The translations under genes were made by a program, and so were the position numbers. A stretch of 64,000 bases of DNA from Sipunculus nudus (taxonomy: Eukaryota > Annelida > Sipuncula > Golfingiida > Sipunculidae): the NCBI GenBank assembly GCA_026874595.1, contig CM049310.1, forward strand, positions 28,381,058 through 28,445,057, in the 5' to 3' direction. This document shows positions 1 to 64,000 of the stretch, piece after piece. Positions within the stretch are counted from its first letter, which is position 1. Each line of letters starts with the position of its first letter. The notes beneath the pieces are model-generated. The model searched no databases and was not told where the DNA came from. It saw only the letters and a program-made list of their open reading frames with translations.

Positions 1-1470
1 TCAAATCATGGTAATCTACGGAATTACATAGCAAGCCAGAGAGCACTCAGAGAGCACATATAGTTGTATGTATATGATTTATACGGGCTGCACGAATTAT
101 TTCTTGATTTGATGTAAAAGTATATTCATAATAGTACCATAGTCAACCACGAGATGTCAGTACCAGGTTTTTTTCTAATAAACTGCTTTCAATACATATG
201 TACGAACAGATCAATAAAGATCTAGAAGGCGGATTTATGTCCGGATCCATCCATACAGTAACTTATCGAATCTTTTCTTGTACGGATATTCGATTATGCG
301 TGAAAGATCATGGGAATCCATTAATGTATTTTTATCAGATGACATTGATAAACACACTGAAAAAAAACCCAGACATATACATGATCTTCAATCAACCATT
401 GTATGAGGTCAAAGAATCGTTAAAGATTCGCACCGGGAGGCCTCTGAATGCGAGTTTTGCTTTGGGTCGGTTAATCCCCTTGGGTAGGATTCCGGCCGAC
501 AGGTGCTGGGCAACCCGGGCTAGACGTGTCAAGTGTTATGTACCTTAATGCTGGTCTCCACCTCTCTATATTTTTTATACAATTAATCGATGGAGTTCTC
601 GTGTACATATTGATCCTTCACACACAGTATGCCAGCTCACTATGGGGTGTCCATATAAACAGACTGGCATTTTGTGCTTCTCCCTGGTATGGTATCAGAC
701 ATCCCTATTGCTGCTTTGATAAACACATATGACAAGGGTATGACCTGTTCCACTGTTAATAAAAACATCACTTTACTCATCTCAACAGTAAATTAAACTG
801 CAGATCTGAGTACGGTATTAACATGATCTGTCAACAGGTGACAATTACGCTACGTGATTCCTGAACTGATCTGCCGATTTTAGGGCGCCGGCCTTTCACG
901 GGTCAAACCCTGCAGTGATCTGGCTAATGGTAACATTTCTCCCATATACATTTCGCTACAATGAGCATGGCAGATGCATTTTTGTAAATTAATATGAAGT
1001 TTCTAACGAAATCTTATTAAAGTTCATAATAAAACAATTAGGCAACTTCCCCCAGTCTATGGCAGCATGAAACCTATACCAAGATTTAAAATACTTGAAC
1101 GATTGCTGCTAATTTTTACCTTTTTTACATGTCAGTTATATTGTTTAAAAATAATGTTTATATACTACGGTTAAAATATTCTCTACTGAACTGCAGAGAT
1201 GTCCGCCAGTACGTATTCACAGGTCAGCTATACATGTACAAAGGTCTAACCTAGCTGATAAGCAGTTAAGCAAACAGTGTTAGGGCAGCGTGTGTTAAAT
1301 AAAATCTGCGAAAATAAAGAAACAGTATTAAAGCATATGCCAATTAATAGTTTGTAATGACACGGAAGACTTCTAGTAGCCTTTATTCATATGATACCGA
1401 TTATAATAACAGTGCATGAATCCTGGCTGCAATATTCATACAACTGTATGTATACAGGAGTATATGTATG
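1..1470. other. No recognised gene or repeat
   Basis: I see no splice-flanked coding exon, known repeat or RNA gene here. A 116-codon plus-strand open frame at 198-548 shows no recognisable domain and is likely chance. Further exons of the minus-strand THEG-like gene (3300-8100) could lie here but could not be identified. Confidence 0.4.
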
Positions 1471-1478
1471 TGTACAGG

Positions 1479-1665
1479 GGCGGATCCAGAATTTTGGAAG
1501 GAAAGGGCCAAAGCCATGAATAATTATGAGAAAACCTTAAAGAGGAATACTTAGGCCCGGTAAAGTGCACGGTCCAGGTCTAAAATTATTATGAAACTAT
1601 TAGGAAAGGCCACGGAAACTGGAGAGGGGAGGGTCGACCCCCCCCCCCCCCGGATCCGTTACTGG
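1479..1665. mobile_element. Short TIR element with poly-C (CAG-GGCGGATCC family)
   Basis: The left end reads CAGGGGCGGATCCAG. The right end, just after a long poly-C run, reads CGGATCCGTTACTG, an imperfect inverted copy. The short sequences outside the CAG/CTG ends are similar (GTGTA and GTATA). There is no coding capacity, so it is a non-autonomous DNA element. The superfamily is unresolved. Confidence 0.5.
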
Positions 1666-2437
1666 TATAGGCCTGTATATACTATAGTATATGTCCCATG
1701 AGCATATGTTGGACCAATGTCTGCTACCTCTATTGTTGTTCTAGAGGGCAGGCTATTATGCCATGGGTATAGCTCTGCTAACTATGGCCGCTTGTATTAT
1801 TGGATCATATTGTTTGTTTCGCCTCATGGGCCGCTTGAAAAGACGTTCACAAGTAGGTACAGAACCTTGTTATAGCTAGACTTAAAACTGACACAAACAG
1901 TCATGTAACAATGGTGACAATAATATATACCGCCGACACTTAAAGTACGTGCCTGGGTCGAGGAGGCTCCGTTGGTCATACTTTATATACATCGGTTCGA
2001 ACAGTGCTGGAAATTCAGAATTTCAAGCCCCCGTTTTTAAAAACTCTGAACTGAGGATGTAGGAACCGGCAGAGACGTAAATATCCCCCCCCCCAATAAG
2101 GATATTTCTTTTGTTTTAATTGACAATCCTAATAAGAAATATATACTTATGAAGGTAGGCTATAAGGAATATAATAGTTTCCTATAAAGATTCTGGAGAG
2201 CGTTTGTAATTATATAATATTTACAAAAAAAGTAGGCCTATAGGCAGCTTCCTTATTTTTTTAAGGTCCGTCCCTTGGGCCTTTTAAACAATGATTTCTC
2301 AACCAACATTACATCCAGAGAAAACCAACATATAGAGAACGCAACTAAATATGCACGAGTTTTGTTAAAAGGCTGTTTATTTAAGTTTTAAAGCCACGAC
2401 TCGCTGCAGTTCTGTGTGTCACCGGTGGACATCGTAT
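1666..2437. other. Intergenic or intronic, nothing recognised
   Basis: AT-rich sequence with a short poly-C run near 2085. No supported gene or repeat was seen. Confidence 0.4.
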
Positions 2438-2470
2438 ACAGAGAGCTTAGATGTCATCTAAGCTCTCTGT
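2438..2470. repeat. Perfect 16-bp inverted repeat with 1-nt spacer
   Basis: ACAGAGAGCTTAGATG (2438-2453) and its exact reverse complement (2455-2470) are separated by one T. In single strand or RNA it would form a long perfect hairpin. It is not part of any element recognised here. Confidence 0.85.
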
Positions 2471-2523
2471 CGTATGTATCTGCCGAGGATTTCCGAATAA
2501 GAACCCGATGGGCCATGTCATAA

Positions 2524-2549
2524 TGACGTCATCTTATAATATGACGTCA
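2524..2549. promoter_or_regulatory. Pair of CRE-like palindromes
   Basis: TGACGTCA occurs at 2524-2531 and again at 2542-2549, starts 18 bp apart. This octamer is the full CREB/ATF consensus site. No promoter was recognised beside it, so function is only a possibility. Confidence 0.4.
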
Positions 2550-3299
2550 TTAGTATATTTCAGGATAGTGTTCGATTTCAACCTCTTACTTGGTTGCTTA
2601 GGGTTACCGTGCCAAACAGAGTAATCTCGTGACCTGTTGATTTGTGCTAGGCCCTCTAATATAAGAGCTTCCAAACCACCACTACATTTAGTCATTTTCC
2701 TTGCGGCTTCAGATCAATTACTGAGTGTATGGGCAAAACAGGAGACTGGATGATTAATTCACAAAACATGGGAGAGAATTATTGAGTCCAATGGGGGAAA
2801 ACAGAGCTTGCATGATTATATTGACTGGGTACAGTCTGTATATTCCAACATCATTAATAATGCATGCAACTTCTGAATAGTCTCATTACTGTAACAGTTC
2901 CGTGTGTGGCAACTAAATATTTCAAAATATGTACGAGACGGTGAATAGTCTGGGGTGCATAAACAAGACTGAATAGCGCTTTTTTTGTTTTACAACAATC
3001 GGACAACACAGGATATATAAAAGGTTATAAACCTAACCATTTCTTGCACGTCCACAATAATCCAAAATATAAAACATTAAAAAATCAGGACTAACATCCC
3101 ATTCCCACTTATTTTGTTTTACTTAATGAAAACTATATATATAGCAATAATATATGCAGTTGATATGATAAAGCACTGTGGGCATATTCCATTGCATCTG
3201 AATATATGTGCGTGTTCTCACAGAGAGAAAACAAATGAGACTGTGGTATAAACACGGGTAAATAATAAATAAAAAATATGTTATTATAAAATGACTCAC

Positions 3300-3364
3300 T
3301 GAAGGCAGTGATTCCGTCTGGTCCCGGTTGCTGTGGGTAACGATCTACCCAATAAACAGACCTC
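3300..3364 (-). CDS. THEG-like gene, exon 3
   Basis: 65 nt between acceptor TTTTATTTTCAG and donor GTGAGTCA. It encodes RRSVYWVDRYPQQPGPDG then ITAF. A (TA)n tract of about 58 nt starts some 55 nt upstream of its acceptor. It ends in phase 1, so a further exon is required to the left. Confidence 0.65.
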
Positions 3365-3419
3365 CTGAAAATAAAAACAAACACATATTGAGTTTATATA
3401 TGTAACATGTGCACAGGGC

Positions 3420-3481
<62 letters not shown>

Positions 3482-6400
3482 GTCAAACACTGCTTGGTCA
3501 GTGAAAAGAACCATTCATTCTGTAAATGATATCATCGCGTAAAAACAATGCATAAATAAATATACGTGACCTGAGAGCGGGGGGGGGGGGGGGGGTATCA
3601 GGGGTTGTCCCTAAAAATTGTTCAACTTAAAACTCAAATTAATGTCCTGACACTTACGTAAGCCTCCTCTGTCCCTTAAATCATGCATATGAAAATAAAC
3701 AGCTGCATGTGTCTGCATACTTGCTACTTGCTGTATAAATAATAGAAGGAAAAGTATCTTATTCCGTTAGCATGAAGTCCAACTTTAGGTGTGTGTTTGT
3801 GTGTGTGTGGGGGGGGGGGGGGACTTCCTATGCCACTGAGACAGTTCCACCAACAGGTATGGATATATCTTTAATATCAGGTGCAGTTTAGACACCTCCA
3901 AGATCAAAATCATATAGGCTTATAATGTTTCTTTCACCGATATGGCTACGACAGACGCGGCAGTGAGATGACGTGCATGGGGTAACCGCCTGGTTTTTGC
4001 GGGATACCGACCATTCTTTTTTTTCTAAGAATAGGTCTATGCATGGTCTTTTGGCGGCACTTTCTTTTGAAGATGGAAGGTAAAAGTTCAGTTAGAATAT
4101 GTTATAATCAATCCACCTAGATTTCAGGTTTATATGCACGGGGCTAGGTTTAATCAAGCAGTCATAGCCTGCCGTTTAGACATTACAGCGAATCTCTGAG
4201 GTTCTAACGAGATTTCGCCATTTTTCTATTGAGGCATCGACGGGGTTCGAATCGGGGACGTTCTGCTCCGAAATCAAACGCCTTTACCACATCCGTAACT
4301 CTAAATGAATAGTGTACAGACCGGTTTTGTCGAAGCCGTAACACTAGATCAGCACAGTACAGACCGGTTTGTCGTATCCGTAACTGTAAATAAGCACTGT
4401 ACAGACCTGTTTTGTCATATCCGTAACACTAAATGATCACAGCAAATACCGGTTTTTACGTATCCGTTACACTAAGTTAGCACTGTACAGACCGGTTTTG
4501 ACGTATCCGTAACTCCAAATGAACACTGTACATACCGGTTTTGACATGTCCGTAACTCTGAATGAACATTGTACATTACGGTTTGCCGTATCCGTAACTG
4601 TAAATGAACACTGTACATACCGGTTTTGACGTATCCGTAACTCTAAATGAACACTGTACAGAACGGTTTTGGCGTATCCGTAACTCTAAATGAACACCGT
4701 ACATATCAGTTTTGATGTATCCGTATCTCTAAATGAACACTGTACATACCGGTTTTGTCGTATCTGTAACTGTAAATGAGCACTGTACAGACCGGTTTTG
4801 CCGTATCCGTAACTCTACATGAGCACTGTACAGACCGGTTTTGTCGTATCGATAACTCTCAATGGGCACTGCACATATCATTTTGACGTATCCTTCACTC
4901 TAAATGAGCACTGTACAGACCGGTTTTGACATATCCGTAACTCCATATGAACACTGTACATACCGGTTTTGACGTGTCCGTAATTCTGAATGATCATTGT
5001 ACATAACGGTTTGCCGTATCCGTAACTGTAAATTAACACTGTACATACCGGTTTTGACGTATCCGTAAGTCTAAATGAACACTCCGCATACCGGTTTTGC
5101 CATATCCGTAACTCTAAATAAAGACTGTTTATACCGATTTTGACGTATACCCGTAACTCTAAATGCTCAATGTATATATTGATCTAGTCGTGTCCGTAAC
5201 TCTAAATGAACGCTGCGCACCGTGGTTTTGCCACATTCGTAACTCTACTTAAACATGCTTTGCACATACCGGTTTTGACGTATCCGTGACTCTAAATGAA
5301 CGCTGTACAAACCGATCTTGCCGTTGATGCGTGGTAGCAAGTTAAATCTGTACATCGTGAATTAACCTTGTCTTAACTTTGAATTTTCTCGCAACATCGC
5401 CTTTATGCGGTTTCCTAAGTGGCTATTCTAAGTATATGTATATGAGTAAAGGAAAGTTCTAAGAATTTATGTTGTACCGAAAACATAATCATATATATAC
5501 AGTAGAGTTTGCTGTGTTTTGATTTGCATTTCTGTGCTGTTATATGATATTTGAATAAAAGCAATACTGAATCTCAAATTACGCGAGTACACGCGCGCAT
5601 AATTACGGGTTTGTTTATAAATAAAGATCAAACAATGCAGCACACTGGATGCGCAGCATGAAACATGTCCTGTCTAGGTAGACAGCTAGTGGATATGTAC
5701 TTTAGACTGGGTTCTATCTAGTACCGCCAGGACGCCCGGTCGTACTTTGTACTGTTTTTATTTATCATAATCACAAGATATACATCAGGAGCTGATCGAT
5801 AAATTTTGAGGGACTGAAGCGTAATGAGTCAAAGAATGCAATTATGACCGGATTAAACGTACGTTTATCACGATATATCAACAGTGATTATTAAAAATAA
5901 CCGCAAAGGAATACAAACCACAGAGTATATTATTAGAACATGAACGATTTAGCTACATTTGATGTATATGTACACACGTTTAACAGACCTTGAATTCTGT
6001 CACAAACTCTGCATCCAACAAAACAATAATCGACCCGCAGTCGGGGGTTGGGGAAATAGGGTGATTATATATTAAAAAAAAAACACGGGGGAACCCAGAA
6101 AATGTCGCATGTAAGGACCCTTTGATACAGCTCCTTGGTAAGGTGAGTTGGTGGTTGTTGACCCTACCCCTGCACCCCATTCCGGATTTTCCATGTATGT
6201 GTCATTGGCCGGATGTCCCCAAAGTACTTAGTGTGCACACAAATAACACCTATAGCCTTTGGCCGAGGTATTCCGTATTACTCCTTGGTGAAAGAAGTAC
6301 GTACCGCAGCCTGAGGCGGCTATAAGGATTAGCTTTTGATCTTCTTCCGTCCTAATGACCTTATTATCGGTTTAACCCGATATCAAACAACTTGACATTT

Positions 6401-8100
6401 TATACATATCGCTCTTACTGCACGCGGGTCTACGTGAACATTTAAATTATGCTATCTTAAAATGTACAAGTATAACTTAAATATACATGTAACCGTATAC
6501 GTATACTATGGTACCTTATATGTAGCATATTAATGCAGGAGTGGGAACGGTTATAGATACGACGGCACAGGCCCAATAAGATGGAATAAACCAAGGCTGT
6601 AATATATAAATGGGACGAATATGACATTATTTATGATGTCATCATGGAATTCTAAATGTCAGTATAATATATCCTTGTATTGCACCATTTATATATCAGC
6701 AAATTCGAAAAAAAAATAAAAAAGATATATTTATATACTCTGTACAAATTTATATTCTCTGTATATATTCTCTATATAAATTCATCTATTTTCCTAATAA
6801 GCCACAATATCCATCGCGAAAGTTTCGGATTCAGAATGCATTTATCGTTGTATAATATGACAAGGTCGATCAGTTGTGTCCATTTAGTTTCATGTGGGGA
6901 GGACTGAGTCCAGGTTTACCTATAATTTTTTGTCATCTATGAACATGCATAATTCATCTATTCATACTTATCTGAATCTAAACTGGGGGGGGGGGATCAA
7001 CCACATATGTGAACATGAAAGACTACAGAATACTTTATGAACCGTCTGTTTCTAGACCAGACAATGAATGTGCAGACAATAAAAGGTGTGGGTCATAAGC
7101 GCCCCCCCCCCTGTCCTTTCATCTTATATTCTTTTCACTCACATGACTATATATAATAGACATCCATCATGGAGCCTTGTATTTGAATGTATATTAATGA
7201 CGACAAAATTTCTATACAAATTACAACCCAACAACAACCGTGAACTAATCATCCTTAAGGAAAATCGATGTCTTTAACAGACACGGAACCCAAGCCATAT
7301 ATTGTCAAAGGTACTTTATATTCCAAAAACAGAAGGTTTCCACAAGTAAATTCTTCATTTGCTCTTTGGCAATGATCACACGTGCAAGTTTCAGTGGAAA
7401 CAATGTATCAAATCTGGCCTTTATATGCATGTATATGTGATGAATGTTAATTAATTTATTAATACTTTATAATGGCTCTTACCTGTCCTCCAGGAAGTTA
7501 GGGTGGAATGCCTTTGGTCTCGCCAACAAATCTATACGTCTCCCCGATTCTGTGAAAGAGCACACTTTTGTGGTATTATCAGAATTAACTGAAATAGCCC
7601 ATATTATGAAATTGTACAAATAAGCATATAATAAAATCTGATAAAATACTCAATATAAATTTTGTTTTCGAAATACAGACGATTCATGGCAAACACATGA
7701 AACAGTATACATATCACTGCGCATAGGAGATGCATTTTTGTTATAATATCAGTTCAAATATTCGACGTCACCGTTTGTACGTTTTTTACATAAAGATTTT
7801 TTTTTAATCTGAGCAGTTGATTATAAACCTAATATACACATAAGGAATTCACACCACAAATAAATGTTACAAAAATGTTTTTATTCGTCCAGTGATTTAT
7901 CAATATATAGGAATGTAAATTGTGATGCTGTACATAATTTGCCTCTTATTCTTCAACAACGCTTTAGTATAGGCCTTACTTGACGTTAATAACAGGATCA
8001 CCACAATACACATAAATATATAAATCTGAGTATATATAAATGAAAATATGATTAAATTTTCAATTAGGTATAAAATAACAGACTTACCCGTGGCTGCCAT
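3300..8100 (-). CDS. THEG-repeat-like (SPMAP2-like) protein, 5' part, exons 1-3
   Basis: Three minus-strand exons join in frame: 8088-8100, 7483-7549 and 3300-3364. All have GT donors and AG acceptors and matching phases (13 nt; 2+63+2; 1+63+1). They give 48 residues starting MAATESGRRIDLLARPKAFH, then a segment with DRRSVYWVDRYPQQPG. The pattern R-I-x-x-L-A-x-P-K followed by RSVYW recalls the THEG repeat of sperm-microtubule-associated (testicular haploid expressed gene-like) proteins. That assignment is from memory of the family and is tentative. The start at 8100 is chosen because ACCACCATGG is an ideal initiation context; an in-frame ATG lies upstream at 8139. The last donor (A|GTGAGT at 3299) shows the gene continues to the left, but no further exon was recognised. 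Two X-box-like motifs lie about 90 bp upstream. Confidence 0.6.
3420..3478. repeat. (TA)n microsatellite
   Basis: Uninterrupted TA dinucleotides over about 58 nt. Confidence 0.98.
4225..4300 (-). mobile_element. tRNA-like SINE head
   Basis: On the minus strand a tRNA-like segment reads GATGTGGTAAAGGCG, then GATTCGAACCCCGTCGATGC. The GATTCGAACCC part (reverse complement of 4242-4253) is a perfect RNA polymerase III B box. The 3' acceptor-like CGATGCC has no paired 5' arm, because the 5' side runs straight into the minisatellite. I read it as a degraded tRNA-derived SINE, not a tRNA gene. Confidence 0.55.
4291..5325. repeat. Minisatellite, about 24 copies of 43 bp
   Basis: The unit is roughly CACTGTACAGACCGGTTT, then TGACGTATCCGTAACTCTAA, then ATGAA. 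Adjacent units are head-to-tail and differ at scattered positions, and some copies have short indels. There are no unique spacers, so it is not a CRISPR-type array. It lies in intron 2 of the THEG-like gene. Confidence 0.95.
7483..7549 (-). CDS. THEG-like gene, exon 2
   Basis: 67 nt between acceptor CTTTCACAG and donor GTAAGAGC. It encodes ESGRRIDLLARPKAFHPN followed by FLED. It contains the R-I-D-L-L-A-R-P-K core that suggests a THEG repeat. Confidence 0.7.
8088..8100 (-). CDS. THEG-like gene, coding part of exon 1
   Basis: ATG GCA GCC ACG G, followed by donor GTAAGT. The ATG sits in an ACCACCATGG context. Exon phase 1 fits exon 2. The upstream untranslated part runs right towards about 8160. 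Confidence 0.65.
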
Positions 8101-8185
8101 GGTGGTGTAGTTTCTGAGAGACAGTCCCTTCCCACACAACCCTCGGCAATTATAGCTTAGCTTCTGTACACAGTGAAGGCTTCAC

Positions 8186-8210
8186 GTTGCTAGGGCGTTG
8201 CTAGGAAAGC
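8186..8210. promoter_or_regulatory. Two overlapping RFX X-box-like sites
   Basis: GTTGCTAGG occurs at 8186-8194 and again from 8197, followed by AAAGC; a further GTTGC lies just beyond. RFX factors bind GTTGCYARGGCAAC-type X-boxes, which mark genes for cilia and sperm flagella. The position, about 90 bp upstream of the ATG at 8100 on the minus strand, fits a promoter of a flagellar gene. The link to RFX is inferred. Confidence 0.5.
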
Positions 8211-8821
8211 GATTGTTGCTCGCCTGAAAACGTTCGTCAGTGTCGTAATGCCAGAGGCCGTATCATGTTCCCCGACTGGCCACCCTGAGTAGATTAGCCT
8301 GCTTATTATTACCGTATTTGCGAGCGCTAATCCACTCCAGAGGATTAAGCTGGTCATGCAGGAACTATAAGGATCGGAACTTACGCCTCTGTGTGTTCGT
8401 CAGTACAGGTTATGGCACCGGGCCGTTCCGGGCGCAGTCTTGACCACGTTATTCATGCATTACAACATTGACACCAAGTTCACGCGAGCCCCATCAACGC
8501 GCGACAACGCTGTTGGCGGGACGCCCTTGATTGAAGTTCATTTAACCTAATTAGTGTTGCTTGGCTCACTTGCCATCGAGATGTGCTATAGTTACAGCTC
8601 CTCTATGTGCTATAATCAAGGCCAGTGTTTGCGGCACTCGTTTTAGATTGACTGGAGAGACTGACTTCGTTAATGTGACGGTGGCCAAAGTCTAGATAGG
8701 CAAACCTTACCCCGTTTTCAACTTGAATCAAGTGGTATTACCGAAATGTTATTCTGATTCTTTAAAATATATATAAGAGAAGTAACAACTTGTATTGTAA
8801 GTCCCTTACATTTATAAGGCA

Positions 8822-8822
8822 A

Positions 8823-8851
<29 letters not shown>
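8822..8851. repeat. (AAT)n microsatellite
   Basis: About ten AAT/ATA trinucleotides in a row. Confidence 0.95.
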
Positions 8852-8854
<3 letters not shown>

Positions 8855-9311
8855 CGTAATAAGGTTTGGTTCTTAGGCACTTTTTTCATAAATAAATTTG
8901 GGCGGGTGGGCGATTTTTTTTTATCTTTTTTGTATGTTTCAATAAAAATGTTATATGATCAGGCAAAAGCATGATAATAACATTTTTTTTGGCCTGAGTA
9001 AAGAATCCGGTCTTCATTTCAAAGATGGGTCTAAACTGACAGGAACGTCTCATATAAGTATAGTAATCAACATAAGCCATGGCATGCCTGATGATATGAC
9101 ATCGACATGGCTCTGACTTCTCCATTACATGAATTCTAAACTTCTTTACGTCGGTCCGGATACACCCATAACCTCGTCCATGTAGACCGGATTTTATACC
9201 CGCTGCATTTTTTTTTTTGCTATACAAGTAAAAGCACTACAAAACAAAGGAAGTTTTATCAAAATTGTATTATTTTATCTTCTTAAAAGAACACAGGAAA
9301 GTTTTTATTTG

Positions 9312-9340
9312 TCTCGAGATCTTATTTCGAGATCTCGAGA
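9312..9340. repeat. CTCGAGATC inverted repeat
   Basis: TCTCGAGATC and its exact inverse GATCTCGAGA are separated by about 9 nt. Related CTCGAGATCT sequence recurs at 15660-15700 on the other side of the LINE. Confidence 0.7.
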
Positions 9341-10031
9341 AAATACTGGCCCCGTTAGTGTTGCAACAGTTATGCGATGCTTATATAATTTGCAAAAAGT
9401 TAAAGGTAACCATCTCGATATCTCACGTCTATTGAATGAACATCATCCCTTGAACTGTTTATAGAAATACCCCCCCCCCCCACCCCCCCAAAAAAAAGCC
9501 TATCCCACGGTTAACATGTGGTACCTTTTGTCTGTATCCACGTGTTTATATGGGGGGGGGGGGGGGGGGGGGAGGGTGGAGGTTGGGGAAAAATGGCTTC
9601 CAACAAGGACATCTGGCGGCATTGAAGACGAACCCGAGTTTTGTATATGACAAAAGATTGCGTTGCTTCCTTTGACCTCACCATCAACAACCAGTATAAT
9701 CTTTTAATGTGCAATCAACCACCTTCGGTTACATGTTTTTTTTTTATGTCAACATGGGTTCATGTACCTTTTGTACTAATAGCCTGTAGATAAAAAGTCC
9801 ATACATCAGTCACAAGCCCGTTTTAAGGACCTTTCTTTGCACGGGTTACCCTCATTTCTTTAATACATTGTATATATATGCAGAGTAAGCCGTAAATCAC
9901 AAATTCTATAAGGCATACAGTACGCTCCTGAGGCAGCGGCTATACACTGCAGTCGTCCCAGACACCGTTTCATGTAACCGCTCGGGGGTCGAAGCTTGAA
10001 AAATGCTCATTTATGAAGTACAGCGGCAAAG

Positions 10032-10045
10032 CCACCAGGTGGCGC
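10032..10045 (+). promoter_or_regulatory. CTCF-like motif
   Basis: CCACCAGGTGGCGC fits the animal CTCF core consensus CCASYAGRKGGCRS at every position. CTCF is present in molluscs, but occupancy cannot be judged from sequence. Confidence 0.4.
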
Positions 10046-10320
10046 CCTATGTTTTGCGTCATTCGTCGCGCCCAGTGCAACTTGTATAAAAGGAGTGAAA
10101 AAACGGTTTAAGTACGAAATATTGAAAGATACCGTAATATTTAAGAAGACACTATATTTCATGTGTACTTAATATACCTGGTATGTGAATAGGTCCCTTT
10201 AACAGGAAATAAATCAGAACCGTTTTACCCAGAAACCTGATTGACACCTAAGAAAGATCTTAATATATTTATAAGTAATTTTGTGCAAACAGATCCACTT
10301 TAAATTGTTGTTGCCTCGTT

Positions 10321-10334
10321 AAACGCCAAATTAG
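10321..10334 (+). repeat. LINE target-site duplication, left copy
   Basis: AAACGCCAAATTAG, identical to 15450-15463. The preceding GTT|AAAC context fits the TT|AA nick preference of L1-type endonucleases. Confidence 0.95.
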
Positions 10335-10420
10335 ACGGACGAAGGGTCATTGCTATATGTTTTTTAAAACATATCGATTTCCCACTACTCAACTACACTG
10401 ATTGATTGAACTCCAACAGA

Positions 10421-11377
10421 ATGACCACCAACCCATGGGAGGATGGGCCTCCCCGTCAGATGCGTAAAACCGGTCTACACCACGCTGCTCGATCACTAGT
10501 CTGCCGACACGAATTCCAACCCGATGAGCTGAATAGAGCTGTCATTGAACTGGTCAAGAAATACAAGACGGGGCTGTGCGCTGTTCATACAATCAGTGGT
10601 ACCACAATGCAGCTGATTTTTGGAACTCCAGAACTTGCTGAAGAAGTATTAGTCAATGGTGTGCAGTGTTTGGGGAGGACTTTAGACACTCAGGCGGCTG
10701 AACTGAGTAAGCCGTTATGGGTGTCACTGCGGGGTCTCCCGCTGAATTTCCCTCACGAGTTGATAACGGCAGAAATGAAGAGATACGGCAGAGTCGTGAA
10801 GGGGTGCCGCCACAAGTTTTGGCCAGAGACCGAGCTGCCGACTTTGGACAGAGAGATTTTGATGTTTATTGAGAGAGAAGTCCCCGATAGAATGGAATTC
10901 TTCCTGGGTAATGAACGTCATGTTGCTTACATTCGTTACAAGGGGAAGACCAGGCTATGCTGGCGCTGCAAAGTGGAGGGCCATGTGGCTAGAGACTGTC
11001 CCGATAGAGAAAGAGAAAGACCAACTAAAGCCGACGAACCTGGATTGATAGTAACCCTTCCGACTACTGAAAGCGCAGAGGCCGTAAAAGATGTAGAACC
11101 TGAACTGCCAGAAAGCCCCCCGAGAGGACAAGCAGCTGCGTTATCTGACTTCGACGACGACGATCCCTTCCCGCCCCTGCAGATTGTTGATACACCCGTA
11201 GATGTCGCCCATAATTCACGTAGAAAGAGGAAATTACCAGAATCGCCGTCCAGCCAACTACCAGGAGACCCTCGCCGACACCCACAAGACCGAGACCGGA
11301 ACACGGATCTTCAGACCCCAAGTTCTACCAGAGTCTCAGACCAGCCGACCTCTGAGGATCAGGACTTTCTATCCTAA
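10421..11377 (+). CDS. LINE ORF1, gag-like nucleic-acid-binding protein
   Basis: 318 codons from the first ATG (10421) to TAA; the open frame extends slightly upstream without an ATG. The N-terminal half holds a segment PLWVSLRGLPLNFPHELI typical of ORF1 proteins with an RRM-like fold. At about residues 185-200 lies one CCHC zinc knuckle, CWRCKVEGHVARDC (C-x2-C-x4-H-x4-C). The C-terminal third is acidic, Pro/Ser-rich and probably disordered. In this family the protein coats the element RNA and helps reverse transcription. The frame ends 13 nt before the ORF2 ATG in a different frame, so ORF2 is probably made by reinitiation or an unusual start. Confidence 0.9.
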   Translation: MTTNPWEDGPPRQMRKTGLHHAARSLVCRHEFQPDELNRAVIELVKKYKTGLCAVHTISGTTMQLIFGTPELAEEVLVNGVQCLGRTLDTQAAELSKPLWVSLRGLPLNFPHELITAEMKRYGRVVKGCRHKFWPETELPTLDREILMFIEREVPDRMEFFLGNERHVAYIRYKGKTRLCWRCKVEGHVARDCPDRERERPTKADEPGLIVTLPTTESAEAVKDVEPELPESPPRGQAAALSDFDDDDPFPPLQIVDTPVDVAHNSRRKRKLPESPSSQLPGDPRRHPQDRDRNTDLQTPSSTRVSDQPTSEDQDFLS

Positions 11378-11390
11378 ATTATGAACTTTC

Positions 11391-14300
11391 ATGAATTTAC
11401 CTTTTATATACTGTTTATTAACTTTCATTGTAGCTAGTCTTAACATCAGAGGACTTTGTGTTACACAAAAACAACTGTCATTAAGAAACTACGTTTTGAA
11501 ACATAAAATTGATATTCTTTGTTTACAGGAAACCTTTTTATCGTCCTATGAGAGTTCTCAAATCTTTAAGTCCTGGCAAGGTAATGTTTTTTCCAGTGGT
11601 TGTGCTAATCGTCACTGTGGAACTGTAATATGGGTATCCACCGCTTGTGACGGGCAAGTCCTAGAGCAGAAAACAGACACCGAAGGCCGCATTGTGAGTA
11701 TTATTCTTGATTTTGGTCAAACTCAATGTAATTTAATTAATGTATACTGTCCTAATGGTTCAAGCGACAGACGTACCTTTCTCTCAAACTTAAATAATTT
11801 TATTCTATCAACAGATCCAGTGAAGTGTCCGGTAATATTAGCGGGGGATTTTAATTGCATAGAAAATATCAATCTCGATAAACAAGGTGGTAATATATTA
11901 CATAAAGGTTGTCTTGTTGGTAGAGAAGAAATTAATAATCTTAAACGGAAATACATGCTAACAGATTCTTTCAGAGTTTTAAACCCTGAAACAAAAGCTT
12001 TTAGCCATCACTGGAAAAGGTATGAAGTACATACTAGGATTGACAGAATTTATACTGGACGTGTACTTTTCATTAAACATTGTGCTATTTTAAGGAATAT
12101 TTTGTCTGACCATGAATGTGTCACAGCGAACATCGATTTTAACTGTAAACCTCGGGGGCCAGGCTACTGGCATTTCAATAGTTCAGTTTTAAAAGATCCT
12201 TTATACAATGAAATAGTGACAGATTTTTGGAAGCGTTGGCAAACTAGTAAGGAAAAGTACACTAATATTTTGTTCTGGTGGGATCTGGGGAAACAAAAAC
12301 TCAAAGAGCTTACCAGAAGCTATTGTAAAGATAAGGTCAAGGCTAAAAGAAGGTTAAAATTCCGCTTGGAAAGAGAATACAATTCCTTGCTTTCAGAGCG
12401 CGAGCAAGGTTTGTGTGTCAATTTAGAACAACTTTTAAAAATAGAACAGAAACTGAGGGATTTCAATGAGAAAGAAACAAATGCTACGGCCATTAGGTGT
12501 AAAGTCCAGTTTAGGGAGCAAGGTGAACGCCTGACAAAATTCTTTGTTGGGCTCGAAAAACAAAGAGGTGCTCGCCGAACCATGCAGACTTTAAAGGATG
12601 AAAAGGGCATTGTTCATTGTGACACAAAGGACATGCTCGAAGTGGGGAAATCTTTTTATTCATGTCTTTATTCTGCGGAACAAACTGACTCCAGGGCCCA
12701 AGATTTACTGTTGGCCAAGGTCTCTAAGAAACTTTCAATTGAAAACATGCAACAATGTGAAGGTGAAATTTCTTTACAGGAAGCCACAGTAGCCTTAAAG
12801 AGTTTTAAAAAGGAAAAAAGTCCAGGGCTTGATGGATTGGCAGCGGAATTTTATTTACATTTTTGGGACATTTTAGGAAATGATTTCATTAAAGTGGTGA
12901 ATACGGCGTATAAAATTGGAAATCTCTCTACATCACAGAGGCGGGGTGTAATATCATTGTTATTTAAAAAAGGTGATCGTGAACTGTTAAAAAATTGGCG
13001 TCCGATTTCTTTACTTAACGTAGATTATAAGATCTTGACTAAATGTTTGAGTAATCGGTTGTTAAAAGTGTTGCATGAAATAATTGCAAATGACCAGACT
13101 TGCTCTATTAAAGGTCGTTCCATAATGCAGTCTGTTTCCTTAATAAGAGATGTGATAGATTATGTCAACTTTAAACAAATACCTGGTGCTATGTTATGTT
13201 TAGACCAGGAAAAAGCTTTCGATAGAATTGATTGGAGATTTATGGTTAAATGTTTAAAAATCTTCGGATTTGGGCCAGGGTTTATTAATTGGATACAATT
13301 GTGTTACACAGATGTGCAGAGCTGTGTTAAGATAAATGGTTTCCTGTCGTCCTTTTTCACTCTTTCAAGAGGCACTAGACAAGGGTGTCCTTTAAGTCCT
13401 CTTTTGTATATTATAGTTGCAGAGATAATGGCAAATGCCATTCGATGTGATGATAATATTAAAGGTATAAAGTTACCAGACGACACAGAGTTAAAAGTCG
13501 TACAGTATGCAGATGATACTTCTATTTTTGTTTCAGATACTGAATCGATAACTGCTTGTCTAACTCTTTTAAATATTTTTCAGCGAGCTTCTGGGGCAAA
13601 GATCAATAAGGAAAAAACAGAAGGTTTGTGGCTAGGTTGTAACGTTGGTAAGAACGAAACACCAGGTAATATTAAGTGGACATCTAATCAAGTGAAAGTA
13701 TTAGGGTTTTATTTTGGAAATACTGATGTGTGTAATGAAAATTGGGAGGTTAAAATTAAGAAGTTGCAAAATGTTTTGGCTATGTGGTCTCACCGGAATT
13801 TGTCTTTTACAGGTAGGATGGTTATTATTAATTCAATTGCTAGTAGTGGAATATGGTACTTTTCTAATATTATTCATATGCCATCATGGGTGTCTGATAA
13901 GATAGAAAAGCTTCTTATTGACTTTTTCTGGAGCTATAAGAGACACCTGGTGGCCAAAGATATCATCATGCTACCTAGGAATAATGGTGGACAAAATCTG
14001 GTGTCCATTAAAAATAAGATTATTGCACAGAGAATCACATGGATATCCAAAGTATTAAACATGGATCACAAATGTCGCATTTTAGCGGAGTATTTTATTG
14101 GTTTGCACAGAGGCACCTCATTTGGTAAAAACATATTAAGATGTAGCTATAATGTTACTTATAAGAATTGTCGAGATCAACCAGTTTTGTATCGGGAAAT
14201 GTTGGACGCTTGGTTTAAATTGAAAGTTACGTATAAGATCCAACCTATGAACAAAACTGCAATTTTTGATCAAATACTGTTCCTGAATGATGAGATTATT

Positions 14301-15236
14301 AATGATTCTGGTGAAAAGTTCTTCCTTAAAGAATTTATTGAAAATGGATGTTGTAAAATAAAACACATTTGGAATAGACGTATCGGATATTTCCACAGGT
14401 TCGATGAGGTATCCGCACGGTATAAAATTAAACCGGATGGTAAAATCGAAAAGATGTACGAGGAATTAATAAACTGTATTGATTCAGATTGGGTTAATAT
14501 TTTAAGGTGCGGAAGGGACTCAGATTATACGTCTGATTTCGTGATTAATCAGGGGAAAAATGAAATATCTATTTCAAATTTTTCTGTTAAATTGTTGTAT
14601 GGCATGTTGCTCATGAAGAATTCTCCAGCTTGTATGGTGAAATGGCGGAACATTTTTAATAACGATTTGGAAACAAAACATGTCTTTAGCAGATGTTATT
14701 TTAAACTTAGTGACAGATTACACTTGGATATTAACTGGAAGTCGTTACATTTTGCTCTGCCAACAAAGGATTTTTTAAAGAAATGTAAAATATTATCGGA
14801 TGATTTATGTGATGTATGTTTAAGACGAGAAACAAATTTGCACATATTTTATGACTGTTCAGTAGCTTTAAGATTTTGGAAAGAGATTAATTACATATTT
14901 AACAGAGTTGCTGAGGAAACTGTTACTTTAAATCTATTTACTATATGTTTTGGATTTAACCATAGACAGGGAGATTTTTCAGAGGTATGCATTAAGCTTT
15001 TAGATTTCCTTCTTGTTTCGGGTAAATACATACTGTGGAAATGTAGAAATATGAGACTGTACAATAATGATGTGAATAATGTTATTTGGTTTAAAACGTT
15101 AATCACCAGTAGGTTAAAAGAAGAGCACTTAAAATTTATAGAACTTGGACAGAAAAGAGCTTTTGTGGATTTGTGGTGTTATAAGAATGCACTGTGTTCA
15201 GTAGATGATGATTATGAGTTCTGTGTTAATATTTGA
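11391..15236 (+). CDS. LINE ORF2, endonuclease-reverse transcriptase
   Basis: 1281 residues. Residues 14-250 are an APE-type endonuclease with SLN (N18), QE (E47), GDFN (D153, N155) and SDH (S239-H241). Residues about 470-790 are the reverse transcriptase: KSPGLDG, NWRPISLLNVDYKIL, CLDQEKAFDRIDW, GTRQGCPLSP and the catalytic YADD at 706-709. Near residue 1135 a C-terminal zinc-finger segment reads CDVCLRRETNLHIFYDC (zf-RVT type). It nicks target DNA and copies the element RNA by target-primed reverse transcription. All expected catalytic residues are present and there is no stop or frameshift. The N-terminal MNLPFIYCLL may or may not be used; the next methionine is far inside the endonuclease. 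Confidence 0.95.
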   Translation: MNLPFIYCLLTFIVASLNIRGLCVTQKQLSLRNYVLKHKIDILCLQETFLSSYESSQIFKSWQGNVFSSGCANRHCGTVIWVSTACDGQVLEQKTDTEGRIVSIILDFGQTQCNLINVYCPNGSSDRRTFLSNLNNFILSTDPVKCPVILAGDFNCIENINLDKQGGNILHKGCLVGREEINNLKRKYMLTDSFRVLNPETKAFSHHWKRYEVHTRIDRIYTGRVLFIKHCAILRNILSDHECVTANIDFNCKPRGPGYWHFNSSVLKDPLYNEIVTDFWKRWQTSKEKYTNILFWWDLGKQKLKELTRSYCKDKVKAKRRLKFRLEREYNSLLSEREQGLCVNLEQLLKIEQKLRDFNEKETNATAIRCKVQFREQGERLTKFFVGLEKQRGARRTMQTLKDEKGIVHCDTKDMLEVGKSFYSCLYSAEQTDSRAQDLLLAKVSKKLSIENMQQCEGEISLQEATVALKSFKKEKSPGLDGLAAEFYLHFWDILGNDFIKVVNTAYKIGNLSTSQRRGVISLLFKKGDRELLKNWRPISLLNVDYKILTKCLSNRLLKVLHEIIANDQTCSIKGRSIMQSVSLIRDVIDYVNFKQIPGAMLCLDQEKAFDRIDWRFMVKCLKIFGFGPGFINWIQLCYTDVQSCVKINGFLSSFFTLSRGTRQGCPLSPLLYIIVAEIMANAIRCDDNIKGIKLPDDTELKVVQYADDTSIFVSDTESITACLTLLNIFQRASGAKINKEKTEGLWLGCNVGKNETPGNIKWTSNQVKVLGFYFGNTDVCNENWEVKIKKLQNVLAMWSHRNLSFTGRMVIINSIASSGIWYFSNIIHMPSWVSDKIEKLLIDFFWSYKRHLVAKDIIMLPRNNGGQNLVSIKNKIIAQRITWISKVLNMDHKCRILAEYFIGLHRGTSFGKNILRCSYNVTYKNCRDQPVLYREMLDAWFKLKVTYKIQPMNKTAIFDQILFLNDEIINDSGEKFFLKEFIENGCCKIKHIWNRRIGYFHRFDEVSARYKIKPDGKIEKMYEELINCIDSDWVNILRCGRDSDYTSDFVINQGKNEISISNFSVKLLYGMLLMKNSPACMVKWRNIFNNDLETKHVFSRCYFKLSDRLHLDINWKSLHFALPTKDFLKKCKILSDDLCDVCLRRETNLHIFYDCSVALRFWKEINYIFNRVAEETVTLNLFTICFGFNHRQGDFSEVCIKLLDFLLVSGKYILWKCRNMRLYNNDVNNVIWFKTLITSRLKEEHLKFIELGQKRAFVDLWCYKNALCSVDDDYEFCVNI

Positions 15237-15427
15237 CCTTTTTTTAATTGGCGGGGGGAGGGGGGGGGGGGGGGAGTTACTGTTGAATGTTGGTTGATAT
15301 ATTGTTGAAGGTGTGGTTTAAATTTAGTATTTGTTTGTATACTTGCATGTGAAATTTCGTATATGAAGGTTAATATGGATTGCTAACAGACTTTATAATT
15401 GTGTATTTATATATATATCCTGATTTT

Positions 15428-15449
15428 AATAAACAATATAAAAAAAAAA
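15428..15449 (+). terminator. LINE polyadenylation signal and poly(A) tail
   Basis: AATAAA at 15428-15433, then a run of about 11 A directly before the right target-site duplication. Confidence 0.85.
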
Positions 15450-15463
15450 AAACGCCAAATTAG
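15450..15463 (+). repeat. LINE target-site duplication, right copy
   Basis: AAACGCCAAATTAG, identical to 10321-10334. Confidence 0.95.
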
Positions 15464-16535
15464 GTCACTGTGGCCTATCCTTGGGTGATATGCATGGCCT
15501 ACAGATGCGTGTCAGATTCACCTTGGCGTCATAACATGTGGGCTACACAAGACTGACAATTGTATTTCTAAAAGCTTCATAGTATAAGTAAACCAACGGG
15601 GGTTGCAACTCAAAAGCAAACTATTGGTTGTAACAGTACTTTATGGTTAAAATTATCCCGAGATCTACAAATAAATTATCTCGAGATCTCAAGATATTAT
15701 CTCAAGAAAAATAAATAAAAATCCCTATGTCCTAGGGCAGCTAAGTAGTTTTGAGTTGTGTGTTCGAAAAAATAAAATTGGTCACATATAAACAGACAGC
15801 AGTATATGCACGCTGTCAAATTAATATTTCCCCACATACACAAAGGTTTTCAGCAACTTGAGGGGGGGGGGGGTCATTTTTATGTACAGGTTTTGACGGG
15901 AACAGATGATTGCCTACGGGACGGACGGACATTTAGTCAGCGGATGTTGGTGAATGGTGTTACCCGCCGACCACACGCCGCATTTAGCTTTCTGTATTTT
16001 AATTATTTCAACTCACTTTCTTTTATTAATGGGTCTTTATCTGTCGCCAAATCAACGGGCCAGTTGTCTGTCTACAGTTTTATACCGATTAAATGCGGAA
16101 TCCTTGCGGTAAGGTCACATTCACAAAGTTAATTGCTAAACTCGCCATCCATTTTGATATACTACCTTCGCTTAAAATACAAATGGGCCTATAACGCAGG
16201 CTTGTAACATTGATATTGCAGACTCGTGGTTCATATACAAACACAAAGAAGAAATGTTCAAATAAATTGTCATCGTGAGAAGTTTGAAGAAAATTGGCAA
16301 ATAAAGTGTGCGCAAAAATTACTATTATTTTATAAAATATAATAATTATTCCATATAGAGAAAAACAAGGCCTACAGGCCTAATGCGAACCTGTGCAAAG
16401 TTTGGGAGTATGAATGGAGGTTTATTTTTAAAATTTAATATTGATCCTCTTATGTCCTGCATATCTTCCTTAGTCATTATGATTTCAGCAAAATGGACGT
16501 TTCGGACCTGCAAGTTTCGGACTAGGACATTTTAA
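15464..16535. other. Intergenic, no gene recognised
   Basis: Contains CTCGAGATCT-type repeat sequence at about 15655-15720 and a poly-G run at 15862. A 108-codon plus-strand frame at 15806-16132 shows no domain. Confidence 0.4.
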
Positions 16536-17436
16536 AACTACAATACGGGTAGTCGACAAGCGACTACGTGTATCCGCCGAAATCAGAATGGGACGGGTGA
16601 AGTGAGCCATGGATTGAGTGGCAAGGGGAAATAGAGTGATGTGTGTTGCATATTAGCATGGATGTCTGCAGCCGATATGTGTATGTAGGTTGCGCCACCT
16701 ACCACAAAATCCAGAAAGCTGTCCAGCTTGTATACATATGACACATTTTAGGCAGATAAGTCAAACCACTACTTGTATATGAGTGCTTTTATCCCACAGC
16801 AGACAACAGAAGGACGCTGTGCAAAAATGGCGGCAGCAGGCGCCACCAATCTTGTGTATGATTAAGAGCTATGTGAGATCTATTCACATGCAAAATTTCA
16901 GGGGGATATGTCAAACCAGTCCTGAGATATAAGCCTAAATGTCTGCAGCGTAATCATAAATGTAGGTGGCGCCACTGCCACAAAATCGAAAAAGCTATCA
17001 AAGATGTATAAACATGCAAAATTTTAGGCAGATAAGTCAAACCACTACTGAGATATGAGTAATTTTAGCCAATGGCAAACAAACAGACGTACGCTGTGCA
17101 CAAATCGTTGCAGAAGGCACGACCAGTTTTGCGTATGATAAAGAGCTATGTGAGATCTATACAAATACAAAATTTTGGCCCATTCGGTCAAACGGTTCCC
17201 CAGATATGAGCTTGGATGTCTGCAGTGTAAATGTAAATGTAAGTGGCGCCATCTGTCATAAAATCATGAAAGCTTTCCAGGATGTATACACATGCAACAT
17301 TTGAGGTGGATAAGTCCAATCAATGCAGAAATATGATGCTAGCTCCTGCCCTTTTTGAGATAGCTACGACGCACGACGGACGACGGAAGACGGACAACGC
17401 CACACCATTGCATAAGCTCACAGATTCGCTAAAAAT
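16536..17436 (+). mobile_element. HINE/pearl-like element, TACGGGTAGTC 5' end
   Basis: The left end AACTACAATACGGGTAGTC, with a GTAGTC...GACTAC hairpin, matches the element at 34447. The core repeats contain GTGGCGCC motifs, 'GGTCAAACGGTTCC' and 'GAGATATGAG'. The right end differs: an ACGACGGACGACGGA microsatellite, then ATTCGCTAAAAA, as at 18340. It may be a chimera or two abutting elements. Non-coding. Confidence 0.65.
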
Positions 17437-17689
17437 GCAAACCAAGTTTTTTCAAACAGTTAAAATATATATTTCCAATAGTTCTTATCTGGGCATTCTG
17501 CGTCTAGACGCTGTGTCTAGACGTATAAACACATTGTCTAGACACCAGACAGAGCCAGATCAGTTGCCATGGTGATGTCTTGACCCCACCTGGTTGTACT
17601 GGGTGACTTCTTGACTTGGCTGCTGAAACTCAGCATGTTGTCAAATCTGTTTTCAGACACAGAAAGCCTTTTTCAATTGACTACACTAC

Positions 17690-18340
17690 TTTTTTAAAGC
17701 TGCATTTACCCAATCTATTCTTATAAAACTGGCAGAACCCTACCATAGAAAAATTCTTGTAAAGTTTAAACCAATCAGCTTAACAGTTTCATCATAAAAC
17801 AGTGTATAAGCTAGAAGAGTCTAAAATTACATTTTGCTTGTAAAAAACAGATCAATGTAGGTGCCGCACGAATACCTCAATTTCGGATATGACATATGTA
17901 ACAAACATTGGCATAAAATTTGATGATGATAGCTCTAGCCATTTCCGTGACTGAAATTTTAGTGTGCTTTTTTTTTGACAGATGACTAAGTTCAACCTCC
18001 TGTAACTCGGCCAAAAATCTCCGAACTGGAACCATTCAAACAAACTTGAGAGAGATTGTTCCAGGGATCATTTCTGTGAAATATAGGACAATTTGGCTGG
18101 ACAGTTTCGGAGAAGAAGCATTAAAGATTTTTTAGCTTTTCCCTATAAAATCTAAGAAAATACAGTTAGAAAAAATAAACAAAATCCGGGTTGAGTTTTT
18201 CAGATGACTTATTATTTGCAAAAAATTGGTGATGCTAGCTCCTGCCGTTTTTGAGTTAGCTATGGTTAACGTACAGACGACGCACGACGCAACGACGGAC
18301 GACGCTGCACCATCGCATAAGCTTACTGGTTCGCTAAAAA
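17690..18340 (+). mobile_element. HINE-like element, right part
   Basis: Degenerate core sequence ends in an ACGACGCACGACGCAACG microsatellite, then GCATAAGCTTACTGGTTCGC and TAAAAA. The same right end occurs at 17340-17436. The left boundary is uncertain. Confidence 0.5.
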
Positions 18341-18814
18341 TCCTACAACAGTCCCAGTTCACAAGTGTATGTTGTCATCATGCATGATCGAATTAAAACG
18401 TGACAATCGTTTGGATAAAGTCTTGTATATATGACTGGTGTTTTCACATATAGCTTCATTTCTTCATTTTTACGAGTTTAATTGTATTTTGTGAGGGTTA
18501 CATTACAATTCATCCATAAACTCATTACCCTGGAATTGAATATGAAAGAAAAATTGCCTCAAATGCCAACGTTTCTCACTTATCATGCCAAATAATATAT
18601 TAAGAAAATTAACCAAAACAGACCTTCAAAACCATCACATACTTAATTTGTATAATATTATACAACACCATGGTGGCTAGAACAATAAATAGTCTTCTTG
18701 TTCCTGGTAATTCATAGACATGTTTCATATGGACAGTCCTACAACTGGTTTAAGTCAGTTGTGCATGACAGCATTATAATATGAAGCGTTTTGTAAGAAC
18801 CTAGATATGACAAG

Positions 18815-18985
18815 GACGTGGTGGCGAAATGGTGTAAGAAGCACTAGGTTTGTGACCGCAAGTTTGCGGGTTCACATCCCGTTCAGACCGCCTTCCGCAT
18901 TTATGGGAAATAATAACGTACAAAGCACGTTGAACAGACACGAAAAATAGCGTTTTCACTTTGAAATAAAATCGTACCTGCCAAA
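18815..18985 (+). mobile_element. tRNA-like SINE
   Basis: The A box TGGCGAAATGG (18822-18832) fits the polymerase III consensus. The B box GGTTCACATCC (18869-18879) differs at one position. The spacing and a short variable-arm-like stem (CCGCAAGTTTGCGG) resemble a class II (Ser/Leu) tRNA. It lacks a paired acceptor stem and is followed by an unrelated body ending AAATAAAA, so a SINE is more likely than a tRNA gene. Confidence 0.5.
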
Positions 18986-18989
18986 AATT

Positions 18990-20410
18990 GCCCTGAAACT
19001 GTTGGCTTAATTACTCCTGTACACAAGCGTTATAAAAGTGGACCATACAGGCGCGATCACTGCATGACGCCAACAGAGCGCGAACGCCACCTGCGTTGTC
19101 CGTGTTCCTTTCAGGCTTACAACCAGTGTTTTACAGTCGTGCACGTTCATGTACAGGCCACAACACTGTCAATCAGTAGATGCCATGACTAATTTTGCCA
19201 ATAAAAATGTAAGACATGTTCTCGTTGGCTGAAACATCGCGTGTGTTGCGATGGCTCAGGGACCCGATACACATGGTCACACTGTGTTGCGCGTGTCATT
19301 TCAGCTGAGGCCTCTGGACGTATCTCACAAATCTGTTGCGATAGACTCTGCAATGAATTTACATTCGAAGATTTCCTGAATATGTCCCTTTCAGATAACT
19401 TTACCACAAGGGTGCATGCACCCTCCCCACCAAGGATTTTGATTTGTAACTGGTCATGGACGGCAAGCAAAATATAGAATGTTTTACCTCCAAGTACCTT
19501 ATAGTGAGCCTGCGTGTTCTACAGATCCCTAGGGCCAGGGGTCTGCATAAAGATAGAAGAAGGACCAGGTCTGTTTGATGATTCATGAGACTAACATCGT
19601 CAGTGATGTCATACCATAAACCCTACATTTATGTGCTTGCAGAGAAGATTCAATAGGAAGAGATGCCTGACAAACTATAGTGGTCTTCTAGTGGTCACGA
19701 TATAAGGGGTCATACAAATTGCAGTGGCGGATCTGGGGGGGGGGGGGGTTGTTCGTTTTGTTTAAATGCACGTTTATATATCTAGCGGAAAGTTATATGC
19801 ACCTGAGTTTTGCAAGGGGCATTTTGCAACTATAGTCCGTTTCATCCCCTCATGTCCACCTGATTTTTGCTATGAACATTTTTAATAGTTTAATTTCAAG
19901 GGAAACAATTGTAGTGTAGAGGATTAAAGGACCTAATTTTCAAAAAGGTAAATAAATACCTACCTTACACCTTATATAAGAAACAGAATTATTTTAAAAT
20001 ATGAGAAATCAGTCTACATTTTACAACATATCAGACCCACTTATGGCGGTCAAGGTCATTGGTCACATGCAAAAACAGCCTCAACTGACAGCGTCTGATT
20101 GGATGATCTCATGTAAACCCTCTAAAAAAATATAACCAGCTCAAACAAAGATGGCTATAAATGGAGGGACACATCATATCTGCCAGATCATGGTGAAGAG
20201 ACTAAAATGTTGTGAAACAATAAACGGGAGATTTATTGTAAAATTCTTAATTGCCATATTAGGTTGTCACTTCCATTAGTTTTTTCTTTGAAATTATTGT
20301 AAACATTTTAAACTTTTAAGTAAATCATCTACAAAAAACAGGTGGACAGCAGTTAGTGAAACGGACTATAATGATCTTTCAGCCTCCGTTTCATATTTGT
20401 TTTCTGCATG
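18990..20410. other. Intergenic, no gene recognised
   Basis: No supported gene. Overlapping open frames of 60-93 codons at 19189-19586 share the same stretch on both strands and show no domain. At 19724 a single CAGTGGCGGATCTGG end followed by poly-G is a fragment of the CAG-GGCGGATCC family. Confidence 0.4.
19724..19750. mobile_element. Fragment of CAG-GGCGGATCC element
   Basis: GCAGTGGCGGATCTGG followed by a poly-G run. No matching right end was seen nearby. Confidence 0.4.
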
Positions 20411-20521
20411 TCAGTACCAGGGCTGGGTATCGGTCAGCCTATTCAGGTACAATACTTATTGCGATACACTTAAAGGGATATCCGATACATATTGACGATA
20501 CGCTTATATTTTTGTAAACAA

Positions 20522-23500
20522 ACTAGATATTTCTTGGTACCGCAGGTGCCATAGTATCCCCAGACAATTAACCCCCCCCCCCCCCAGCCTCGAACAATAG
20601 GATCCCATCTTGAATTCAGATGCAGAGACTGATACTTGGCAAGCCACCATGGTTTCTTATAAGTATGGGCATATCTAAGATAAAGGTCACTCTCATAGGA
20701 GAGGTCATGATCCAAATTGAAATACATCTCATTCCGTAACCCATGTCTATATAAATGATATTAAAGAAATCTGTCCATTAGTTTTCAAATTATCATGCTC
20801 ACAGTGCTGTGAAGTGGCAATGGGGGGGGGGGGGGTATTACAAGGTGCGAAAGCAAGAAAACGACTTGATAAGATGCATCTAACCTGTAAGTTTGGTGAC
20901 TGTAGTTATTGCCGTAATTTCATTTTAACATTATCGCTGCTGACCTGGAACAAATGTATCAAGGTCGTCCATGTTCAAATTTGACCTAGCCGTTGATAAG
21001 ATGCATCAAACTTGTGGGTTTGGTGACTGTACCTCCAATTTTTGCAAAGTTATTTCGTTTAAACATCATTTTAGCAAGAAAACAAATGATCCATGGGTTA
21101 TGACGCTCAGCTGACTGGGTAGAGATTTGCCAAAGGAAATTTTATCATCTGAATGGTAGTATATACCCATTCAACTGAAGCATCAAACAGATTAACCAAC
21201 AGGCGAAGATTGTGACTTTATTTATATATCTCAAAAATAGAGAAAAATGCATAAACTTTAAAAAAATACAGGTGGTTCCACCAGTCTGCAGAAACTAGAA
21301 AAAACACTTAAAGGTCAATATCCATGCAAAGAATCACGGTGATCTCTGCATTAGTTGTTCAGATACTTCAGCTTTTGTATCAAATTTTCAATTATTCTGA
21401 GGGATACTTCAGGGGGCCTATAGCTTGAAGGATATGTGTAGCAGAGACCTAATTTCAAGTTTCCATGGAGACTTTTCATGGGTCTCCCAGTATGTCAAGA
21501 ATGAAGATTCTAGGTCCAGTTGTTATGATTTGTGCCCTGTTAACAGAGGTTCATATCTTTAAAGGTCTCAAAAATAGAGAACACAATTCGTAAAAAAACC
21601 CGAAAAAATACAGGTGGTGCCACCAGTCTGCAGAAACTGATGAAACACTCCATGATCAATATCCATACAAACAATTATGGTGATCTCTGCATTAGTTGTT
21701 CAGATACTTCAGCTTTTGTATCAATTTTTCCATTATTCTGAGGGATACTTTGGAGTGCCATAGCTTGAAGAATATGGGTAACAGAGACCTAATTCCAGGT
21801 TTCCACAGACTCTTTTCATGGGCCTCCTTGCATGACAAGAATGAAGATTCTAGGTCCTGTTGTTACATTTTGTGCCACGTCAACAGATGACAGCATCCTT
21901 AAAGGTCTCAAAAATAGAGAAAAAAATTCATAAAAAACGAACAAATACAGGTGGTGCCACCAGTCTGCAGAAACTGATGAAACACTCCATAATCAATATC
22001 CATGCAAAGAATCATGGTGATCTCTGCATTAGTTGTTCAGATACTTCAGCTTTTGTAACAAATTGTCCATTATTCTGAGGGATACTTCAGGGGGCCTATA
22101 GCTTGAAGGATATGGGTAACAGAGACCTAATTTCTGGTTTCCATGTGGATTTTTTATGGGTCTCCCTGTGTATCAAGAATGAAGATTCTACGTCCAGTCG
22201 TTACGTTGTACCCTGTTGACAAATACCTACATCCTTAAAGGTCTAAAAAATAGAGAGAAAAAAATTTAAACTTTAAAAAAATACAGGTGGCACCACCAGT
22301 CTGCAGGAACTGATGGAACACCTCTTGATCAATATGTATGCCAAAAATCATGACCATCAGTGTTGTAGTTATTGAGATGTTGCAGTTTGTTTTTATCAAA
22401 TTTTCCATTATTTTGTGTGTGGGGGGGGGGGGGGGGTAATTGGGAGCCCCACAACTTAAAGGTCCAGTTGTTATGATTTGTTCCCTGTGACAGATGTTCA
22501 CATTTTTAAAGGTCTCAAAAATAGAGAAAACAATTCGTAAAAAATCGAAAAATACAGGTGGTGCCACCAGTCTGCAGACACTGATGAGACATCTCATGAT
22601 CAATATGTATGCAAAAAATAATGACCCTCAGTGATGTAGTTAATGAGATATTGAAGTTTTTGTATGAAATTTTTGACTATTCTCGGGGGTACTTTGGGGC
22701 TCCCATAGCTTGAAGGATATGGGTAAAAGAGACCTAATTTCTGGTTTCACAGGAGACTTTTCATAGGTCTCTCAGTGTGTCAAGAATTAAGATTCTAGGT
22801 CCAGTCTTTACGATTTGTGCCCTGTTAACAGATGTTCACATTTTTAAAGGTCTCAAAAATAGAGAGAAAAAAATCTTAAAAAATCGAAAAATACAGGTGG
22901 CGCCACCAGTCTGGAGGAACTGATGAAACCTCTCATGATCAATATGTATGCAAAAAATCATGACCATCAGTGATGTAGTTAATGAGATATTGAAGTTTTT
23001 GTATGAATTTTTTTAATATTCTGGGGGGTACTTTGGGGCCCCATAGCTCAAAGGATATGGGTAACAGAGACCTAATTTCTGGTTTTCAAGGAGATTTTTC
23101 ATGGACCTCTCAGAATGTAAAGTTACAAGATTCTAGGTCCACCAGTTACGATTTGTGCCTGGTTAAAGGACAGACGGACGACGGACAAAGAGTGATCGCT
23201 ATAGCTCAGATGACTTACAGTCAGCTTAGCTAAAAACATAAGGTGACGCCACCTGTCTTCTGCAGGAAACAATGCTATCAAAGATCTTATGTCAATTTGA
23301 TTTTTGGATCATTCCATGTATCCCTTACGGAGATATTAAAGATTTTGTGTGAATTTCACCAAATATGGGAATATTCATGGTCAAGGCCACTCTCATAGGA
23401 AAGGTCATGACCCTAATTTAAATAAACATCATACCATAACCCATATCTATGTATATGCATAATAAAAAAGAAAACTGTCCACTAGTTTTTGACTTATAAT

Positions 23501-23903
23501 GCTCACAGTACTGTCAAGTGGCAATTTTGGGGGTATTAAAAGGCACGAAAACAAGTTTAGAATAATAGATGGCGCCACCAGTTTCTGGAACATGACATCC
23601 CTATCCATGATCTTCGATCAACTTGATTTTGGGATCAATCCATGCAAGATTTCTTAAGATGTTCAAGAATTTGTGTGATTTTCCCCAAAATTGGACCTAT
23701 TCAAGGTCAAGGACACTCTCCTACTAAAAGTCATGACCTCATTTTAAATAGGCGTCATCCTGTCACCCATATCTATACATAAACCAAGTTTGGTAAAGAT
23801 CCGTGAAATATTTTTTGAGTTATCGCGCCAACAAGATTTATATGTGGCGGCGGGACCGTCATGAAAACATAGTATCCCCCGACTTTGTCTGGGGATACAA
23901 TAA
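20522..23903 (+). mobile_element. HINE-like element F (host of a nested element)
   Basis: It starts AACTAGATATTTCTTGG with a TGGTACC-GCA-GGTGCCA hairpin, then CATAGTATCCCCAGAC. Core repeats (20660-20830, 23380-23540, 23700-23800) share 'ACTCTCATAGGA', 'GGTCATGA' and 'AACCCATATCTAT'. The 3' end is the hairpin GTATCCCC...GGGGATAC followed by AATAAAA at about 23870-23903. A second element interrupts it at 21081-23235. Non-coding. Confidence 0.65.
21081..23235 (+). mobile_element. HINE/pearl-like element A, six tandem core units
   Basis: It begins AACAAATGATCCATGGGTTA and has GCTCAGCTGACT close by. Six core units of about 340 bp (starts near 21266, 21610, 21951, 22284, 22556, 22895) each open with CAGGTGG-GCCACCAGTCTGCAG. 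Then come ACGGACGACGGAC and the 3' hairpin GCTCAGATGACT/AGTCAGCTTAGC ending CTAAAAA. The 22284 unit is shortened and carries a poly-G run. The architecture matches the pearl/DINE-1 group of Helentron-associated elements known from molluscs and insects. Confidence 0.75.
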
Positions 23904-23910
23904 AAAAAAC

Positions 23911-23911
<1 letters not shown>

Positions 23912-23969
<58 letters not shown>
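23912..23969. repeat. (AT)n microsatellite
   Basis: Pure AT dinucleotide run directly after the 3' hairpin of element F. Confidence 0.98.
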
Positions 23970-23972
<3 letters not shown>

Positions 23973-25160
23973 ACCTTTTTCATCACACTAACGACATCTG
24001 TTTAATTTAGTATTAAATATTGGGTGTTAAAGTTTTGATCTCAATTTTAAGTCCTTCTTCAACCCCCTTCATCAATATGTTTGCATATTTTTGGGAAGGT
24101 TATATTTTATTTGTCATGCAATAACGCAGTTTCGTATGTTACTGAGAATGTAAATTCCCTAAGTCACATTTCTCCTCGCAGACTATTATTGCATTTCCCC
24201 CCCAAGGCTTCGACTGCATGTTTCTCCTGTTGTCGAACATGTAGTTCACAATATGCAAGTATAAATGGACCTAGAGAAATTGCCTCGCTTCTATTTAGAA
24301 CAGGGATAAAATAATGGATTATAAAATAAAATAAATGCCCTGCTGAGAACACAGAATGGAAAAATACGCAATAAATATTTCAATACTAACAAAGACAGTT
24401 CGCACTATCATCGCTCACACGCGCGGGCTTGTCATGGAAGCTCCAACAAGTGTACATACATCCCTCATCAAAAGTCGATCATACGACTATAGATGTGATC
24501 TTGTAAGTCTTATAAAGCCAACTCGAGAAAAAAAAGTAGCTTATGCTTAATCAATTGTTCATATTATAATTTAGGCTAATGTAGTATCTATATTTGATAG
24601 AAGTAATTGTTTCATCGATACGACGATACAACATGCAAAGCCTATAGATAACCGTATCGAGGTGGCGTATCAATATGTATCGATATATCGGTATATTGAT
24701 ACAGCCCAAGTCAACACTGACGGGTATACCGTGTTAACGAACAGCTTATAGATAAAAAAAACTCCTATACATCTTTCAAAGAGCCGTTGTAAGAATTTTT
24801 CTGAACAGAATTTACCGATGGTTCATTAATATGTACACAGAGTAAGCCAAAAATCACAATTTCTACAGAGACGATATTTGAGTAACTGACTTTGACATCC
24901 TTATGGGTGTACAAAATTGAGATATTTTTTTCTTCCTGGCTCTGGCTGAAAGACCATAGCTTTGGGACGTTCAGGTTTACATATGAAATGATGGGTCTTA
25001 TTCAGATCATGCACATATGTTCCCGCTCACCCGAAGAACCAAGCTAATAGTAATAATGGAATTTATACATTTATTGGACTGGGCTTCAGGTGGCACAGAA
25101 AGACATCCAAAGTATTTAACTAGTTTTGTATTTGCTTTAATCGGAGGAGAATGTACCTGC
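23970..25160. other. Intergenic, no gene recognised
   Basis: Short open frames only. Sequence at 24840-24870 (CAGAGTAAGCC...ATCACAATTTCTA) resembles 9878-9910, a diverged dispersed repeat. Confidence 0.35.
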
Positions 25161-25168
25161 TCAGGCGC

Positions 25169-25336
25169 GGATCCAGGATTTTTTGCAGGGAGGGGTCAAC
25201 GGGTGTCATGCATAAAAATTATGTAAATAAAAGTCGTTGGTTGAGAGCGGGGGGCAACCCCCCCCCCCCCCCCCATGCATAAGATATGTGTTTTATGTTT
25301 TAAAAAGGTCTTGGTTGAGAGCTGGATCCGCGCCTG
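25169..25336. mobile_element. TIR element with poly-C (CAG-GGCGGATCC family)
   Basis: CAGGCGCGGATCCAG at the left and its exact inverse CTGGATCCGCGCCTG at the right form 15-bp perfect terminal inverted repeats. The complementarity continues outward (CCTGCTC / GAGCAGG). Inside is a GGGGGGCAA stretch next to a long poly-C run. About 168 bp, non-coding. Confidence 0.7.
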
Positions 25337-28300
25337 GAGCAGGATGTGTGTCTTTATGATTTAAATTAGACAAGCATCCCTCATATTCTTATTCACTAAA
25401 GGCAAAAAAAAAAAAAAAGGGGGGGGGGGAGACGTAAACAAAAATATTTTCGAATTTGATTGTTAATTGCCTAAAAAGACATCTTCCTGGGAGACCGCTA
25501 AATCGAGCTGAGACCTGGCTCCCAGAAAGGCGAAAAAAAGAGGATCCAAAATAAAGTGTCTGATACGAAATATCCACAAGGAACTGTCATCCCGCAAATG
25601 CATGCGCAAACATTCAAAAGAATCGACACAGTTAAGGCTGAGGACTGCAGTTTATTCTAAAAGATCCTTAACCCTGTGTGTCCAGTCACCGATAAGTCGT
25701 CTCAGACCAGAATAGTAATAATATTGGTACCAGAGGCAATGTAATAAAAATATGACAACGCATGACAAGGTCCATCACGTGGCGCCCTCTTCACGTCACT
25801 GGAGGTACTAGGAAATACTACATAAAACTGACATGCCTGGAATCCATTCCCGCCGTTCTGCTTGTTTAAAGCTGTCCGCATGCAGATGTACGAAGCCCCA
25901 TATATTTAAACACCATGCATCAAGCAATAACTGCCATATCAAATATATTAAAAAACGGAGAAATCGATCCTATTTTGGGCTCAGTTCGTACATATGGAAA
26001 ACCACTGCATAATAAATGCATCACAAGTACTGGCATGTTCAGCAAGAAAGTTCGGCCATATAAACAAACCCAAGTTTGGTAGTATTTCACAGAAGTCAAA
26101 CTAACATAAAACGTGCCAACCACTGCAAATGTGTTGTCGATACTTAATACATGCAGACGACCGGAGCTGAAACGGACTTAAAGATAATGATGGAAGAGAA
26201 CTATGATACAAGAATCATACTTGTGCCATGTTACAGCACTGTTTAGATAAAACAATGTTTAAATTTAATAAGATTGGGTGGGTTTTTCTTGTGAAAATGT
26301 CGTAAAAATATTTCAAGGTATGGCTGGATGGATGTGGACCATATTCCTGTCTGGTCAATCGGATAAGTTGTGACTTGCTAAGAAACTTTTATCAACACAC
26401 AAATGATGGCAACAACACAACTGTCCATCTTAATCACTGTCAGAGTGACCAATTACAATGTTGTAACACCAACCTTAACCATTTGTAATAACTGGGCATC
26501 AAAATCAATGTAATTTAAAAAGGTAACAATTATGCTGGAAATTTATGATTAATATCACAGATATTAATATTTACTTGAACTTTAACACAAGTGCTAGTAT
26601 ACTGAATGCAAAGGCTTTGAAAAGAAAAAAAAAATCTGATAACAATAATACTTACATAATTAATTCTGAAGTTCTGCTTTTAAGAAATATTATAACACTG
26701 GATACAATCAACGTGGTTTCATTCACCTTTTCAATTACACAATTTGCTTATTATGAAGTGTTTGAATCTTTATGCTTACAAGCAGTTCAATATTATATTA
26801 AATATCAGACATAAAATAAAGAGAGACTTCATCGGAATATCCACTCAGTTAAAGAAGTGACAAGGAATTAGATATCTGTAAACAAACAAAAAGTCACCAA
26901 TGGCTACTGCTTGTTTCTTCTCTAAGATATCCGACTGTGCCAAGTCATGTGCTCTTTGAATTTACCTATGCATTTTTTTTTACCTCTTTGGAAGAAGTAA
27001 TAATATTAAGTTAAGTATAACATTATCATTGATATGTTTTCTGTTTTTAACTTTCTGGGGTTCTGTATGTTTCTACATTGGAGTATAATATTGCAGACAT
27101 TGTGGGCACCAGGGACATCCTACCCCATAAGATATACCCACGCCTGTGACAAATTAAGTGTCTGTATTGTGAAATAAAATTGGCAAGAAGTTCTAAATGA
27201 AATATGGAAAACCACCATGTTATACATAAACATAATATCGAATGAACATTTTACTGCCTATTCATGACTTTTTTCTTGCATTTCAACTTCCCATAACTTG
27301 ATGTACAATTAAAATTATGTAAATTCTAACTGGCCTTCCAAAATAACATTAAAGATACATGATTCTTATAAAAGTTGGAAAACACAAATACTAGTTATAA
27401 AGACCAAAATATAAAATATATGTAACTGATGAGACCAATGTTTCAACATGCATAACCTATTGCATGTAAAACCATTTTTAATTCTTATGGTCAACGATAA
27501 CTATGTCTGGAAAATGCAGCTTTGCATTATGGGTATTTTATCCGGATGTAATAAAATATAAAATACAACTTGATTGAAACCTTTGAACCTGTCTGTGATA
27601 GGACCATCTTAACTTGAGCTTATCATGTCCATACCAGAACACTCTCACTGTTGGACCCTGTGCCTTGCCACTTCCACTTGCATCTGTCAGTTACATTACA
27701 AAGGCAAAGAAAGTCAAATCAACACAAGTTACAAAAATCATTACCTAAAAGCCGTTCCTGTTCATCCTCCTTTAGTAAAAAAAGATACCATGACAAATTT
27801 ACCACAGACTAAACCTTGTCTTGATCATGACATCTGATAAACATGTTCTGTAAATCACACATATACCCAGGATTACATGTTCTTGTTTATTCACATCTGG
27901 AAAAATCTACTGTTTGCAGCACACATGTTTAGTAATATAGCATTTGTACCAGGGATTCTCGCAGTTGTAGACTGATTGTCATATTTAATGTGTATGAGAT
28001 TACAAACCCAAGGTAACATTTCCATACCAGCAGAAATATAATGGATAAATAGGTTAATGTAATTGCAACACCATGGGCAAATATACTTTTAAAATATGTG
28101 TCAAGCATATAAATACAAACATGACCTTGACCTTCCCTACAAGCTATACTGAAACAAAGGACAGCATCCCTGATAGGACAACTTTTCATTTTGTATAAGC
28201 TTAACTGCAGCCTTTACATTCTGACCAATTACTGCAATTAGAGGGTTTGACTCTGTAAACTTTTACATGAGAAAAGTGGTATCTTCAGCTATCATGTTTG

Positions 28301-28578
28301 ACATATCAAACTGTTAGTATTGTCCATGATAACTAGAAGTTTAAAAAAAAATAGCCAATGCTTGATCTGCACTTGCTCATATAGATGAAAGATATAGGGG
28401 CTTAAGAACATGGTCCACTCTTAAAACAAACTGAATGGTTTGGACTTAACTGATAAAACACCAAAGTAAAAGTACACAGTTTCTTGTCGTATCCATATCT
28501 GAAACTGCCAAAGATTGCACAGAGAAGACTAGGAATCAGTAATTGGAATATCATAATTAATGAGACCATTATTAAGAG
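25337..28578. other. Intergenic, no gene recognised
   Basis: AT-rich and mostly repeat-free after 26.2 kb. Open frames of 60-90 codons at 25920, 26545, 27625 and 27929 show no domain. It could include distal 3' untranslated sequence of the minus-strand SMG7 gene, but no evidence decides this. Confidence 0.35.
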
Positions 28579-28579
28579 G

Positions 28580-29006
28580 AACAAGAAAATTCATGAAATT
28601 CATGTCCCCCACTTCCGCCTCTCGTCATATTAGCTTCCTGTGATCTTCATGCTTGCCTTCTCAATATGTTTATTTTCCTCTGAAGATGTCTCCACACATC
28701 ATAGTGCCTGTGTTTTAGTTTTCATTGTCCCCTGAAGATGTCTCCACGTCAAAATTTTTGTTGTGAATTGGGAACAAAAGAATGAATTTTTGTTTGTTTT
28801 GGAGCTGGTGATAATAAATTTGCAGACAGACACTTCAAAACCAATCAGAACATAGGTATGCATGAGAGCAATCAGTGAGCCAAATTTGAATGAAATCAGA
28901 TAACATTAAGGAAAGTTATCGAACAGCAATGAAACCCAGACCGATGGACAGACAGACAGACAAACACAAATCAATGTCCCCCTTTCCGCAAAAGCGGGGG
29001 AAAATA
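28580..29006 (+). mobile_element. HINE-like element J, copy 1
   Basis: It begins AACAAGAAAATTCATGAAAT and CATGTCCCCCACTTCCGCC. It has repeated GAAGATGTCTCCAC, 'CAGACAGACACT' and 'ACAAACACAAATCAATG', and ends in a CCCCCTTTCCGC/GCGGGGG hairpin followed by AAAA. Copies lie at 32926, 55469 and 57748. Confidence 0.7.
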
Positions 29007-30500
29007 AGTGTACTGCTAAGTTGAGGCTAGATCTGGTCTCTTGAGGCATGGAAGTGACATCAGGTTCTGTAAATCTGACAAAATATAACTAAATACCAGA
29101 ACATTCTTAGAGGAAATTCAGGGCATTGAAGTTCATGCATCATTACCATATCCTGTGAGTATGGTCAATTCATGTCAGGAAATTACAACTTTGGATGCAT
29201 AAAGTACTTTTTTTCAAGAGGACCAAAAAATATTGAAGGAAATCTGTCTGGGTCTACGACACAAATAAAGATGCATAACTAAGAATAGTGTATTTAATAT
29301 TTAGCTATAACTGTTCATTAATGGTTCTCTGAACTGAAAAATAGCATGGTGATCAGTAGTTGCACTAACTGTATTTCACCGGTACTGGTTCTGCATGAGG
29401 ATGCAATGAGCAGACAGCTTTAGATAAAAACTAATTAGCATTTAAAATTCACTAGTAGTCTGCACACTTTTCTCACCTTTAATTCAAACCTGTAAAAGTA
29501 ACTCAGGGTTTGCTGACATTTCAGAGACTTTGAACTTTCATGAACTGGGGAACAAAACCTACAACTTTTGTAGCACTTTGAAGACTTTCACATTTTCAAG
29601 GACCTGGATTTCTGGTTCACAATACATGAAGTTCAAATATTAAGAGACTTGTAGAAACCCTAAATGCAACTCAGCCTTGTAAATTTGTGTGTGTTTGTGT
29701 GTGTGTAAAGGTGCAAATTTCAACAACAAATCCTGCCATCTTGATAAAAATGCTTAACGTCACACATCCTGTATCACACTGTGGGTCATCACCATAATTT
29801 ATCATGTATTTGTTTAACACATATCAAATCCCTTTACCAGAAAATTTACAAGTACAAGTACTGATCAACCCCTGTACATTTACACCTGTATAACCACAAT
29901 ATGACTGATGCCTGTAACAATATCCTTCATCATATAACCAAAAAAATCATAAATCATACATGTACATAGTGATATTTCTACATGCAATAACTTTCTCATC
30001 CACACTGAAAACAAAATATACATTTTACCTATCAATACACCAAAAAAAAATGACAGAGGGCTCAACTGTACACATTAAAATAAACGTGCAAGCCATGCAA
30101 ATTTAAAAAGTGTATATAAATATCAGCAGGTATGTTTAACATCATCTCCACCAGGGGCCATCTTTATCTTACAAGGCTAGTGATGGCCACCAGATGATAA
30201 ACCAGTAAAATAGGTATTTGGAATATGCTGGAGACCTGTCAGATGATGGTGAAATTATACAAAAGCAGATGTCCTGTTTAGTCTTACAATGTGCTGAGGA
30301 ACAGTATGTCACAAAAAAAGGGAAATAAAAACCACTGGATTACAACAGAATTCTAGTTTTTATTATTTTTTTTCTCCATTCATTATGTCTTGAAACAGTA
30401 TTCATTTAAAAATATGAGATATCTGAAATGTGTTACCTAATATATTCTGTTCAGTATCAAGGCATAGAGATCTATCCTACAAACTGGATCAAAGCCAAGT
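29007..30500. other. Intergenic, nothing recognised
   Basis: AT-rich single-copy-looking DNA. It has a short GTGT run at 29687. No gene, RNA or element was identified. Confidence 0.4.
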
Positions 30501-30508
30501 TTGAATTA

Positions 30509-31063
30509 TCACATGATCTGTTCTAGTCACATGACCTACACCTGGTCATGTGACACTGATACAGTATCTACTCAGTTTTAGTCATATGACAGAAATTAAG
30601 TCATGTGACACTAACACACAAGCTGACACACATTGTAACACAGAAACATGCCTGGGTCACAGGACATGCAATCTGTATATGCATGAATCATGCACTTAGG
30701 GCAAGGATTTGTGCACTTGCGTACAATCCTGTGCACTTAGCCACAGGGATTAATACCAGCACCTTGTGTGAGTGCAATGGAAGATTTACACCTTAAAATG
30801 AATGATAATATGTTTGTTATCTATGTCCTCAGCCATAGGAGCACCAACTTTGTGTAACCCCACCCATACACATATGCTAGCGTTATCCACTGCAAGTAAA
30901 ATACATCAGTAATACACACTGTGGCTGGGCCCCTTGTCATTACAGTCATAATACAGGTATCTCAAATACATATATTTGTACCTTAGTATACATACCTATC
31001 AGGCAGGTCTGTGTGTCCAGTATCCATGCTGGATCACATGACCTAGTAACCCACATCATGTGA
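30509..31063. promoter_or_regulatory. Cluster of six TCACATGA / TCATGTGA boxes
   Basis: Exact octamers lie at 30509, 30527, 30546, 30601, 31034 and 31056, with a TCATATGA variant near 30581. The 30526-30555 pair forms a 10-bp inverted repeat (GTCACATGAC / GTCATGTGAC). TCATGTGA is the M-box bound by MITF/TFE-type bHLH-zip factors. The density is notable, but no promoter was recognised beside it. Confidence 0.45.
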
Positions 31064-31839
31064 CCACACCCTGAGTGGTGATGGATCATACAACCTACAC
31101 TAAGCATCACTGACCTGTTGTCCCTATGTCCTCCAACTGTTGCTTCTGTTTGCATTTCCTGTCTGACAACACAGTGAAACATTCATGGCTTAATATGATA
31201 AACACAGCTGAGTAAATATATAATAAACGCTCCTCTACAGTGGGAGCTTGAATAACATAACACACATGAAACACAAACACCGCCAAACCCAGTTACCCTC
31301 TCAGAATCGGGTGTAGCATAGATAATACAATGAAATAAGGTTATCCTCATCTATCTCAAGGCCACCGTCTATCGTTTACATTTCTAGCAATGATGTCCCA
31401 CTAACTGGTATATACATATATTGTGGTAGTTCTTTGTACATTATTCAAAGGCATACACTGTTTGTGAGCTCACGTCTTTTCCTGCACTTGATCACTTTAA
31501 TCCAAGCAACAGAGCACATCAACTCTGCAGCAGGTGAACCGGCATCTGGGTATCGGAGTGGATTTTCATGAGATCGCTAACAAGAGTCTCCCATACTCAA
31601 GAGGATCAGCAGCAGATATATACATTTCTCGTCGTAATCAGCAGTTAATCAGCATTGTAGTGCTGTATTTGATGTGAATGGCAGCAATCTGGGTGAGGCT
31701 CTGTTCAATCTGCAGATTGTGCTGATTTGTCACATACATGACTGCTGTTTCCAACTCGTGAGCTCATGTTTGGAATGCCCTGGTGCACTTCTCCGCCAGT
31801 GCTGGCTGTTTATTATACAATCCACAAGCCTTGCTGCAG

Positions 31840-31955
31840 TGTCACATCTCGTATTTATTCATGAGTGCCACATAACCCATGCTCATTCAGTAGTGTTACA
31901 CAGCTCATGTTTATTCATGTCTCAAATCTCATGTATATTCATAAGTGTAATAATG
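31840..31955. repeat. Degenerate ~28-bp tandem repeat
   Basis: About four imperfect units of the form CACATCTCGTATTTATTCAT then GAGTG. Confidence 0.5.
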
Positions 31956-32096
31956 TATAAAGCAAAGAATCATGGGCCTACAGGTTATTGGAACAGCACT
32001 GCCTATATGAGAGACAGAGGCCTGCCTCTATAGAAACTCGTACACAGCAAACCAAGCTTTAACAGTGAGGCTATAGTGTGCCTCGGGTAGGCCTCT

Positions 32097-32288
32097 ATGG
32101 GAATTAGCACGCCCTGTTCCATGTCAGGTGTGGTGAATTCCGTTCAGCGAGAAATTACCATGCTCTGCCCGAGCGCTTCAGTGTGGGTCGTTCTGTCGCT
32201 GGTGTTTCTGTTGCTCCAACAGGCGTTCGAGAGGCGATGGACCGGAGGACCAGAGAGACTGCAAGGTCAAAGGTCAAGGTATCACACA
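32097..32288 (+). CDS. Possible first exon with signal anchor, unknown protein
   Basis: An open frame of 64 codons runs to a good donor (ACA|GTAAGT at 32289). It contains three in-frame ATGs (32097, 32121, 32160), the last in an ACCATG context. The segment VWVVLSLVFLLLQQAF followed by ERRW would be a signal anchor with positive residues after it. I do not recognise the protein and found no downstream exon, so it may be chance. Confidence 0.25.
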
Positions 32289-32424
32289 GTAAGTCTAAGT
32301 GTGGTCTCAGAAGTGTGCGAATTAACTGAATATACTGCATTTAATTTTGAAACATTGTGTTTGAAATGTTCAATTGCTACAAATTCTTAATTTTGCAAGT
32401 AATGACCATAGTTGAAAAAATCAC

Positions 32425-32506
32425 TTGGGGAAGGTTTAACCTATATTTTAGAATAAAAACAATCTTTGGGGAAGGTTTAACCTATATTTTAGAATAATAA
32501 CAATCT
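32425..32506. repeat. Two-copy 41-bp tandem duplication
   Basis: TTGGGGAAGGTTTAACCTAT and the following bases are repeated with period 41 and few changes. Confidence 0.9.
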
Positions 32507-32925
32507 TTCTTAGCAGGTATGCAAGAATGAATATTCTCAGCAACTTAATTTAAGAAATATTGTCTGTATATGGTCGTGATATATTTATTTCATATTTGGC
32601 AATGATTGAATACACCAACTCAGCAGTTATGGTGTAGGATATAAAATGAAAACTGTTCACTTCTTTTTATGGTGCTATCCTACATTTACAAAAATAGAAT
32701 GTTATCTCCTACGCAAAGTAATTACTTGCACAATGTTCTACATATTCTACATGTAGATATCAATACCACATAGGGCCTGAACACAAGGTTCCCCCCCACC
32801 CCATCCCCCGCCCCAAGGTCAATGGCACTGCTGACAGACAAAGGCATGCAGAAATTTGGAGCACATGGAAGAAAAAAATCTAGTTCCATTCATTCTGCAT
32901 GTTTTCATCGTACAGTAATAAGTGA

Positions 32926-33366
32926 AACAAGCAAATTTGTGGAATTTAAGTCCCCCGCTTCTGCCTATTGTTGTCATTCATGCTTGCCTTCTCATTTCTC
33001 AATCACTGTTTTAGTTTTTATTTTGGCCTGAAGATGCCTGCACATGTCATAGTGGATGTGTTTTAGTTTTCATGGCCCCCTGAAGATGTCTCCACGTCAT
33101 AATTTTTTGTGTGGATACGGACTAATATTTTATTTTTTGTTTGGGACCTGGTGAGAATAAATTTTCAGACAGACACTCCAAAACCAATCCCAATCAAGGT
33201 ATACATGAGAGCAATCAGTGACCCAAGTTTGAATGAAATTGGATAATATTTAGGAAAAGTATCTGCATGAAATGAAAATGTGACTGACGGAGTGACAGAT
33301 GGACAGACAGACGGACAGACAGTAATATCTAAATCAATGTCCCCCTTCTGAGGGAGCAGGGACAAT
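32926..33366 (+). mobile_element. HINE-like element J, copy 2
   Basis: It begins AAACAAGCAAATTTGTGG, then GTCCCCCGCTTCTGCC. It has GAAGATGTCTCCACGTCAT, a GACGGACAGACAG stretch and a degraded CCCCCTTCTGAGGGAGCAGG end. Confidence 0.65.
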
Positions 33367-33474
33367 TAGTGAAAGTCATCTAATGATGAGAGTTGTCTGA
33401 CCAAATAAACCTAGGTAGCTCTTATACTTACATAATCATTTGGCCAGTGATAAATTTATTTGACTTATCATGTA

Positions 33475-34425
33475 ACTAGAATATCAGCAGAAGCTGACAA
33501 AAGCACTCAGCCAAAAAGAACAGTGTTTATAGGTGGTAACAGTAACAAGTACAAAATATTTGTTCTCTCATGAATGTATATCTGTACATGTCTCAGTTAT
33601 AAATTTAAACTGGAGAGGTAAGTAGTAAATAATGTACCATGTTTCAGCACAATCCACCAAATGCTTTAAGAAGATATCCTGGCCAAAGTTGAAAAATCTG
33701 TTAAAAAATCATTAAAAATCAGGAACTGTAGATGGTGCCCCCAAACTTGTGCGGAATACAGACCATCAGTCACAATGAACATAGAAAGTTTTGTGAAAAT
33801 CCACCCAATGGTTCCTGAGAAATAAGCTTCTAAGTGTTTTTCTATAATCAGCTCTGAAACGTAGAAAAACAGGTCAAGGTCACCCATCTTCGAACTTGAC
33901 CAAGATTTTGTCTATATAAATCTTCACCTAAGAAATAAAATTCCTAAGGTGAATCCTTTTAAAGATATCCTGCTCATAAGGCCAAAGTTGAAAAATCTGA
34001 TAAAAATTCATTATAAATAAGAAATTGTAGGTGGCACCGCCAAACTTGTGAAGCAGGTACAGACCATCAGTCCCAATGATCATAGTAAGTTTTGTGAAAG
34101 TCCACCCAATGGTTCCTGAGTAATAAGCTTTTAAGTGTTTTTCTATAATCAGCTCTGTAACGTAGAAAAATAGGTCAAGGTCACCCATCTTCGAACTTGA
34201 CCGAGAATTAGTCTATATACATCTTCACCTAAGAAATAAAATTCCTACAGTGAATCCTTTAAAAGATATCCTGCTCACAAGGCCAAAGTTGAAAAATCCA
34301 AAAAAATTCATTATAAATAAGAAACTGTAGGTGGTGCCATTGTTAATGGACGCCGGGGGGACGGACGGACAGCTTGGGTGATGACAATAGCCCATCAGCT
34401 TAAGGGCTGAGGGCTAAAAACTGTT
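33475..34425 (+). mobile_element. HINE-like element G, copy 1
   Basis: It starts AACTAGAATATCAGCAGAAG. It has two or three core units with GTAGGTGG-GCC and ATGGTTCCTGAGAAATAAGC and 'GGTCAAGGTCACCCATCTTC'. It then has ACGGACGGACAG and the 3' hairpin AGCCCATCAGCTTAAGGGCT followed by GAGGGCTAAAAA. Copy 2 lies at 48062. Confidence 0.7.
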
Positions 34426-34446
34426 GCAGTCTTACTTTAAATAATT

Positions 34447-35903
34447 AACTAGAATACGGGTAGTCAACAAGCGACTACGTGTATCCGCCTAAATCAGAGT
34501 GGAACGGGTGAAGTGAGGCATGGATTGAGTGGCAAGGGGAAATAGAGTGTTGCATATTAGCATGGATATCTGCAGCCAAATTGTGTATGTAGGGTGCCCC
34601 CCCTACCACAAAATCCAGAAAGCCGTCCAAGTTGTATACATATGCAAAATTTAAGGCAGATAAGTCAAACCACTACATGTATATGAGTGATTTTAGCCAG
34701 TGGCAGACAAACAGATGGACGCTGAGCAAAAATGGTTGCAGGTGACACCACCAGTTTTGCATATGATAAAGAGCTATGTGAGTACTATACACATGCAAAA
34801 CTTTGGCCCAATCGGACAAATGGTTCCCAAGATATGAGCTTGGATGTCTGCTGCATAAACTAGAATGCAGGTGGCGCCACCTGTCATAAAATCAAGAGAG
34901 CTGTAGGGGATGTATAAACCTGCAAAATTTTAGGCAGATATGTCAAACCACTGCCGAGATATGAGTGATTTTATCCCATGGCAGACAAACAGACAGGAAC
35001 TGTGCAAAAATGGCTGCAGGTGGCGCCACCAGTTTTGCGTATGATGAAGAGCTATGTGAGATCTATACACTACAAAATTTTGGCCCAATCGGTCCAACGG
35101 TTTCCGAGATATGAGCTTGGATGTCTGCAGCGTAAACGTGAATGTAGGTGGCGCCACCTGTCATAAAATCAGAAAAGCTATCCAGGATGTATAAGAATGC
35201 CGAATTTCAGGTGAATTAGTCAAGTCACTGCAGAGATATGAGTGATTTTAACCCAAGGCAGACGAACAGATGGACACTATGCAAACATGGTTGCAGGTGG
35301 CGCCACCATTTTTTGTGTATGTTATAAAGCTCTCCAAGGGCTACATTTGTGCAAAAAAAATTTCCTGATCGGTCGAACGGTTCCCGAGATATGAGCTTGG
35401 ATGTCTGAAGCGTAAACGTGAATGTAGGTGGCGCCACCTGTCATAAAATCAGAAAAGCTATCCAGGATGTTTACCACTGCCGAATTTCAGGAGAATTAGT
35501 CTAGTCACTGCAGAGATATGAGTGATTTTAACCCAAAGCAGACGAACAGATGGACACTGTGCAAACATGGTTGCAGGTGGCGCCACCATTTTTGGTGTAT
35601 GTTATTAAGCTCTCCAAGGGCTACATTTGTGCAAAAAAATTTTCCTGATCGGTCAAACGGTTCCCGAGATATGTGGGTTTATGTGTGGAAACAGACGCAC
35701 AACCGGATGCAGAGCGCAGAGGAAAGGTCAGAGGTCAAAACGAAATCGGGGCGCAGCAGTTCACATGTGACCCAAAAATAATCCCGGGTTTCGTAAAATT
35801 CCGCCCAGCGGTTACGGAGGAGTTCTCCGGACACCTACGCGGCCGCGGCGGCGGCGTGCAGCTGAAAACATAGTATCCGCAAAACTCTGTTTTGGAGGAT
35901 ACA
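34447..35903 (+). mobile_element. HINE/pearl-like element E with palindromic core
   Basis: It starts AACTAGAATACGGGTAGTCA with a GTAGTC/GACTAC hairpin and GTATCCGCC. The core carries six perfect GGTGGCGCCACC palindromes at 34870, 35019, 35147, 35296, 35427 and 35576. Their spacing alternates between about 149 and 130 bp. Conserved 'CGGTTCCCGAGATATGAGC' recurs. The 3' hairpin GTATCCGCAAAAC/GTTTTGGAGGATAC is followed by AATT. It lies about 130 bp beyond the SMG7 stop codon. Confidence 0.75.
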
Positions 35904-36031
35904 ATTATATCATCTATGATACCACATGAACCTCACTTCCCATTGCAGATTATATGAGAATAATTACTGGATGGAGTTGCTGGACAAGCAGGTGGATGCA
36001 CCCCACTAATGACAGATTATAATTACTGTAT

Positions 36032-36291
36032 TTAAGTAAAACCAGGTGACTGAGCTGCTGTTCTGACCTGCATGTTGTGAGGGAGCAGTGGCTGTCCTTT
36101 CTGGTCCAGCTGGTTCCCTGCTGAGCCACCACTGGCTTTCCAGCCCATGTTCACGTGGTTAAACCCGCCATACATATGGTTCAAGCCATCACCGGTTCCC
36201 CCTGGTGCTGGTAGTACCTTTTCCCCAATGAATGCATCAGGTGATCCCCTGAGGCTGCTACTTGGTGAGCCAAAGGGAGATGTCACCAGAC
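36032..36291 (-). CDS. SMG7 exon 21 with stop
   Basis: 260 nt encoding LVTSPFGSPSSSLRGSPDAF and further Gly/Ser/Asn-rich sequence ending AAQSPGFT and TAA. It is Ser-Pro-rich, as in the family. No clear polyadenylation signal was seen before element E (35903), so the 3' untranslated region is undefined. Confidence 0.8.
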
Positions 36292-39200
36292 CTGGAATGA
36301 TAACGGCACAATATACATAAGGGGCACTGTCCAGTAATCCAGGCACCTACAAAAATTCAGGACTTACAAGAAGAGCTTACCCAACTGAAATTGGAGCTTC
36401 CTTCATTGCAAATAGAAAATGCTAAGCCTTACTTTTTCATGGTGAAATAATATGTAGTCCTGAGATTTGAACCAGAATCAATGTAACAGTGAAAAAAAAC
36501 ATAAGCATACATGTGACCAACCAACTCACTATGAACAGCTTGAGTCAGCTCTACTCTATATAAATTATATTGTTAACATGCAAATCATCTGAGGACAACA
36601 GAACTGAGAACTTGACGGTATTATTATATATATATATTATATTGGTTTATATTTCAGTTGAGTTTTTCATCAAAATCCATCACTTTCCTGCTAAGTTATC
36701 CCACCAACACCATGAAGTAGCTTGGTGACCTCTGACCTCATTAAATATGTGTGGATTTAGCCTATAATAAAACTTGACCTAGTTAATCTATGGGTAATGT
36801 CACAGAACATCAGTATAAGTTTAACAGAAATATCTTCATTAGCAATAGAGAATTAAGCCCAACAAAAAAAGTTTATCCTGATGTTTTCATGAACAAAGGT
36901 GACCTGTGACCTTGATCTATAAATTATATGGGAGATTCCTAACCCCCCCCCCCTATAACACATATAAGAAATATGAAAACAATAGGGTGAGTGGTTGTTG
37001 AGATATAAAGAGATATCCCAAAATTTAAACCTGAATAGGTTGGGATCTGTACAAATTTAGTTCTTTAAGTGCTAATTACTGGCCCAGAATTAAAATATGG
37101 TAAAAACTTTAATTAGCTGTGCTAAGTATTGTCACTGTACATCAGTGTATAAAGTTTACTTGAAATGTTTTCATTAGCAATGGAGTAATGAGCATAACAA
37201 AAAAAACTTTAACTGGACTTGCTCATGAACAAAAGGGTTTATGACCCCCAAATCATAGGGGGGATTCCTTCCCATGTCCTATTGCTGGACTGAGAGAGAA
37301 TAACTGTGGCAGTTTGACTGTGTTTCCTGGCCTATGATCATAAAGAAAAATTGTCTCTGAAAGAAGATGGCCTGGTATGAATTTAGATGTAAATCTGTTC
37401 ATAGAGGCCCAATGTTAAGTTTTTCACAGGAAAGCGTACAAAAGAAATTTCAAGAGGACTGACTATCTAACTTCAAAGAAAACTGTATGAACAAACCTTT
37501 TTTCTCTGGTTTGTTGATCTGCACTGACCACGGTGACTGGCTGAACAGTGAATAGGTGCTGGTTACTGGCTGGCTACTACTGTCCAAGTCGTTGTCCATT
37601 GGTGAGGAGAAGAATGAGCTGCAGGAAGTGATAAAACAAACAGAATAAATTATACAAACCTGGGAAGAATTACACGCCTTACAGCACATCTCATCATTGT
37701 TGCCCTTATTGTTAGGGGCGACTCTTAAGTATAAGGTCTGTGCGTTATTGTTTTTCAATGCCATAAATGAATTGAAAATAAAACTCCAATTATCAGACAT
37801 ATTTAAAAGATCAATGAATAAAATACTTCCCAAGAACATATAAAAAATTCTGCAAAATTTCTTAAAGGGTACTGCAAAATATGTAATAGGCTAAATAGAC
37901 ATTAAAGCCTGGTTCAATCTGCTTTGAATAATTGATGTTTTTCCTCTATATTTCAATTCAAACAAAAAGTTGTTTAACAACTACCTGGAGTGAAACTGCA
38001 TGTTTAGCCAAATGGATACATTTATGAATATTCTTTTAAAACTGCTGTCACATTTTAAGAATGAGGCCCATTTACAATACATGTGAAAAGTGGTATGCAG
38101 TCTTTCTCGAGAACTATTAGATGAACTGATAAAACTGTCCTGTTGACACAACCCATATAGTTTTATAATTACATTTTTATACAGACCAAGATGTAGATGA
38201 TTTAACATGAGAAACGTGTTCTTAATACACAGAAGTTTCAGTATAGAGTACAACAGGAGTTAAAAAAATACCTCATGACTTGTTGAACATATACTTAATA
38301 CTAGACATGTTTTACTGACACTCTACCAAGTGAATACTAGGCTTACCTGGAATTTATTGAAGGGGGTGGGCTGTCAGGTTTCAGCACAGACTGGAAAGAA
38401 TTTGAGAATAAGATACAACAATTCTGCATTGAAATATAATGTTTAACATATGATCTATTAAACTGTGCCTACCCTGGGAGGCCTGCCTCACTGTGAGGGA
38501 ATGTAATATTAAACGATAATCACACACTGGAGGACATATGATTAATGAGCTGATGTTGTGATGTCACATTACAAACCTTTAAATACACACACAGGTCTCT
38601 ACGCCTGTTTAGTCACATCTAAGGGGTGTTAGAGCTTTGTATCTGCACAATTCACGTAAATTATTGAAACTCAGTAAAGTGGAACCTATGGTAGCAACTT
38701 TGTCTATTAAAATCTGCTTAACATATAAGTTACTTTGTTTCTCCACTTACCCGCATGCTGAGCTTGGCCATGTCAGGGAGGTGCGACTCCACTGCTGGAG
38801 GAGGCTCGTGAGGAACTGAGGACATAAAATTTCCTGGCAAGGTCTGCATCTGTAACAGATGCTGAGGGATGGTCTGACGGGGAAGAGGCTGTCTTTGTGG
38901 ATGTCCTGGTAGATTCTGTCGATGCAGGGGATGCCCTGGAGCACTGGGTTGAATGGGTCGTGGAGCCTTAATCCCTTGTTGTCCTGGTAACTCTTCCTTC
39001 ATCACACCATGGCTCCGATTATCAATCCCAGCCTCCTTGTTCATGTGCACCATGTGAGGCTGTATATTCCTCCCATAATTATCCAATCCTTGTTCAGCTG
39101 GGGGCCTTATTGGAAATGAACTTTGCGTTTGAGGATGTGTTGGGCCTGGGTGGTCGATTGGACTGGAGTGCCCTGTGCGATGAAGCACAGCTGGATCGTC

Positions 39201-42200
39201 AAATGTCGGCAGCTGTTTGTCCACCTGTCGTGGCGGCAGGTGGAGCTGTGACTGCTGCTGGAGCTCGGCCAGCAGCTGATTGGTTCCTCCCTGCTCCTGT
39301 AGCTGCTGCAACAGCTCACTGGTCAGCATGGCACCAGGGGGCGCTCTTGTGAAATCAGGCGTTGGGCCTCTGTAAAACATGGAGTCAGTCTGCGGTTTGT
39401 GCTGATCTATCATGGGAGGCTGCATCTGCGTCTGGCCTGGGCTGTTCTTGCGTCCACCCATCATAGGTCTGCACTGTTGCTGATACTGGGCCATTGAGAG
39501 GTTCTGAGCAGGGGGATAGTCCTGGCCAATATGTCCTGTCATATGGGACTGCATGCCTGGTTTATTAATTGGTTGGAAGTCCTGACTGCCCTGTCCTGGG
39601 ATGATACCCGATCCTGCCTGTACCTGGGGATCACGGTTCTGTGAAATGCCAGCCAGCGGAATTCCGGGAACCACCATTGGTCTCTGTGGACCAAATATTG
39701 GCACCATGGGCACACCCACCCCTGCCGGAACCGGATGTCGGTGGGAAGGGGGCATCACTGGTGATTCCCTGCTGTTACCACCAGGTGGAGCTGTGCTGAT
39801 GAGCTGATCTGTGTTAACTGGTCCTAGGGGGGGTGGAGGTCTCTGAATTGGAACTGGCCCAATATTTGGTGGAAGCCCTTGGAATGGCAGATGAGTCATC
39901 TCAGCTGGTATGGGGCTGTCCTGGCTAATTTTATCAGGTAGAGCGCCCCTCCCTGAGGAAGCAGGAGGGGCGGCACTGCTGCTTGGGATATCTTGGGTTG
40001 GAGCAGTCTGGGGTTTAAATGAGGACTGTGTATCTGATGGGTAGGTGGGATGTTTGGGTGCGGGGAGAGGAGGATACTCCTGGGGGTCTGTGGGAGGTGG
40101 CTGGGTCTTTGTCTTCAGGTTGGTAGGAGTCTCCTTCCTTTTGATGCGGATCACTTGTTCTGGTTTTCCTTTGCCTGAGCCCTGAAAGGCATTAAGATAT
40201 AATTTACTCATAAATAGCTTTAAACATGGTTCTTTATTGAATGAGAAATAATCATATTCCACTTTTGCTGATCATGTTAACCATAAGATTTAAAAGATTA
40301 TTAACTAATAATAACATTTTTGCCTACAAAGGCAAAAATGGAAAACTGCATGATTAATTATAGTTATAATTAACATCAAACTGACTGTAGTGAAATTTGA
40401 CGTAATTGTATCTTTCTATTTTCTGCAACACTGACATCAAGTGCAATAAAAAAATTTACGTAATGAACGATGACATTCTAGAGGAACAATCTACTGTACT
40501 TACAAGCAGTGTTTCTCCACACTGGACTCATCAGATTTAACCAAGCCAAAGTGTGAAGATAAGAGAATTTAAATGACCAATAAATGTCCATAAGTTTCAG
40601 GGACATTTTGGATTGACATTTCAGGAAAACAAGACCATATTTTTTAAACCCCAACAAAAATCCCTCATTTCTTTATCTCTTTTGTGTCTGGAAAAAAATC
40701 AGCATTATTTAGAGTGTGTTGGTGAAGTCACTCCCATCTCTCCTTTTGGAATTTTTTGAACTGGTTAGGGGCAGAACATTGGGAAAAGGACACGTTGGGG
40801 GGGGGGGGGGGGGTAGCAGAAGAGGGGATTTTATAATCATAAAACTGACCATGTAACACTCCCCTTCCTCTTGTTCCTCATGCTTGCAACCTCTGAGTAT
40901 GTTCAGAGTTTGCACTTACATCACCAAGTGGTACTTAAAAACAAAGTGTTGTCTTACCTTATGGTCTGCCTGTGGCCTCTTTTCTGGGGTGCCTGGACCA
41001 GGAGGGGTAGTTCCAGCATCAGATTTTTTGGCCTTGTTGTTGCTATTCTGCATGATGGCCTGAAATGGAAGCTTGCTGTTTAATGAGACCTGTGTACATA
41101 ACATTATGTGTAGTCAGCAAAGACTTTGGCATATCAGCTGGTCGCCCAGGCTGAGAATGGAAAGAGGAAATGGCAGATATGTGTGGAATGTCACACCATC
41201 TGACTGGCTACGGTACAGGAGGCTGTGACAGAAGCTGAACCGTGTAGCATATCAGAAACTGAGACTCAAGATGTGCATGTTAGGTGTGACTTCTTGGCAA
41301 TCTATAAAGACTAATGTCAGTGGTTAAAGAAAAGCCTAAGAATCAGCCACCCTGATAATGTATGAAAACATGAGCCATGATTCCTGCTCCAATGTCTTCT
41401 TAGCCAAGGCAAGCTTAATATCACCTGAAACCCTGTGGTTAGCTTCATATACGTGGGGTTAAAATTTCGCTATTTTCACTCTTTCAGTAATTGCAAGGGT
41501 TCCATTTTCACAGTATCACAATACAAAAGACCTATACACAGAGTATATCCATTATCATGTAAATTAATTAAAACAAATATTATGCGCACAAAATCTTAAT
41601 AACAAACAAGGGACCCATGGGTTATGGTGCTCAGCTGTTATATATGATAAAAAATATGATTTAGAAATGAGGCACATGCTTGTTTTGTGTGGAAATAAAT
41701 ATATAAGTTGTATTATGAGTTGTGGGTGTTTAGCTTATGTATGATTTGGATAGTATCCTTGGAGACAGGGAAGAGGATTGATTTCATTTATTTTATTAAC
41801 AAATGGAGTGCTATTGTCACACAGATTTTGACTTGGCCATACAACTTATAAGCAGAACATATAATATAAGAGTTTAACTATTTATTTAAAATAATTACAA
41901 ATTGTCCCAAATATAATTTTTATAAAAAATAATAAGAATCGTATGATTTTTTACAATAAAATACAACTGAAATGATTATTATAATAATAATAACAAAGAA
42001 TATATTCATGAATGCATTCATGAATACATTTTGAAAGTATTTGCACTGGTACTCATATACTTTCATTTTTACCTGAATTCCCTTTCTTATGCAAGAAATT
42101 TTATTATGGAGTACATATTCATATTCGTATTCAAATACATTTGCAAAGTATTCGCACCATGTCTGGTATTTATTCAGTTTTCACCAAACAATGATGTTGA

Positions 42201-45200
42201 GAATCCAGAATATACAAAATTCACACACAGAAATAATAATCATAAGTACTTGGTTTTATGGCTTTTAAGTTTTATTCATATTAAAAAAAAATAAATGTAA
42301 TAAATTCATTTTGGACTAATTTCACATCAATGTACACACTAGACACAGCAGGAATCTAGATTAAAACTATCAACTGCATTTTTGTCTATCATTAATTTCC
42401 TTCATATGATCCCTAATGATTAGTAATGAATAATATGATTTATTTTTTTATCATTAAAATTGAACTGAAAAATACCATAGGTGACTGCATGGTGTTATTT
42501 GGAATACATGACATTCTTTCAATCAATACAAGATTCTTATATCATCAGTAACTGCAAGTTAATTTCCTGTTATTATCAACTAACAAATTCCTTTTCCATT
42601 TTTCTTTAATTTGTTATTAAAAACCAATAAAAATTTATTAATTTATTGTTATGTTGTTAGTTAAAACTACTAGATGAGTTGGGTTGGACACCTGGATCAA
42701 CTGTTGCAGGACATAAGCTGCCAGGCTGCCCCAGTGTATGCCTCGCGTCAAGCGTGCATAATTTGATGAAAGGTCAACAAGGTCAACAAACAGGTGACTC
42801 AAGAGGGGCTGGGGAGAGCTAAGGTCTGACATGTTCTCATAAAAACATTTATAAAAGCTACAATTTTTGGCCAATTTCTTTCAGCTTTCTAAACTAAAAA
42901 GCTGAAATCCTTACGTGTGCATGATATGAAAATTATATCAACAGTTCTCACAGGAAACAAACGTGCCATGGTCAAATTTTGGCAAAATTTAAGGTACTAA
43001 TTTTATATATATACTTATAACTAATTAAATTTGAAAAATTCAGAACTAATTTTGGGTATTCAATTGAATCTTGAAAAAATAATGTTACATCCCTGACAAA
43101 AAACTCTAGCTTTAGCCACCTCTTGTTAAGGGAGTAAATATATTTCTTGATTTTTAACAAAGTGCATTATGTTTGGGCCCATTACTTAAAACAATTGAGC
43201 AATACTGACATCATTTCTGGCATGTGCATAGAGAATGTATAGAAAAATATGTATATTATATATGATTAAAGTCAAATCAGTGGTTTTGATATTAGGCAGT
43301 CTTGAAGTGTAACAATGGGTTTTTAATGGAAAAATGAAAGTTTTTCATTAATACCTCGAAGGTATTAAGTCCTAGTGACCAAATTCTTGGCATGAATTTT
43401 GGATTCCTAGGTCTTACGGTTTCAAAACATGCCACATCTACGGACGGACAGACAGACGGACAACGGACCACGACTATAGCTCAGATGACTTATAGTCAGC
43501 TGAGCTAAAAATATTGTTTAATAAAGGCCGACAATTGGAAAGATCTAATAGCATTTTAAAAATCAACTTTAGCTTTCAACAAACATGATCAATTTTTAAT
43601 AATAATGTTAACCTTTCAATTTTTAATTTTGCCTTCAACAATAGGACCTCTTGTTCACAAAGGTTTTATTTTCGCAATAATTCCCCTTTTTTTGGAACCC
43701 TCACTAACAAAAAGGTATATATTTAGCCCTACAAGTATAAGGGTAGATAACTACACTGCTCTCTTTGATGCAACAAAGTGCATCGCTCACTATCATTCTG
43801 GCAGTCAACCAGAGCATGTTCATATCAAAACAAAGAAGCATTATAAAAATAACAACATAAAATATACATAAAGATTACCTGTATGGCTACATTCTGTCTC
43901 TGTGACCTTCCTGTGAACCCCATGTCATTCTCATTCCCTACAAACATACAAAAGTGATCATAGAACACACAACACTATTGCAAAAAGCTATTACCTGTAA
44001 ATACTGCAAGCAATATCCTTCAGGGCAGCTTTAGATGGGGGCAATCCTAAAATCATGTTTCCAATGAAATTCTGCCTAGATCAATTTTTGAGTGAAATTA
44101 GAAGTTTCTAGCCATTAGAGGTAAGTTTGGTCCACTGCTTACAGAAAGCATGCTGCAAAGTTAAGTTGCCATTTTACATCCAGATAACTTTCATTTGGCT
44201 GCGCTGACAATCTTACCGACAATCTAATCCACAGCCTGGAGAAACTGGCTATTGCAGGATATGAATAAGATTTATAACTATGTAGTTATTGTAGAGTGTT
44301 GCTTATTGAATCCTGTAAAGCACACCCAGTCTGAAACACCCACTCACCTACGAGCACCTTGTATTGTGCAGTTGATGCTGTGAACTGGATCCTTCCGCAG
44401 TTGAGTCTCTCATAGTTCATCAGGTTCAGGCTGCAAAATACTAGATATTAACAGTTGTTCTCTGGGCTTCTGTTGCTAATTTTTAACCATGCACAAAACA
44501 AATCGAAGTTACTATTTTAAATTGTATCTGTGTGTGTTTCCAAGAGGTATCTGTTTCAGAAATTACAACATCTGTGTGCTTGCTGTAACACTGGAAACTT
44601 CTGCCAGTTCACACATGTTACGCTCTTTACACAGAGCTTTACCTATAGGGCTACTACCTATATTGTAAGGCGCTGTTTGTTATGACCTCGTATCCTAAAT
44701 TGCAACACCAGAGGGGAGCACTGTATTTTTGTCCAATCAGATGAGACCTTGTGCTGGAAGACAAAGCCAAGCGAGGAATACACGGAGCCAATCATATTCA
44801 TTTCTTTTTGAGTGACAGCTCATCGCCCCGGTAACCATCTGAACAGGCCACAGGCTCAGAGAGAATTGCCCCTGACGTGGTTTGCTTAGGGCCTTGGGCA
44901 CATAGGATGCCCAGTCGGTGAGCTGTAATTCAAACGAAACGTAACAACAAAGGCTGCGTGCACACCTCGCTGGCTGGTTTCAGTTCTGCAGACAACAGAT
45001 ACATGGCTATGCTAACACAGTCATAATGTCATAATCGAATCAGTCGATGATGCGAGAATGCAGAGGGAGCAATTGCTTGTCACATCATACGCACTTTATT
45101 TCAGTGGACAACGAACCACCATCTGGTGTCTAAATATATCATAAACGGTCAAAGCTGGCAGCGTGAGAATCAGTCGCTTCTTTAGAAGCGCAAGATTTCC

Positions 45201-48200
45201 GCTGCCTCGGGAGCGTACACACATGCATGCACGTATGGGTTTAAGCAAGTATTAATGTTGAGCCCTGCACATTTATGTAGAGCTTTTTGGCTGGCTTTGG
45301 ACTGCTAAGTCTTGTGAGATGACCTAAACAACAATCTTCTGAAGGTTAAAAAACAAAAAAAAAAAAACAATTAATATGGGCATACAGGGCTTTCAGGAAC
45401 ACCACTGTGATGCTCATTATCTTATTTGCACCCTTGGCTCTGGGGCTAAGGCTTCTAGTTGGATGCACAGGTTTTTTGACTGTAGGACTGAAAGATAAAA
45501 TTGGGTATCTGTCAAAGGAACTGACCAGTGCCAACTTCCTTATAAAACTGTATGTGATTTTAGTATAAACTGAGAATTTACTGTATATTTTATAACTGCA
45601 CAAATCACCCATATGCCAATCCCAGTACTTATTCTGGAACCATTACAAAGGTACTGTCATGCAACGTTCACCACACCTGCTAACATGTAATTCAAATTTA
45701 AAAAAAGTAAATAAATAAACTATTTAATATTACCAGGACAAAAACTGACAGCAGCCTTTGGGACACTCCAAAATCCCATAGGACTCTCCAAAACTGTGAC
45801 CTCAGCATCCAGGATTTTCCATTTTTTTTGCCTATTGAAAGCATCGAGTACTGAAAGCTACTTACCTTGGATATTTGTCAGCCACCCATATCCCAAGCTG
45901 CACCAGTCGATGGCAGCGTATAGCTGTCTCTTGTTCATGTGACAGCATGTCTACACAGTGTTTAGTGAAGTCATACTCACTGGAAAAATCAAAAGTAAAC
46001 TATGTCATACATGAGCATATATATAACTAATATGGGAAGTGCTTTCAACCTGGCTCACAAAGACTGAGCTGCAAACACACAACAAGAAATGAACCATTAA
46101 GGTAACAGAGCTTACATAAAACAAAAATATTACCCATGTGCTGTAATTTTGAATTTGTAAAGATATATAGAAATCTTTTGAGGTGAAAAAGTATAAAATT
46201 TGCCCCAAAAAAAGTATGAACAAGTGACCCATGGGTCATGAGGCTCAGCTGACTGAGAAGAGATTCGCAAAAGGAAATTTTATCATCTGAATGGTAGTAT
46301 ATACCCATTCAACTGAAGCATCAAACAGATTAACCAACAGGCCAAGATTGTGTCTGCATTTAAATATATTTCAAAAATAGAGAAAAAATGCGTAAACTTA
46401 AAAAAAATACAGGTGGCTCCACCAGTCTGCAGTAACTAATAAAAACACTTAATGGTCAATATACAAGCAAAGAATCATAGTGATCTCTGCATTAGTTGTT
46501 CAGATACTTCAGCTTTTGTATCAAATTTTTCATTATTCTGAGGGGTACTTCGGAGTCCTATAGCTTGAAGGATATGGGAAACAGAGACCTAATTTCAGGT
46601 TTCCACAGACACTTTTCATGGGCCTCCTTGCATGACAAGAATGTAGATTCTAGGTCCAGTTGTTACTATTTGTATCCTGTTGACAGATAACCACATCTTA
46701 AAAGGTCTCAAAATAGAGAAAAAAATTCGTAAAAATTTGAAAAAAAATAGAGGTGGCGCACCCAGTCTGCAGAAACTGATGGAACACCTCATGATCAATA
46801 TGTATGCGAAAAATCATGACCATCAGTGTTGTAGTTATTGAGATACTGCAGTTTTTGTATCAAATTTTTCATTATTCTGGGGGGTATTTTGGAGCCATAC
46901 AGCTTACAGGATATGGGTAACAAAGACCTAATTTCAGGTTTCCATGGAGACTTTTCATGGGTCTCCCTGTGTGTCAAGAATGAAGATTCTAGGTCCAGTT
47001 ATTATGATTTGTTCCCTGTTAACAGATGTTCATATCTTTAAAGGTCTCAAAAATAGAGAAAAAAAATTGTAAAAAAACCTGAACAAATACAGGTGGTGCC
47101 ACCAGTCTGCAGAAACTGATGAAACACTCCATGATCAATATCCATGCAAACAATTATGGTGATCTCTGCATTAGTTGTTCAGATACTTCAGCTTTTGTAT
47201 CAAATTTTCCATTATTTTGAGCTGTATTTTGGAGTGCCATAGCTCAAAGGATATGGGTAACAGAGACCTAATTTCAGGTTTCCATGGAGACTTTTCATAG
47301 GTCTCTCACTGTGTCAAGAATGAAGATTCCAGGTCCAGTCTTTACGATTTGTGCCCTGTTAACAGATGTTCACATTTTTAAAGGTCTGAAAAATACAGAA
47401 AACAATTCGTAAAGAATCGAAAAACACAGGTGGCGCCACCAGTCTGCAGAAACTGAAGAAACATCTCATGATCAATATGTATGCCTAAAATCATGACCAT
47501 CAGTGATGTAATTAATGAGATATTGAAGTTTTTGTATAAAATTTTTGACTATTCTGGGGGGTAATTTGAGGCTCCATAGCTCGAAGGATATGGGTAACAG
47601 AGACCTCATTTCTGGTTTCCAAGGAGATTTTTCATGGACCTCTCAGAATGTCAAGTTACAAGTTTCTAGGTCCAGCGGTTACGATTTGTGCCAGGTTAAC
47701 GGACGGACGGACGGATGGACAGACAGACGGTCGACGGACAAAGGGTGATTGCTATAGCTCAGCTGACTTACAGTCAGCTGAGCTAAAAAGTATCAATTAA
47801 GGGGGAATGTGCAGTTATCTAATGTAACTGAACCAGAAGCTTGTAAACATGCCCATCATGTCCAGCTTTGCATATTATAGGTATATTATCATAATAGGTA
47901 TATTATCTTTACTCTATCATGACAACGCACAACCTTGCTGAAAAAGATGCAAACTCCCTGCAAAAACACTGACAGTGTTGTAACAAGTATGTGTGTGGAA
48001 AGCTTATGATCAACAATTTCAAGAGGAACACAGAGACTGAAAAGAATCTATATAAACGAGATAACTAGAATATCAGCAGAAACTGACAAAAGGCCTCAGC
48101 TATAAGAACAGTGTTTATGGGTGGTAATAGTAACAAGTATGAAATATATGCTCTCGTATAGATGTAAATCTGTACATATGTCTCTTGTTCAAGTTATAAA

Positions 48201-51200
48201 TTTGAACTGGAGAGGTATATAGTAACTTTGCTAGTCTGGTAAATGAAGTGATATTGACCTGTAAGATGATAAACACTCTGTAGGGGATTACCTGTGAATT
48301 GAGATGTCTGCAGCAACACTAGAGGACACAAACTTAACGAAGACACCAATAGAAACAAAGTACCTATGTTTAATTACTTTTTACAGGAATGGTGCTCAGA
48401 AGCGAAAAATAGGTCATAAAGTCATAAAAATTAAGACACTGCATGTGGCACAACAAACATGTTGCAGCAATTACAGATCATCAAGGCAAGTAATGACACC
48501 ATATTTCAGAATGATGTGTTAAGTAGTTCCTGAGAAATAAGCTCCTAATGTTTTGCTATAATTAACTCTGTGACCTTGAAAAGTATATCAAGGTCACCCA
48601 TCTTCAAACTTGACTGAGATTTAGTTGATATGCAGCTGCACTGAAGAAATGAAGTTCCTGTGTTGAATTCTTTTTGAGATATCCTGTTCACAAGGCCAAA
48701 ATTAAAAAAGCGGACAAAAATCCTTTAAAAATCAGAATATGTAGGTGGTGCCACTAAACGCAAGCAGCAGTTACAGATCATCAGGGCCAATGAACGTGGC
48801 ATGTTTTATAACTATCCATTCAGTGGTTCCTGAGAAATAAGCTTCTAAGTTTCTTGTTCTATAATTAGCTCCATAACATTGAAAAATAAGTAAAGGTCAC
48901 CCATCTTCGAACTTGACCGAGATTTTGTTATTACTGAAGAAATACAATTCCCAGGTGAATCCTTTTTGAGATATCCTGCAAACTTTGTAAAATTTAACAG
49001 ATGCCGGACGTACGGCTTGGGTGACGACAACATCCCATCAGCCAGAGGGCAAAAAGGATGAAAAATAGTGTTTCCAGAAGAAAATACACTTAAAATTTTA
49101 ATTTAGCAAATATAAAGAGAGATTTACCAATGCACAGAGTTACAAGTATTACCTGTAGCATTTGTGCAATGGTAGGAAGCACTGGAGGTCATGGTCTTCT
49201 GGTAGAGGATACACTTCACCTGAAAATAAGAAATAAACTGTAGTAAACACATCTGTATTAAAGGTAAAATACAAAACTATCATACATTTCAATGTATATT
49301 TTAGAAAATGGTCATTTTACATTTCAAATATAATTTGTTTAAAAAATTTAAGTTTTCATCAGAATACAAAATTCTTTAGACAGCAAAAAAATTCTGTTTC
49401 TACATGACATGAGCATATAAAAAATAAATAGAAACAGTTTAATTCATTCTGATCATGCTGTGATATTTAATACAGATTTATCAATGTGACTAAAACTTTG
49501 TAATTCTTAAATGAATTTGAGTGCAAAATACCAACATAAAGTAACAACATTTTTGCATCATTCAGACAATTCCCTGACTTACATTTGTCTGGTGTTGGCT
49601 GATCCCCTCTGCTGGAGTTGGTGGTGGTCTGGATATTTGACAGCAGCTTGCTCAAATTGAGCCAAAGTCTTCAAATGAAAAATAAGCAATCATAGAATGA
49701 TACAAAGCATGAACAAAAAATAAATAATCATAAAACGATACAGAGCTGAACATCGTGACCATCTGTACAATTATGCACTTACAATTAGTTCCATTTAAAA
49801 ATTATCATTCCTGTTTGATTCGATACTACATGCTGCTACCTTTACTTATTGTAAAATATAGCACCCTGACACTTGTTAAAATATAAAGCAAGCTTAAAAA
49901 GTATTTATTTAAACAGTGTTATGATTAATATGTTCAGCACCACCAAAACACTGTATAGGTAGGCACTATATTAAGTGTATCAGTTATTATTAAGTCATTA
50001 TTAAAATACAAGAAAAGCTGTTTTCCAAATTCACTTGCTCTCTCTTGTACATAGCAGAACACCGGGAACAATACTTATTTATCTTGACACCTTCCTTTAA
50101 CAGAAATGATGTCATTAATAACAAACATTATTCTAAACCTAATAAATAATTTCCTGTAAATACGCAGCAGTTTTATTTTACTCTTCTGACCTTAGGGGAA
50201 AACCCATACAAAATTTAACCCACACAAAAATAACACGGTAAAAAAGACTAAATCTGTTAGGGTTTTAAAGTATTCTATTAAAAACAAGGAAATCACATCC
50301 ACAATATTTGGTAGTTCTGCATTTACTCCACAGAACAAAGCGATACTCACCCTGAATTTTTAAAGCATGAGTGATTGAGGAGTTTGTCGTCAGACTTTAT
50401 CCAGTCCAGGATGACCTTGAGAGCAGGCAGGGTGTGGTAGTCACGAGCTTTAGACTCCTGTTTAGGGGTGTAGTGCAGTAGGGTGTCAAACAGGGATACT
50501 GCAAACGTAAAACATACACAACTACAGTGGTAAGATCTGTCAGAATTCTTCAATACACTGACATACTCATCAATTATCACCTATGAATATAGTTTAATGT
50601 AACAATATGTCAATGTACATTATATCTCTTTGTAAGTGGAAGAACAGGGATTCATTTAAATGCACAAATCTAAGGTATTTGGCTGTGTTTCTTACTCATT
50701 AGGTCTCAGTTGACATTATCCATGAATAGTTTTATTAAATGAAAATTAGAAACCAACTTGTTACTGTTGTTTCCTTAGAATGCTATTGAGCATCATCTAG
50801 TTTGCATGATGAACCAATAATGGGGGAGGGGTGTCTGTAAATTTTAATGATATACCATGAAAGCCAATGAAAGACAACTAAAAGATAATGCAGGAAAGTC
50901 AGCTGGTGTCAAAGGATCCATGATGATGAGATCAATAATTAATATGATGTATGAGTTTTCATTCTGAAAGGAAAACGTCATATTTTTCTTGTAAAAAGGA
51001 AATGGAATTAATGGAAATTAATCTGGAGAAAATCAGATGTGCTAGGTGAGACATTAATAAGATTAAAGTTATTAATTAAAGCAGTCTTACACCTGTTGAT
51101 ATTTTAGGTGATACATCTGAAATATCATGATATAGGATAAGTTGGGGTTTTTTTTGTAAAACATCAAATGTCTACTTCTACTTTCACTGGATATCTTAAT

Positions 51201-54200
51201 ATGTTCCTTTGAATAATGAATTGTCATCATGGATCCTTTGACACCTAATTTCCCTGGTCTTCCACTATCTTTTCATGGTTCTTTCATGGTCTTAAATGGA
51301 TTTTATGGTCTTTAATCAAAATATCTAGACCCCCACTGATGTGCATGTTTAAACGTTTGTACATGACACTAAATTTACATGTTTGAGTACACATTCATGC
51401 AGTGACAAGCCTGTACCTGTAAGGTTGAACACCATGTTGTAGCACTTTTCTTCATCTTTTGACAACCTCTCTTGCTCCGGCACATTTTCCTTGGTACTAC
51501 CGTCTGTCCCCACAGAGTCCAGTTTGCGCTGAACATAGTGCATGGCAAACAGATTAATGGCCACCATCTGAACCAGCTGGAATGAACTGAAACTCATGGA
51601 GGTCACATGGGATGGCAGGCTGGCCACCAGACGGTCGATGTGACGATGAGCCTTGTCCAAGTCTATGAATAAAATAGTATCACCATTAAAGTAACTGACA
51701 TCAACAAATTAAATGATTATTATAAAAAGAACATTACCATTTTATTTATATTAAATATATATTATAAATAAATTGTCTTTCTTACTGACAGCTTATGGGC
51801 CACTTAGGCTCATTTTAGATCAACACCTAGAATTCCGTCATTTGGCTGATTTTATTGGGATCAAATGTGTTCCATTTATTTTCAGTTCTAAAGATTTCCA
51901 ATAAGATAAAGCAAACAACCTGTGTATATATTGCAAATTAGGTTAGAAACTTGAAAATTGTGCACAGAATACTGCCTGTACTGTAAAGATGAGGGTGTCA
52001 AAATTTGTTTGAAATCTAAAATTATTCAAAGCAGTTAAGGTTTATAATGAAAACAGTTTGTAATTTTTCTATTCTACACATTTACATTATGCAGGGATAT
52101 CCAAACTGCAAGAGCTGCAGGCTTTGATGGTAAAATTATGTTTAATAAAAATTTGGCAATTACATTGTATGAAATACTAAGCTTTTACCTAGCTCTTAGA
52201 ATTTTTTTTTTCTGCGAGGGGAGGGGTTGGGGGGTTGGGTGGAATTCCTGTGGCTGACATTATTGCAGAGTTGAGAATGCACATTGAAGGAAAGACAGTT
52301 CATTAACAAATCATACCACATAACTTTTTAAATAAACAGAAAATAATTTTTTTTTTCAGAGAAATGGGACCAGCTTATGCAAATATATGGTAATCAATTT
52401 TCTACCGACAAATACTGTGCTTGCCTTTATATTGGCAGGGCTGAATTTACGCGGTTTTTATATTTTTAAAAGTTTCACGCGGTTCCTTTTTCATGCTCTA
52501 TCATTGGTCTAGTAGTATATTTTATTATCAAAAATTATTTCATTAACCAGTGGTTTCACTATTATCTAGGTCTACTATTTCTCTGTGCGGATATCCCATG
52601 TTCGAACATTCACAGACGGCTGAGCCGACGCCTGCAGGAAGCATTGACCCTGCTGGCTGTAATAAGTTCAGGGCCGAGGCTCATTAAAAACAAATTCACA
52701 TGTTATTAATGTGTGTCGAGAAACCAACCTGTAACTACAAAACTGTATATTAAGTTTGTTTAGGGAACTGTCTTGATAAGGGTATTTTACTCCTGTTAAT
52801 TATAAGTTGAGTCGTAATCACCTGCTCAACCAACAAGGGATGCCTGTAGGTAGCCCCTTTTTTTCAGTATCAAAGGCAGGGATGTGCCCAGATTAATTTG
52901 AGTGCCGTTGATGTTGCTAATTACTTCCATATAGGTGGAAGAAGGAACCGTACTCAGTTTCTTACAGTTAAAATCTGAAGCAAAACATAATATTCCACTG
53001 TTTTACGGCACTTTGGCCCCAAAATGAACTGTTACCTTTCAAATATATTCAAAATTCACGTCATCACTAGCCAATCATACATCATTTGGCGAGTCATGAT
53101 TTCACAGAATTGGTCTAATACAGTTACAAGGTGGCACAACCCTAGCGGCTACGTTCACTACTTTAGTGGCAAATATTTTTCATGAACATGACTAAATACG
53201 GTACAATGTGAAAGAGTACTTCTACTCAATATTCATTTTAAGCGGCACTGGATGTCATCTAACTTGGCACACATACACATTGTTTTTAAATATTAATGCC
53301 CAGCGGGCACTGACACTTTCCAGTCATGTGCCGGGGGACAGTAATAACTGCCGGGCGCGTCTGCCGACGTTAGCACGCACTTGCACAGGGTCACGGTTTT
53401 TGCATCTAAGCCAACCAATATTATTTTAAATGGGCTCTGTCATTCTCCCTGAATCATTTAACATATAAGCACCAGGCTCGATGAACATCACTATGTAGAT
53501 GAAGATAAATCTCAACTGTCGCAAACTATCGGCAGCTTCTGAAATTAATGATCATGGTCTGGTATATATGCATTCAAAACTGCGTGGTTTCAATTTTGCG
53601 GTTAGAGAGCGACCGCGAATATTGCGAATTTGAAACCACCGCAAATAAGAAGACAACCACAGTATGTTATATGATAATATAGCAGGATTTGGAACAAGTT
53701 CACTTGACCTTAATGGATGAACACGCAAATCATTGTTACAGTTCTGCTGGCTGGCTTTAAAACCTGTTAACAGATTGTAACAAAGCCTCCACCAGCAGGT
53801 ACCACTTAAAATAAAGTTTATAACACCAGTGTCTTTGTTAGAGAGGTAAGAAAACTTATAAGACAACTTATATTCTGATAATTTTTTTACATGGGTACCA
53901 GTGACTGACCTGAAGATAAGTGAATAAAGGCGTGAAACTGAAGAAAACTGGATACAATCTCACTCATGGATAACTTCCCCTTGTAGTCAAGCCTGAAAAA
54001 CATGTCGTAATTACATCAACAATACTGTCACACCAAACAGCATATAAACATGATAATCAAAAAGAATACCTCACTACAAATCTACATAAAAAGACTATTA
54101 AAAGGGCAGGCTACAAAGTCATGCTATTTCATATTTAATCAATATAAAAATAATCTAAAAAAAACATAAAACAGACATTTCTGAAAAAAAATTGACTGCA

Positions 54201-57200
54201 GTGACTCAAAAATAAACTGTATAAACATCCCTTAGGCAGATACTCTTTGTATCTGAGCCAAACATAGAAAGCAGCATTTGTCTAATATAGTAAAACCTTG
54301 AAATTACAACTGCCAACGGCACCACAATAAAATGGTCACTTTTTCTAGGTGGTCATCTAAGCAAGGTTTGATAAAGAGCTCAAAAGATTGGGGACCATGA
54401 AAAAATGATCATTATTTTGAGGTGGTCACATAACTGAGGAGGTCGTTAGGCCAAGTTTTACTTTATATGCTGATTTTAATCACAAGTAATGCACCAGGCG
54501 GTAGGCTTTGAAATGCATCTTGCAACTGGTAGTCATAGACAGTTGCAAGGTTTCTGGCATGAAAATTTGACAATACAAGGTTTCATTACAAAACTCACGT
54601 TTCCTTGCTGATTTTGATGTAGAACTTGTCCAGGTTTGTGGTGGCAACAGGGAAAGGGTGTCGCACAGCAATACTACGCACATAAAAAAATACTGTGGAC
54701 AGTTTACTCCCCTTGGCTGCCTCCAAAATCGCTAACTGGTTGTATGGCTGACCTGAAGTGGTAAAAACAGGCCATTTCATGAAAACAGATGTTAAGGGGT
54801 TTTCAATAATAGCAATTAATCTTTTCAGGTTATATCTGAAAAAAAAGGAAAACCACTTTTACTTAGCCATTTACTGTGCAACATTTAATCAACTATCACT
54901 CAGCCACTCAATTATATCTCCACAATCTTTACCTACAGCATCTTTTACAAACAAGACATTGTGCAAAAATAAGTTATTGCACTGGTAAATGTATGAATGT
55001 GGGACAATTTTTCCATCCGCTTCCAGTCCTTGATGGATATAAAATTTGTTTACCATCATTTGTGAAAGTTCTCATTTTACAACTGTAAACAAAATGTGTA
55101 GTTTTAATACTACTACGGCCACTACTTTAATAATAAAAATCATTATTATCTTTATCAGAATCAATATTATTATTATATAGACAGAATAACAGGTGACATT
55201 AATCTTCTTGATGATCACCTACCATTGTACGGGACAAGTCGAGCAGCATGTCTGTAGTAGGTTTGGGCCTGCTCAATCTGCTGGCGATAACGAGCTGAAA
55301 CAACAATGAATTGATCGTCATTTCTTTATGATTTCTTAAATCCAACCTATCAAGTAACTGACAGGCAAACCAGAGAAATCATAAGTGCCGGTGAAACTTG
55401 AAGCCTTCATGAAGCCTTGATATAATATGATACACCTCTGTGACTGCTACCAAGGCTATTATATAAATAACAAGCAAATTCGAGGAATTTATGTCCCTTG
55501 CTTTTGCCTCTTGTTGTCTTTCAAGCTTACCTGATCAATATTTTTCAGTTGCTATGTTTGCCTGAAGATGTCTCAACATGTCACAATTTTGGTTGTGAAA
55601 TAGGAACAAAATTTAATATTTTTGTTTTAGAGCTGGAGAGAATAAATTTTCAGACAGACACTCAAAAACCTATCCCAACCAAGGTATGCATGAGAGCAAT
55701 CCCTGACCCAAATGAAACTGGAAAATATATTTAAAAAATTGACAGACAGACAAGAGGGACAGACAGACAAACCCAAATCAATGTCCCCCATTCCGGGAAG
55801 CAGGGGACAAAACTTTCTTAGACCCTCTTGTCAAAAATATACATGTAATTGGTAATTGATGGTTTATTATTGTCAAGTGCAGTTAGCCAATCCTTATTTT
55901 ATTGATTATTTGTTGATAAACACAGCATCAAATACCAATTTACTTACTGACAAACCACATCCTGTTTACACTATACCTACAATCATCTGTTTTTAAGATT
56001 ACATTGGTGTAATCTAAATTGGAGGTTGTTTCAATACACAATTCAATCATACATTATCTGCACCAGTCTAGTGAGAATACTTAGTGGAAATGATTTTTGT
56101 CAAGTGTCTTCCAAATATAAACACAACCAAAAGAATATTTAATCACATTTGCTACAGCATATCAATAGAAACAGTATTAAAAATACATAAAAAGCTAAAA
56201 GTGCACAGGGAAGGTGGATTCAACACCCTTCTGTTATGATAACAAATACTGAAAAAGTTTTTTGTACAGTCTACATACAAAGTATTGTTTTTAAAATAAA
56301 GTATACATATAGTGTGAAAACCTCAGAGAAGTGAAAGTGTTGTGTTTGGATAAGAATCTTACCTATGTCTCCCAGGTGGACCAAACAGTGCTGACAGATG
56401 TACATACAAGATGTCTTCTTGGGTGTCTTTATCCTCTGATTGTTACCACGCTCTGAAAGTTTAATTAACAAATCAAGTTTAGACAGACCTACATGTACAA
56501 ACTGTCATTCAGACTTTTAACAAAATGTACAACTGTACCACTTGATTACAGACAGCTGTAGGACCTGCTTTTTGGTATACAGGCAATGCTCAAATTAGAG
56601 CAGTCACTGACCTCTGACTCAACTTATCAAGGGATAGCAGGGAGTGTCTGTAATGTGATGTTCCCAGTTAGAGCTTCCTTACATCTTTCCATAAAATGTA
56701 TAAACCTTTTTAAAGGAGTGTTACATAACACAAATTTGTGCCATTCAATCTAATGTATAATGAAGTTAAGCTGTGTGTGTGGTTGTGCACAGGTTTCAGG
56801 ATCACACAGCACATTGGTAAGAGGTTTGTAACTGTAAAAACTTAGCACGTGACACACTCTGTATCACCTTGTGCCTAATGGCGTATAAGTTATATGCAGA
56901 CAAGGGGAAAGTACAGAAATAAATGGTTGATCTCTTGAAACTGCGAGTGCATTAATCAGCCATTCAAGGTCACAACAAGTCAGTTCAGCTATCATGACCT
57001 ATCTGTGCCCAGCTAAACATTGGGTATCTCCTAATGACCCCCGACACTGCTCAGATAGTGTGGGTTATTGCCATGTGATGTTCCACTAGAGAGGGTATAA
57101 TATAAAGGGAACTGAGAGAAACCTAATCAAGGATTCATAAGCTAATATCATGATCACAAGTATATATCATTTAACCAAACCTGTCTAGCCGCTGTACTGC

Positions 57201-60200
57201 ATTTAATGTCATGCATTTCTTGACAAATAAAATCAAAAACCCTGCCAAGTCTATAACTGACTGAGATTCTCTTTAAGTTTCATAAGTGGTATGTAGCAAA
57301 CAAGCTTACCTTTGAATATGCCAAGATTAGAGGAATTTCTTCTGAAAGGGAGGTCTAGTTTAAATGCTGTACATAGTTCCTGTAGTAGCTAAAACAAATA
57401 AGAAATGTGTAATTAACTTAAGATAACAGATCTGTACAAAAAATTATTCAGTAGAAATCACTACAAATATAAATTATTACAAATATATGTCACAGAAAAA
57501 AAAGGTTTTCTGACCATTTTATATAAATAATCTTTTAAATGAAAAAATATGCTTTGGGAAACATGAAATGAAAGATACCTGAAAAATTTTTTCTAATGAA
57601 TGACTGATGTATCCATTCAACATGTTGATATTTTAGTTTTGTCAAACACACTATTCAGAAGAGACAATGTATGTAAACATTTTAGGTTACAAAAGACATG
57701 AACTGGTATCTGTACATGTAATCTGCTGCTTGTATCACTAAAAGGTGAACAAGCAAATTCAAGGAATTTATGTCCTCCACTTCTGCATTTCAAGTCTGGG
57801 ATGATTTTAAAGTTTATGGTGAGTGCAAAAAGTTTTCATCATGCTCAACAGATGGCAGCACCTGGCAGTTACTGCAAAAAAAATTCAAGAAATTTATGTA
57901 TCCCGCTAGCGACACCTGTTGGTGATTAGTGACACTAAATGTTATGATTCATCATATCTATAATAAAAGATGCTATTATATCAATATCTTATCAGACAGA
58001 CACACCAAAACCTATCACATCCTAGGTATGCATGAGAGCAATCACTGACCCAAATTTGAATGAAATCAGATAATATTTAGGAAAGTTATCGCATGGAAAA
58101 GAAAACCTGACGAAACAAAAACCTGAGGGACAACAACAGACAGACAAACAGACAGACAGACAAACCCAAATCAATGCCCCCCATTCCGAGGAAGGGGGGG
58201 GGGGGGAAGGTTGTTCCATTGGATAACCTTACCTGAAGGTAGAACCCACTTGCTGTTTCCAAGAACAGGTTCAAACTGGCTTGGGTTTCTCCCCTTTTTG
58301 GATTCTTCATGCATGAAAATAATATCAGCACATGTTATTGTATCTAATCAATTCATTCAGACAATGAAGGAGAATTGTGTTTCACAGTGATTTCTATTGT
58401 ATAATGACCTATCATATTGGCAGATTTTGATCATGTAAAGCTCTGATTCCTTGTAAGTGGATGTGGACATGGTATTAGTTTGGAGCGGATTCCTTATGTG
58501 TAGTTGGAGCTACAGTACCAGGCAGTAAAACTAAAAGCCTCTTATGTAGTGAGTAAATATTATTTGCTTTAATTTACTATTTAAATAACAAACAATTATT
58601 TTTAGTGTATCATGGTATCTCTATACCTTGGCAATGACATCAAATTGGAGCACATAACATAGTAGTAATTATCATTGGAAAATGCTCAGACAAAGGCAAC
58701 CTTGTGCTGGGAAAGTAACTCTGCCACTCAGGCTAGTCATATCATTCATTAGAAATCAGTAGCTTAAGTAATTAAAAAAAAATTGTGTGTGTCCCTAGGA
58801 ATATTATCTGTTACAAATATGCAAAACTGCTGAGTTTACAATGCCTGTATTGGTATTTAGCCTAAACACTCACCTGTTTATCTTTGGCTTGATTCTGTAA
58901 TGTGTTTATCTGATTTTTAAAAGCATGGTTCCATCTGCAATATAAAGGAGGAGTTCTATTTAAAGTGTAATGACATTTCATCCCAAACTTCCTATCTTAT
59001 AGAGTAATACTGTTCCAGTGATTTCATAGAGGCTTCTCCATCTTTAACAAGAAATCACTGGGTAACCAGCCATGTAAAACCGAAAAATGAATTATAAACA
59101 GTGAAATTCCATACATACAGATAGAAATAGGGTGTGATAACCTAATTATCCACTAAACAAAAAAAATTCTAAGTTATTCAGCATTCTTTGTAATGTCCAG
59201 TGCATTTGATAACCTGCACATACCTGGCACAAATTCTTTAGTAAATGGGGGTTTCACCAGGAACAGGTGACTTCATTAATCTTAAAACAGCCATTCTTTC
59301 AACATTTGCCATCAGGGGGGGTTATGGTCAGTTCAGTTTTTGTGTTTTACGGAGTGGCAAGAAGAGGGTTTCATGTAATTCACATCAACTATTAATAAAA
59401 AGTATTATTTCTTTAAAGCAGCACACTGTCAATGCAACATGATGCTAGATGTTTATTATAGTGTAATAATAATCAAAACAATGTCATAAATGTCCAGACA
59501 CTTTAAATCAGTTATACATTTTTTACAGGTATTTTTGTTATTTCATCAAGATACATTTCACAATCCAATGATTTTTTATTTATTCTTATAAGAACAGTGT
59601 TTTACTCACAGATCCTGTTCCACTTTCTTGTCTAATGCATATTCCAGGTCCATGACCAGCAACTGCTGGTACATGTCCTGTAGGTTCTGACGCTTCATCC
59701 AGGCTTCATTGCTGCCACTAGTACTAGCTGTAAAGACAGAGAGACACTGAACAACAGAAGCGGATCTGGGGGGGGGGGGGGGGGGGGGGGTGTCCAGGGG
59801 GTCTGGACCCCCCCCCCCCCCCCCCATTCTCATCAGAAACGTTTTTTAATGGCTTCAGACAAAATTTTGCCACCTGGACCCCCCCCCCCTTTTTTTAGAC
59901 ATGAAGACCTTTATTTAGGGTTTTCATTTGTTCTCCTGGGTTGGACCCCCCTTTTCCTAAATCCTGGACCCGCCCCTGAACAAAAGTCTGTGGTGAACAT
60001 TCAAGCTTTGATTTACCAAGATAGTCTGTGAAATATGTGCAATTTCCCACTCAGATGAACCAATGACCCAGTGTGTTTAAGCCAATGCAGGATGTTCCAT
60101 GGTAAAACATGAAATAACAAGAGCACCTCAAACGTGCATATTATGCCTGTTGTGTATCTGGTGACCTCTGACCTCATTAAATAAGTGTGAATTTTGATGA

Positions 60201-62825
60201 GCAGGTAATTCAGGTGAAAAACTCTATTGGCAAATACGTATAATGAGTTTCATGAAAATCCATAGGAGTTTTGGTAAGTCACCAAGGTGAGGTGACCTCA
60301 TTAAATATGCGTGGATTTTGCTGGAAATCGTACTTAGGGGAGATATTTTATTGATTAACATTTCTGTTGAGTTTTATAAAAATCCTCTATATTCTTCATA
60401 GGTTATTGGGGAGACACCACAAAGTGGCCTAGTTACCAGTGACGTTGCCCATAATCGAACTCATGTGAGATAATCTGCTGGTGAGTAGTTATGGTGAGTT
60501 TCGTGAAAATCCATCAAGACTGGTAAGTTATCATGGTGATACTAAAAGTTAACAGATAGAAAGACAGACCATAATGGGTATACCATAATACTCCCGTCAT
60601 ATGATGGACATATAACAAAAAATCATACAAAAGACACAACATGACACCTGATACAATAGAAATGATTTCTTAGCACACACAATATATGACAAATCCCTAT
60701 ATCTAATTTCTCCACATATTTGTCAGAAAGTGGTTGGCTTGTATCAGTGTTTTCATACATTGCTAACAGAAATCAAGAGACCAATTTGAGGTTTCTGTTA
60801 AAAAGGAGATCCTGTTAACACTATTTGTTTGTTAAGCTTTAAGTTCAAGCCAGGAAATTTTGTCAAAAGCAGCTGATATGATAAACATTAAGTGCCAACC
60901 TAATTTTGACAAACACATTACCATCCCCCTAGTTGCAATTGAATAAGGGTCAGCTGACAGGAAAAAAATGTGACCAGATGACCTATATCAATGAAATACC
61001 TATATCAGAACAGACTGATATTACTATCTGAAATCTAAAATTGGTAATAAATTTCATAACTTAATACTATAATCAAAACAGACATGAAGAAGTGATAAGG
61101 TTGATTTTTGTGTGTGCAAGATGACACATAGAGGTGTTGTTGAGTTGAGGGGGTGGAACACAGGCTGGTAGGTCAGATGTCTGACTTCATCTGAAGTTCC
61201 ACTCTTGCACCCCACTGGTAACTCAATTACTCAATTGGTTAGACCATGTTAGGAATTCAGAGATTTGCTCTGTCAAAATAACAAGTAATAATTTCTGGAT
61301 TATCCCTAGCCACAAGCATCTAAATCCTGAAATTAATATGGTCCGATTATAACACTGAAGTTATTTTAGATTATTTATTATACAAATGCTGAAAACCATC
61401 CAAAAACCAATTAGGATTTGACATGTGAAAAGGAAATTAAATTTTGCATTTAAGAGAAACAAACCATCCAGTGAGCTTAGACACTGAAAGACCTGAACAT
61501 ATGGGTTATGGTCACATATTTCAAATCTGTAGAAGACAACAGTTTGGCTCACTGCTGTATCTGACATAACTTATAATTACCATCAATTGTATCATGTGAT
61601 CATGTTCATAAGAAATTCTGCAGATAACCAAACAAACTGGGTGTTAAGTATACACACATCAGGTTGATTTATTTTCATATCTGAAAACTTATAAGAAAGC
61701 TTCCATTTCTGAACTAGAACCTGATATGAATGAAACAGAAAGTCATCAAATCACACTCATCTAAAAAGCACTGCATATAACAGGCAGGCTGGTCTGTCAC
61801 AACACCTCAACCCCCCCCCCCCCCCACACCAATACACACACATACACCAAACCTTGGGTGGCTGGTTGGCTGCACATGTTTAACATTTCAGAAGTCTGCA
61901 CTGATAATGACTGATGTCAACTACTTCAGTACTTGGGTCTGCCACTGGTTTCACTGTGTTGGCAAAACAACAAAAGAAGCAGACCACAACAACAACTGGA
62001 ATAATCTTTCAAGTATATGTTACAAAAAAACTACACGCCATACACACAATCTATTGCTGGCCTACTTTATGACAACTAACCCTAAATTGTAATGTTTATG
62101 TGCAGGATCATGATAAACTGGGTATCTTGACTATATTGGTAGGGCTACCCACATGCTCTGTTAACCAGACATGATAAACCTGTCTAAAATCTATTTCACA
62201 TGCCGTATTCATAAATGAATTGATGTTTATCAGGCATGTGTCAGGCCCAAGAATGGAAAGCTGTTCCTCTTTGTTTTTTAATTTATTAAGAACTGAAGTA
62301 TCATATTGCTATTTGAAAATTAATCAGGAATACTTGCAATTTCAGCACATTCCAGCAAATGGCTGTCACCATCATTGAAACACTATGATTTCATCAATGT
62401 TTGTCAGTTGTCTGTTAGCATACTTGGTCAAAATCGGGCACTCATTCAAAGTGTAATGATAAGCTTTTGATGTCTTATTAGTCCTGCAACACACAAGAAA
62501 ATGTGGCACTGAAAGATATATAAACTAAATGTGTAAATGTCATTACCAGCAGGTACACTGGAGGTAGCTACAATATGGGCTTATCACTGTTATCATGAAC
62601 ACTATGTTACTTGTAAGGTCCTCCTATCTGACATGGAAACTACCTCTCTGCTAGGTATCTGGATTTTACATCAGGACACCATGACGCTGGCTGACTGCAG
62701 CCCAAACACATCATTATTCATGTCTAACCAGTTACCACTGACACCATCAGCCTGTAGATATGTAACTAATATTAATATGATGCAGACACCTACCTGCCAC
62801 GCTGGCCTTCAGTGCTTCTGCTTGT
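36032..62825 (-). CDS. SMG7 nonsense-mediated decay factor, 21 exons, 5' end missing
   Basis: Twenty-one exons with GT-AG borders and fully consistent phases give 1173 residues plus stop; human SMG7 is of similar length (about 1140). SMG7 binds phosphorylated UPF1 through an N-terminal 14-3-3-like/TPR fold, and its C-terminal part recruits decapping and CCR4-NOT deadenylation machinery to destroy nonsense mRNAs. The 14-3-3-like and helical domains are encoded by exons 1-15, and the Pro/Gln-rich low-complexity C-terminal region by exons 17-21. Hallmarks are DLEYALDKKVEQDLWNHAFK, YICQHCLVHLGDIARYR and SGQPYNQLAIL. The Lys of WNHAFK and the first Arg of ARYR match the phosphoserine-contacting residues of human SMG7 (Lys66, Arg163). 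Exon 1 here lacks a start codon: an upstream exon ending in phase 2 is needed, probably beyond the window. Introns carry several HINE-like elements. Confidence 0.95.
36600..37430 (+). mobile_element. Degraded HINE-like element in SMG7 intron 20
   Basis: Contains GGTGACCTCTGACCTCATTA and 'AAATATGTGTGGATTT', shared with 60165-60320, plus 'GAACAAAGGTGACC' and a poly-C run. Boundaries are unclear. Confidence 0.45.
37497..37618 (-). CDS. SMG7 exon 20
   Basis: 122 nt encoding SFFSSPMDNDLDSSSQPVTS, then TYSLFSQSPWSVQINKPEKK. The YSLF-x2-SPWS motif is the conserved 'YSLFEGTPWS' of vertebrate SMG7 near the C-terminus. Confidence 0.92.
38347..38390 (-). CDS. SMG7 exon 19
   Basis: 44 nt encoding SVLKPDSPPPSINS. 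It is small and Pro-rich, and fits by phase and splice sites. Confidence 0.75.
38751..40181 (-). CDS. SMG7 exon 18, large low-complexity exon
   Basis: 1431 nt, 477 residues, opening GSGKGKPEQVIRIKRKE. It is Pro/Gln/Gly-rich, with QQL-QEQ and LLAELQQQSQLHLPP near the end. Like the PC region of other SMG7 proteins it is probably disordered; in human this region recruits mRNA decay enzymes. A CTCF-like GCACCAGGGGGCGC lies inside it at 39331-39344. Confidence 0.93.
40797..40813. repeat. Poly-G tract in SMG7 intron 17
   Basis: Run of about 17 G. Confidence 0.95.
40958..41059 (-). CDS. SMG7 exon 17
   Basis: 102 nt encoding AIMQNSNNKAKKSDAGTTPP then GPGTPEKRPQADHK, basic and Pro-rich, phases 0/0. 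Confidence 0.82.
41603..41640 (+). mobile_element. 5' fragment of pearl-like element
   Basis: AACAAGGGACCCATGGGTTA then TGGTGCTCAGCTG matches the first 36 nt of the elements at 21081 and 46218, then diverges. Confidence 0.6.
43340..43510 (+). mobile_element. 3' fragment of pearl-like element
   Basis: ATCTACGGACGGACAGAC, then the hairpin AGCTCAGATGACT/AGTCAGCTGAGCT and AAAAA, matching the right ends at 23235 and 47788. It lies in SMG7 intron 16 with the 41603 fragment. Confidence 0.65.
43879..43937 (-). CDS. SMG7 exon 16
   Basis: 59 nt encoding GNENDMGFTGRSQRQNVAIQ. It has little family identity; support is the exact phase fit on both sides and good splice sites. Confidence 0.8.
44348..44430 (-). 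CDS. SMG7 exon 15
   Basis: 83 nt encoding SLNLMNYERLNCGRIQFTAS then TAQYKVLV. Acceptor TTTTGCAG, donor GTGAGTG. Confidence 0.88.
44650..45300. other. Atypical island in SMG7 intron 14
   Basis: Compared with the surrounding AT-rich intron, this stretch has more CpG, two CCAAT boxes (CCAATCAG near 44736, CCAATCAT near 44790) and a CGCTTCT/AGAAGCG hairpin near 45173. No exon was recognised. It could be an inserted sequence or an internal regulatory region. Confidence 0.3.
45866..45979 (-). CDS. SMG7 exon 14
   Basis: 114 nt encoding SEYDFTKHCVDMLSHEQETA then IRCHRLVQLGIWVADKYP. It corresponds to RIRQQRLISIGKWIADN in human. It is separated from exon 13 by a 3.2-kb intron containing two HINE-like elements. 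Confidence 0.93.
46218..47788 (+). mobile_element. HINE/pearl-like element B, four core units
   Basis: It starts AACAAGTGACCCATGGGTCA then GAGGCTCAGCTGACT. Core units start near 46408, 46749, 47091 and 47426 (about 340 bp each). They are followed by ACGGACGGACGGATGG and the hairpin AGCTCAGCTGACT-TAC-AGTCAGCTGAGCT then AAAAA. It is a close relative of element A and lies in SMG7 intron 13. Confidence 0.8.
48062..49065 (+). mobile_element. HINE-like element G, copy 2
   Basis: It starts AACTAGAATATCAGCAGAAA, as at 33475. The core has 'AAGGTCACCCATCTTC' and 'GTTCCTGAGAAATAAGC'. The right end GGTGACGACAACATCCCATC is degraded. It lies in SMG7 intron 13, and exon 13 begins about 90 bp further right. 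Confidence 0.7.
49153..49219 (-). CDS. SMG7 exon 13
   Basis: 67 nt encoding CEVYPLPEDHDLQCFLPLHK then CY. This is the PLPED-LQ-FLPL segment typical of the end of the helical domain. Confidence 0.93.
49583..49668 (-). CDS. SMG7 exon 12
   Basis: 86 nt encoding LWLNLSKLLSNIQTTTNSSR then GDQPTPDK. It matches the 'PWLISLLNS' helix of human SMG7. Confidence 0.92.
50351..50498 (-). CDS. SMG7 exon 11
   Basis: 148 nt encoding VSLFDTLLHYTPKQESKARD and YHTLPALKVILDWIKSDDKL, then LNHSCFKNS. The LPALKVxLDW motif is conserved. Confidence 0.95.
51417..51662 (-). CDS. SMG7 exon 10
   Basis: 246 nt encoding DLDKAHRHIDRLVASLPSHV, a helical segment VQMVAINLFAMHYVQ, then an acidic linker and NMVFNLT. The VxxINLF block is conserved in SMG5/6/7. 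Confidence 0.92.
53910..53992 (-). CDS. SMG7 exon 9
   Basis: 83 nt encoding LDYKGKLSMSEIVSSFLQ then FHAFIHLSS. It corresponds to the FIKAFIKFHGHVYL region of human SMG7. Confidence 0.9.
54599..54752 (-). CDS. SMG7 exon 8
   Basis: 154 nt encoding GQPYNQLAILEAAKGSKLST, then VFFYVRSIAVRHPFPVATTN, then LDKFYIKISKE. TPR-like, strongly conserved. Confidence 0.96.
55223..55294 (-). CDS. SMG7 exon 7
   Basis: 72 nt encoding ARYRQQIEQAQTYYRHAAR then LVPYN. It begins a TPR-type helix pair and contains the Arg equivalent to human Arg163. Confidence 0.95.
55469..55810 (+). mobile_element. HINE-like element J, copy 3 (SMG7 intron 6)
   Basis: AACAAGCAAATTCGAGGAAT, then TTATGTCCCTTGC. It shares GACAGACACTCAAAAACC and ends ATGTCCCCCATTCC then GGGAAGCAGGGGACAAAA. 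Confidence 0.65.
56363..56452 (-). CDS. SMG7 exon 6
   Basis: 90 nt encoding ERGNNQRIKTPKKTSCM then YICQHCLVHLGDI. The ICQHCLVHLGD block is nearly invariant in SMG7. Confidence 0.96.
57310..57388 (-). CDS. SMG7 exon 5
   Basis: 79 nt encoding LLQELCTAFKLDLPFRRNSS then NLGIFK. Acceptor TTGTTTTAG, donor GTAAGCTT. Confidence 0.95.
57748..58207 (+). mobile_element. HINE-like element J, copy 4 (SMG7 intron 4)
   Basis: GAACAAGCAAATTCAAGGAA at the left; the right end is ATGCCCCCCATTCCGAGGA then an expanded poly-G. A second internal start-like AAATTCAAGAAATTTATGTA lies near 57885. It ends about 25 nt from the exon 4 donor. Confidence 0.65.
58233..58304 (-). CDS. SMG7 exon 4
   Basis: 72 nt encoding NPKRGETQASLNLFLETASG then FYLQ, phases 0/0. 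The acceptor (TTCATGCATGAAG) has a weak polypyrimidine tract. A repeat element with poly-G ends about 25 nt into the downstream intron. Confidence 0.92.
58874..58934 (-). CDS. SMG7 exon 3
   Basis: 61 nt encoding WNHAFKNQINTLQNQAKDKQ. It carries the Lys (WNHAFK) that contacts the phosphoserine in human SMG7. Confidence 0.95.
59610..59727 (-). CDS. SMG7 exon 2
   Basis: 118 nt, acceptor TCTTTACAG, donor GTGAGT. It encodes STSGSNEAWMKRQNLQ and DMYQQLLVMDLEYALDKKVE, then QDL. This is the start of the 14-3-3-like domain and highly conserved. Confidence 0.95.
59755..59978. mobile_element. CAG-GGCGGATCC element with poly-G and poly-C
   Basis: Left end CAGAAGCGGATCTGG, right end CCTGGACCCGCCCCTG. 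AACAA directly flanks both ends (CTGAACAA occurs at 59747 and 59976). It holds a 23-nt poly-G run and an 18-nt poly-C run. It lies about 28 nt from the acceptor of SMG7 exon 2. Confidence 0.6.
60118..60612 (+). mobile_element. HINE-like element K in SMG7 intron 1
   Basis: AACAAGAGCACCTCAAACGT then GCATATTATGCC at the left. Core units have 'GTGACCTC...CATTAAATA' and 'TGAGTTT(C)...GAAAATCCAT'. The right end is GGGTATACCATAATACTCCC then GTCATATGATGGACATATAAC. Confidence 0.6.
61810..61825. repeat. Poly-C tract in SMG7 intron 1
   Basis: A run of about 16 C followed by CACACC. Confidence 0.95.
62794..62825 (-). CDS. SMG7 exon 1 (first in window)
   Basis: 32 nt between acceptor TTTGTTTCAG and donor GTAGGTGT. 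It encodes QAEALKASVA, matching the N-terminal helix after SMG7's first ten residues. It starts in phase 2, so the ATG exon lies upstream. Confidence 0.85.
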
Positions 62826-63410
62826 CTGAAACAAAAAATATCACTGATAAGACTTGTAGATATGAGATAAGTTGTATCATGTATTGTATCGTCAGATATT
62901 CACTGATTCACCAATCAAAACAAGAGCAGCTGGGCCACCTGGCTAGCCAAGTGGTGACTATTTTGATTAATATCCCAAACGAACACAGTTAACAGCACAT
63001 TTTCTATTCTGGATTACCAACTGGAATGCAGCAGCTTTAATCATTGTGACTGACACAGCTCTGTGTAGTTCACACAATTGTGACTGACACAGCTCTGTGT
63101 AGTTTAACACAATTGCAACAGTAAGCAGATTATTTGTCAGTGATATAGGCAAATTTTTCTTCCTTAATTATGTTATTCAAGACATTAATGTCCTGGTACT
63201 GTTAAAACCAACAATATTCCACAGCTTTGTATATTACAGCATTTAATAATTGAATGTTTTCTCCTTTATTTTCAAATAAAATCAATGCAGTGTAGAACTA
63301 TTATTATTTAAACTCTAACTAATCTCACCATAAATGTTTTGTCCACCACAGCAAACAAATTAAAACAGACCATGTGCTAATTCATGAATGTCTAACAGGA
63401 GTCCTATTTT
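62826..63410. other. Upstream side of SMG7 exon 1, no exon found
   Basis: I searched the minus strand for a start exon ending in phase 2 and found none. A 34-bp tandem duplication (ATTGTGACTGACACAGCTCT...) lies at 63043-63110. Confidence 0.4.
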
Positions 63411-63414
63411 ATAA

Positions 63415-63711
63415 AACGAGTCCAACTACAGAATGCTTATTTATATATCTAACCTTTTTAGTATTTACAGTGTTCAACTACAGGAGTCCTTATTACATAA
63501 TGACCTTTGTACAGAGTCCAACTAAAGGAGTCCTTATGTATATATGACTTATGTACAGAGTCCAACTACAATAGTCCTTATTTATATATATATAAGATAT
63601 GTACAGAGTTCAACTACAGGAGTCCTTATTAACATAATGACCAATGTACAGTCCAACTACAGGAGTCCTTATTTATATAATGACCTATGTACAAAGTCCA
63701 ACTACAGGATT

Positions 63712-63801
<90 letters not shown>

Positions 63802-64000
63802 TATGTACAGAGTTCAACTACAGGAGTCCTTATTAACATAATGACCAATGTACAGTCCAACTACAGGAGTCCTTACTTATATAATGACCAATGTACAGAG
63901 TCCAACTACAGGAGTCCTTACTTACATAATGACCAATGTACAGAGTCCAACTACAGGAGTCCTTATTTATATAATGACCAATGTACAGTCCAACTACATG
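63415..64000. repeat. ~44-bp tandem repeat array running off the window
   Basis: The unit is approximately GAGTCCAACTACAGGAGTCC then TTATTTATATAATGACCTAT then GTACA, 12 or more copies with small indels. It is split by a (TA)n tract at 63715-63797 and continues past 64000. Confidence 0.92.
63715..63797. repeat. (TA)n microsatellite
   Basis: About 83 nt of TA, apparently expanded from the TTATATA part of one repeat unit in the surrounding array. Confidence 0.97.

Follow-up and report, generated by a model that had tools for sequence, protein, structure and literature searches.

Unrelated HINE families share one insertion direction within chromosomal domains of Sipunculus nudus

DINE-1/HINE elements and Helentrons carry subTIRs, a 5' inverted repeat (IR), a 3' palindrome and a microsatellite; they insert at TT, their autonomous form encodes Rep/Helicase/Endonuclease, and near-identical subTIRs have already been reported in families less than 70% identical (Thomas et al. 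2014, PMC4067079). The repeats described here are alike in these terminal features, including the near-identical subTIRs of diverged families, but differ in sequence, and the accessible part of that work holds no orientation analysis. Cg_HINE of Crassostrea gigas is likewise similar in its 5' subTIR, complementary IR, GTCY-type microsatellite, satellite-like tandem repeats, 3' subTIR, 3' palindrome and T-rich sites, but is described as integrated in both orientations, with no orientation domains mentioned in the accessible text (PMC7492417). Helraiser and Helibat Helitrons are also rolling-circle elements, and their CTAG-3' or CTTG-3' ends next to T resemble the CTAG/CTTG-TT found here; they differ in having a 5'-TC start, an AT target and no subTIRs, and the accessible text includes no orientation analysis (PMC4778049, PMC5876387). 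As sources of single-stranded DNA, the Helraiser authors named lagging-strand replication and transcription-linked supercoiling, leaving the choice open (PMC4778049).

The bacterial IS200/IS605 elements (IS608, ISDra2), covered together with Tn7 in a review (PMC5371812), share the HUH chemistry, and their orientation follows replication since the target is the lagging-strand template; in the present case we infer fork direction. Unlike the present elements, they are without a helicase and move by peel-and-paste in bacteria, whereas the host studied here is an animal with many origins (PMC5371812). No report of Helitron or Helentron orientation domains was recognised in the open-access literature among the matches listed, and the accessible text of PMC4595182, PMC5738225, PMC4683698 and PMC5148889 contains nothing on them. 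The orientation domains described below appear to be new, and appear strong at the start of contig C1 and in the window but weaker in the C1 interior.

Terminal anatomy and polarity of the repeats

The window is a stretch of 64,000 bp (C5:28,381,058-28,445,057) from an assembly of 1.43 Gb with 17 contigs longer than 60 Mb. Its repeats are several HINE families, the non-autonomous partners of Helentrons, and their standard strand is the window minus strand (Table 1). Read on that strand, the order of parts is a T-rich 5' end, a 5' subTIR with its inverted repeat (forming a hairpin), a GTCC-type microsatellite adjoining the 5' end, tandem repeats of 277-340 bp (arrayed in A and E), a 3' subTIR, a further palindrome, and the terminus CT(A/T)GTT. 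This last end is common to all families whose 3' end could be read in the window (A/B/C, E, F, J and K), with the single variants TTTGTT (A, 21081) and GTAGTT (E1, 16536). The elements start with TT and finish with GTT, and their flanks are varied. The composite E-family element reflects either swapped ends or truncation of a neighbour.

Table 1 Repeats and other features of the window
Feature	Position	Strand	Landmarks
E-family body and 3' end fused to X-type 5' end	16536-17435	-	X-type 5' end 17403-17435; no hairpin
X-type 5' end	18308-18340	-	no hairpin; 3' end not identified
Repeat stretch of unknown kind	18912-19244		direction against domain rule; possible counter-example
HINE family F	20521-23900	-	5' end 23868-23900; 3' terminus CTAGTT at 20521; interrupted by nested element A, same direction
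HINE family A (element A)	21081-23236	-	5' subTIR/IR hairpin 23199-23236; ~340-bp tandem repeats; 3' subTIR at 21105; 3' palindrome
HINE family J, copy 1	28580-29004	-	
HINE family J, three further copies	~32926-33362, 55469-55810, 57748-58200	-	same strand as copy 1
HINE family K	33474-34420	-	5' hairpin 34385-34420; 3' palindrome TCAGC...GCTGA; terminus CTAGTT
HINE family E (E2)	34447-35904	-	5' hairpin 35869-35904; ~280-bp tandem repeats 34681-35673; 3' palindrome GTAGTC...GACTAC; terminus CTAGTT
HINE with family-A ends (element C)	41605-43511	-	5' hairpin 43474-43511; 3' end 41605
HINE family A (element B)	46219-47789	-	5' hairpin 47752-47789; ~340-bp tandem repeats 46374-47700; 3' subTIR at 46243; palindrome TGACCCATGGGTCA 46225-46238; terminus CTTGTT
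Degenerate K-family copy	48062-49065	-	5' end failed scan; left out of counts
Long LINE	10406-15233	+	zinc-knuckle ORF (323 aa), then 1,283-aa ORF with endonuclease, reverse transcriptase and zf-RVT
Two short TIR-like elements	25160-25330, ~59780-59982		GGATCC-containing ends; served as sparse controls
Tandem arrays	4291-5314, 63462-63998		43/171-bp units; ~44/136-bp units
Open frame of 513 aa	38733-40271	-	no Pfam match at E 0.01

The original prediction described a 5' subterminal motif recurring as the left arm of a 3' hairpin, with six right ends finishing in GCTAAAAA. The named motifs and all six ends were found where it placed them, with the polarity inverted: a further palindrome lies outside its "5' motif" (in element B, outside the 3' subTIR) and an ACGG microsatellite lies beside its hairpin, which is the published HINE layout in reverse (PMC4067079, PMC7492417). 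What was taken for a 3' hairpin consists of the 5' subTIR and its inverted repeat, and the supposed 5' motif is the 3' subTIR; the terminal rule is itself the known subTIR/IR architecture read backwards. The Helentron-type assignment is supported by this anatomy, and a true Helentron is also encoded in the genome.

Of the GCTAAAAA ends at 17436, 18340, 23235, 34425, 43510 and 47788, the first two (family X) are without a hairpin (z 0.04). The J hairpin is weak (z -1.5), and E and F, which in standard orientation start with TTGTATCC, have no GCTAAAAA end. A rule that every right end is a hairpin plus GCTAAAAA was rejected on these grounds. Assignment to the canonical Helitrons (Helitron1; 5'-TC start, CTRR-3' end, AT target) was also rejected, the 5' ends being TTTTTAGC or TTGTATCC and the 3' ends CTAG or CTTG followed by TT.

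Folded as single-stranded DNA, the 5' hairpin gave strong z-scores in A (-5.8), E (-8.0), F (-5.5) and K (-6.0), equalled by none of 200 shuffles in each family. The 3' palindrome folded beyond shuffles in E, F and K (z -3.3 to -3.6); in A and J the palindromes are short, with z about -0.9. When the inner motif of each of A, E, F, K and J was matched with the hairpins of these five families, the true pairing alone out of 120 permutations reached the observed sum, in support of the expectation that motif and hairpin arm change together across families. Single families were uneven: of 2000 motif-segment shuffles, none matched the observed score in A or F, 14 did in J, 48 in K and 126 in E, so that E taken by itself does not exceed chance. 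In a known arrangement, the 5' subTIR has two possible partners: pairing with the adjoining inverted repeat forms the hairpin, and pairing with the 3' subTIR draws the two ends together; this alternative pairing may work as a switch.

Insertion direction within and between domains

Unrelated HINE families are inserted in one direction within chromosomal domains and flip between domains; pair statistics put domain size at about 100-200 kb, and the first domain of C1 exceeds 1 Mb. A scan for six families placed 12 of 12 HINE 5' ends in the window on the minus strand, and all HINE matches within the window were same-strand, including 28/28 of those at least 60 bp long and at least 3 kb apart. Two regions of C1 were set beside it: R1 (90-170 kb; 80 kb, a minus domain) and R2 (3.205-3.265 Mb; 60 kb, a plus domain). 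The 5'-end insertions were minus in R1 (25/25) and plus in R2 (8/8), and a reversed-pattern control gave 0 matches. Two A5 plus matches (R1:39331 and window:47751) were dropped before counting, each lying 1 bp off a better minus match of the same palindromic hairpin.

BLAST matches of at least 60 bp, which are not independent insertions, were same-strand within R1 (403/403) and within R2 (592/592) and opposite between the two (396/396); R1 and the window shared 127 same-strand and 3 opposite matches, and R2 and the window 1 same-strand and 66 opposite. Four matches ran against the domain rule, one being the TIR element at window 25167 and three involving the stretch at window 18912-19244. This repeat, which was excluded from the HINE library, is shared with R1 and R2 in a direction opposite to the window HINEs and may be a real exception to the domain rule.

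Genome-wide, plus and minus copies were balanced (A 8218/8453, E/F 4724/4714, K 568/575, X 1024/1011, J 141/144). The A-type 5' end had 16,671 exact copies, its reversed-pattern control 0. Dense copy lists cover C1; for other chromosomes the sample consists of the window (on C5) and end pieces. The first 100 A copies listed are all from C1 and fall into long runs of one strand, the first run comprising 47 minus copies, and the first 100 listed of 9,438 E/F copies have domain boundaries as for A. Among listed copies, A and E/F were on the same strand in 11/11 pairs closer than 5 kb, 40/41 at 5-20 kb, 66/73 at 20-50 kb, 91/107 at 50-100 kb, 179/236 at 100-200 kb and 300/534 at 200-500 kb. When one of the two lists was shifted circularly, 0 of 5000 shifts reached the observed 40/43; with the first 1.15 Mb removed the observed value was 26/29. 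The nearest listed element within 100 kb was on the same strand for 22/25 E and 18/18 F copies (against A; E and F distinguished by visual inspection of their hairpin sequences) and for 10/11 K and 17/20 X copies (against A/E/F), 67/74 in total. Below 1.16 Mb on C1, all 70 listed copies, from five families, are minus.

Agreement was weaker among listed copies of the C1 interior (beyond 10.3 Mb), where 28/37 pairs at 2-50 kb (p = 0.0026, the pairs not being independent) and 21/34 at 50-100 kb were same-strand. Listed X and K copies agreed in 3/6 pairs at 5-20 kb. J is sparse outside the window, with 5/6 J-J pairs at 5-100 kb and 3/4 J-K pairs below 50 kb on the same strand.

These counts bear on the reading that nothing exists past the known HINE end structure and that orientation is chance. 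The motif-hairpin match within families, in a layout already published, fits it; the circular shifts contradict it, as do the end counts of the window, R1 and R2, the uniform start of C1 and the A versus E/F pairs at 5-20 kb, and it can be regarded as scarcely credible. The original prediction suggested that one replication machinery may mobilise several families; the joint orientation of these families lends independent, if indirect, support to a shared insertion process.

The outer flanks of the 45 insertions in the window, R1 and R2 (a count from which a mismatch rule removes R1:39331 and window:47751) were non-HINE in 16 and HINE in 29, and all 16 and all 29 follow their domain. One initial direction could also spread by local copying, through tandem or segmental duplication or through nesting in the T-rich strand of older HINEs. 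The 29 HINE flanks are in keeping with this, the element strand of HINE DNA is T-rich, and a short F array with ~2.7-kb spacing lies at C1:1.407-1.419 Mb. Against it stand the 16 insertions with a non-HINE flank, the agreement of listed A and E/F copies at 20-100 kb (157/180), and the constancy of direction family by family in R1, R2 and the window; we consider local copying quite unlikely as the cause of the domains.

Other repeat classes served as controls. Two TIR-type patterns, assigned to this class by eye from their inverted ends, had 642 and 223 genome matches, of which 100 each were listed, a number that allows sparse comparisons. Relative to the nearest listed HINE within 100 kb, 7/18 listed TIR elements were on the same strand (M1 5/6, M2 2/12), and listed TIR elements within 200 kb of each other agreed in 7/13 cases. 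HINE agreement (67/74) differed from the 7/18 at p = 1e-5; the interior HINE pairs (49/71), a fairer comparison, gave p = 0.028 against 7/18 and p = 0.34 against 7/13. Control patterns for LINEs and SINEs had 2 and 12 matches, too few for comparison. In HINE-masked DNA, the share of T runs (at least 2) on the element strand was 0.53 in R1, 0.54 in R2 and 0.53 in the window, and the highest well-filled class, runs of at least 8 in the window, had 21/33 on that strand. Strand asymmetry of T runs was rejected as sole cause, such near-even runs being too little to account for 45/45 insertions.

Replication forks as a probable source of the domains

We infer that the orientation domains are due to insertion at replication forks, so that the strand of an element would be a record of fork direction; a probability of roughly 0.65 is given to this reading. 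Insertion would capture single-stranded target DNA at the fork, the likeliest target strand being the lagging-strand template, as for bacterial IS200/IS605, and element strand would then record the prevailing germline fork direction at the insertion site. The abrupt flips, and domains common to unrelated rolling-circle families, would be reminiscent of replicons. A fuller version is on balance favoured as well: Helentrons would insert into the lagging-strand template in one set direction with respect to the fork; the HINE copies, tens of thousands of them, would form an evolutionarily averaged map of germline forks in which runs correspond to replicon arms and flips to initiation or termination zones; and the 5' subTIR, IR and 3' subTIR would act as a single-strand switch on that template.

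Chromosome ends offer a proxy. Because forks should move mostly outward near the ends, an element strand equal to the lagging-strand template predicts minus elements at left ends and plus elements at right ends. Fifty two-kb end pieces were sampled, and 49 remained once a piece of the small contig C18 had been set aside; of these, which are apart from the left end of C1 as the discovery case, 12 were informative and 37 were not, two pieces with 47 and 52 bp of matches (L031 and L056) being excluded from the count. Outward forks with the lagging-template rule fit 10 of the 12 informative pieces, which are not independent, 16 pieces having been placed beside already informative ends: C4 left 2/2, C3 right 5/5, C1 right 1/1, C12 right 1/2 and C13 right 1/2, the C12 and C13 ends being mixed. 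At least some of the uninformative pieces are satellite arrays. Related tandem arrays, probably a subtelomeric satellite, were seen in L046, L048, L055, L070 and L073 near the right ends of C7, C9, C16 and C13.

Base skew after repeat masking is a second proxy. The element strand was T-rich in 3/3 regions and G-rich in 2/3, the window disagreeing. In human DNA, T-richness and G-richness have been reported for the leading strand.

Transcription might instead expose the single strand, through R-loops or negative supercoiling behind the polymerase, with elements following the local direction of transcription; transcription-linked supercoiling is the alternative source of single-stranded DNA named by the Helraiser authors (PMC4778049). 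A drop in agreement over ~100-200 kb and the mixed interior domains would suit such an origin. One domain, however, exceeds 1 Mb with all 70 listed copies one way, more than the length of typical animal genes, and transcription is judged unlikely to be the cause. Among 10 ORFs scanned for Pfam domains, transposon domains alone were matched.

Selection could remove one orientation after random insertion, for example in piRNA clusters or against antisense insertion in genes, and single-strand piRNA clusters holding co-oriented elements are known in Drosophila. Two findings speak against selection and leave it very unlikely: each C1 stretch that was examined showed domains, as did the C5 window, and orientation was alike among A copies whose 5' end carries 0 to 5 mismatches. 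The like orientation of these 0-5-mismatch copies also suggests that insertion direction has been stable over the age of family A.

As a point against insertion at forks, Helraiser circles had to be double-stranded for integration, so a single-stranded donor is not the sole route (PMC5876387). If the domains do follow forks, sequence alone would settle the single-stranded DNA source of Helitron-class HUH enzymes. In HINE-rich genomes (molluscs, insects, perhaps Drosophila with its DINE-1), the direction of germline replication would be preserved as a fossil record for species in which replication is difficult to measure, and the bacterial rule for single-strand transposons would be extended to eukaryotes.

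Autonomous Helentrons and a palindrome within the tandem repeats

A PF14214 profile matched 143 places in the genome (150 of 195 candidates scored). One locus on C11 (L057) has a single ORF of 2,235 aa with predicted Helitron_like_N, OTU, PIF1 helicase and C-terminal endonuclease domains, in what is, by predicted domain order, the Helentron arrangement. A Rep-helicase Helentron with the same ends as the repeats had been proposed as something to search for. An encoded Helentron was found in L057; this one element, examined at length among the 143 Rep matches, gave no match to the HINE library, and its ends, sought by eye and by motif, were not found. Two further Helentron copies, on C7 and C11 (L003 and L004), are 99.7% identical over 3.6 kb, which suggests recent transposition.

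The palindrome GGTGGCGCCACC, allowing at most 1 mismatch, occurs 45 times in the window, R1 (L009-L016) and R2 (L017-L022) together, all 45 occurrences lying in HINE-masked DNA (106,134 of 204,000 bp), an enrichment that is partly circular as the mask was derived from repeats of the same regions. It sits in monomers of A, E and F that are otherwise dissimilar.
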